A DNA stretch of 40,412 nucleotides from the NCBI GenBank assembly GCA_020438845.1, contig JAGQTV010000104.1, positions 1-40,412 on the forward strand. The letters run 5' to 3'. Below the pieces are notes generated by a model. That model made no database searches. It was not told the DNA's origin and was given only the letters and a program-made list of their open reading frames with translations. The position numbers and the translations under genes were made by a program. Positions 1 through 40,412 of this stretch are shown here, piece after piece (within the stretch, counting starts at the first letter, position 1; each line of letters begins with the position of its first letter). This stretch comes from Mycobacterium sp. Lineage in GTDB: Bacteria > Actinomycetota > Actinomycetes > Mycobacteriales > Mycobacteriaceae.

Positions 1-139
1 CCTCGACCTGGATCGAGGACTCCTCGGCGGAGACCAGGGTGGTGATCCACTTGCGGGACACAATGTCGATGATGGCCACCGCGCACCGTCTCGCGCGGGT
101 GAAGTGGGTGAAGTCATATCCCCACACAAACGCAAAACA
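1..139 (-). pseudogene. Transposase fragment, integrase (rve) core
   Basis: Reading the minus strand from 139 to the window edge gives an open frame containing WGYDFTHFTRARRCA, then VAIIDIVSRKW and VSAEESS. This is the usual start of the DDE integrase core of IS3/IS481-type transposases, with the first catalytic Asp in the YDFT segment. The frame has no start near 139 and abuts another transposase gene on the opposite strand at about 141. It is therefore either the truncated end of an element lying mostly outside the window or a remnant cut by a later insertion. It is too short to name the IS. Confidence 0.6.
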
Positions 140-141
140 GA

Positions 142-1488
142 TTGAGTAATTCGGGTCGATTCTTGGGGTGGTGGATGATGGCGGTGATGACCGTGCAGCC
201 ATCCTTGCCGCTGGTTCCTGCTGACGCGCGTGCGGTGGGTGTGGCCGCGGCAATCGTCGAGGACGACCAGGGCGGCCGGGTTTTCGTGCACGGCAATCGG
301 GCGTATGCCTGGGACGGCGGTGACACCGCGGCGCGGCGGTTCGCTGCGGTGTCGCTGATGCGGATCAAGGCGGCGACCCAGGCCGAGATCGCCGAGGGGT
401 TCGGGGTGAGCGCGGCGACGGTGCGCCGCTGGGAGGCTCTGCTGGCCGATGCCGGGTTGGTCGGGTTGCTTGGCGAACCCAAGGGGCCCAAACGCAAATC
501 GAAGCTGACCGCCGATACGGTCGCTGCGGTGCGGCGGGGGCGGCAGCAGGGGTTGTCCTATCGGGAGATCGCCGATGAGGTCGGGGTGTCGCAGGGCAGC
601 GTCCGCAACGCGATCATCCTTACCGAGAGCCTCGGTACCGAGGAGGCCTGCCCGGCAACGACTTCGGAGATCTCAGCCCAACCTTCACCCGCGCCTGAGC
701 CCATGCCCGGGCCTGTGCCCGTGCCTGGGTCCGTGCCCGGTGATGGGGTGGGGCGGCAGTGCCCGGCGGTGCCGGTGCTGACTGATCCGCTCGATCGTGG
801 CGGAGAGCGGGTGTTGGCGGCGTTCGGGATGATCCCGTACGCGGCGCCGGTGTTCACCGGGTGTGCGCGGGCCCCGTTGGCGGGACTGTTCCTGGCAGTA
901 CCGGCGCTGATTGCGACCGGGCTGCTCGAGACCGCACATGCCACCTACGGTGCGGTGTTCCCGGACGGGTTCCACTCACTGGACACCATGTTGTGCGAGA
1001 GCGTGTTCCGCGCCCTGCTGGGTGTCGCCCGCGCCGAGGGCGCCACCCGGATCGACCCGACCGCCCTGGGGCGGGTGCTCGGGCTCGACCGCGGCCCGGA
1101 AGTCAAAACGATCCGCCGCAAGATCAAGTCTTTGGCCCAGGCCGGCAAGGCCGGCGAGTGGATCGCCTCGATGGCCGCCCGCCACCTGGTCGCCCGCCCC
1201 GAGCAGGCCGCGGTGTTCTACGTCGATGGCCATGTCCGGGCCTATCAGGGCACCCGCAAGCTGGCCAAAACCCATGTGCCGCGGTTGAAGTTCCCCGCCC
1301 CAGCCACGGTGGAGACCTGGGTCGCTGGTGCCGCCGGGGACCCGCTACTGGTGGTGATGGCCGAACCGGCCGCTTCGCTGGCCTCCGAATTGCGGCGGCT
1401 GATCCCCGACCTTGCCTGGGACGCCGCGCTTTCTTCAGTAGCGCAGCTCGAGGGCCGCGTACTGATCAGAGAGGTGGTCAATGACTGA
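142..1488 (+). pseudogene. 3'-truncated HTH transposase-like gene
   Basis: The frame opens at TTG 142, or more likely at an ATG around 175. It contains two helix-turn-helix segments (about residues 78-100, TQAEIAEGFGVSAATVRRW, and 135-155, SYREIADEVGVSQGSV). A Pro-rich linker full of Pro-Gly/Pro-Val repeats follows, then a catalytic-looking domain with FYVDGHVRAYQGTRKLAK (about residues 355-372). This resembles large actinobacterial transposases of several hundred residues more. Here the frame runs into the 3' end of the convergent glycosyltransferase gene, whose own C-terminus looks natural. The last ~18 residues, after RLIPDLAW, are thus probably antisense readthrough of that gene, and the true junction lies near 1410-1434. 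The IS family is not identified. It marks the left border of the acquired sugar-gene region. Confidence 0.55.
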
Positions 1489-2535
1489 TGCCGAGGAAAA
1501 CCGTTCTTGGACGCGCGCGATCGATCGGTGCGAGATTTCCAGCCATCGCCCGCTGCCCCAAATCCGCTCGACGGCCGAGGCGTAGTCGGCTGCGGTCTGC
1601 TCACGCTTGAGTACCACACCACCGGAATCCCCGACCGTTGCGGCGTTGAACCCGTGATCGGACACGACCGGCACACAGCCACATGCCATCGCTTCGGTCA
1701 GGGCGTTGGACTGCCCCTCTCCGGGCCACCACGTCGGGAAAAGAAAAAAATGCGATGTGCTGAAGATGTCGAGCACCTGTTCCGTGTTCTGGGGGCCTAA
1801 CCATTCGACAGATAGATTCGAATGACGATCTTTCAATCTCCTGACAAAGTCCTCATCACCGCTTCCGGCGATGCGCACGATTACGCTGAGGCCCCTTTCC
1901 GTGAGAACCTCGGCAGCCTCCAAAATCGTTGAAAGACCCTTTTCTCGCCTAAGTGCGCCGGCGTACGCGATTATGAGCGGATCGGAAGTCACACCGACCG
2001 TTGCCCTCGCCGGAATCGCAGACAGGTCTATTTGGTTCGGCATGAGAACCGGAGGTGTTCCGGTGAAGGATTCAACAAAAGGCGCCTGGCTTGCGCCCTG
2101 CACCATGACGAGGTCGACTGACCGGAGGAGACGACCGAAGAAACAGCGGTAAACAGCGGAACGTTCCAGCCAGGCTACATCGAGGTCAAGGCCGTCTCGT
2201 ATGTCGTAAATTACGCGACAGTTCCTGAATTTCGCCAGGTAAACAAGCCCAAGTTCCGGATACAGAAAGACCCGCCTAAGACCAGTGATATGCACTATCG
2301 AATTCTTTTTGCATGCCGCGGTCTTGAGTGCCAGCCGGGAGAAGCCGAAAGCGTAATCAACCAGTTTGTGGACGCGAGACGGACCCGGCTGGGCATAGGG
2401 AAGGGCATGTACCTCAAGGCCGCGGCGCCGCAGTTCCTCAATGGTACGTAGATTTCGTGATTGATATCCGCCCTTTGCGGGCATTCCAGGGTCCGCGATC
2501 GGACCGCACAGATAGATCAAACTCTTCGGCTGCAT
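1435..2535 (-). CDS. Glycosyltransferase, GT4 family
   Basis: The 366-residue protein has a GT-B fold layout. The N-terminal acceptor half includes GGYQSRNLRTIEELRRRG (about residues 22-39). The C-terminal donor-binding half begins near IIAYAGALRREKGLSTIL (about 188-205). The GT4 signature E-x7-E is visible in PGEGQSNALTEAMACGCVPV (about 271-290), which binds the nucleotide-sugar diphosphate and ribose. It would act on the cytoplasmic face, adding one sugar from an NDP-sugar to a lipid-linked or protein acceptor; donor and acceptor cannot be read from sequence. It is transcribed divergently from the epimerase gene, with 202 bp between the starts. The ATG at 2535 has no strong ribosome binding site. 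The gene is A/T-richer than the fad genes downstream, which fits horizontal acquisition. Confidence 0.85.
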   Translation of the reverse strand: MQPKSLIYLCGPIADPGMPAKGGYQSRNLRTIEELRRRGLEVHALPYAQPGPSRVHKLVDYAFGFSRLALKTAACKKNSIVHITGLRRVFLYPELGLVYLAKFRNCRVIYDIRDGLDLDVAWLERSAVYRCFFGRLLRSVDLVMVQGASQAPFVESFTGTPPVLMPNQIDLSAIPARATVGVTSDPLIIAYAGALRREKGLSTILEAAEVLTERGLSVIVRIAGSGDEDFVRRLKDRHSNLSVEWLGPQNTEQVLDIFSTSHFFLFPTWWPGEGQSNALTEAMACGCVPVVSDHGFNAATVGDSGGVVLKREQTAADYASAVERIWGSGRWLEISHRSIARVQERFSSASVIDHLSDQYAALELRY

Positions 2536-2659
2536 TTCACTCTTTCATCCACGCACAATCGGGGGAGACCCTAATCAACGGTTCAGCGTTATTAGTCATT
2601 TTGCATTTCGGGGCACCGCGCTGATCGGTCGCTGCCGATAGTTCGCACTTGGCGCTGCG

Positions 2660-2737
2660 TGCTAGATTACATGTAGTTGCGCCGCGTCCGCTAAGAACGT
2701 TAGTGATGCCCAGCTGAATTCGAGGAAGAACGATTCA
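2660..2737 (+). promoter_or_regulatory. Putative promoter and RBS of epimerase gene
   Basis: The divergent gap 2536-2737 holds a TAGATT hexamer near 2663, fitting the mycobacterial TANNNT -10 pattern, but no convincing -35. A GAGGAAG ribosome binding site lies about 8 bases before the ATG at 2738. The -10 call is tentative; the RBS is good. Confidence 0.3.
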
Positions 2738-3694
2738 ATGCATGTATTGGTGACCGGCGCGGCCGGCTTTATCGGTTCGCGTTTAGCGAAGCGACTGCAG
2801 GCTGAGGACCATCGCGTCATCGGTCTCGACTCCCTGACCGATTACTACAATGTGGCCCTGAAGCGAGCCAATGCCGACAGCGTGATCGAATCCGGCGCCT
2901 CCTTCATAGAAGGAGACCTCAATAAAGTTGACCTGACGAGCATTCTCGATGGCGTTGACGCGATCTTCCATCTGGCTGGTCAACCGGGAGTTCGCTCGTC
3001 GTGGGGCTCGGGGTTTCCTGAGTACACCACCAGAAATATCGACGCCACCCAACGGCTGCTTGAGGCGTGCCGGGGCAGGAGCGGGTTGCGCCGCTTCGTA
3101 TATGCCTCGTCCTCCTCGATCTACGGCGACGCCGAGAGCTATCCGACGCGGGAGGACATCCGGCCGCAACCGGTCAGCCCCTACGGCGTCACCAAACTAG
3201 GCGCAGAGCACCTCTGCACGCTCTACGCTACGAACTTCGACGTCCCGACGGTCTCGCTGCGCTACTTCACCGTCTACGGCCCGGGCCAGCGGCCGGATAT
3301 GGCATTCACTCGCTTCATCAAGGCTGCGATCGGCGGGCGCGCCGTGAGCATCTACGGGTCCGGCGAGCAGGTTCGCGACTTCACCTACGTCGATGATGTC
3401 GTCAGCGCCAATGTCCTTGCTGCCACGCGCGATGTCGCCCGCGGAGCTGTTTTCAACGTCGCTGGGGGTTCGCATGCCACAGTCAACGAAGTGCTGGGAA
3501 TTCTCGGGGAACTTACTGGCTCGGCGCTGAGAACCGAACACCTCGCCGGGGCCGCCGGCGATGTGAAAAGGACTGGCGGCGATACCACGGCCATCCGCTC
3601 CGCATTGGGGTGGAGCCCCTCGGTGCGCCTGCAAGAAGGCCTTTCGCGACAACTTGAGTGGGTACTCAAGTCAGCATCTGAGTCGGGAACCTGA
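2738..3694 (+). CDS. NAD-dependent nucleotide-sugar epimerase/dehydratase
   Basis: This 318-residue extended SDR is the usual length for UDP-glucose 4-epimerase or UDP-glucuronate epimerase relatives. The NAD-binding loop is GAAGFIG at residues 7-13. The catalytic motif is Y149-x3-K153 in SPYGVTKLGAEH, with the Ser-rich strand YASSSSIYG before it. RYFTVYGPGQRPDMAF (about residues 178-193) is the substrate-side motif typical of the UDP-glucuronate/UDP-galactose epimerase branch. The neighbouring UDP-glucose 6-dehydrogenase gene starts 137 bp downstream on the same strand. The pair would most simply make UDP-glucuronate and epimerise it to UDP-galacturonate. UDP-Glc/UDP-Gal epimerisation is an alternative that sequence alone does not exclude. 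The start is supported by an upstream GAGGAAG. Confidence 0.85.
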   Translation: MHVLVTGAAGFIGSRLAKRLQAEDHRVIGLDSLTDYYNVALKRANADSVIESGASFIEGDLNKVDLTSILDGVDAIFHLAGQPGVRSSWGSGFPEYTTRNIDATQRLLEACRGRSGLRRFVYASSSSIYGDAESYPTREDIRPQPVSPYGVTKLGAEHLCTLYATNFDVPTVSLRYFTVYGPGQRPDMAFTRFIKAAIGGRAVSIYGSGEQVRDFTYVDDVVSANVLAATRDVARGAVFNVAGGSHATVNEVLGILGELTGSALRTEHLAGAAGDVKRTGGDTTAIRSALGWSPSVRLQEGLSRQLEWVLKSASESGT

Positions 3695-3831
3695 CCTCCG
3701 ACAGGTGGTGTCAGCGGCAAAGTCGCTGACGGTAAGGTAATGCTCAGACAAGCTAATGGAGCTCGCGCGATTGGGTCGCGTCATGGCCGAACTCGAGCAG
3801 AGACGCACGCGGATTCAAGGGGAAGATTTCA

Positions 3832-5169
3832 ATGGCCTGCCGGATTGCAGTCTTCGGAACGGGCTATTTGGGCGCGACCCACGCTGCGTGCATGGCCGCA
3901 CTCGGACATGAGGTAATCGGCGTTGATGTCGACCTCAAAAAGCTGGAGGTCCTCGCCACCGGCCAGGCACCGTTCTTCGAGCCGGGACTCGATGAAATGC
4001 TCGCAGCACAACTTGATTCTGGGCGCCTACGTTTTACGTCTGCCTACGCAGAGGCAGCGGAGTTCGCCGACATCCACTTCATCGCTGTTCCCACGCCCCA
4101 ACGGCGCGGTGACTTCGCAGCCGACCTGACCTACGTTGACGCCGTCGTTGCCGATTTGGCCCCGTTGTTGCGGAAACCTGCGGTTATTCTCGGCAAATCG
4201 ACCGTACCCGTCGGGACCACTGCGAAGCTGAGCCTCATGGCGGAACAACTGTCACCAGTTGGCGACGCAGTCGAGGTGGCATGGAACCCGGAGTTTCTTC
4301 GCGAGGGCCGCGCCGTGCAAGACACCCTTCATCCGGACCGGATAGTGCTCGGTGTCGGCCCCGCAAGCCAAGGGGCGGCGGAAGCCGCTACTCGCCTGGT
4401 GTACGGCGATTCCGTCGCGGCCGGTGTTCCCTTCCTGGTCACCGACCGCGAAACCGCAGAACTCGTGAAAACCGCCGCAAACGCATTCCTGGCCACAAAG
4501 ATTTCATTCATCAACGCGATGTCGGAGATCTGCGAGGCCTCCCGTGCTGACGTTTCCGAGTTGGCCGACGCCCTCGGCTACGACATTCGGATCGGCAGGA
4601 ACTTTCTCAATGCGGGGATTGGATTCGGGGGTGGCTGCCTCCCGAAAGATATCCGCGCGTTAATGGCCCGTGCGGGTGAGTTGGGAGCGAACCAGGCAGT
4701 CACACTCCTCGGCACGGTCGACGGCATCAACATGCGCCAACGGACGAAGATAGTCGAGTTGACCAGAGCGATGACAGGCGGCACATTGATCGGCGCGAAG
4801 GTCGCTGTTCTTGGCGCGGCCTTCAAACCCGACTCCGACGACATTCGGGACTCCCCAGCTTTGAACATCTCCGGCCAGATTCAACTCCAGGGCGCCTCCG
4901 TTTCCGTCTTCGACCCGAAGGCGATAGACAACGCCCGCCGATTGTTCCCGACTCTGCACTACGCCAGAGACGTGCGTGAAGCATGCAATGCCGCGGACAT
5001 CACCCTCGTACTCACCGAGTGGGAGGAATTCCGACGTCTGGAACCGGATGACTTGAAACCACTCGTCAGACGCCCGTTGATCATCGATGGACGGAATTGC
5101 CTTGACCCCGCCAAGTGGCATCGTGGCGGGTGGGTTTACAGGGGAGTGGGGCGACGCCCCGCAACGTAA
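3832..5169 (+). CDS. ugd: UDP-glucose 6-dehydrogenase
   Basis: The 445-residue protein matches the UDP-glucose/GDP-mannose dehydrogenase family in length and in domain order: N-terminal NAD domain, central dimer helix, C-terminal sugar-nucleotide domain. The NAD loop GTGYLGATHA is near residue 10. The GKSTVPVGTT strand and NPEFLREGRAV motif follow. The catalytic Cys is C269 in GFGGGCLPKD. GAAFKPDSDDIRDSPA opens the C-terminal domain. The enzyme oxidises UDP-glucose to UDP-glucuronate with two NAD+. The motifs favour UDP-glucose over GDP-mannose as substrate, because GDP-mannose enzymes carry GFAFGGSC. A GGGGAAG RBS precedes the ATG. It likely shares an operon with the upstream epimerase. Confidence 0.9.
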   Translation: MACRIAVFGTGYLGATHAACMAALGHEVIGVDVDLKKLEVLATGQAPFFEPGLDEMLAAQLDSGRLRFTSAYAEAAEFADIHFIAVPTPQRRGDFAADLTYVDAVVADLAPLLRKPAVILGKSTVPVGTTAKLSLMAEQLSPVGDAVEVAWNPEFLREGRAVQDTLHPDRIVLGVGPASQGAAEAATRLVYGDSVAAGVPFLVTDRETAELVKTAANAFLATKISFINAMSEICEASRADVSELADALGYDIRIGRNFLNAGIGFGGGCLPKDIRALMARAGELGANQAVTLLGTVDGINMRQRTKIVELTRAMTGGTLIGAKVAVLGAAFKPDSDDIRDSPALNISGQIQLQGASVSVFDPKAIDNARRLFPTLHYARDVREACNAADITLVLTEWEEFRRLEPDDLKPLVRRPLIIDGRNCLDPAKWHRGGWVYRGVGRRPAT

Positions 5170-5331
5170 ATGACTCAGTCAGATCCAGCAAATTCGAACT
5201 TACCGGTTGAGTGCCTCGGTCCGCCGACGACCTAAGGCGCCTCGGCCGCGACAGGACAGGTGTTGAACTGTGCGAAAGTATCGGGAACGGCGATATTGCG
5301 ACAAAATGATCCTGTGAATCGGAACGTACTG

Positions 5332-6402
5332 ATGGAGAATACTTCCCGGCGTCTGGTTTCACTCCAGTGCCTCCGAGGCATTGCCGCATTGATGGTCGTG
5401 GTTCACCATGTACTTCACCAGACGCCCGGGTTCCTATCAGTGTGGACGACGAATGCCTGGCAAGCGGGCGTCGACCTCTTTTTCGTGATCAGCGGATTTG
5501 TGATGGTGTACGTGACGAACAACCGCGAACGGTCACCGGTGCGGTTCCTTGCCATGAGGGCCGCACGGATCGTTCCGATCTATTGGTTCTACACCCTTGC
5601 CGCGGCCGGACTAATCCTTATTCTACCCAGTCTCTTCCGATCAAACGAAGCGTCAATCAAACACGTCGCCCTGTCGATGCTATTTGTTCCGCATGAGACT
5701 CGCGACCACGATTTGTCACCGTTGGTAAAACAAGGCTGGACGCTCAACTACGAAGTGTTCTTTTATCTACTGTTCGCTCTCGCTATGTGGATCTCATTCC
5801 GGCGCAGGATTTCGGTGTCCGTTACCACATTGGTGGTTTTTGCTGGAATAGGTATGTGGATCCGTCTCACCGGAACATCCATCGGGGTCGCCGGCTTCTA
5901 CTTTCAGGACATAATCCTTGAGTTTGCTTTCGGCATGCTGATCGCTCACGCCTTCGTCTCTGGAAAGCTAGACTCAATACCGAGGCTGATTGGTGGGATA
6001 GCGGTGTTGACTGGATTTGTGTCGATTTTTGCGTTGGATAGCTATGCCACTACCGCTCGCAGTCTTGCCTACGGATTACCTGCAGCGATCATAATTATCG
6101 GCGCACTGGCCGTAGAAGCAAACATCAGTGCTTTGCGGATGCCGTTCCTACAATTCGTTGGCGATTCTTCCTACTCGATATATCTAGTTCACATTTTCCC
6201 GATCGCGGTGTTGCGAGCAATGTGGCCGCGCTTGGGCCTACCTATGCACGGTGTGGCGGGTCTGGCGCTTTTCCTCCTGACCAGCGTGACCCTCGTGGTG
6301 GCACTTGGCGCGATTTCCTACTATACGATCGAACGAAAGTCACTCAGGTGGCTCCGGGTAGCGATTGAACGTCGTGGGCGTGACGATGACGCCGCCAACT
6401 AA
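5332..6402 (+). CDS. Membrane acyltransferase, acyltransferase-3 family
   Basis: I chose the ATG at 5332 because MENTSRRLVSLQCLRGIAAL is the standard beginning of this family; the frame stays open back to 5260 without a better start (a GTG at 5314 is possible). The product is 356 residues with about ten hydrophobic segments. The conserved Arg (QCLRG) and His (VVVHH) of the active site are present, followed by AGVDLFFVISGFVMVYV, the typical second segment. Members O-acetylate or O-succinylate extracellular and lipid-linked sugars using cytoplasmic acyl-CoA. Here it probably decorates the glycan made by the neighbouring genes. Its 3' end overlaps the convergent methyltransferase gene by 4 bp. 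Confidence 0.85.
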   Translation: MENTSRRLVSLQCLRGIAALMVVVHHVLHQTPGFLSVWTTNAWQAGVDLFFVISGFVMVYVTNNRERSPVRFLAMRAARIVPIYWFYTLAAAGLILILPSLFRSNEASIKHVALSMLFVPHETRDHDLSPLVKQGWTLNYEVFFYLLFALAMWISFRRRISVSVTTLVVFAGIGMWIRLTGTSIGVAGFYFQDIILEFAFGMLIAHAFVSGKLDSIPRLIGGIAVLTGFVSIFALDSYATTARSLAYGLPAAIIIIGALAVEANISALRMPFLQFVGDSSYSIYLVHIFPIAVLRAMWPRLGLPMHGVAGLALFLLTSVTLVVALGAISYYTIERKSLRWLRVAIERRGRDDDAAN

Positions 6403-7322
6403 GGCTTGCGGTGGACGATCGTGAGCCTGCAACAAAGCAGGTCATCAACGCTGTAGGCGCTGTACCTACTGTTCACCGGCGGAAGATCCTTGATCTCCTG
6501 GGACCACGTCGTTTCGCTTTCGACACAGGCAAAACCGCTGTTCGCAAAATAGCGCACCCACTCTGACGCCTGAATGCGATTAACATACTGGAGTCTGTTC
6601 TCAAAGAACGCCTTCCAGACTCGTTCCGAGTACCGCAAGTAGTTTTTCGGCGATGCCTTGCGGTCGTAGTGGGCCAAGTGATCATCCAGGCCAATTAAGT
6701 GAATCGAATACCCACCGGGCACAAGGATTCGATAGATGTCATTTACGACTTGCTGAGCTTTATCCGCTGAAATGTGCTCAAGGACGTCTCCGCTGAAAAC
6801 GCATTGGTATGTATTGTCCGGGATCCCGGCTAGGCTTCCGTCGCGCTCGACCATGTATTCTAGTGAAAGCGTTTGATAGAGCTCGGCGAAGCTGCTCGAT
6901 TTCAAAGCGCGATTGAGGACCGTGCCATCCAACGTGCGGGTGGGAACGGTACCGTCCGAGTCGGTCGAGGTGGGCATACTTTGCGATAGGGCTTCTAGAT
7001 GCGAGATGGTGCCATCGAGGCTCCGAATATCGGCGATGTCGAACATCGAGATCTCAACGTCAAACTGGAGCCGCATCAGCAAAGAGTGGGCATGACTCCA
7101 GCCGGTTCCGAGTTCCAGTATTTTGTCGTGCGGATGGATCACGTCGTACTTGTTGCAGATCGCGACTAACTCAGTGCCCTTCTTAATGTAATCCTGAACA
7201 TCTAAATATCCGCGACTTCGCCTTGAACGAAGATGGTTGCCGATAGCCCGGTAGGACAGTCTGGTGAACTTATTTGAGGAGGCGACCCGTAATGCGACAG
7301 CCGCAAGTAGATAGTTACGCAT
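6399..7322 (-). CDS. SAM-dependent methyltransferase (class I)
   Basis: The 307-residue protein has a Rossmann-type methyltransferase core. Motif I is LELGTGWSHAHSLLM (about residues 69-83). CVFSGDVLEHIS (about 173-184) is motif IV/post-IV, and LVPGGYSIHLIGLDDH follows. The insertion between motifs I and IV (SQSMPTSTDSDGTVPTRTLD) is unusual. It is the last gene of a minus-strand run (algD remnant, heparinase, asnB, this gene), 120 bp after asnB, so a separate promoter is possible. Substrate unknown; a sugar hydroxyl or small-molecule methyl transfer is likely from context. A/T-rich codon use differs from the core genes to the right. Confidence 0.75.
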   Translation of the reverse strand: MRNYLLAAVALRVASSNKFTRLSYRAIGNHLRSRRSRGYLDVQDYIKKGTELVAICNKYDVIHPHDKILELGTGWSHAHSLLMRLQFDVEISMFDIADIRSLDGTISHLEALSQSMPTSTDSDGTVPTRTLDGTVLNRALKSSSFAELYQTLSLEYMVERDGSLAGIPDNTYQCVFSGDVLEHISADKAQQVVNDIYRILVPGGYSIHLIGLDDHLAHYDRKASPKNYLRYSERVWKAFFENRLQYVNRIQASEWVRYFANSGFACVESETTWSQEIKDLPPVNSRYSAYSVDDLLCCRLTIVHRKP

Positions 7323-7442
7323 CTGTTTTACTGTTCTTTCTGGGGCGATTACTGTCGTCGGTGCGTTACATACCTACCCGCACGGGTCAAGCCTAGTCGA
7401 TGGACCTCATTTTAAAGCCTTCAATCCGACTCCGGAGGCGCA

Positions 7443-9302
7443 TCAGAGGTACGTCCCGTAGGCTCTGCGCCACGACTCGAATTCCACTAGCGCGAAAAGA
7501 CGGTCTCCGTTGACGCAGCCTCGACGCTGCCCCCGCAACAAACTCTGCACAACCTTCCGGTCAAAGATGCAGTCGCCGCTTCCGAGTACATCGGAAAACA
7601 GGTCGTGGAATGGCCCACTCTTCAACCAGTCCGCGATGGGAACGGCAAAGCCCTGTTTGCGTTGACGATCGAATTCCGGAGGCAACAGCCGTTCGGTAAG
7701 AAGCTTGGGAATAATCTTGCGGTGTTTCGCTGTGGCTTTCAGATTGGAGGGCACTCGAGCGAAGGCAAACTCAATCAGATGCTTGTCGAGCATCGGGGCG
7801 CGGACCTCCAGCGAATTCAGCATGCTGGCCCGATCGACCTTCACCAAAATCGCCTCGGGGAAACTGTTGGCGAAATCCATGCGGGTCGCGCGTTGCAGCA
7901 AATCGGGTTCATCGGGAGTGGCCGACCGGGTAATCCCCTCCGCCGTCGTTGTCCACGGCCCACGACCCATCAGCTCGCGCCGGGTGTCGGCGTCGAAGTA
8001 GGTCGAGATCAACGGGACCTCGGTGTCGAAATCGACGGCCAGCGCCTGAAGGTAGTTACGGCTTTTGAAACCTACTGGTAGGAGGTGCTGGGCTCCCCAG
8101 GCCGCGGACTTACGCCCTCGCGCGGGGATTGACTTCAGTAGTCGCTGCTGCATCCAGAGAAGTCGGCTGTAACGCGAATAGCCGCCGAATAGTTCGTCAC
8201 CGCCATCACCGCCGAGTGCGACTGTGCACTGTTCGCGGACCAGTCGGCTGACCAGATAGGTTGGGATCATCGACAAATCCGCAACGGGCTCGTCGAATTG
8301 CATAACCAGCTTGGGAATCAGGTCGGCCGTCGCGGGCTCCATCATGAGTTCGGTATGCCTGGTGCCGAAGTAATTCGCCACCAGGCGCGCGTGGGCGGTC
8401 TCATCCAGCTCTCCTTGCCCGGGAAATCCGATGCTGAATGTTCTTACCTGTTCGGAACTGCGAACCGCCATGGCCGTGACGAGGCTGGAATCGATACCGC
8501 CGCTGAGGAGGATGCCCACCGGGACGTCCGCCCTCAACTGTCGCGCGACGGCGTCCTGCAGCAACGTATCCAGTTCGTCGACAAGTGCCGACTGGTCAAC
8601 AACCGCCACGGGATCGAATTCCGGAATCTCCCAGTACTGCCAGACCCTGGCCAAACCCGAGCACAGATCGAAACTGAGCGCATGGGCCGCGGGCAATTTT
8701 CGGTAACCCTCAAGGACACAAAGTTCGCCGGGGACGTAACCCAGCAGCAAGTAGCAGTCGAGGGCCTGTGGGTCGATTTTCCGCGGCAACTCCGACTTTG
8801 CTAGGAGCGCCTTCAACTCCGAGGCGAAGTGCAGAGTGCCGCTGTGGAGGCGATAGAATAGGGGCTTCTCGCCGGCTCGATCGCGGGCCAACAACAGACG
8901 CTGTTCCACCGCGTCGTACAGCGCGAAGGCGAACATGCCGTTGAATCGCTCCAAGCACGCCGATCCCCATTCGGAATAGGCCGCCAAAATGACTTCGGTG
9001 TCACAGTGCGAACGAAATTGGTGACCACGCCGTTCGAGTTCCCGGCGAAGTTCGGGAAAGTTGTAAATCTCGCCGTTGAACACGATGGACAGTCCACGGT
9101 CAGGGAGGTGCATAGGCTGATGTCCCAGCGGGGAGAGGTCCACAATCGATAGCCGCCGATGGGCCAAACCGACCCGGCCGTCGTCCGACCACCACTCACC
9201 GGCATCATCAGGGCCTCGGTGGATCAGAGTGTCGCGCGAGACAGAAAGCCAAGCCCTCTCCACCTGGATTTCCGTTCCCGCGCATCCGACGAGTCCACAC
9301 AT
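7443..9302 (-). CDS. asnB: Asparagine synthase-like glutamine amidotransferase
   Basis: At 619 residues this has the standard two-domain AsnB architecture. The N-terminal class II glutaminase domain uses Cys2 (MCGLVGC). RGPDDAGEW, HRRLSIVDLSPLGHQPM and FNGEIYNF are the expected glutamine-pocket motifs. The C-terminal ATP-pyrophosphatase domain has LSGGIDSSL (about residue 267) and GGDGGDELFGGYSRY. It uses glutamine and ATP to amidate a carboxylate. The housekeeping product is asparagine, but AsnB-type enzymes inside polysaccharide clusters are often thought to amidate uronic acids or peptide-linked glycans. Lying 24 bp downstream of a heparinase-family gene and near a UDP-glucose dehydrogenase makes the second role plausible here. 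An AGGAGACAGGA region precedes the ATG. Confidence 0.85.
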   Translation of the reverse strand: MCGLVGCAGTEIQVERAWLSVSRDTLIHRGPDDAGEWWSDDGRVGLAHRRLSIVDLSPLGHQPMHLPDRGLSIVFNGEIYNFPELRRELERRGHQFRSHCDTEVILAAYSEWGSACLERFNGMFAFALYDAVEQRLLLARDRAGEKPLFYRLHSGTLHFASELKALLAKSELPRKIDPQALDCYLLLGYVPGELCVLEGYRKLPAAHALSFDLCSGLARVWQYWEIPEFDPVAVVDQSALVDELDTLLQDAVARQLRADVPVGILLSGGIDSSLVTAMAVRSSEQVRTFSIGFPGQGELDETAHARLVANYFGTRHTELMMEPATADLIPKLVMQFDEPVADLSMIPTYLVSRLVREQCTVALGGDGGDELFGGYSRYSRLLWMQQRLLKSIPARGRKSAAWGAQHLLPVGFKSRNYLQALAVDFDTEVPLISTYFDADTRRELMGRGPWTTTAEGITRSATPDEPDLLQRATRMDFANSFPEAILVKVDRASMLNSLEVRAPMLDKHLIEFAFARVPSNLKATAKHRKIIPKLLTERLLPPEFDRQRKQGFAVPIADWLKSGPFHDLFSDVLGSGDCIFDRKVVQSLLRGQRRGCVNGDRLFALVEFESWRRAYGTYL

Positions 9303-9326
9303 CGTTCTCTGTCCTGTCTCCTCGGG

Positions 9327-11462
9327 CTAGCTTCGCCCTAGCGCAAAGGTTACGTCGGCTACCGCGCTGACCCGAATGGTCGCTGACCGCGGCGCTGCGC
9401 CCTCCACCCATGTCACCGCGATCATGTCGTCTAGCTGCCCCACATGCAGGTTCGATGGAGCTATGCTATCTGCGGGCACGATCAGAGTAGCGATCACAAT
9501 GGGAAGCTCATTACGGCAGACCGCACTCAACCACCATGACGGTGTACGGCTCTCAAGGAGATCCGACCACCAACCCAGGGTGTGGGTGTCATCGCCGCGG
9601 CTGTCCTCGAGAACCAGCGGCCCAGTTGCGGCGTGGAGAAGTTGGAGAATCGGCGATTCGCCGCGGGTGAGCGTGTGCATTGTCCCAGAGTTCACGACAT
9701 CTAGGCTGGGGTGCAGAGGCCAGGTGGTTCTGACCTCGTGAATCCCTAGACCCGTCACCAGGTCGACAATGAGTTGTGGTCGCTGCCCGGGAGGTGCTAT
9801 CAGCCAGCGACGATGAATAACGCGGCCCGGTAGGCGACTATATCCGTCATGCTCGGCGTCGATGATGCCCGACTCGAGGTCGAAGCCGTTCAGCCTGGTA
9901 TTAGCGTGTCGGGACCACAGAAACAGCCCGCCGATCACGGACTGGTTTTCGCCGTCGACGCAGACCGTCGCGTGTGCCCTGGTCGCTCGAAGTCCGTCCC
10001 GCCATTGGGGGTGGCTATAGTAGCTCCCGGTTCCGGGATCCCCGATGAGGTCACGCCCTCCGTCGCTTACCGTGACGGCAAGGGCGTCGGCGTGCCCATG
10101 CGCTGCGATCGAGGGATACCCGAGCGGGCCGACGTCCATCGTGATCCGATGACGGCCTCGCCGCATGACCACCAGACCTCCATCACTCGCAACGAAGTCG
10201 CGAGGAACCCCGTCCTTCCGACTCCCAGCAGGTGTTTGCGCGTGCGGCAACATCGACCGGTACCACTCGGCGGTCAAGGACCTCGAACTGCGCTTAAAAT
10301 CGCCGGGGGCCAACCCCAGCGCGGCGACGATACTGAGATGATCGCGTACCGGGCGTTCGTTCTCCGGGCCCAGGCGGATCGCGAATTCCTGGTCGGCATC
10401 GCCATAACGCGGGTCGGGGTCATCCTCCCCTACCACTGCCGCCAGGAATGCGCTGCTGCGGGATATCGCTCCTGTGATGCCGGACGGGGCCCGACCGTCG
10501 CGCTGCACCAGAAGCGCAGCCACAAGAAGCAGCAACTCGACTGTGGCTATCTGGTAACCCACGGATTGTTCCGCGCCGCAGCCATCGGCCAGGATCAGGT
10601 TGTCGGCCTCGGTTGACAGTGTGGACACAGCGCGGCTCTCCCACCGCGCCGCGCCGGGCAGGTCCGGAAACAGCAACGCAATGACTGCGAGGCCAGCCAT
10701 CTCACCAATCAAGTGGTTGTTGGCCGAGCTGAACCGCGAGCGCTCCCGCCAGCAGCGCTCGGCACTGATCGCCAGGACTGCGACGATCCTCTGATATCGC
10801 TGGGCAGTAAGTTCCGGAGCGTCCCGTAGACCTTGCAGTGCCACCGCGATCGAAATAGAACGCAGTCCGGCTTCGAAAGCACCCCGCCAGGCGATACCGC
10901 GTCCCGGTGGGTTCTGATCGATCCATGTGTCGAGGTGCGCGAAAGCTGTTCGACTGTAACGTCTCTCGCCGGCCAAGAGCCATGCTTGCGCCAGGACAGG
11001 CAGATGCTGCAGGCGGTTGAGTTCCCATATCCACTTCACATCGCCGCCCGCGACGCGGTGATCGATCCTGTTCGACGGCAAGTCAGGCCATGAGACGTCC
11101 GACATCGGATCGTGGTGCCAGTTGATCGGTTCTGTCAGCATGACGGGCGGGTACCCGAAGAACCGGAACCGGCCCGCTACAAAGTGGTCCGCTGCTTCGA
11201 TCAACGGGGCGACCAGTTCGGGCCCCTTTTCCGCGATCGCCAAAGCCCGGTCCCGATCGAGCAGTACCGGTCTACCCGCCGCAAGGCGGAAACCGTCAAG
11301 CGAGTTACGCCAATCGCTTGCGGTATACCGCGAAGTGCCGTCTGAGGCCGGCTTCTGCAAAACCTGACGCCCACGCCAGAGCAACTCCCTTGGCCGCATC
11401 GCTCGGAGCCGGCGTGCATACCATCCGACCCGGTCCAGCGAAATTGCGTTGGCGGCTACCAA
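9327..11462 (-). CDS. Heparinase II/III-family protein
   Basis: The 711-residue protein has the two-domain plan of heparinase II/III and alginate lyases. An N-terminal alpha/alpha toroid runs from about residue 30, with WIWELNRLQHLPVLAQAW near 144-161 and SSANNHLIGEMAGLAV near 245-260. A beta-sandwich follows from about residue 415. AAHGHADALAVTV and GDPGTGSYYS (about 450-480) are the family's active-site and metal-site segments. The enzymes cleave uronic acid-containing polysaccharides by beta-elimination. No signal peptide is visible, so the substrate may be met inside the cell or the protein may be exported another way. The start is TTG 11462, inside the stop region of the algD remnant (TTGGTAG), with a G-rich sequence upstream. 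Family members without signal peptides occur in exopolysaccharide clusters, where they are thought to trim polymer. Confidence 0.8.
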   Translation of the reverse strand: MVAANAISLDRVGWYARRLRAMRPRELLWRGRQVLQKPASDGTSRYTASDWRNSLDGFRLAAGRPVLLDRDRALAIAEKGPELVAPLIEAADHFVAGRFRFFGYPPVMLTEPINWHHDPMSDVSWPDLPSNRIDHRVAGGDVKWIWELNRLQHLPVLAQAWLLAGERRYSRTAFAHLDTWIDQNPPGRGIAWRGAFEAGLRSISIAVALQGLRDAPELTAQRYQRIVAVLAISAERCWRERSRFSSANNHLIGEMAGLAVIALLFPDLPGAARWESRAVSTLSTEADNLILADGCGAEQSVGYQIATVELLLLVAALLVQRDGRAPSGITGAISRSSAFLAAVVGEDDPDPRYGDADQEFAIRLGPENERPVRDHLSIVAALGLAPGDFKRSSRSLTAEWYRSMLPHAQTPAGSRKDGVPRDFVASDGGLVVMRRGRHRITMDVGPLGYPSIAAHGHADALAVTVSDGGRDLIGDPGTGSYYSHPQWRDGLRATRAHATVCVDGENQSVIGGLFLWSRHANTRLNGFDLESGIIDAEHDGYSRLPGRVIHRRWLIAPPGQRPQLIVDLVTGLGIHEVRTTWPLHPSLDVVNSGTMHTLTRGESPILQLLHAATGPLVLEDSRGDDTHTLGWWSDLLESRTPSWWLSAVCRNELPIVIATLIVPADSIAPSNLHVGQLDDMIAVTWVEGAAPRSATIRVSAVADVTFALGRS

Positions 11463-12796
11463 GCTACCCCCCGGTAGTTATCCCCCTCGCACAACTGCCC
11501 GGCATCGGGCAATCGGACGAGATCGATTACCGATTGCCCCGGGGAACGCCGCGCGATTGCGTAAACAACCTGCGTGGCGCGAGAGCCGACTAACAGCACT
11601 TCGTCGTGCTGAAGCGCGGCGTCAATGTCATCGACGAGCAGGTCGCCGATTTGCTCGAAACGTTGATCGGTATAGGTACGATTTGCGCCAACCAGACGCG
11701 AGTGAGCGACATCGGCATCAAAGATCCGGACGTCGAATCCTTTGCCGATCAGGCGTTCGGCCAACTCGACCATCGGGCTCTCCCGGAGGTCGGCGGTACC
11801 CGCTTTGAACGAACGACCGAACAGAGTCACCCTCCGCTTTCCCTCGTCGATGACCAGGTCGAGGGCTCGTTGAAGATGGCCGTCATTCGAGCGCAGCACG
11901 TGCCCCAACAGGGGAATGTCGACGGCCTTCCACTAGCGACGTGGGTAAGGCCGCGCACATCCTCGGGCACACAGAATCCACCGAAGGCAAACCCAGGTTT
12001 GAGATGCGCCGCACTCAGGTTCAGATTGTCGCTAGCCAGGAAGATCTCCATCACAGCGTGAGAATTGGGGTCCACGGCCGAGCAGATGGTGCCGATCTCC
12101 TTCGCGAAGCAAACATTGAACGCATGGAAGCTATTGTCGACGTATTCCTTCATCTCGGCGACCCGGATAAGGACGGCTTACCGACTACCCATAATACTCT
12201 CATACAACTCCATCATCGTCGCCGCATTCCGGGGGTTAGTTGAGCCGACCACCCTCTTGGGCGGGTCAAAGAAATCCAGCACACTTGTCCCCTCCCAAAG
12301 GTAGCTGGGGTTCACGCAGACCCCGAACCCACCCGGCCGCGATTGGCGGAGAGTCTCTCCAACTCGGGAATGAGAAGGTTCTCACATGTGCCGGCAACAT
12401 CGCGCCTCGGTAAACCACAACGTGCCAGCGGTCGGTGCCGGCAAGCGCGGAGCACATCTGCCCGGTCACCCGCTCAAGAAACCATGTAGATAGATCCCCG
12501 GTCGCTATGGAGGGAGTCCTGACACAGACCATTGACGGATCGGCATTCACGACCGCTGAGACCACGTCATCGGTAACTGCGACAGACCCGTTTCGACCAC
12601 CTGCGAGGCAAGTTCACCAAATTCTGTCTTCGACGATCGGGGAGGACCCTCGACGCAACATGTCCATTTCGTCCGGATTGGCGTCCAAACCAACGAACCG
12701 GTGCCCTATACGCGCGAAACACGCCGTCGAAACGCAGCCCACGTACCCGAGGCCGAAGATATTGACGGACTTCTTTCGATCCAGCTCAGTCGTCAC
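11456..12796 (-). pseudogene. Decayed GDP-mannose 6-dehydrogenase (algD-like)
   Basis: Fragments in different minus-strand frames line up in order along GDP-mannose 6-dehydrogenase. They are NIFGLGYVGCVSTACFA near 12765, SMVCVRTPSIATGDLSTWFL near 12520, GVCVNPSYLWEGTSVLDFF near 12300, HAFNVCFAKEIGTICSAV near 12110 and GFAFGGFCVPEDVRGL near 11980. The last is FGRSFKAGTADLRESPMVEL near 11800, ending at the TAG at 11456. At least four frame changes are needed to join them, so no full protein can be made. The active-site segment also departs from consensus GFAFGGSCLPKD (Ser to Phe, Lys to Glu). Intact, it would make GDP-mannuronate, the alginate precursor. A GTG at 12796 is the likely old start. 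It overlaps the start of the heparinase gene, consistent with a former operon. Confidence 0.85.
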
Positions 12797-13008
12797 TCCA
12801 AAACCATCATTCGCGCAAAGATCCCAAACCCGCGGGCGCTCCCCGTAGCCAGCGACAGCGGGGCCGAGCCACACGCCGCCAACAGCCGAGGGAGTAAGTA
12901 TCGTTGCGGTGCTATCATACGGACCGCTGTTAAGCAGCGTTTCCGCGAGTCCAACCTCAGCGCGGGAAGCCGCATCAGGACTCCGAAACCTAGGAGTTAG
13001 TCCACCCT

Positions 13009-13410
13009 ATGCCCGACCCTAATCAACTACCCGATGCCCACGCTGGCGCGCGGCACTTTTGCTCGCTTGTGCGCGAACAGCTTGCCCCGGAGAAACCGCA
13101 GAATGTGTTCGTCGCGGGCTGCAGGCCTGGAGAAGAAGCGCTGTTCATTGGGAAGAACCCGGACGTTCATTGGGCGTCGGTTTTCGGCGCTGGCAGCACC
13201 GATCTCACCCCCTATGGAAGAGCCAGCATCGTAGATTTCCCGTTTGCCGATGAGTTTTCGGCATCGTCTGGCATCACCACTGCTTGCGCGCACATGAGCG
13301 ATCCGGCGCGGAGCCTCGATGATCTGTGGCAACTCCTCTTTCCTGGTTGCTTGAATTACGTCGGGACCCCTAATCGATACCGCGCAGTCGGAACGCCTCC
13401 CAGGCGTTAG
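13009..13410 (+). pseudogene. Remnant of a SAM methyltransferase gene
   Basis: An open frame of 133 residues starts MPDPNQLPDAHAGARHF. It shows a damaged motif I, VFVAGCRPGEEALFIGKNPD (normally GCGPG), a post-I strand and LWQLLFPGCLNYVGTPNRYR, which corresponds to the PGG-LYVxTPNR strand of glycan-associated methyltransferases. The family is normally well over 200 residues and carries an HVIEHVxDP motif; here that segment reads ITTACAHMSDPARSLDDL. The protein stops just after TPNRYRAVG, and the expected C-terminal third is absent. The same frame continues after the TAG into the glycosyltransferase downstream. I take it as a truncated, decaying gene; a short functional protein is less likely. 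Confidence 0.55.
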
Positions 13411-13500
13411 TCCTCGGAAAGGTATGAAGCTATCGGCAGACGTAATCGTGACCGGAGACATGGGATACGCCGCGATCCGGTTTCGCAACTACCTATCAGT

Positions 13501-14637
13501 GTGTTGTTCGTAGTTCCCGACTTAGCCGTCGGCGGAGCCGAACGGCACGTGGCCACTCTCTTGCCGAGGATGGACCCCACCAGGTTTAACCCGTCAGTGG
13601 TCTGCATCGGCGAGGAGGGCGAGTTCTTCGCCGACTTGCTGAATGTCGGTATCGAAGCTACTGCCTTACGCCTCGGTGGGAATAAGAATATCCTCCGAGC
13701 TCTCATCAAGCTGATAGGTATCATGCGACGTCAGCGTCCCGACGTGGTCGTCACGCGCGGCTTCAATGCTGAGACACTCGGCCGACTGGCAGCGCGGATC
13801 ACGGGCGTGGCAAAGACGGTCGTTTGGGTGCACTTCATTGGCGAATTCGAGCCGCGCGGCTGGTTATACTCGAAGTTAGATCATGCACTCATCCCGTGGA
13901 CGAGTGCATTCTTCGGAGTTGCAGAGGCCCAAAAGCCATATTTATCTAAGGAATTTGGGTATCCGCCTGAAAAAATTCGCATCATTCACAACGGTGTCGA
14001 TCCCGCAATATTTGCGACCGGAAGTGATAAGTCTGCCTTGGCCGACCTGGATATTTCTAAAGATGACCCAGTGGTGGGCATAGTTGCTGCACTGCGACCA
14101 GAAAAAGATCACGCCAATTTACTCCACGCCGCTCGAATTGTGATCGCAGATATTCCTGACGCCCACTTCTTAATTATTGGCGATGGTCTGACGAGAAGCG
14201 CATTGGAACGCTTGACATCTGAACTCGGCATCTCAAGTAATGTCCACTTCCTCGGTATGCGGAGCGATATAAGCCGCCTTCTCAATGCGATAGACGTCTT
14301 CACGCTGAGCTCGAAGACGGTCGAGTGCTTTCCGATCGCTCTGCTCGAGGCGATGGCCTGCGCGCGGCCAGCTGTCTGCACCGATGTCGGCGGCGTGGGT
14401 GAAATGGTTGGGCACGGAGAGACGGGCTTTCTGGTGCCTCCGGAAAACCCACAGGAACTTGCCGGTCGATTGACGGAGCTGCTGGTCAACCCGAGTCTCG
14501 CGCACCAAATGGGTAAGGCTGCGCGGCGCAGGCTTGAAGACAAGTTCACCCTTGAGCGCAGTGTCAGGGAGGCAGAACAGGCAATCGAAGAAGTCATTCA
14601 GGGCACCGGAGATTTGGGTCACCGCACTCAAGGCTAG
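13501..14637 (+). CDS. Glycosyltransferase, GT4 family
   Basis: The 378-residue protein begins at GTG 13501 with LFVVPDLAVGGAERHVATLL, the classic GT4 N-terminus (GGAER loop contacts donor and acceptor). VGIVAALRPEKDHANLLHAA (about residues 197-216) opens the donor domain. The E-x7-E motif is in VECFPIALLEAMACARPAV (about 276-294), and GETGFLVPPENPQELA follows. It is a retaining transferase acting in the cytoplasm; donor and acceptor cannot be read. There is no in-frame ATG between the previous stop (13408-13410) and the GTG, and no good RBS, so expression may be low or the true 5' end may have been lost with the upstream gene. The gene is A/T-rich for this genome. Confidence 0.8.
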   Translation: MLFVVPDLAVGGAERHVATLLPRMDPTRFNPSVVCIGEEGEFFADLLNVGIEATALRLGGNKNILRALIKLIGIMRRQRPDVVVTRGFNAETLGRLAARITGVAKTVVWVHFIGEFEPRGWLYSKLDHALIPWTSAFFGVAEAQKPYLSKEFGYPPEKIRIIHNGVDPAIFATGSDKSALADLDISKDDPVVGIVAALRPEKDHANLLHAARIVIADIPDAHFLIIGDGLTRSALERLTSELGISSNVHFLGMRSDISRLLNAIDVFTLSSKTVECFPIALLEAMACARPAVCTDVGGVGEMVGHGETGFLVPPENPQELAGRLTELLVNPSLAHQMGKAARRRLEDKFTLERSVREAEQAIEEVIQGTGDLGHRTQG

Positions 14638-14769
14638 GTCGTCGTTGTGATCTCGGCGCAGGAGTTCCTTTTCGGCGGTGCGACTGATCGATACTGCAAC
14701 ATCATCTGCAATGATACTGTCTGGCTTTCAACTAACAGCTTCCTGCAGGCCCAAGACTAAGAGGTTGGC

Positions 14770-15585
14770 GTGAAAAAAGCATTCAGCAATTTGCTGCACT
14801 GGCTCATATCAATGCGGGTCCCCGAATTGGCCGAAATTGTCGTTAGCCTGACGGTTTCATTACTGGACCGCCGGCTTACCAGGGCGCACTGGGATGGTGA
14901 GGACTGGGGGTTCACATGGTCCGATGGTTGCCTGTTCTCGCACTCCCATCAGATCAGGCCGAAGTTCGTAACTCAGCAAAATATTGGTCTATACCTCACC
15001 AAATACAAACCGAAACCGGGTGATATTGTCGTTGAGGTAGGGGCAGGTACAGGCACTGAAGTTTGTACGCTGTCGAACCTGGTTGGACCAACTGGCAGAG
15101 TAATTGCGATTGAAGCAGACCCAACAGCCGTCAGACTGCTCAGAAAGCAGGCGCATCAGCTTCAATACTCTAATGTTACCGTCGTCGAAACGGCAGTCGG
15201 AGAAAGGGAAAGTACCCTTAACCTCTCGATCGGATCCCCCGGCGGTGTTGGCAATTCGACCGCTGCAAGAATAAGTGATAAAACCATCTCGGTGCCGTGC
15301 AGGCCATTGAAAAATGTTCTTGACGAAGTTGGCATCGACCACATTTCTTTCATCAAGTTCAATATTGAGGGCGCGGAATACGAGGCCTTGATCGGACTCG
15401 GCTCGGCAGTGCGAAAAACTGAACATATTTTCGTCTCTTGCCACGATTTCACCGGAATTCCAGGTCAGGCTACTTTCGAGGATGTCTACGGGTATCTGCA
15501 GTCTCAAGGAATGAAACTTGCGACATTACCTCCGAATCCGGACAAACCCTGGGAGGAATTCTACATCTTCGCCGAGTGGGGTTGA
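14770..15585 (+). CDS. FkbM-family methyltransferase
   Basis: The 271-residue protein starts at GTG 14770 after AGAGGTTG. The core matches FkbM methyltransferases. Motif I is VVEVGAGTGTEVCTL (about residues 88-102) and VIAIEADPTAVRLLRKQA is the motif II acidic strand. FIKFNIEGAEYEALIGL (about 196-212) is the FkbM signature (IKxDVEGxE; here Asp is Asn). Family members O-methylate hydroxyls of sugars and polyketides. The N-terminal ~45 residues contain an amphipathic helix rather than a signal peptide. The Asp-to-Asn change in the signature is notable but Asn occurs at this position in some relatives. The 3' end overlaps the convergent methyltransferase gene by 25 bp. Confidence 0.8.
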   Translation: MKKAFSNLLHWLISMRVPELAEIVVSLTVSLLDRRLTRAHWDGEDWGFTWSDGCLFSHSHQIRPKFVTQQNIGLYLTKYKPKPGDIVVEVGAGTGTEVCTLSNLVGPTGRVIAIEADPTAVRLLRKQAHQLQYSNVTVVETAVGERESTLNLSIGSPGGVGNSTAARISDKTISVPCRPLKNVLDEVGIDHISFIKFNIEGAEYEALIGLGSAVRKTEHIFVSCHDFTGIPGQATFEDVYGYLQSQGMKLATLPPNPDKPWEEFYIFAEWG

Positions 15586-16538
15586 ACCGTTGATTGATTG
15601 CTTTCAATCGGAAAAGATCCACTGAGTGGGACCCGCTTATAAAACTCTTTGTTGCCTAGAGAGAACTGCCGTCTGCCGTATCGCCCCGTAATTTGCGCGG
15701 ACAAAGTTAGAGGCAGCAAGTCCACTAGCTCGCGAAGCAGTCTGCGACTCGCGGATTTCTGCGCGCTCGTAACTACGGCCCGCTTGGAATCATATTCATT
15801 GTTTTGCCATATGGTGACATAATCGCTTTGATACGGAGCTTTCGATAGGAAATTCGTATTCGCTAACTTTCGCGCCTCGACGAGCATTACTGTGGGTCTT
15901 TTCGAAATCAGTCCAACTCTTTGATGCACCTCTTGAGGATCAGCGACCGAGTATAATTTTCGCGTTCGGGTTAATTCGACAGAGGGGAATGACGCTTCCC
16001 TCAGAGTGAGGTTCAGGACTGTAAAACCATTCTCTGGTGAAAACACGCGGAACATCAACTCAGGACTGAATTGGTAGAAGCCATGGCCTGTTAGGTTATT
16101 CGCCGGGGTCGTTATGAAAAGCGAACCACCCACTTTTAGTAGACTGGCGAGGTTGCGCAGGGCCACGGGTATGTCAAATATGTGCTCGAGCGATCCACAG
16201 TCAATAACTGCATCGAATTCATTACTCCAAGCATTGGGGATCGGCATGTTCATGTCGTGAATCCTGTCTGCACCTTCATAGTCCGATGCATCCAGAACAG
16301 TCAGATTTGAGATTTCCAAAAATTGCCGCAGAAATTCATCGGCGTAGTCCTCCCACCTGTAACAGGCCAGCGATTCGGGCCAGTGGCCGGTCTGGGCACG
16401 GTACATATTCCGGAGGGCCTTCACTTCCCTTCGGTGTAGGTAAAGCTGCTGTCGACCCAGGGTCAGCGTGTTACCAAAACTCGCACCCCGCTGTTTGGCC
16501 GTTTGATACGCCATTGCGTCGCAGTAGGTGATCCCCAT
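15561..16538 (-). CDS. SAM-dependent methyltransferase-like protein
   Basis: The 325-residue protein has a recognisable methyltransferase core. NLTVLDASDYEGADRIHDMN (about residues 78-97) stands where motif I/II is expected but lacks the GxGxG loop. AVIDCGSLEHIFDIPVALRN (about 111-130) is motif IV, and LLKVGGSLFITTPANNLTGH (about 134-153) is the VxPGG-type strand. This pattern (no classical glycine loop, SLEHIFD motif) fits a family seen in glycan and secondary metabolite clusters that is annotated only as class I methyltransferase. About 90 residues at the C-terminus are unassigned. It is monocistronic on the minus strand. The ATG at 16538 has no obvious RBS. Confidence 0.65.
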   Translation of the reverse strand: MGITYCDAMAYQTAKQRGASFGNTLTLGRQQLYLHRREVKALRNMYRAQTGHWPESLACYRWEDYADEFLRQFLEISNLTVLDASDYEGADRIHDMNMPIPNAWSNEFDAVIDCGSLEHIFDIPVALRNLASLLKVGGSLFITTPANNLTGHGFYQFSPELMFRVFSPENGFTVLNLTLREASFPSVELTRTRKLYSVADPQEVHQRVGLISKRPTVMLVEARKLANTNFLSKAPYQSDYVTIWQNNEYDSKRAVVTSAQKSASRRLLRELVDLLPLTLSAQITGRYGRRQFSLGNKEFYKRVPLSGSFPIESNQSTVQPHSAKM

Positions 16539-16689
16539 GTCCGCTTTCAGACGCCCTGTGCCATTGCTACAACTACTCCATTCCGATCACTACTCATGAT
16601 GTTGAGCATTATGGCACTTCTGACCCAACTTTTATCGGCTCACCCCGGATTTAGAGTGCATTGATCTGGTTGTGGGGGTGGATACAGGG

Positions 16690-16881
16690 TCAGGCGGCTT
16701 GTGCTGTCTGGGTGATTCGGTTCTCGAGCTCGACGGGCCGATCATGCCGATCGTCGAGCGGCGCCCAGCGGCGGTTGTAGACCGGTTCGATATATTCGAT
16801 CCAGTCGCCGACGGCGAGCTTAGCGGCGGCGTTGGGTGGGCCGCAAGTATCGGTCGGGCCTTGCCCCCATGTAGTGGACAC
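16690..16881 (-). pseudogene. IS3-family transposase C-terminal remnant
   Basis: On the minus strand, AKLAVGDWIEYIEPVYNRR followed by PVELENRITQTAQAA and a stop at 16690 matches the C-terminal end of IS3-family OrfB. That end normally reads WIexYNRRRxHSaLgyxsPveyE. The HSAL segment is degenerate (WAPLDDRHDR). Only about 50 residues of homology remain; upstream the frame turns into unrelated sequence at about 16835-16880, where the next remnant begins. Confidence 0.6.
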
Positions 16882-17063
16882 GGGATTTGTGGTTAGCCTC
16901 GATTTTGCATGCCGGTGGGGTCCGGCGAGGCTGTGCCACGGAAAGCGCTGAACAGCAGCTATTTTGGGCTTGGGGTGTGTTTGGCCCGCCCGTGTCGCCG
17001 GGGTGAGCGGGTTGTCCTATGGCCGGTGGGTCTTTCGGGTTGGCGGGACAGGTGTTGCGACGG

Positions 17064-17276
17064 TCAGGGGAAGGCTGCGCGGAGTCGTTGCCAGGCGGTG
17101 GCGATGGCGGCGGCCCAGCGCCAGGTGGCGTCGATGCGTAGCCGGAGTTGTCGGGCGCCGCGGGTGATGCGGGCCGCCACATGCAGCACCCGGTAGCGGA
17201 AGGCGTTGATCTCGCAGCGGGCCAACTCGGGGGTGTCGGTGAACCCGATCAGTTGGGCCCAGGCGAGCTGTGATTG
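17064..17276 (-). pseudogene. IS1380-family transposase C-terminal remnant
   Basis: The minus-strand frame from 17276 to the TGA at 17064-17066 encodes a ~70-residue tail. Key segments are LARCEINAFRYRVLHVAARI, TRGARQLRLRIDATWRWA and AIATAWQRLRAAFP. This is the characteristic C-terminus of IS1380-family DDE transposases. A TAG at 17277-17279 and loss of everything upstream show that the element is a fragment. Its cut end lies only about 40 bp upstream of the fadA promoter -35, so a transposition-related rearrangement set the present left boundary of the fad operon. Confidence 0.7.
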
Positions 17277-17295
17277 CTAATGCTGTACTCGTCAA

Positions 17296-17345
17296 CCAAC
17301 AGGTTGGCCGGTGGCTTTGTTGCCAGCCGGGGGGCCGACTAAGCT
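17296..17345 (+). promoter_or_regulatory. fadA promoter with upstream palindrome
   Basis: TTGTTG (17317-17322) and TAAGCT (17340-17345) are separated by 17 bp and make a good sigma-A-type promoter; TAAGCT fits the mycobacterial TANNNT -10. Initiation would fall near 17352, leaving a leader of about 38 bases before the ATG at 17390. Immediately upstream, CCAAC-AG-GTTGG (17296-17307) is a perfect 5-bp-arm inverted repeat, a plausible operator for a dimeric fatty-acid-responsive repressor. A second, imperfect hairpin (CCGGTGGC against GCCAGCCGG, 17309-17330) overlaps the -35. Confidence 0.5.
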
Positions 17346-17389
17346 GCTAACTGCCGGAAAACCCGATACTGAAATCCGAGGAATTCATC

Positions 17390-18601
<1,212 letters not shown>

Positions 18602-18623
18602 GATAAGGGAGCTAAGTAAAACC

Positions 18624-20759
18624 ATGGCAGAGAACACCATTCAGTGGGATCAGGATGCCGACGGCATCGTCACCCTGACGCTGGACGACCCCACCGGCTC
18701 GGCCAACGTGATGAACGAGCACTACAAGGAGTCGATGCATAATGCCGTCGAGCGCCTGATTGCCGAGAAGGACTCCGTCACCGGCGTCATCATCACGTCG
18801 GCCAAGAAGACCTTCTTCGCCGGCGGCGACCTCAAGGCGATGATCACTGCCGGGCCCGAGAACGCCGGCGAGATCTTCACTGAGGTCGAGGAGATCAAGG
18901 CCGACCTGCGCAAGCTGGAGACCCTGGGTGTGCCCGTGGTCGCGGCCATCAACGGCGCCGCCCTTGGCGGTGGCCTGGAGATCGCGCTGGCCTGTCACCA
19001 CCGCATCGCCGCCGACGTCAAGGGCAGCCAGCTCGGGCTGCCCGAGGTCACCCTGGGCCTGCTGCCCGGCGGTGGTGGCGTCACCCGCACCGTGCGGATG
19101 ATGGGAATCCAGAACGCCTTCGTCAACGTGCTCAGCCAGGGCACCCGGATGAAGCCGGACAAGGCCAAGGCCACCGGCCTGGTCGACGAGCTGGTCTCCA
19201 GCGTCGAAGAGCTGATCCCGGCCGCCAAGGCGTGGATCAAGGCCAACCCGGAAGCTCACACCCAGCCCTGGGACGCCAAGGGCTACAAGATGCCCGGCGG
19301 CACCCCGTCGCACCCGGCGCTGGCGGCGATCCTGCCGTCGTTCCCGTCGCTGCTGCGCAAGCAGATCAAGGGCGCGAACATGCCCGCCCCGCGGGCCATC
19401 CTGGCCGCCGCGGTCGAGGGCGCGCAGGTGGACTTCGACACCGCCAGCCGCATCGAGAGCCGCTACTTCACCAGCTTGGTCACCGGTCCGGTGGCCAAGA
19501 ACATGATCCAGGCGTTCTTCTTCGACCTCCAGGCCATCAACGCCGGTGGTTCGCGCCCAGAGGGAATCGGCAAGACTCCGATCACCAAGATCGGCGTGCT
19601 GGGCGCGGGAATGATGGGCGCGGGCATCGCCTACGTCTCAGCCAAGGCCGGGTACGACGTGGTGCTCAAGGACGTCACCCTCGAAGCCGCCGAGAAGGGC
19701 AAGAACTACTCGGAGAAGCTTGAGGCCAAGGCTCTGCAGCGCGGCCGCACCACCGAGGAGCGGTCCAAGGAACTGCTGGCCCGGATCACCCCGACCGGCG
19801 ACCCGAAGGACTTCGCCGGCGTCGACTTCGTCATCGAGGCCGTCTTCGAAAACCAGGAACTCAAGCACAAGGTGTTCCAGGAGATCGAGGACATCGTCGA
19901 GCCGAACGCCATCCTGGGCTCCAACACCTCCACCATGCCGATCACGGGCCTGGCCACGGGTGTGAAGCGCCAGGAGGACTTCATCGGCATCCACTTCTTC
20001 TCACCGGTGGACAAGATGCCGCTGGTCGAGATCATCAAGGGCGAGAAGACCTCCGACGACGCCCTGGCCCGGGTGTTCGACTACACGCTGGCCATCGGCA
20101 AGACCCCGATCGTGGTCAACGACAGCCGCGGCTTCTACACCAGCCGGGTCATCGGCACGTTCATCAACGAGGCGCTGGCCATGCTGGGCGAGGGCGTCGA
20201 GCCCGCGTCGATCGAGCATGCCGGGTCGCAGGCCGGCTACCCGGCTCCGCCGCTGCAACTCTCCGACGAGCTCAACATGGAGCTGATGCACAAGATCGCC
20301 ACGGCCACCCGGAAGGGCGTCGAGGCGGCTGGCGGCACCTATGAGCCGCACCCGGCCGAGGCGGTCGTGGAGAAGATGATTGAGATCGGTCGCCCCTCGC
20401 GGCTGAAGGGTGCCGGTTTCTACGAGTACGTCGACGGCAACCGCACCCAGCTGTGGCCCGGCCTGCGCGAGACCTTCAACTCGGGCACCTCGCAGCAGCC
20501 GTTGCAGGACATGATCGACCGCATGCTCTTCGCCGAAGCGCTGGAGACCCAGAAGTGCTTCGACGAGGGCGTGATCACCTCGACCGCGGACGCCAACATC
20601 GGCTCGATCTTCGGCATCGGTTTCCCCCCGTGGACCGGTGGAGCCGCGCAGTTCATCGCCGGGTACCCCGGCGGCCGGGCGGCCTTCCTGGCCCGCTGCA
20701 AGGAACTGGCGGAGCGCTACGGCGACCGGTTCAACCCGCCGGCGTCGCTGCAGCCGTAA
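18624..20759 (+). CDS. fadB: Enoyl-CoA hydratase / 3-hydroxyacyl-CoA dehydrogenase
   Basis: The ATG at 18624 is chosen because AAGGGAGC sits just ahead and [20 protein letters not shown] is the natural N-terminus; the frame's earlier starts lie inside fadA. The 711-residue product is the alpha subunit of the trifunctional complex. The N-terminal crotonase domain has [10 protein letters not shown] (about residue 70) and the [14 protein letters not shown] oxyanion segment (about 111-124). The catalytic Glu lies in [16 protein letters not shown]. The NAD domain begins [20 protein letters not shown] near 324. The dehydrogenase His is in [18 protein letters not shown] (about 455-472). It hydrates trans-2-enoyl-CoA and oxidises the product to 3-ketoacyl-CoA, which FadA cleaves. 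Transcription ends at the hairpin at 20773-20819. Confidence 0.95.
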
Positions 20760-20772
20760 CTGCCGCGAGAGA

Positions 20773-20819
20773 AACGCAATCGCCGCAGCCTCTGAATTAG
20801 AGGCTGCGGCGATTGCGTT
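20773..20819. terminator. Bidirectional hairpin terminator, fadB/tRNA-Lys
   Basis: A perfect 21-bp inverted repeat (arms 20773-20793 and 20799-20819) encloses a 5-base loop. It starts 14 bases after the fadB stop and ends 4 bases from the tRNA-Lys 3' end on the other strand, so it serves both converging units. No U-tract follows on either strand, which is common for actinobacterial hairpin terminators. Confidence 0.8.
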
Positions 20820-20823
20820 CCGG

Positions 20824-20896
20824 TGCCCCCACTAGGACTCGAACCTAGGACCTGCGGATTAAAAGTCCGTAGCTCTACCAACTGAGCTATAGGGGC
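20824..20896 (-). tRNA. tRNA-Lys (anticodon UUU)
   Basis: On the minus strand the sequence folds into a complete cloverleaf of 73 bases. The acceptor stem is GCCCCTA/TGGGGGC with one G-T wobble. The D arm is GCTC/GAGC and the anticodon loop is CTTTTAA, giving UUU. The T arm is CTAGG-TTCGAGT-CCTAG and the discriminator base is A. CCA is not encoded. The closing pair of the anticodon stem is an A-C mismatch. It lies 49 bp downstream of the last gene of the minus-strand polysaccharide operon, so readthrough from that operon could reach it, but it has its own -10. Confidence 0.95.
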
Positions 20897-20904
20897 GCGG
20901 TGCA

Positions 20905-20910
20905 AGGATA
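20905..20910 (-). promoter_or_regulatory. Putative -10 of tRNA-Lys
   Basis: TATCCT on the minus strand ends 9 bases before the mature 5' end of the tRNA, the spacing expected for a short tRNA leader. No clear -35 is seen at 17-18 bp. Confidence 0.4.
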
Positions 20911-20945
20911 CTTGTTATCAAGACCCTGCCGGAGAACCACTCCGA

Positions 20946-22124
20946 CTATACGACCGCGGCCAGAACTCCCACGACGTTGCCACCGACGCCCTTCAGATCC
21001 TCCGAAACGCGGGAGACGTTGGCCTTGGTGGACTCACCGGGCTCCACGACCAGCACTACTACGTCGGTGCGGTCGGTCAGTGCCGAGGCGAGCGGGCTGG
21101 ATACCGCCGGCTGGGTAGCGATGACGACCTGCTGGTAGGCGCCCCGGAGACGATCGATCAACGCCTCCGAAGCCGGGTTGGCGACCTGGTCGGGATCGCT
21201 GACCCACCCGTTGGCGGCCAGGACGTCCGGTGCACCGTCGGCACCCTCGGTCAGCCCTTGCTTGTCCGGCTCAGTTCCGGTGGCGTCGACGACGACGCTG
21301 CGAAGGCCGGCCAACTCAGTGGTGGTGGCCAGATTGACGGCGATCTGCTTTGCGTCAACGTCGGCGTCCACCGGGGACAATTGGATCACCTGGCCGTCGT
21401 GCTTGGCCAACACGGTGCGCAGACGGCGATAGGGGTCAAGCGCGGTAGCTGAATCGGCCGGTGCGGCGTCGACCTTGCCGACGACCGGCGCATCGGCCGC
21501 CGTGGCGGCTTGTCCGGGCACCCGCACCACTCGGTCCAGCAACGAGCGGATCCATACGGCGAAGGCTCCGATGAGTGCGGCCAGGATTGCGATGAGGATG
21601 CCGATCGAGATGCGCTCGACCAGACGCGACCGCGGAGCCGTGGCGTCGCTGACCACCCTGGTCTGGATCTTCTGCGCGTCCTCTCCCGTCGGTGACTCGA
21701 GTGCGGCCGTGTAGTCGATGAACTCCTTGGCGACGGTCTCGGCGATTTTGCGGGCCTGTTCAGGTGACCGATCACTGACTGCGACGTCGATGATCGCCGT
21801 CTTCGGGACCTGGACCGCGCTGATCTTGGCTGCCAGATCGCGTGGGCTCATCTTCAGGCCCAGTTTGTCGATCACCCGCTGGTCCACCGCATCGCTGGTC
21901 AGCAGTGCGAGGTAGGAGTTGACGCGGTTGGTCACCACGTCGTCGTTTTGATAGGCGTTCGCCGTCGAGGTGCCGTTGAGCGACACGAGCAACTGCGTGC
22001 TGGACACGTACTGCAGCGGCACGAACACCATCCACGCCGCGCCCATCGCCAGTACCGCCAGCGTGACCGCTGCAAAAGTCCGCCAGTACAACCGGATCAT
22101 GCCGAGAAACTCCCGCAGGTTCAC
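20946..22124 (-). CDS. Wzz-like copolymerase with degenerate kinase domain
   Basis: The 392-residue protein has the polysaccharide copolymerase plan. Transmembrane segment 1 is at about residues 18-38, and a Wzz-type extracytoplasmic coiled region follows, with STQLLVSLNG and DRSPEQARKIAETVAKEFI. Transmembrane segment 2 is at about 172-192. The cytoplasmic C-terminal half (about 230-392) resembles a bacterial tyrosine kinase/ParA-like domain, with SVVVDATG and DVVVLVVEPGESTKANVSR. However, the place of the Walker A loop reads SPVDADVDAKQIAVNLA (about 248-264) with no GxxGxGKST, and there is no Tyr-rich tail. It should therefore not bind ATP in the usual way. The role is probably chain-length control of the polymer in the membrane. 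It is the last gene of the operon, starting by ATGA overlap with the gene before. Confidence 0.8.
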   Translation of the reverse strand: MNLREFLGMIRLYWRTFAAVTLAVLAMGAAWMVFVPLQYVSSTQLLVSLNGTSTANAYQNDDVVTNRVNSYLALLTSDAVDQRVIDKLGLKMSPRDLAAKISAVQVPKTAIIDVAVSDRSPEQARKIAETVAKEFIDYTAALESPTGEDAQKIQTRVVSDATAPRSRLVERISIGILIAILAALIGAFAVWIRSLLDRVVRVPGQAATAADAPVVGKVDAAPADSATALDPYRRLRTVLAKHDGQVIQLSPVDADVDAKQIAVNLATTTELAGLRSVVVDATGTEPDKQGLTEGADGAPDVLAANGWVSDPDQVANPASEALIDRLRGAYQQVVIATQPAVSSPLASALTDRTDVVVLVVEPGESTKANVSRVSEDLKGVGGNVVGVLAAVV

Positions 22125-22807
22125 AAAGCCTCCAGCTCGTTCTTACCGTGTGTTTCAACCGATCCGTGGGCGCCTCCGGGGGCGCGATGCTGGCTGCCCC
22201 GCCCCGGCCCGAGCACCGCGCCGAGGGCCCCGAAGAACGCCCCGGCGACCATTGCTCCGATCACGACCCGATACAGCGGAGCGCCGAAGGCCATGACGCG
22301 GGTTCCGAGCTGTGGCGGGTCGACGACGAGGAGCTCGGCCCGCGGCAGTAGGCCGCCGGGCACCGTTTCCAGCGTGAGAACCTCTGCGGATAGCTCGTTG
22401 AGCAGCACCTCCGCGGTGCGGCGGGCCTCCTCTGCAGAGGGGGCGCTGACTTTCACCTGGAAGAGGGCCGTTTGAACGATGTGACGGGCTTGTATCCGCT
22501 GTGAGAGTTTCGCCGGCGACAGGTCCAAGCCCAGGTCGGCGATCACTCGGGCGGCCGTCCCGGGGCTCTTGGCCAAGGCGGCATACGTTTCGGCGCGGGT
22601 CTGCGCGTAGAGGTCGCCGCCGTCCATGGAATGACTGATGTCGCCAGGCGTGCGGACGAACACCGTGGCGGTCGTCCGGTACAGCGGGGGCCACAGGATC
22701 AGCAGTACGGCGGTGGCGGCGGTGGCCAGGATGACGCCCCAGGCGACCCACCGCCATCGGGCTCGCAGAATTAGGCCGTACCCGCGAAGCGTCGTGCTCA
22801 TGTTCAT
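22121..22807 (-). CDS. Wzz-like chain-length determinant protein
   Basis: The 228-residue protein is a short, kinase-less copolymerase homologue. Transmembrane segment 1 is at about residues 19-40 (WVAWGVILATAATAVLLILW). An extracytoplasmic Wzz segment follows, with TTATVFVRTPGD and SAPSAEEARRTAEVLLNEL. Transmembrane segment 2 is at about 177-200. A short basic, Gly-rich tail ends the protein. It would pair with the next protein in the operon to set polysaccharide length or to link polymerase and export. The ATG at 22807 overlaps the stop of the SGNH gene upstream (ATGA), and its own stop overlaps the next start. A second ATG two codons in (22801) is also possible. Its hydrophobic C-terminal segment is rich in Ala/Gly and could oligomerise. 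Confidence 0.75.
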   Translation of the reverse strand: MNMSTTLRGYGLILRARWRWVAWGVILATAATAVLLILWPPLYRTTATVFVRTPGDISHSMDGGDLYAQTRAETYAALAKSPGTAARVIADLGLDLSPAKLSQRIQARHIVQTALFQVKVSAPSAEEARRTAEVLLNELSAEVLTLETVPGGLLPRAELLVVDPPQLGTRVMAFGAPLYRVVIGAMVAGAFFGALGAVLGPGRGSQHRAPGGAHGSVETHGKNELEAL

Positions 22808-23595
22808 GTGGCCGGCTGCATCCCGTTCTGTGAAAATTCCTCAACCAGGGCCGCGGCCAGGGCTTCTTCGCCTTCGCGGTTGGGGTTGGTGCCATCCGGG
22901 GAGATCAGTCCCTTGGTATCGGTGTCCTTGAACCTGATGATCGGGTCGATGACCACCAGGTCCTTGACCTCGGTGGCCTGGCGGAGCAGGTCCACGATGT
23001 CGTCGTTCACGCCGAGGTCGTCATCGGGGGTTGCGAGAAAACGGGGCTTGACGAACACGATGCGGGCTTTCGGCCAGGTCTGGTGGGCCTGCCAGATCGC
23101 TGAGACAGTCACCTGGAAGCGGGCGACCGGCGGCGCAAACGTGTCGTCTCGACCGCCGTCGAAGATCACGATATCGGGACTGTAATACCTGCTCAGCGCC
23201 GTGACCCGCTCCCCGAAGGAGGACGATTGCCCGCGGCCCTGGTCGAGGGGAAATCGGTTGGCATCCCCACCGCTGATGTAGCCGGTGCCCGGTTCGGCTG
23301 CCAGTTGGCACAGCCAACCCATCTCGGTCACGGCTCTGCAGGCATACGAAGTTTCGGGTAGCCCGCTTCCTGAGGTGTAGGAATCGCTGATCACCAGGGC
23401 GGTGAGGAGTTTGGTCTGCGGCAGGGCAGGCCGCTGGATCTCGGCCGATGCGGGGGCGACGGCGACTATCGGCGTGTGTTGGGGCCGCAGCGCGAAACCA
23501 AGTGCCCCGGCCGCGGCGACAGCCGCCACCACCACCACGACGTCAGGGTGCCGCGGCCGCCTCACCGGAGTCCACCTCAACCGGGGCAGTTTCAC
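22804..23595 (-). CDS. SGNH-like membrane-anchored protein, altered active site
   Basis: The start is GTG 23595, which overlaps the stop of the gene before (GTGA); the frame is open further upstream only as an Arg-rich shadow. The 263-residue product has a signal anchor at about residues 17-37 (VVVVVAAVAAAGALGF), so the catalytic fold faces outward. The SGNH blocks are recognisable but changed. Block I reads VISDSYTSGSG (S70-D71-S72, Ser for Gly). Block III reads GGRDDTF (Asp for Asn). Block V reads PDGTNPNREG (D234-G-T-N237, Asn in place of the catalytic His). The Ser nucleophile remains. It may be a sugar-binding or weakened acyl-esterase relative; true catalytic function is uncertain. Confidence 0.7.
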   Translation of the reverse strand: MKLPRLRWTPVRRPRHPDVVVVVAAVAAAGALGFALRPQHTPIVAVAPASAEIQRPALPQTKLLTALVISDSYTSGSGLPETSYACRAVTEMGWLCQLAAEPGTGYISGGDANRFPLDQGRGQSSSFGERVTALSRYYSPDIVIFDGGRDDTFAPPVARFQVTVSAIWQAHQTWPKARIVFVKPRFLATPDDDLGVNDDIVDLLRQATEVKDLVVIDPIIRFKDTDTKGLISPDGTNPNREGEEALAAALVEEFSQNGMQPAT

Positions 23596-24269
23596 GGCTT
23601 GACCTCGGTCCGCACCCAGGCCGCGACCTTGTCGGCGATCATGGACTGGCCGTCGTCGTTGGGGCCACTCTTGTCGGCCAGCATCTGGTCGGGTCCCAGC
23701 CACGGCGGATCGAGTGTATTCAGGAAGGGAACGTCGGCCTGCTCGGTGGCTTTCTGGATCTCGTCGGATATTCCGGTGACGGTCGGCGGAACGGGCAGTC
23801 CCCACCAGATCGGTCCCATCACCAGAACCTGTTTACCCGCCCGGATCACCTTGTTGATGGCGTCGACGGCGCCCTGGGTGATGTTGCCGGTGCCGGAGAA
23901 GCCGCCGTCATCCACGCCGCCGGCGATCAGCACGGTATGCGGATTAGCCGCCAGGGCACGGTCCACTTGCCAGGTGAAGGCGTACCCGCCCGGGCCGTCG
24001 GCGGCGAAACCGGAACCGGGAAGGGCGAAGTTGGACACCGACCAGCCCGTCCGCTGCGCCAACAGTGTCGGCCATACCACCCGGTTCAGCCGACCGGCCG
24101 CGTAGGAGTCACCGACCACCGCGATGGTGACGGACGCCGGCGTCGCCGGTTTCTGGAACAGGACCATAGCCGCAGCGGTGATCCCGGCACCTACCAACGC
24201 GGCGACGGTAGCGACCACCGTCAACGTGCGGTTCAGGTGCAGTTTCTTGAGCCAGTTCGGCATTGTCAT
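23592..24269 (-). CDS. SGNH-like membrane-anchored protein, altered active site
   Basis: The ATG at 24269 is taken as start (MTMPNWLKKLHLNRTLTVVA), a few bases after the fcl stop; a GTG at 24272 is equally close. The 225-residue product has a signal anchor at about residues 16-38, then an SGNH fold. Block I is VVGDSYAAGRL (G53-D54-S55 intact), block III is AGGVDDGGF (Asp for Asn), and block V reads DKSGPNDDGQ (about residues 198-207) with Gly where the catalytic His should be. It resembles the neighbouring SGNH protein in layout and in the missing His, so the pair probably arose by duplication. SGNH proteins in polysaccharide clusters add or remove O-acetyl groups; here the chemistry is doubtful. 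Confidence 0.7.
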   Translation of the reverse strand: MTMPNWLKKLHLNRTLTVVATVAALVGAGITAAAMVLFQKPATPASVTIAVVGDSYAAGRLNRVVWPTLLAQRTGWSVSNFALPGSGFAADGPGGYAFTWQVDRALAANPHTVLIAGGVDDGGFSGTGNITQGAVDAINKVIRAGKQVLVMGPIWWGLPVPPTVTGISDEIQKATEQADVPFLNTLDPPWLGPDQMLADKSGPNDDGQSMIADKVAAWVRTEVKP

Positions 24270-24276
24270 CACAGAG

Positions 24277-25236
24277 TCATCCGCGGCAGTCGTTGTGGTG
24301 TTCGAGATACCACTGGTAGGTCCGCCGGATTCCCTCCTCCAGTCCAATCGTCGCGCGCCAACCCAGTTCGTTTATGCGCCGTACGTCCAGCAACTTCTGG
24401 TACGTGCCGTCGGGCTTCTCGGTGTCCCAGTCAACCTCGCCGTGGAAACCGACGATCTCCGCTGTCAGGTCGGCCAGTTCGGCGATCGACACGTCGCTGC
24501 CCGTCCCGACATTGATCGGTAAGTCATCATCGTAGTGCTCGAGGATGAAGTGGCAGGCCTCGGCGAAGTCGTCGATGTGCAGAAACTCCCGCTTGGGCTT
24601 GCCGCTGCCCCAGCACGTTGCGGTGGTGGCACCGGACTGGACCGCGTCGTGGAAGCGCCGGATCATTGCCGGCATCACATGGCTGCTGGCAGGGTTGAAG
24701 TTGTCACCCGGCCCGTAGAGGTTGGTGGGCATGGCGCACACGTAGGGCAGTTTGTGTTGTCGGCGGATGGCCGCGACCTGGGTGACGCCGGCCAACTTGG
24801 CCATGGCGTAGGCGTCGTTGGTCTCTTCCAGCGGGCCGGTCATCAGGGCCGTTTCGGGGATTGGCTGGGCGGTGAACTTCGGGTAGATGCAACTGGAGCC
24901 GAGGAACAGGAACCGCTGCACACCGGATGCCACGGCGCTGTCGAGGAGATTGACCTGGATTCGCAGGTTGTCGGAGAAGAAGTCCGCGGGCCGGCTGGCG
25001 TTGGCGGCGATGCCACCGACCAGGGCGGCGGCGTCGATCACCACTTCGGGTCGGGTCTCGGCGAAGAACGACGCGGTTGCACGTTGGTCACGCAGGTCGA
25101 GTTCGGTTGATGGCTTGACGATCAGATTCTCAAACCCGCGCGAGGAGAAATGCCGGTACAGAGCGGAGCCCACCAGGCCGCGGTGGCCGGCGATGAAGAT
25201 CCGGGTGCTCGGGTCCAGCGTGAATGCGGGCGTCAT
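24277..25236 (-). CDS. fcl: GDP-L-fucose synthase
   Basis: The 319-residue extended SDR starts at ATG 25236, overlapping the preceding stop by ATGA. The NADP loop is IAGHRGLVGSALYRHF (from about residue 14). FLGSSCIYPKF holds the catalytic Ser, and Y143-x3-K147 (YAMAKLAG) is the catalytic pair. PTNLYGPGDNFNPASSHVMP and KREFLHIDDFAEAC are typical of GDP-fucose synthase. It converts GDP-4-keto-6-deoxymannose to GDP-L-fucose by 3,5-epimerisation and NADPH reduction. The partner GDP-mannose 4,6-dehydratase is not in this window and must be supplied elsewhere. Fucose (or colitose/6-deoxyaltrose if the epimerase differs) is thus a likely component of the polymer. Confidence 0.9.
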   Translation of the reverse strand: MTPAFTLDPSTRIFIAGHRGLVGSALYRHFSSRGFENLIVKPSTELDLRDQRATASFFAETRPEVVIDAAALVGGIAANASRPADFFSDNLRIQVNLLDSAVASGVQRFLFLGSSCIYPKFTAQPIPETALMTGPLEETNDAYAMAKLAGVTQVAAIRRQHKLPYVCAMPTNLYGPGDNFNPASSHVMPAMIRRFHDAVQSGATTATCWGSGKPKREFLHIDDFAEACHFILEHYDDDLPINVGTGSDVSIAELADLTAEIVGFHGEVDWDTEKPDGTYQKLLDVRRINELGWRATIGLEEGIRRTYQWYLEHHNDCRG

Positions 25237-26327
25237 GTCCGGACTCCATAGCTGGCGGTGAGTTGATCGGCGATCGCACCCATTCCGAACCTCTCGCGGG
25301 CTGTCGTGCGCGCCCGCGCCCCATAGCCGGCGGGGTCCGCGAGCACCGTTCGCACCGCGTCGGCGAGCGCCGAAACCGTGCCCTTCGTCACGACGCCGGC
25401 TCGGGTCTCCGCAATCGTCGGGGCCAGCCCGCAGTCGTCGCATACGACGACTGGGAGTCCGACCGACATCGCCTCCAGCACCGCCATAGGATACGGCTCG
25501 CGCTCCGCGGCCAGAACATAGGCGGTGGCTTTTGCCAGACGGCTGGGGGCGTCGGCCGGATCGATCGCTCCGGCCCAGGTGATCCGGGTCTCGCCGCCAA
25601 TGGCCGCCTGCACCGCTGCGGCCTCGCCTTCGTCGGGTCCTACCAGGGTGAACCGGGCGTCGAGGCCTTCGGCCAGTAGTTGTTTGGCCACCGCCACGAA
25701 GAGGGTCGGGCGCTTGCGGGCATGCAGTCGGGCCAGACACAGGACCTCGGTAACCCCGGTGCGCTCCGGTCCGGCCGGATAGTCCGGAACTCCGTTGTGC
25801 AGTTGGGCCAGCGTGATCTCAGCGTGGGCGACCTCGCGCAGCTGAGTGCGCTCGAGGTCGGTCAGATAGAAGACCGCGCGGGCGTCGGCGAGCAGGCGGC
25901 GGGTCCATAGCGTGTCCAGCGGGCCGGCCAACGGGTTGCGTGACGGGATCACCATGCCGTGGGTCTGCAGAACGTAGGGGAGTCGCAGCCGGCGGGCCAG
26001 CGCGGCCACCGGCAGCACCATCAGGTCGCGGCCGAAGTGGAAGTGGACGACGTCGAAGTCCCCGGCGTGGGCGTCGAACCAGCGGATCAGGCCGGGTACC
26101 CACATGCCGGGGAAGCCCAGGCCCGGCAACAGCGTGCGGGCCGGGAAGAGTCGTAGCGGCACTCCGCCGATGTCGGTGGGCGGTATCGGGTAGCCGCGGG
26201 TCCCGGCGGCCAGCGTGACGTCGTGGCCCTTCCGGATCAACGCCGCGCTCTGGTTGATCGCCACTCGGGCCGGGCCGCCGAACGCGCCGTCCGGGGACAG
26301 CAGGGAGACGACCTGCAGAATGCGCAT
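25233..26327 (-). CDS. Glycosyltransferase, GT4 family
   Basis: The start is ATG 26327 (MRILQVVSLLSPDGAFGGPA), sharing one base with the preceding stop; the longer frame upstream is Arg-rich shadow. The 364-residue protein has the GT-B layout. The N-terminal GGPARVAIN loop is near residue 17. VLCLARLHARKRPTLFVAVA (about 195-214) opens the donor domain. The E-x7-E pair is in EREPYPMAVLEAMSVGLPVV (about 283-302). YVLQTHGMVIPSRNPLAGPL near 122 is the GT4 acceptor-side segment found in transferases of exopolysaccharide clusters (HGM). It adds one sugar to the lipid-linked repeat unit on the cytoplasmic side. Whether it is the fucosyltransferase cannot be judged from sequence. Confidence 0.85.
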   Translation of the reverse strand: MRILQVVSLLSPDGAFGGPARVAINQSAALIRKGHDVTLAAGTRGYPIPPTDIGGVPLRLFPARTLLPGLGFPGMWVPGLIRWFDAHAGDFDVVHFHFGRDLMVLPVAALARRLRLPYVLQTHGMVIPSRNPLAGPLDTLWTRRLLADARAVFYLTDLERTQLREVAHAEITLAQLHNGVPDYPAGPERTGVTEVLCLARLHARKRPTLFVAVAKQLLAEGLDARFTLVGPDEGEAAAVQAAIGGETRITWAGAIDPADAPSRLAKATAYVLAAEREPYPMAVLEAMSVGLPVVVCDDCGLAPTIAETRAGVVTKGTVSALADAVRTVLADPAGYGARARTTARERFGMGAIADQLTASYGVRT

Positions 26328-26902
26328 CAGCTCCGGACGATCTCCGACGGCGGTGGCAGCACGATCGAGTCCGGCGGAACGTCGCGGGTGACCAGGGCGG
26401 TCGCGGCCACGGTGGAGTTCGCCCCCACGGTCACTCCGCGCAGAACGGTGGACCGGGCACACAACCACACCCCGTCCTCCAGGACGATCGGTGCGTTGTC
26501 GAACTCGAAGGTGGGGGAGTGCCTGTCGTGGCTGCCAGTGCAGACGTAGGCGTGCTGGGAAATGACCACGTCGTTGCCCAGGGTGATGTGGTCGAGGTTA
26601 TACAGATCGACGTCGGTGCCCACCCAGGAGTTGTGGCCGATGGTCAGCTTCCACGGCCACTGGATACGGACCCGGTGACGCACCAGTACCCCATCGCCGA
26701 GCTGGGCGCCGAACGCGCGCAGGATTGCTATGCGCGCGCCGTTGGGGCACCAGACGCGGGTGAAGACGGTGCTCTGCACGGCCACCCACAAGGCCTGCCA
26801 GAGGACTCCGCGACCCTTATCGTAGGGCCGCCCCAGACGCGCTGCCAGCGAGCGTTTGGAGATCGAAACCGACACATCGACAACGTTAGCCGGTGACCTC
26901 AT
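26327..26902 (-). CDS. WcaF-like hexapeptide O-acetyltransferase
   Basis: The 191-residue protein has the left-handed beta-helix acetyltransferase pattern. ILRAFGAQLGDGVLVRHRVR and WKLTIGHNSWVGTDVDLYN are hexapeptide repeats, and ITLGNDVVISQHAYVCTGSH carries the catalytic His. PIVLEDGVWLCARSTVLRGV follows. The N-terminal GRGVLWQALWVAVQSTVFTR segment and overall length match WcaF/putative colanic acid acetyltransferases. It transfers acetyl from acetyl-CoA to a sugar hydroxyl of the lipid-linked unit. The ATG at 26902 overlaps the previous gene by 17 bp; a GTG at 26875 would remove the overlap and is a fair alternative. Third gene from the end of the divergent core, coupled to the GT4 gene after it. 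Confidence 0.8.
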   Translation of the reverse strand: MRSPANVVDVSVSISKRSLAARLGRPYDKGRGVLWQALWVAVQSTVFTRVWCPNGARIAILRAFGAQLGDGVLVRHRVRIQWPWKLTIGHNSWVGTDVDLYNLDHITLGNDVVISQHAYVCTGSHDRHSPTFEFDNAPIVLEDGVWLCARSTVLRGVTVGANSTVAATALVTRDVPPDSIVLPPPSEIVRS

Positions 26903-27719
26903 CCCAGGAGGTCAGACCGGTCACCTGCCGCAGCTCCTCGTCGTCCAGATCCCGCTTGGGCGCCCAGCCGACGGGCTTGCGGGCCACCATCGACCAGGTG
27001 TCGCGGGTACCCGGCATCAGCCGGCTCACCGCTCGGTAGGCGCGTCGGATCCGGGGCGGGACCTGACCGAGCATGTGGTGGGCACCGGTGAGTTCGACGA
27101 CCTCCAAGTCGAGAGCTCGGGCCAGGGCTTCGCAGTCGCCGCGGGTGTACTCCCGCACGGGGCCGCGCCAGCGCAGTCCCGGATACCAGTAGTAGACCTC
27201 GTAACGAGGGTTGTTGGTGCGGCCCCGTAGGACGGCGATCCGTTTGCGGAGGTTCACGTGGTTGGGGACGGTGACGAACAGGTAGCCGCCCTCGCGAACC
27301 CGTTCGAGCAGGCCGATCAGCAGGTGACGCGGGGAGTCGTGCAACTCCTCGAGCACGTCGTGCAGCATCAGCATGTCGAACTTTTCATCGGCCTGGAGCT
27401 CGTCGAGCGAAGTGAGGTACTCGATGCCCATCCCGCGCGCGAAATCCAGGATGCGCTTCCTGGCGTTGCCCCGCTGGTGCCACTCGTCACTGAGGTCGTC
27501 GATGGCGGTGCAGCGGTAGCCCAGTGCTGCCAAGGGGGCTGTCTTGTCGGCCGCCCCCGCGCCGAAGTCGAGCAGGCGAGAGCCCGGCGGAAGATAGCGG
27601 GCGACGGTTCGGACGATGCCCTGATGCCCGCCCAACGCCGGATCGAAATAGCCGCGGAAGGGGAATCGGGCAAGGGCATCGGCGCAGGCCCGCTCCACCT
27701 GTGACTGCGTGACGTGCAT
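26886..27719 (-). CDS. SAM-dependent methyltransferase (class I)
   Basis: The 277-residue protein has a full Rossmann methyltransferase core. Motif I is LLDFGAGAADKTAPLAALGY (about residues 49-68). CTAIDDLSDEWH is the acidic strand. DMLMLHDVLEELHDSPRHLL (about 115-134) is motif IV with the adjoining helix, and VREGGYLFVTVPNHVNLRKR (about 142-161) is motif VI. It is the first gene of the eight-gene minus-strand operon, divergent from the polymerase gene with 58 bp between starts. The VPNHVNLRKR and YTRGDCEALA segments are seen in glycan-associated enzymes of this kind, so it probably methylates a sugar or a terminal residue of the chain, perhaps ending elongation. Exact target unknown. Confidence 0.75.
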   Translation of the reverse strand: MHVTQSQVERACADALARFPFRGYFDPALGGHQGIVRTVARYLPPGSRLLDFGAGAADKTAPLAALGYRCTAIDDLSDEWHQRGNARKRILDFARGMGIEYLTSLDELQADEKFDMLMLHDVLEELHDSPRHLLIGLLERVREGGYLFVTVPNHVNLRKRIAVLRGRTNNPRYEVYYWYPGLRWRGPVREYTRGDCEALARALDLEVVELTGAHHMLGQVPPRIRRAYRAVSRLMPGTRDTWSMVARKPVGWAPKRDLDDEELRQVTGLTSWDEVTG

Positions 27720-27777
27720 GCGGCTATCGTTTCACCCAGCAGATCGGAATTGGGCAGAAGGCGGCAGGCGGGAGGGC
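27720..27777. promoter_or_regulatory. Divergent promoter region of polysaccharide locus
   Basis: Only 58 bp separate the start codons of the minus-strand methyltransferase and the plus-strand polymerase, so both operons must be driven from here or from inside the 5' ends of the genes. TATCGT (27725-27730) is a possible plus-strand -10 but lacks a good -35. GGAGGG at 27771-27776 is the RBS of the polymerase gene. Confidence 0.35.
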
Positions 27778-29037
27778 ATGACGGTGACATTGGCCGGTTC
27801 CACACCGCTGGGCGCCGTGCCGGTGCTGCGCCGCCACGATCCAGTACTCCGGGGCCACCTGGCGGTGTTCGCCATCGGCGCCACCTCCGGCATACACCTG
27901 ATGCAGTACGCGGCTACCGGGCTGTCGGTGATCTGCCTGCTGCTTGTTCCCGGCTACCTATTGATGACCCACCGAGGCGTGGATCTGCTGCCGCTGCTGC
28001 TCGCGGTGCTCGGCTGGATTTCGTTCCTGATAACCAGCCTGGTCAATCAGGTGACTCTGCTGTGGCCCAATGCGCTCGGGCCGGGAGCGTTTTCGCTTTA
28101 TCTGATCGGGCTGACGGTGCTCACTGGACGGTCTGTGGACAAGATCGCCTGGGTGCTCGGCGGCGTCGGGCTCGGGGTGGTCATCTTTTTCGCCGGCCGC
28201 GGCATCGAACTGACCAACACCGGCAGCTTCCTGAATGTCTGGAAATACGGCGTCGCGCCGGGCTTCACGATCCTGTTGGTGTTCTTACTCGTCGTCGCGA
28301 GGATGAGGCCCACCCGGATCGCTGTGGTGCTGCTGCTGCTTGGCCTGGCGAGCCTGGGGCTGAACTACCGCTCCCACGCGCTGGTGTGTCTGCTGGCGGC
28401 CGCGACGTTGTGGACGCGGGCCATCTTCGGTGACCGGGTCAAGAAGGGCTGGCAGTTCGCCGGGGTGATCGGCGTCGGCCTGGTGTTCGGCAACGTGATG
28501 CCGGCCCTGGCGCGCACCGGGCTTTTCGGGCCGGCTTTGCAAACCAAGACCTTGGAGCAGGACACCGCCCATCTACCGATCCTGCTGGCCGGGCGCACTG
28601 AGCCGCCGATGAGCTTCACCGCGATCATGGAGCACCCCTGGCTGGGGTGGGGAAGCGCGCTGCGGTTGACGCCGGACTTCTACGCCCGCGCAGAGCATCT
28701 GGCGTTGCGCTGGGGCTACGAGCCGACCTTCGAGTTCGTCGGCTACTGGCGGCTACCGCCCAACGACTACTCCTTCCACTCGATCATCCTGGGCTCGTGG
28801 GCCGAGGGCGGCCTGCTGGCCGCGCTGATGCCGCTATGGTTGCTGTTCGCCTGTGTCGCCATGGTGTGGAACTTCACTCGGTATGGCCGCTGGGCCCCGA
28901 TGGTCCTCACGGTGTCTTTGCAGACCATCTGGGACCTGCAGTTCGCACCGTGGATGTACAACGCGCCCGCCATCTATGCGTGCCTCGCGTTGTTGTTCTG
29001 CGCCGGGCATTTCCGAGGCCGAACCGTCCCCTCGTGA
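27778..29037 (+). CDS. Wzy-like polymerase / O-antigen ligase family protein
   Basis: The ATG at 27778 follows GGAGGG and is preferred over the earlier ATG at 27709, which lies in the divergent gene's 5' end. The 419-residue protein is a polytopic membrane protein with about ten to eleven hydrophobic segments. A large extracytoplasmic loop at about residues 260-335 contains LLAGRTEPPMSF and EHPWLGWGSALRL. The latter matches the [HN]PxxGxG-type motif of the O-antigen ligase/Wzy superfamily. Such proteins join flipped repeat units into polymer on the outer face of the membrane, or ligate polymer to an acceptor. It is followed directly by a GT2 and a flippase in a coupled operon, which favours the polymerase role. 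Confidence 0.8.
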   Translation: MTVTLAGSTPLGAVPVLRRHDPVLRGHLAVFAIGATSGIHLMQYAATGLSVICLLLVPGYLLMTHRGVDLLPLLLAVLGWISFLITSLVNQVTLLWPNALGPGAFSLYLIGLTVLTGRSVDKIAWVLGGVGLGVVIFFAGRGIELTNTGSFLNVWKYGVAPGFTILLVFLLVVARMRPTRIAVVLLLLGLASLGLNYRSHALVCLLAAATLWTRAIFGDRVKKGWQFAGVIGVGLVFGNVMPALARTGLFGPALQTKTLEQDTAHLPILLAGRTEPPMSFTAIMEHPWLGWGSALRLTPDFYARAEHLALRWGYEPTFEFVGYWRLPPNDYSFHSIILGSWAEGGLLAALMPLWLLFACVAMVWNFTRYGRWAPMVLTVSLQTIWDLQFAPWMYNAPAIYACLALLFCAGHFRGRTVPS

Positions 29038-29909
29038 CCGTCAGTGTCGTCATCCCCACGGTGGGACGGTCGTCGCTGCACCGGGCTGTGGAATCAGTGC
29101 TCGGCCAGACCGAACCGGTGGACGAGGTCATCATCGTCGCCGATACCGCCGAGCCGGTCTCGTACCCCGTCGACGATCGAATCATGCTGTTGCGCAACGA
29201 GAGCAACTCCGGTCCGGCTGTCAGCCGCCGCCGCGGCATCGACGCCGCCAGAGGCTCGGTGATCGCCCTGCTGGACGACGACGACGAGTGGCATCCGGAC
29301 AAGCTTCAGCGTCAATTGGCCGCCGTCGCGGGTGCGGGTCCGCACTGGATCGCGTCCTGCCGGATGGAAGCTGTCGGCCCGGGGGATCGACGGCGCGTGT
29401 GGCCCCGCCGTGTCATCGGGGCGCGGGAACCCGTCGGCGACTACCTGTTTCGATTCACCGACCTGCGGCACGGCGGGCGTGCACTGCAGACCTCCACGCT
29501 GTGCTTTCCGGCTGAGTTGGCTCGTGCCGTGCACTGGGACGCCCATGCCGGTGCGGTTCATGACGAACCCAGTTGGCTCCTGGCGGTCGCCCGGCAGTTT
29601 CCCGATCTTCGCGTGATCCAACTCCCCGAGGTACTGAGCACCTATCACGTGGCGCACTCGTCGCTGTCCCGTCAGCAGGTCGACCTGACCGACAGTTACA
29701 TCGCCTGGGGGCTGCGGTACCTGGCCGGTGAATCGCCCCGGGTGCGCGGCGACTACCTGTGTTCCAGTCCGGTTAGCGCCGCCGTGACCGCCCGGTCGCT
29801 GTCCGGAATCGGGCGCGCGGTACGGGCGTCGTTCCGCCACGGCCGTCCCGGATTGCCGGCCCTCGGCTTCGCCGCGCTGAGCGCGGTGCGGCTCCTGGTG
29901 CGTCGATGA
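29034..29909 (+). CDS. Glycosyltransferase, GT2 family
   Basis: The GTG at 29034 overlaps the polymerase stop (GTGA). The 291-residue protein begins TVSVVIPTVGRSSLHRAVES, the GT-A nucleotide-binding strand and helix. NSGPAVSRRRGIDAARGSVI (about residues 59-78) and ALLDDDDEWHPDKL (about 79-92) give the DxD metal site. The C-terminal half contains HDEPSWLLAVARQFPDL (about 176-192), where the Asp-Glu is the probable catalytic-base region. It is inverting by family. No transmembrane segment is visible, so it acts at the cytoplasmic face on the lipid-linked unit. It and the GT4 in the minus-strand operon are the only two sugar-adding enzymes here besides the initiating transferase. Confidence 0.85.
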   Translation: MTVSVVIPTVGRSSLHRAVESVLGQTEPVDEVIIVADTAEPVSYPVDDRIMLLRNESNSGPAVSRRRGIDAARGSVIALLDDDDEWHPDKLQRQLAAVAGAGPHWIASCRMEAVGPGDRRRVWPRRVIGAREPVGDYLFRFTDLRHGGRALQTSTLCFPAELARAVHWDAHAGAVHDEPSWLLAVARQFPDLRVIQLPEVLSTYHVAHSSLSRQQVDLTDSYIAWGLRYLAGESPRVRGDYLCSSPVSAAVTARSLSGIGRAVRASFRHGRPGLPALGFAALSAVRLLVRR

Positions 29910-31252
29910 CCGCCGACCCCGATCGGCTCACCAAGGCCGAGCGCCGGTCGGCGATCTTCGGCCCGCTCTACCGGATCCTCGGCACCCCGGTGGTGGCGCT
30001 GCTGGGCTTGGCCAACACCGCGATCATCGTCCGAGAGACAGGGGCGGCCGTCTTCGGCCTGGTGGCGCTGGTGGCCACCATCACCCTGTTGTTCCCGTTC
30101 GCCGATCTCGGGATCGGGGCGACCGCGATGACCGCTGGTGCCCAACTGAGCGGACCCCTGCAGGACCCGCATGCCGCCGATGTCATCCGCCGCTCTTATC
30201 ACGTGCTGTTCGGCGTGGCGGGGGCTGTAATCCTGGCCGCCCTTGGCGTGATGGCGGCTGATCGGTGGACGGTGCTGACCGGATTCTCCAGCGGTCCCGA
30301 CGACCGGTGGGCCATCACCGTGGCGGCGTGTGTGTTCGCGTTGACCATTCCGGCCGGTCTAGGGGTGCGCATACTCGGCGGTTTGGACCGGGTTCCGCTG
30401 GCCAGCCTCATCTTGATGAGCAACTCGCTGTTCGCACTGGCGATCACCGGTGTGCTCTACCTGATCGGCGCACCCGGGATCTGGTACGCGGTCTCGGCCC
30501 TGGGCGGTCTGCTGATCGGCCAACTCGTTGGCACCGTTCTGGCTGCGCGATTGTCCGGGCTGGGATGGTCGTCGTTCGGCCGGGTCCGGACCCGTGGCAC
30601 GCGGCTGCTCCGCGGCAGTCTCTGGCTGTTCCTGATGGGCGTCGGACTACCCATCGGGTTCCAAGCCGGGCGAGTCATCCTGGCGCATCGCTCGACCCCA
30701 CTGGAGTTGTCCGAATACGCGCTGATGGCGCAGATCTACGGGGTGTGCTGGGCGGCGTTCATGATGGCGGGATTCGCCCTGTGGCCCATATTCGTGAAGC
30801 GCCGCAACATGGTTGGAGCCACTCTGCGGATCTGGGGACAGATGACAGCCCTGCTGGGAGGTCTCGCCATGGTGGTCACGGTGATCTTCGTCCTGTTGGC
30901 GCCGTGGGCCGGCCGAATCCTGTCCGGCGGCAGCATCACGATCTCCGCGCAGTTGGCGTTGGCGTTCGGCGCTCTGCTGGTGGGCCAGAGCACGTATTTG
31001 TCGTCCAACATGTTGTTGACCCGGCCCGAGGAAGCTCGCTGGCAGGCCTGGTGGGCGCTGACGATGGCGGCGGTGAGTGTGGGGCTGGGCGCGTTGGCCG
31101 CGCCACGGTTCGGGGCTGCCGGTGTCGGCTACTCGGCCGCGATCGCGGTTCTCATTGCGCAGGTGGTTCCAGCTCTATTGTGGGTTCCTCGGATGGTGCG
31201 GAGACGGCCGGTGGGAGACGCTTCAACAATCGAGCCTTCTGGCCAATCATGA
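29906..31252 (+). CDS. Wzx-like polysaccharide flippase
   Basis: The ATG at 29906 overlaps the GT2 stop (ATGA). The 448-residue protein has about twelve hydrophobic segments spread evenly, beginning with GPLYRILGTPVVALLGLANT and ending with AAIAVLIAQVVPALLWVP. This is the plan of the MOP/MATE-type oligosaccharide flippases (Wzx, RfbX). FADLGIGATAMTAGAQ (about residues 69-84) is the typical Wzx loop after the second helix. It would move the undecaprenyl-diphosphate-linked repeat unit across the cytoplasmic membrane for the polymerase. Its last 101 bp overlap the convergent acetyltransferase gene, with both reading frames intact there. Confidence 0.8.
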   Translation: MTADPDRLTKAERRSAIFGPLYRILGTPVVALLGLANTAIIVRETGAAVFGLVALVATITLLFPFADLGIGATAMTAGAQLSGPLQDPHAADVIRRSYHVLFGVAGAVILAALGVMAADRWTVLTGFSSGPDDRWAITVAACVFALTIPAGLGVRILGGLDRVPLASLILMSNSLFALAITGVLYLIGAPGIWYAVSALGGLLIGQLVGTVLAARLSGLGWSSFGRVRTRGTRLLRGSLWLFLMGVGLPIGFQAGRVILAHRSTPLELSEYALMAQIYGVCWAAFMMAGFALWPIFVKRRNMVGATLRIWGQMTALLGGLAMVVTVIFVLLAPWAGRILSGGSITISAQLALAFGALLVGQSTYLSSNMLLTRPEEARWQAWWALTMAAVSVGLGALAAPRFGAAGVGYSAAIAVLIAQVVPALLWVPRMVRRRPVGDASTIEPSGQS

Positions 31253-31808
31253 CGTCGCCGGGGCCGACGTCGTCGAGGACGACGGCACCCGCGCCGATGA
31301 ACGCGCCATCGCCCACGGTGATGTCACCCAGCACCAAGGCTCCAGCGCCGATCGTGACGTGGTCGCCGATCGTGGGCGCGCCATGTTCGTCCGTGAACCC
31401 TATGGTGACCTGCTGGTTGAGCCAGAAATGGCTCCCGATTGATTTGGCGGCCACCAGGGTGGCGATGCCGTGCTGAATGAAGCAGGCCGGGCCCAGGCTG
31501 TCAGGTTCGAAGATGACGGCTTCCTGGCCCTTGTAGAGCCGGCGCATCAGCAGCCGGACCGGCAACGGGCTTGTGCCGCGCAGCCGATAGTGAACCAGCG
31601 TGCGGAACTCTGACAAGGCGCCGGTGAAGAAGGAGAACCGGGTCCGGGTGTCCATCGCGGCGAGGTTCTCATCCTTGAGGCACTCGACCCACCAGTCGAC
31701 GTCGGCCAGGATGTCATGCCGCGCTGGCGACCGCATAGCAGTGACCCATAGTGGATAAGCCCAGATACGCGCCAGTTTCAACAGGATTGGCGGGCGAGGC
31801 GGCGGCAT
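31152..31808 (-). CDS. Serine acetyltransferase-like O-acetyltransferase
   Basis: The ATG at 31808 is chosen over the longer frame because it lies just after the GH16 stop (13-bp gap) and gives the natural N-terminus MPPPRPPILLKLARIW. The 218-residue product has a helical N-terminal half and a C-terminal left-handed beta-helix. ACFIQHGIATLVAAKSIGSH and WLNQQVTIGFTDEHGAPTIG (with the catalytic His) are characteristic of the CysE/serine O-acetyltransferase branch. GDHVTIGAGALVLGDITVGD continues the coil. CysE-like proteins inside polysaccharide clusters usually acetylate sugars rather than serine. The last ~33 residues are antisense to the flippase gene and are Pro/Glu-rich (SAPSEEPTIELEPPAQ), so they may be a later extension. 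Confidence 0.75.
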   Translation of the reverse strand: MPPPRPPILLKLARIWAYPLWVTAMRSPARHDILADVDWWVECLKDENLAAMDTRTRFSFFTGALSEFRTLVHYRLRGTSPLPVRLLMRRLYKGQEAVIFEPDSLGPACFIQHGIATLVAAKSIGSHFWLNQQVTIGFTDEHGAPTIGDHVTIGAGALVLGDITVGDGAFIGAGAVVLDDVGPGDVMIGQKARLLKRLPPAVSAPSEEPTIELEPPAQ

Positions 31809-31821
31809 GAAACCGATTCTA

Positions 31822-32640
31822 TTAAGTGGGCATCGGTGTGTAAGTGAACTGATCAACCAGCATGGTTGCCGGCCATGGGGTGGAGGCGTCCGGAGGCCCA
31901 GGCCAGGGGCCGCCGACAGCGATGTTCAGCAGCGCGTACATCGGCTCGTTGAACACCCATTTCCCGCCGGGCGGCAGCGACTCAGGGGTGAAACTCCCCA
32001 GCGTCTGCTCGTCGACCCCGATGACGATCGAATTCGGCGCCCAGTTCAACCAGTAGTTGTGAAAATCGTCGGTCAGATCTGGGATCGGACCCCTCGCTCC
32101 GACTACCTTGCCACTGGCCGCTCCGCCGCCGTAATAGTCGGTGCCACCCTGCGGTCCGTGTAACGCGACGTGGAACGTGTCGCCGTTGTTGACTAGTTCC
32201 ATGATGTCGATCTCGCCACAGTCGGGCCAGGCTGAGGGGTCATCGGGGTGATAATTCGTTCCGAGCAGCCAGAACGCCGGCCAGATTCCCTGTCCGGAGG
32301 GAAATTTGATGCGAGCGCTGATGGTCCCGTACTGCATGGTGAGCTTGCCGCGGGTCACAGGCCGCGCAGACGTGTAGCCGTCCGGTGCAGGACGCGCCTG
32401 GATAACCAGGTGGCCGTCGCCGTCGAGGCGGACGTTGTCGGGGTTAAGGGTGTAGGTCTGCAGTCCGTCGTCTCGCCATGGGCCGAGATCGAAGTCCCAC
32501 AGCGCTGGGTCGGGTAGTGAGCCTGCTGGTCCGTCGAAGTTGTCGATGATCGTGCCGGGTGATTGTGCCGACGCGACCGCTGGACAGGTACTTCCTGTCA
32601 GAGTGACTGCCAAGATCAGCGTGAGGAATCTTCGCTTCAT
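31822..32640 (-). CDS. Secreted GH16 beta-glucanase-like hydrolase
   Basis: The ATG at 32640 gives a 272-residue preprotein with a clear signal peptide (MKRRFLTLILAVTLTGSTC, cleavage probably after ASA near residue 25). The GH16 catalytic motif is E143-I-D145-I-M-E148 in DCGEIDIME; E143 is the nucleophile and E148 the acid/base. TMQYGTISARIKFPSGQGIW and FWLLGTNYHPDD before it, and HNYWLNWAPNSIVIGVD after it, are standard. GH16 enzymes cleave beta-1,3- or mixed beta-1,3/1,4-glucans and related galactans. Placed in an export cluster, it parallels ExoK of rhizobial succinoglycan loci, which trims the secreted polymer. The polymer may therefore contain a beta-linked glucose or galactose in its backbone. 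Confidence 0.85.
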   Translation of the reverse strand: MKRRFLTLILAVTLTGSTCPAVASAQSPGTIIDNFDGPAGSLPDPALWDFDLGPWRDDGLQTYTLNPDNVRLDGDGHLVIQARPAPDGYTSARPVTRGKLTMQYGTISARIKFPSGQGIWPAFWLLGTNYHPDDPSAWPDCGEIDIMELVNNGDTFHVALHGPQGGTDYYGGGAASGKVVGARGPIPDLTDDFHNYWLNWAPNSIVIGVDEQTLGSFTPESLPPGGKWVFNEPMYALLNIAVGGPWPGPPDASTPWPATMLVDQFTYTPMPT

Positions 32641-32823
32641 GATGCTGGCAAGCGTATCGGCGATTGCAGTGTCTACTGGCACCGGGCGACCTGGCCCGTC
32701 ACTCCTCTGCGTGTCAGGGTGAGTTAAGTCCAGTGGTTCATAGCATCCCGCCTGCAGGGCGAGATACGGCTCAACACGACGATGACGATTTCCAGCCTGG
32801 CTGTTGGCGGGGAAAATGGGCCG

Positions 32824-33216
32824 ATGGGTTCACCGCATCCACGCTCGGAAGGGCCGCGACGGCGGCGTACGTTCAGCCCGGCTGAGAAGCTGGCGCACCT
32901 GGAGGCCTACCAGCAGGCCTGCTCAACCAACGGAGGCGGGGCCTATCTGCGCCGCGAGGGCCTGTATTCCTCGCTGATCTGCTAGTGGCGCAAGCACCGC
33001 GACGCCGGGCTGCTTCGGGACAAGCCGACCGGGGCGAAAGTCGGCAGGCTCACCGCCGAGCAGGCCGAGATCGCCCGGCTGAAGGGTGAACTCGACAGGA
33101 CAGCCAGGCGGCTGGCCACCACTGAGGCAGCTTTGGAGATCATGGGAAAAGCACACGCGCTCTTGGAGAGTCTCTCCGAGAGCGCGGAGTCGCCGAGCAC
33201 GCCGAGACGGCGTTGA
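32824..33216 (+). pseudogene. IS3-family orfA, interrupted by a stop
   Basis: The frame starts MGSPHPRSEGPRRRRTFSPA, and the helix-turn-helix region AEKLAHLEAYQQACSTNGGG and YLRREGLYSSLI follow. An in-frame TAG at 32983-32985 (residue 54) falls just before WRKHRDAG, a segment conserved in this orfA family. The remaining part contains the leucine-zipper region LTAEQAEIARLKGELDRTAR and ends at the TGA at 33214-33216. The reading frame is otherwise intact, so a single nonsense change disabled it. Confidence 0.75.
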
Positions 33217-33242
33217 TGCATGTCTGAAACGCGGGGCGCTCG

Positions 33243-34226
33243 CAAGGAATCCCAACTCGGGCGGCGGCGGAGTTGACCGGCATGAACTGCTCGACCGCGC
33301 TGCGTCGCGCCGCACCCAAGCCGGCCACGCCGGCTCGGGGTTCCCGGTGCCGGTCAACAAGCTCACCGCCGCTGAGTGCGCCCGAGTTCTCGATGAGCTC
33401 AACAGCGCCCGCCTCGTCGACACCACCCCGACGCAGGTGTGGGCCACGCTGCTCGAGGAGGGCACCTACCTGTGCTCGGTCTCCACGATGTATCGCATCC
33501 TGAATGCGAACAAACAGGTCAAAGAGCGCCGCCGGCGGGCCCGGCACCGCAAAGCGGTCTGCCCGGAGCTGGTGGCCACCGCCCCGCCGGCAGGTGTACT
33601 GCTGGGACATCACCAAACTGGCCGGCCCGGCTAAGGGGATCTACTACGACGCCTACGTGATGATCGACATCTATTGCCGTTACATCGTCGGGGTCCATGT
33701 CGACGCCCGCGAATGCGGGGTGCTGGCCACTGAGATGATGGAACAGATCTTCGGCACCTATGGCGTCCCGCACGTCGTCCACGCCGATCGGGGAACGTCG
33801 ATGACCAGCAACAGCGTCGCCGGGCTGCTTGCCGAACTGGGCGTGACGGGCTCGCATTCGCGGCCCAAGGTCTCCAACGACAACCCCTACAGCGAGTCGT
33901 GGCTCAAGACCCTCAAGTACGCCCCGACCTTCCCGGAACGGTTCCAATCCATCCACCACGCAAGGGACTTCATGAACGAATTCGTCGCCTGGTACAACCA
34001 CGAGCGCCGCCACAACGGCATCGGCCAGCACACCCTCGCCGAGGTCTTCTACGGCCTGGCTAAGGATAAAGACACCGCTCGCCGAGCTGTCCTGGCCGAT
34101 GCCCGAGCGCGCCACCGGCACCGCCTCAGCGGCGACACCGCACCCAAGATCATCAACCTACCCCAGACCGCCGCGATCAACCCACCCAAACCAGCAGAAC
34201 CGCAGAGCCGGACCGCCGCCGCCTGA
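33243..34226 (+). pseudogene. IS3-family orfB (DDE transposase), frameshifted
   Basis: Three frames must be joined. They are GIPTRAAAELTGMN up to about 33345, then PVPVNKLTAAECARVLDELN to LVATAP near 33585, then RQVYCWDITKLAGPAKGIYY to the TGA at 34224-34226. The second break sits at CCGCCGG near 33590 and looks like a one-base insertion. The DDE triad is present across the frames: D in YCWDITKL, D in VVHADRGTSM, and E in DNPYSESWLKTLKY. YNHERRHNGIGQHTLAEVFY completes the integrase core. The transposase cannot be made from this copy. Confidence 0.8.
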
Positions 34227-34343
34227 CACCCCCTGGACTCAAACACCTTGACAAGTTCCGCTCGGGGAAGGCTGTATCTGGGCTAACGTGAATTGGCAGG
34301 ATTGCGATCACGGTGGGATGCAAAGCTTATTGACCTTAGGTGG

Positions 34344-35786
34344 TCAGTACGCGCCGTTGCGCCCCAACACCGCGCGCACCGTCTTCAGGATGAGGACTAG
34401 GTCGGTGCCCATCGACCAGTTCTCCACATAGGACAGGTCCAGCCGAACTGACTGATCCCATGTCAGGTCCGAGCGTCCACTGACTTGCCACAACCCGGTA
34501 ACTCCAGGGCGCACCAAAAGCCGCCTGCGGACCTCGCCGTCGTATGTTGCGACCTCACGCTGCAGAGGCGGCCGGGGACCCACCACTGACATGTCACCTC
34601 TGATGACGTTGATGAACTGAGGGATCTCGTCGATGCTGAAGCGCCGCAGTATCTTCCCGACCGGGGTGATGCGGGGATCCTCCCGCATTTTGAACAAGAC
34701 CCCGCCGTGGCTCTCGTTCTGGTGGGCTAGATCATCCAGCAGTGCCTCGGCGTTGCTCACCATGGTGCGCAGTTTGAGCATGGTGAACGGTTCTCCGTCC
34801 AGTCCGACGCGCTCGGCGGCGTAAAACACCGGGCCTCGGCTGGTGAGTTTGACAGCGACGGCCGCCACAAGAAGCACAGGAGCCGCTGCGGTGAGTGCGG
34901 CCGCAGCGAAGCAAATGTCGAACGTCCTTTTGTGGAAGCGTTTGGCTTCCTGATAGTGGGGCCGTTCGACGTGCAGCAGCGCGTAACCCGGGATGGGATG
35001 CATCATCAACCGGGTCGACGTGGGCGAGACGATCAGGTCGATGTCCTGGGATTCCAAATCCCAGAGCAGGTTGCGGATACCACGGCTGCCGAAGCGTTCC
35101 ATGCCGGTTAGCGCCACGGTGTTCGCGCCGCATTTCTTGAGCGCGGCCAAAGCCTGCCTCTCGTCGCCAAGAATTGACACCCGTGTTCCCGCGACATCGA
35201 GAGTGTCCCCGTGTTCATGGTCGTAAATTCCGACACCGACAACGTCGTAGAAGTGGTCGCTATTTCGGGTCAGGTCGCTCACCAGCGTCACCACTGCATC
35301 ACGATCGCCGATGACGACCAGAGGGTTCTGACAGTCGCCCCTGGCCCGCCGCAGAACCATATGCCTGCGCCACGCCCACCGGCTGATCAACAGCCCAAAA
35401 GTTCCAGCGGGCAATGCGACTGCGAGATAGCCGCGGGAAGGCTCAACTTTCAACAGGAGGGCCACGATCGCGACAAAGCCGAACACCCAGAAGGTGGCAC
35501 TTCCAACCCTGCGGTACTCGTCGAGTCCTGCACCGAGCACCCGTGGTGAGCGGGTCTGAAAGATACTCAGCGCCGCCAACCACATCAGGCCGAGGACGAA
35601 AGGAAGGGGCCCCATCGCTCCGTGGGCGAAGATTCCCAAAGGCGTGACGTCAAATCGGACGTACTGCGCTAGCAACAAGGCGGCGAGAACGACCAAGAGG
35701 TCTGTCACCAGCAAGCGCGGACCGTAGCGCGTCTGCCAGTGCGTCCCATGGGAAGTCCGAACTGCTACTGGGATCTTGGTGACCAA
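34344..35786 (-). CDS. Undecaprenyl-phosphate sugar phosphotransferase (WbaP type)
   Basis: The TTG at 35786 is supported by GGAGGG 6 bases upstream. The 480-residue protein has four hydrophobic segments in its first ~130 residues. A Rossmann-like middle domain contains NPLVVIGDRDAVVTLVSDLT (about residues 154-173). A fifth hydrophobic segment, near 296-316, leads into the catalytic bacterial sugar transferase domain. Key segments there are ERVGLDGEPFTMLKLRTMV, ITPVGKILRRFSIDEIPQFI, GDMSVVGPRPPLQREV and RPGVTGLWQVSGRSDLTWDQ. It transfers hexose-1-phosphate (usually glucose or galactose) from a UDP-sugar to undecaprenyl or decaprenyl phosphate, the first step of repeat-unit assembly. It is separated from the other locus genes by the IS3 element and so needs its own promoter. 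Confidence 0.9.
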   Translation of the reverse strand: MVTKIPVAVRTSHGTHWQTRYGPRLLVTDLLVVLAALLLAQYVRFDVTPLGIFAHGAMGPLPFVLGLMWLAALSIFQTRSPRVLGAGLDEYRRVGSATFWVFGFVAIVALLLKVEPSRGYLAVALPAGTFGLLISRWAWRRHMVLRRARGDCQNPLVVIGDRDAVVTLVSDLTRNSDHFYDVVGVGIYDHEHGDTLDVAGTRVSILGDERQALAALKKCGANTVALTGMERFGSRGIRNLLWDLESQDIDLIVSPTSTRLMMHPIPGYALLHVERPHYQEAKRFHKRTFDICFAAAALTAAAPVLLVAAVAVKLTSRGPVFYAAERVGLDGEPFTMLKLRTMVSNAEALLDDLAHQNESHGGVLFKMREDPRITPVGKILRRFSIDEIPQFINVIRGDMSVVGPRPPLQREVATYDGEVRRRLLVRPGVTGLWQVSGRSDLTWDQSVRLDLSYVENWSMGTDLVLILKTVRAVLGRNGAY

Positions 35787-36145
35787 GTTGTCCCTCCCGT
35801 CTGCCCTCCGCGGCCACGTAAAGCTAACTCACAGCAACCCTGCCGGGAACCTGGCTGCTTGCCCCATCTGAGCAAATAGCCTGAAGCAACCGGCCTTTTT
35901 TCGCTAGTGGCTTTCGTCACCAATCTTCGACTGCAAAAAGTATTCCACAGCGGCAATGTTCGTGGGAAGTGAAAGCGTCAAACCCTGCAAACCCAGCAAC
36001 CGCCATGGCTGGGCGTACCGCGCGCGAGGTGAGACAAAATTCTCAGTTTAATCACAGGAAGTCGGGCTGTGGATCCGTTGCCGGGAATCGACCTTGCTAT
36101 CTAATAGGCTTCCGATTTAGACAAACCCACTTCAGGAGGTCACGG
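35787..36145. other. Divergent intergenic region, wbaP-type gene/SDR
   Basis: This 359-bp region separates two divergent operons and has no gene I can support. Near the SDR end, TTGCCG (36078-36083) and CTAATA lie 17 bp apart and may be a weak promoter. A perfect AGGAGGT RBS sits at 36134-36140. The frame open from 35969 is rejected as coding for lack of RBS and family homology. Confidence 0.5.
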
Positions 36146-36886
36146 ATGCCACTACTGGCTGGGCGTACGGCGATCGTCACCGGTGGGGCGCAAGGTCTGG
36201 GCTTCGCGATCGCTGAGCAGTTCGTTGCCGAGGGTGCGCGCGTTGTGATCGGTGATCTCGACATAGAGGTCACCCGTTCTGCGGCAGACCGACTCGCCGG
36301 TCCCGGCGTGACGCGGGGGGTCCGCTGCGACGTCACCACCGCTGGGGATGTCGATTGCTTGGTCGCCGCTGCCGTGGATCAGTTCGGAAGCCTGGACATC
36401 ATGGTGAACAACGCTGGCATTACCCGTGACGCGACCCTGCGGAAGATGACCGAGCAGCAGTTCGACGAGGTGATCGCCGTCCACCTCAAAGGAACCTGGA
36501 ATGGCACCCGGGCGGCTGCGGCGGTGATGCGTGAGCAGGGCCGCGGGGCGATCATCAACATGTCGTCGATCTCGGGCAAGGTTGGGCTGGTAGGGCAGAC
36601 CAACTACTCGGCGGCCAAAGCCGGCATCGTCGGACTCACCAAGGCGGCCGCGAAGGAACTCGCTCATCTCGGTGTTCGCGTCAATGCCATACAGCCAGGA
36701 CTGATCCGCTCAGCCATGACTGAAGCGATGCCGCAGCGCATCTGGGACGCCAAGCTGGCCGAGGTACCGATGGGCCGCGCGGGAGAGCCGTCAGAGGTTG
36801 CAACGGTAGCGGTCTTTCTGGCCTCAGACATGTCGTCGTATATGACCGGGGCGGTTCTGGAGGTTACCGGCGGGCGACACCTGTGA
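36146..36886 (+). CDS. SDR oxidoreductase, FabG-like
   Basis: The ATG at 36146 follows a perfect AGGAGGT, 6 bases away. The 246-residue classical SDR has [15 protein letters not shown] (NAD(P) loop, from about residue 12), [14 protein letters not shown] (about 89-102) and the catalytic Ser in [12 protein letters not shown]155 and K159 fall in [11 protein letters not shown] (approximate numbering). The D-I-D after the second strand (VIGDLDIEV) suggests NADH rather than NADPH. These are the features of 3-oxoacyl-ACP/CoA reductases; the in vivo substrate is probably a hydroxyacyl-CoA or similar. The stop overlaps the acyl-CoA dehydrogenase start (GTGA), so the two act together, likely in fatty-acid or side-chain degradation. 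Confidence 0.85.
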
Positions 36887-38076
36887 CTCGTCTGGCGGAA
36901 ACCCTCGGCCTCACCGACGTTCAAATCGACATCCTGGCGACGGTACGGCGATTTGTCGACAAGGAGGTTATCCCGAACGCCCAGGACCTCGAGCACGCCG
37001 ATACCTACCCGCAGGAGATCGTCGACCGAATGCGCCACATGGGTCTGTTCGGATTGATGATCCCCGCCAAGTACGGCGGGTTGGGGGAGTCGCTGCTGAC
37101 CTATGCGCTATGTGTGGAGGAACTCGCCCGCGGCTGGATGAGCATCTCCGGAGTCCTTAACACCCACTTCATCGTCGCCTACATGATCCGTCAGCACGGG
37201 ACCGACGCCCAGAAGCGGCGGTTCCTGCCGGGGATGGCCACTGGGGAAATACGCGGCGCGTTTTCGATGTCCGAACCCGAGGTGGGATCCGACGTCGCCG
37301 CGATCCGGACCCGGGCGGTCCGCAGCCACGACGGCACCTACCGGATCAGCGGTCAGAAGATGTGGCTGACCAACGGCGCCAGTTCCACCCTGGTCGCGGT
37401 GTTGGTGCGCACCGACGAAGGTGCCGACAGGCCGCACGGAAACCTCACCGCGTTCCTGATCGAGAAACCGGTCGGTGTCGGCGAGGTCGCTCCCGGACTG
37501 ACCGTCCCGGGGAAGATCGACAAGCTCGGTTATAAGGGCATCGACACCACCGAACTGATCTTCGACGGCTACCCGGCCGAGACCGACGACATCTTGGGAG
37601 CGGTGCCGGGGCGGGGATTCGCGCAGATGATGGACGGCGTGGAGGTCGGCAGGGTCAACGTCGCCGCGCGTGCGTGTGGGGTCGGCATCCGGGCCTTCGA
37701 ACTGGCGGTCCGCTATGCCCAACAGCGGCAGACTTTCGGCAAACCGATCGCCGAGCACCAGGCCGTCGCCTTCCAACTCGCCGAGATGGCGACCAAAGTC
37801 GAAGCCGCGCATCTGATGATGGTTAACGCTGCCCGGTTGAAGGACTCCGGTCAGCGCAACGACCTGCGGGCCGGTATGGCGAAATACCTTGCCAGCGAGT
37901 ACTGCGTCGAGGTCACCCAACAGAGCTTCCGCATCCACGGCGGCTACGGCTACTCCAAGGAATACGAAATCGAACGGCTTATGCGCGACGCCCCCTTCCT
38001 GCTGATCGGGGAAGGCACCAGCGAGATCCAGAAGACCATCATCAGCAAGCGCTTGCTCAGCGAGTACCGGATCTGA
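36883..38076 (+). CDS. Acyl-CoA dehydrogenase
   Basis: The 397-residue flavoenzyme starts at GTG 36883, overlapping the SDR stop. The three-part acyl-CoA dehydrogenase plan is clear: an N-terminal helical domain, a beta domain with [20 protein letters not shown] (about residues 126-145) and [19 protein letters not shown], and a C-terminal helical domain. The last includes [20 protein letters not shown] (FAD contacts) and ending [37 protein letters not shown] is the standard FAD/base segment. It oxidises the C2-C3 bond of an acyl-CoA and passes electrons to ETF. Chain length cannot be inferred. Two bases separate its stop from the GTG start of the molybdoenzyme. Confidence 0.9.
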
Positions 38077-38078
38077 TC

Positions 38079-40262
38079 GTGGCCGCTGAGACTAAGACGA
38101 CCTACTGCCGGATCTGCGAATCACTGTGCGGCATGGTCGCCACCGTTCAAGACGGCCGCCTGGTGGAGTTGCGGCCCGACAAGGCCCATCCGCTGTCGGC
38201 CGGCTTCGCCTGTCAGAAGGGCATCGCGTTCACCGAGGTGGTCAACGACCCCGACCGGGTGACCGTCCCGCTGCGGCGCGTGGCTGACGGCTCGTTCGAG
38301 GAGGTCGGCTGGGACGAGGCGCTGGCCGACATCGCGGCGCGGTTGGGCGAGATCCACCGCCGGTACGGATCCGGGGCCGTCGGCTGGTATTTCGGCAACC
38401 CCGGGGCTTTCAGCTATTCGCATCTGCTGGCGGTGCTGCTGTTCGTCAAGGGCCTGGGCCTGGGCACCCACCTCTACACCGCCTCCTCCCAGGACACCAA
38501 CAGCCGCATCATGGCCAGCCAACTGCTCTACGGGGTCCCTAACGCCGTGCCGATCCCGGACCTCTCGCGCACCGACCTGCTGGTGGTGATGGGCGCCAAC
38601 CCCGTCGTCTCGCACGGCAGCATCCTCACCGCGCCGCGCATCCGAGACCGCCTGCACGACGTGGTCGAGCGCGGCGGACGCGTCGTCGTCGTCGACCCGC
38701 GCCGCACCGAGACCGCGGCGCAGTTCGAGTGGCTAGGCATCGTCCCCGACACCGACGCACTGTTTCTGCTGTCGCTGCTGGCGGTGCTGTTCGCCGAGGG
38801 CCTCGTCGACCGGCGACGGGTGAGCGCACAGGCCGAGGGGCTGGATTGGCTGGCCGCCCAGTGCGCGCCGTTCACCCCCGAACGCACAGAACCCGTCACC
38901 GGCATTCCCGCCGGGACCGTGCGTGGCCTGGCCCGCGACCTGGCTGGCACACGCGCCGCGGTCTACGGGCGGTTGGGCACCTGCGCGGGACGGTTCGGCA
39001 CCCTGGCGTCCTATCTCATCGACGCGGTCAACCTGTGTGCCGGCAATCTCGACGTCCCCGGTGGATCGGTGTTCGGCTCCTACGGTCTGCCCGGCGAGCA
39101 CGCGGCGTTCGCCGCCCTCGGGGCGGTCCTGCGCCGCGACTACCGCCGAAACCGTTCGCGCATCGGCGGATTTGGCAACCTCGTGCACACCGAACCGGCC
39201 ACCATGATCGCCAAGGAGATCACCACCGCGGGCGACCGGCAGATCAGGGCGCTGTTCGTCAGCGCCGGAAATCCCGTCCTGTCGGTACCTAACGGCGCCG
39301 AACTCCAGACCGCCATGGGCGAGCTTGAGCTGTCGGTTGGATTGGACCTCTACGTCACCGAGACCACCGCGCTGTGCGACTACGTCCTGCCGGTCACCAC
39401 CATGTACGAGCGCGACGACTTCGGATTGCTCTTCCAGCCCTTCCACGTCACCCCGTTCCGCCAGGTGACCGAGGCGGTGGCAGAACCACGCGGCCAGACC
39501 CGCAGCGAATGGCAGATCGTCGACGACCTGATGAGCCGGATGCCCTGGCATACCCCGGCGTTCGCGGTGGTCTCGGTCCTGCGTTCGGCGGCAGGGCTTG
39601 TCGGCCTCAGACTCAGCCCGCGGCCGTTGGCTGACGCGGTCATCCGGCTGGCCCGCGGCGGGGACCTGTTCGGGCTGCGCCGCGGTGGGTTGTCCTTCCG
39701 CCGCTTGGCCGCCGAGCACCCGCACGGCGTCGTCGTGGCACCGGACGTCGAAACCGGGGTGCTCGGCAGTGTCGTCGGCTACCGCGGCGGACGGATCCGG
39801 TTGCAGCACAACGAGATCAAGACCGAGATTGCCGTCCTGGGTTCGCGGCAGGGTCCCGGCGACTACCCGCTGCGGCTCATCGGCATGCGCGAGACCCGCT
39901 CGGAGAACTCCTGGATGCACAACGCGCCCTTGCTGATGCGCGGCGAACGCGGACCGCGGGCGTTGATGCACGCCGAGGACGCCGCAGCGCGGGGAATCGC
40001 CGACGGGGACGAGGTGCTGGTGCGCTCGGCCCACGGGCAGATCGGGCTGCCGGTGAAGCTCACCACCGACATCGTCGTCGGTGTTGTCGCGATCCCGCAT
40101 GGGTGGGGCCACAACGGCCGTGGCGGATGGCGGCTGGCCAACGGCGTGGGTGGGGCCAACGTCAACCAATTGACCTCCAACGACCCCGCCGACGTGGAGG
40201 CGCTGTCCGGGCAGGCCTGGCTGACCGGCATCCCGATCGAGGTGCAGGCCGCCCGCAGGTGA
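38079..40262 (+). CDS. Molybdopterin (bis-MGD) oxidoreductase, FeS-containing
   Basis: The 727-residue protein begins at GTG 38079. The N-terminal [4Fe-4S] motif is C10-x2-C13-x3-C17-x27-C45, followed by the conserved Lys (QKG). The molybdopterin domain includes LLVVMGANPVVSHGSILTAP and VVVVDPRRTETAAQFEWLGI. The C-terminal molydopterin dinucleotide-binding domain has RLIGMRETRSENSWMHNAPL and ending IPHGWGHNGRGGW. At the Mo-ligand position the segment reads YTASSQDTNSRIMASQ, with no Cys or Sec, so it is not a standard formate dehydrogenase; Asp or Ser ligation is likely. No Tat signal, so it is cytoplasmic. Its place after an SDR and an acyl-CoA dehydrogenase suggests oxidation or hydroxylation of an acyl or aromatic substrate. 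Confidence 0.85.
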   Translation: MAAETKTTYCRICESLCGMVATVQDGRLVELRPDKAHPLSAGFACQKGIAFTEVVNDPDRVTVPLRRVADGSFEEVGWDEALADIAARLGEIHRRYGSGAVGWYFGNPGAFSYSHLLAVLLFVKGLGLGTHLYTASSQDTNSRIMASQLLYGVPNAVPIPDLSRTDLLVVMGANPVVSHGSILTAPRIRDRLHDVVERGGRVVVVDPRRTETAAQFEWLGIVPDTDALFLLSLLAVLFAEGLVDRRRVSAQAEGLDWLAAQCAPFTPERTEPVTGIPAGTVRGLARDLAGTRAAVYGRLGTCAGRFGTLASYLIDAVNLCAGNLDVPGGSVFGSYGLPGEHAAFAALGAVLRRDYRRNRSRIGGFGNLVHTEPATMIAKEITTAGDRQIRALFVSAGNPVLSVPNGAELQTAMGELELSVGLDLYVTETTALCDYVLPVTTMYERDDFGLLFQPFHVTPFRQVTEAVAEPRGQTRSEWQIVDDLMSRMPWHTPAFAVVSVLRSAAGLVGLRLSPRPLADAVIRLARGGDLFGLRRGGLSFRRLAAEHPHGVVVAPDVETGVLGSVVGYRGGRIRLQHNEIKTEIAVLGSRQGPGDYPLRLIGMRETRSENSWMHNAPLLMRGERGPRALMHAEDAAARGIADGDEVLVRSAHGQIGLPVKLTTDIVVGVVAIPHGWGHNGRGGWRLANGVGGANVNQLTSNDPADVEALSGQAWLTGIPIEVQAARR

Positions 40263-40350
40263 CTTCGGCGCGGAATCAAGCGCTGGGTGGCTGTTGCGAA
40301 ATGCCGAGTGGGGTGTTTGGTGTTCGGCGGTGATCGCGGAACCATGGGGT

Positions 40351-40412
40351 ATGGCTCGTTCGTATCGCTCGGTGGTGCGTGATCAGGAGTTTTTGTTGCC
40401 GCCGAATATGGC
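40351..40412 (+). CDS. IS1182-like transposase, 5' end (cut by window)
   Basis: The ATG at 40351 opens MARSYRSVVRDQEFLLPPN, the usual N-terminus of IS1182-family transposases (MARxYRPVxRDQxFLLPPxM). Only 20 codons are visible. The element's left end must lie between the molybdoenzyme stop (40262) and here, but one repeat end cannot be defined without the other. Confidence 0.6.
   Translation, partial: MARSYRSVVRDQEFLLPPNM

Follow-up and report, generated by a model that had tools for sequence, protein, structure and literature searches.

A chromosomal Wzx/Wzy-type polysaccharide locus in a mycobacterium

To our knowledge the textbook envelope glycans of mycobacteria are made by routes other than the Wzx/Wzy pathway. 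What, then, does a set of Wzx/Wzy-type genes do in a Mycobacterium? The DNA stretch analysed here, the window of 40,412 nucleotides, carries such a set at positions 20946-35786. It forms a polysaccharide locus of the Wzx/Wzy type on the chromosome of an environmental-type mycobacterium. With a probability of about 0.8 we regard it as a functional locus for a Wzx/Wzy-dependent heteropolysaccharide, whose most likely form is that of an exopolysaccharide or a loose capsule. The data show which genes are present, that they are conserved, that nine of them are under selection, and which fold is predicted for Wzx. Because the locus is conserved in 17 of 396 Mycobacterium genomes, it points to a surface polymer that is missing from current envelope models, and such a polymer would affect surface properties, biofilm formation and phage adsorption in environmental mycobacteria.

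Gene content of the locus and its host

The initiating enzyme is a polyprenyl-phosphate hexose-1-phosphate transferase (PHPT; 34344-35786, minus strand) that matched PF02397 with E 8.9e-66 and TIGR03025 with 397 bits (cut-off 295.55). It contains the motifs KLRTM, DEIPQ and GPRP, which we take to be indicative of a PHPT, while the WbaP and WcaJ models for sugar specificity both scored under cut-off. PHPT would load a hexose-1-phosphate onto polyprenyl phosphate. A GT4 glycosyltransferase (25233-26330, minus strand; PF00534, 3.2e-22) and a GT2 glycosyltransferase with a DDDD motif (29034-29909, start set by eye, plus strand; PF00535, 1.6e-19), possibly together with glycosyltransferases coded elsewhere, would lengthen the unit intracellularly. 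The earlier note had suggested a repeat unit as short as three sugars. Because further glycosyltransferases are coded in the genome, three sugars hold as a lower bound and are unproven as an estimate.

Two hexapeptide O-acetyltransferases would supply O-acetyl groups. One is WcaF-like (26327-26902, minus strand; NF007797, 6.9e-54, 182 bits with a cut-off of 192), the other, AcT2 (31152 to 31808 or 31856, minus strand; PF00132, 7.8e-10; NF041874, 1.6e-23, below cut-off), is nearest to serine acetyltransferases. Further decoration may come from a SAM methyltransferase (26886-27719, minus strand; PF13489, 1.2e-9), an accessory gene also seen in the nearest relative and in two loci of Williamsia. 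Accessory, too, is the gene of a secreted GH16 endo-beta-glycanase-like enzyme (31822 to 32640 or 32682, minus strand; PF00722, 2.2e-17) with an EIDIME motif and a hydrophobic stretch at its N-terminus; the OTB74 and Loclat loci alone had close copies.

Along with GH16, two membrane-anchored SGNH-fold proteins would edit or trim the polymer. SGNH1 (23592 to about 24269, minus strand) matched PF13472 over cut-off with 1.8e-11, and its active-site Ser and His are not preserved across the family. SGNH2 (22804 to about 23595, minus strand) matched PF13472 with 3.8e-7 and 31.2 bits (cut-off 32.9). It retains the block-I Ser, but in the window Asn (about 22885-22887) takes the place of the block-V His, which all 17 further sequences in the alignment of 18 possess; the Ser and His pair of GDSL/SGNH enzymes is thereby incomplete. 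The pairing of an SGNH protein with a degenerate paralogue is a detail new here, as is the missing Walker A motif of the Wzz kinase-like domain described below.

Promoter- and terminator-like sites occurred at chance level. All genes listed in the earlier note were found again at the same positions; the two SGNH-fold proteins, an IS3-family transposase remnant and a tRNA-Lys gene were absent from its list. That note had read the DNA as a Wzx/Wzy-type locus, a reading supported by a flippase-like protein of the MOP superfamily, a polymerase-like protein with Wzy_C relatives and a mycobacterial host. A non-mycobacterial origin of the window, which it had named as a refuter, did not turn up: of 24 further genomes of the genus, 21 had a full-length match to FadB, coded next to the locus, at 84-90% identity, vs at most 68% in other families.

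Polymerase, co-polymerases and the ligase question

The putative Wzy-type polymerase (27709-29037, plus strand; judged by eye, it may really start near 27778) has conserved stretches LAGRTE, GW.S and HS in its family. In a scan at E<=10, PF04932 (Wzy_C) was found in five of 14 family members (best 3.6e-7) and not in the window protein, which reached 4.7e-4, below cut-off, in a genome search. Its predicted model was poor (pLDDT 59.9) and gave no fold match at E<=0.001. Neither Wzy nor Wzx of the window had a Pfam match at E<=0.001, and a PDB sequence search with the profiles of both yielded no match at E<=10. The assignment of Wzy is based on its relatives and its neighbourhood. The Wzy_C relatives also speak against placement in an unrelated family, the refuter that had been named for the polymerase, less strongly than in the case of Wzx in view of the poor model.

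Chain length would be set by two Wzz-type co-polymerases, apparently without kinase activity. WzzK (20946-22124, minus strand) is fused to a tyrosine-kinase-like domain and matched PF02706 over cut-off (1.4e-7) and TIGR01007 below cut-off (2.1e-7); the short form (22121-22807, minus strand) matched PF02706 over cut-off (4.6e-7). A Walker A motif was seen in the kinase-like domain of none of 15 sequences, i.e. that of the window and 14 from class-I loci. The search of the genome for a kinase of the BY-kinase type (Wzc, CpsCD) returned four TIGR01007 matches, none of them over cut-off.

PF04932 spans O-antigen ligases as well as polymerases and does not separate the two for the window protein. 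The locus might accordingly make an oligosaccharide on a lipid carrier or the head group of a glycolipid, comparable to the sugars of mycobacterial LOS or GPL, with the Wzy-like protein as the ligase to a lipid or cell-wall acceptor. A second Wzy_C-type protein, a potential polymerase or ligase, is indeed coded in five of 18 class-I relatives; the window locus is without one. We consider this alternative improbable, because the two Wzz-type chain-length regulators within the locus make little sense without polymerisation. Moreover, family scans identified no polyketide or lipid-synthesis gene between WzzK and PHPT. For the preferred reading as a polymer locus, the repeat unit would be flipped by Wzx and the units then joined outside by Wzy.

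Conservation, integrity and the flippase

The earlier note had proposed to search flippase, polymerase and initiating transferase against mycobacterial genomes and to test for synteny. Of 396 Mycobacterium genomes, 17 had Wzx (at least 47% identity), Wzy was present in exactly these 17, and the collinear order Wzy-GT2-Wzx was kept in 37 of 63 named loci. As these 63 loci had been found by Wzx alone, the recurring order indicates that the arrangement is more than chance. The 37 collinear loci and one with Wzy inverted made up 38 core loci, which contained the WcaF-like acetyltransferase in 36, GT4 in 30, AcT2 in 29 and WzzK in 28 cases; PHPT was inside the fetched 10 kb in only eight. PF02397 was detected in 305 of 396 Mycobacterium genomes. 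Rhodococcus and Nocardia also carry this set of genes.

Several features of the locus and its flanks are reminiscent of a horizontally acquired island in decay, from which this strain would no longer make a polymer. An IS3-family transposase remnant, coding over two frames by eye (about 32860-34226, plus strand; PF00665, 3.3e-16 for 33504-34226), sits between GH16 and PHPT and parts PHPT from the rest of the locus. A tRNA-Lys(TTT) gene identified by a tRNA scan (20822-20896, minus strand) lies at the locus edge, the GC content drops to 60-63% at the PHPT end, SGNH2 has lost its His, and a sugar-dehydrogenase copy in the left island is broken. On the other hand, the core ORFs are open, and nine genes (a set without GT2, PHPT and the Wzz genes) showed dN/dS values of 0.12-0.25 vs the nearest relative, the Loclat bin. 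The comparison with OTB74 yielded 0.15-0.35 at dS above 1, i.e. near saturation. The GC content of the locus per kb, mostly 63-69%, resembles that of the adjoining fad genes (66-67%) and not that of the left island (50-65%), and a tree of 39 concatenates placed the window among mycobacterial loci. Decay of the locus is therefore quite unlikely in our view.

A plasmid origin was rejected, as Wzy had no match in the plasmid collection and the matches to locus DNA (11 records) were to IS3 or short pieces. Locus DNA had no match in phage records, which argues against a phage origin. A fixed insertion site was not supported either, for fadA-fadB occurred in none of the loci fetched around Wzx; in the further mycobacteria used for comparison, about 20 kb or more separate fadB from the SDR-ACAD genes, so that a clean empty site was not demonstrated. 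A tRNA was found in the fetched stretch of none of six core loci scanned, which speaks against tRNA-Lys as a general landing site.

The Wzx-type flippase of the MOP superfamily (29906-31252, plus strand) was assigned by relatives, fold and neighbourhood. In a scan at E<=10, PF01943 was found in nine of 15 family members (best 3.2e-12), the window protein not being among them. The predicted model produced 50 Foldseek matches at E<=0.001, to MATE, WzxE and MurJ. With a MOP fold and PF01943 relatives the protein did not end up in an unrelated transporter family, an outcome that the earlier note had named as a refuter. It is hardly credible that it is a MATE-type exporter in a chance neighbourhood of sugar genes: a MATE was the top-ranked structure, and Foldseek ranking alone cannot separate the two, but the PF01943 matches, the fixed gene order and the joint occurrence of Wzx and Wzy disfavour it.

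The likely product and related systems

Chemistry, linkage, export and surface role of the product are inferred. It is most likely a secreted exopolysaccharide with O-acetylated repeat units, which may resemble the EPS of Rhodococcus. The locus codes a GDP-L-fucose synthase (Fcl/WcaG; 24277-25206, minus strand) that matched NF047922 with E 2.7e-126 and 421 bits, below the curated cut-off of 500, and contains GSSCIYP and YAMAK, presumably Fcl motifs. Gmd is coded elsewhere in the genome on contig C22 (TIGR01472, 492 bits, cut-off 415). Because GDP-fucose could be made by these two enzymes, fucose is a plausible best guess for one sugar of the polymer, as suggested before. The presence of Fcl is not diagnostic, though: a strong match was seen in 10 of 17 genomes with Wzy and in 128 of the 379 without it (p 0.034, one-sided). 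The remaining seven of the 17, four of them 99-100% complete, lack a strong Fcl, and fucose as a component throughout the locus family is unsupported.

Colanic acid and group 1 capsule systems share with the locus PHPT, Wzx, Wzz, Fcl, WcaF-like as well as serine-acetyltransferase-like acetyltransferases and, if the assignment is right, Wzy. In contrast to them, the locus has fewer genes, its Wzz kinase-like domain is without Walker A, and family scans of the locus proteins detected neither an outer-membrane exporter of the OPX type nor an LCP ligase. With no exporter gene recognised in the locus, the passage of a long polymer through the mycomembrane calls for an explanation. Tentatively, a mycolate-lineage variant of the pathway is conceivable, in which chain length depends on a kinase-dead Wzz pair and not on a tyrosine-kinase cycle. 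An extracellular SGNH enzyme, teamed with a degenerate SGNH protein, would add acyl groups to the polymer, which might be fatty acids of the sort reported for some Rhodococcus EPS. The capsule would then be partly hydrophobic and could rest on the mycomembrane or pass through it with no known exporter in the outer membrane.

Several Rhodococcus species, R. maanshanensis among them, have homologous collinear clusters. Compared with these, the mycobacterial copy carries GH16 and the methyltransferase as accessories and is without the extra Wzz-like gene of 12 of 18 class-I relatives. Rhodococcus EPS contain Glc, Gal, Fuc and GlcA, some with fatty-acid esters, according to excerpts of PMC12786566; none of the composition-typed strains (RHA1, R. 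rhodochrous, R. erythropolis PR4) is among those linked to the cluster here. Excerpts of PMC7305114 describe wzx/wzy/wzz near cg0420 of Corynebacterium glutamicum as a predicted Wzx/Wzy pathway, by description alike in being found in a mycolate-containing actinobacterium, yet two glycosyltransferases there are tied to mannan and arabinomannan. The imp/wps clusters of Actinoplanes missouriensis, likewise predicted Wzx/Wzy clusters of an actinomycete and likened by description only, differ in that they serve sporangium formation, one with sulfotransferases (excerpts of PMC13390465). Among open-licence PMC papers, in the excerpts consulted, we found no report of a Wzx/Wzy exopolysaccharide locus in mycobacteria; in those of PMC10937973 mycobacteria are named solely in the references, and those of PMC7831098 handle the Wzy route and arabinogalactan apart.

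Finally, a second Wzx/Wzy-type locus is located on contig C76 of the same genome. Wzx/Wzy-type genes in the genus are not restricted to the locus described here.

Host of the locus and probable identity of Wzx and Wzy

The window is an entire contig (C87) of a genome of 4.53 Mb in 118 contigs. ORF, family and profile scans located every gene that the earlier note had named in it and, beyond that list, two SGNH-fold proteins, an IS3 remnant and a tRNA-Lys gene at 20822-20896. The mycobacterial source of the window, which the note had presumed, was borne out by FadB (18573-20759): full-length matches of 84-90% identity were present in 21 of 24 other genomes of the genus, while the best match in other families had 68%. 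Of the remaining three genomes, two were incomplete and gave weak matches only, and in the third FadB was split into two parts (81 and 86%). Judged by this gene, the host is a mycobacterium. Within 20773-20896, fadB and tRNA-Lys(TTT) are separated by an inverted repeat (20773-20819) whose 21-base arms match perfectly around a loop of 5 bases.

The flippase-like Wzx (29906-31252, + strand) had no meaningful Pfam match itself; in a scan at E ≤ 10, PF01943 was matched by 9 of 15 members of its family (best 3.2e-12). Its AlphaFold model (pLDDT 80.9) matched MATE, WzxE and MurJ structures with 50 matches at E ≤ 0.001, a MATE ranking first. For the polymerase-like Wzy (27709-29037, + strand) Wzy_C was matched by 5 of 14 family members at E ≤ 10 (best 3.6e-7), and the window's protein scored 4.7e-4 in the genome search, which is below cut-off. 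The Wzy model was poor (pLDDT 59.9) and had no fold match at E ≤ 0.001. Searches by sequence with both profiles against solved structures found no relative of either. Thus the assignment as a flippase is supported by relatives and predicted fold, while that of the polymerase is weaker.

Distribution, synteny and selection

Wzx matches at E ≤ 0.001 occurred in 29 of 396 Mycobacterium genomes. At an identity of at least 47%, a line set post hoc with the data already seen, 17 remained, exactly the 17 genomes having Wzy; the other 12 carried weaker Wzx relatives without such a Wzy. Of 259 genomes sampled at the level of the order, four matched Wzy; one is the genome of the window, and the matches in the other three were weak (E 1e-14 to 1e-21).

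A scan of named records, which rests on two peptide patterns and may miss loci, yielded 63 loci. The synteny check proposed earlier gave a collinear Wzy-GT2-Wzx order in 37 of them, with Wzy inverted in one more; the triad was absent in 25, two of these on short contigs. By record titles the 38 core loci belong to Mycobacterium/Mycolicibacterium, Rhodococcus/Rhodococcoides, Nocardia, Aldersonia, Williamsia, Antrihabitans and one bin titled only Actinomycetota. At a score of more than 50 bits, and in the retrieved sequence of at most 10 kb on either side, the WcaF-like acetyltransferase AcT was present in 36 core loci, GT4 in 30, the second acetyltransferase AcT2 in 29, the long Wzz-type protein WzzK in 28, the short Wzz2 in 23, and SGNH1, SGNH2 and the GDP-L-fucose synthase Fcl in 22 each. 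The initiating transferase PHPT was found in only 8 within that distance, GH16 and the methyltransferase MT in 2 each.

The nearest locus relative found was in an uncultured actinobacterial bin, Loclat_bin-09341, which grouped with the window's genus in the genome search; its Wzx is 85% identical. Both share the order Wzy-MT-AcT-GT4-Fcl-SGNH1 (one contig of the bin) and GT2-Wzx-AcT2-GH16 (another). A FastTree phylogeny built from 39 concatenations of Wzy, GT2 and Wzx paired the two with a support of 1.0 inside a 12-tip clade (0.98), in which every tip but the bin titled Actinomycetota is mycobacterial; a further four mycobacterial loci branched separately. dN/dS between the window and the Loclat bin was 0.12-0.25 for nine genes, Wzy and SGNH1 over partial lengths and GT2, PHPT and the Wzz genes lying outside the comparison. 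Against Mycobacterium sp. OTB74 it was 0.15-0.35 for 13 genes with dS above 1 and therefore near saturation. These ratios indicate that the locus is under purifying selection in the genes compared.

Judged from sequence, 20946-35786 is a real, conserved polysaccharide locus of a known type in an unexpected genus. We infer the mechanism of predicted polymer synthesis from gene content. In published work, wzx, wzy and wzz adjoin glycosyltransferase genes in C. glutamicum (PMC7305114), Wzx/Wzy clusters are described in Actinoplanes (PMC13390465), a region of R. equi is possibly for extracellular polysaccharide (PMC2947987), and Rhodococcus EPS contain Glc, Gal, Fuc and GlcA, some with fatty-acid esters (PMC12786566). 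Searches of the open-licence literature brought up no account of a Wzx/Wzy exopolysaccharide locus in mycobacteria.

Wzz and SGNH proteins and sugar supply

The C-terminal domain of WzzK (20946-22124, - strand) is similar to tyrosine kinases of bacteria, with a TIGR01007 match (2.1e-7) that stays below cut-off; across the genome TIGR01007 had four matches, none over cut-off. Walker A was absent from all 15 long Wzz sequences, i.e. the window's and 14 from the 18 compared relatives (class-I loci). Twelve of these 18 loci carry a third Wzz-like protein (by eye, no Pfam match) and five a second Wzy_C protein, as in L056:940-3137 and its kin; neither was found in the window or the other examined stretches of its genome.

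In alignments of homologues of at least 36% identity, SGNH2 (22804-23595, - strand) kept the block-I Ser in 18 of 18 sequences and the block-V His in 17, the window being the sole exception (Asn). SGNH1 (23592-24269, - strand) kept Ser in 9 and His in 3 of 19. We read the pair as an enzyme, SGNH2, and its degenerate partner; in the window even SGNH2 may be inactive.

Together, the locus's Fcl and a Gmd that scores over its cut-off in another part of the genome give a GDP-fucose route. Fcl matched in 395 of 396 genomes at E ≤ 0.001 and in none over the curated cut-off, window included. Strong matches (E < 1e-80) were present in 138, i.e. in 10 of the 17 Wzy-positive genomes versus 128 of 379 others (one-sided p 0.034; hand count, recounted). 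Some core loci lacking Fcl have a UGD-like and an epimerase-like gene adjoining WzzK instead. Thus sugar-supply genes look exchangeable between loci, and fucose, as proposed earlier, is a guess for the window. Among the 18 class-I loci, a Gmd-type gene lies near Fcl in five (Rhodococcus, Aldersonia, Nocardia; one family-scanned), and four carry an extra GT4 (one family-scanned). The latter had no match in the examined stretches of the window's genome, so a fucosyltransferase may be encoded elsewhere or be one of the locus's two glycosyltransferases.

Other polysaccharide loci

A second polysaccharide island of lower GC (50-65% per kb) occupies 1435-16538, with a transposase at the contig end. 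It encodes two GT4s, an epimerase, a nucleotide-sugar dehydrogenase over cut-off, an acyltransferase 3, methyltransferases, a heparinase II/III family protein and an amidotransferase of the asparagine-synthase type, which exceeds the cut-off of TIGR01536 and also matches, below cut-off, TIGR03108 of XrtA systems. Two pieces at 11456-12153, lying in different frames, are a broken copy of another UDP-glucose/GDP-mannose dehydrogenase (PF00984, PF03720).

Contig C76 of the same genome holds a second Wzx/Wzy-type locus, its Wzx over the PF13440 cut-off and Wzy_C over cut-off, together with four proteins with GT4-type domains, an FkbM methyltransferase and a PHPT. Contig C27 (5.5 kb) has a further Wzy_C match over cut-off and a membrane-protein-like ORF, Wzx-like by eye and without Pfam match. 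PF02397 initiating transferases were found in 305 of 396 Mycobacterium genomes, far more than have the locus under study; thus many members of the genus probably carry polysaccharide loci of other kinds.
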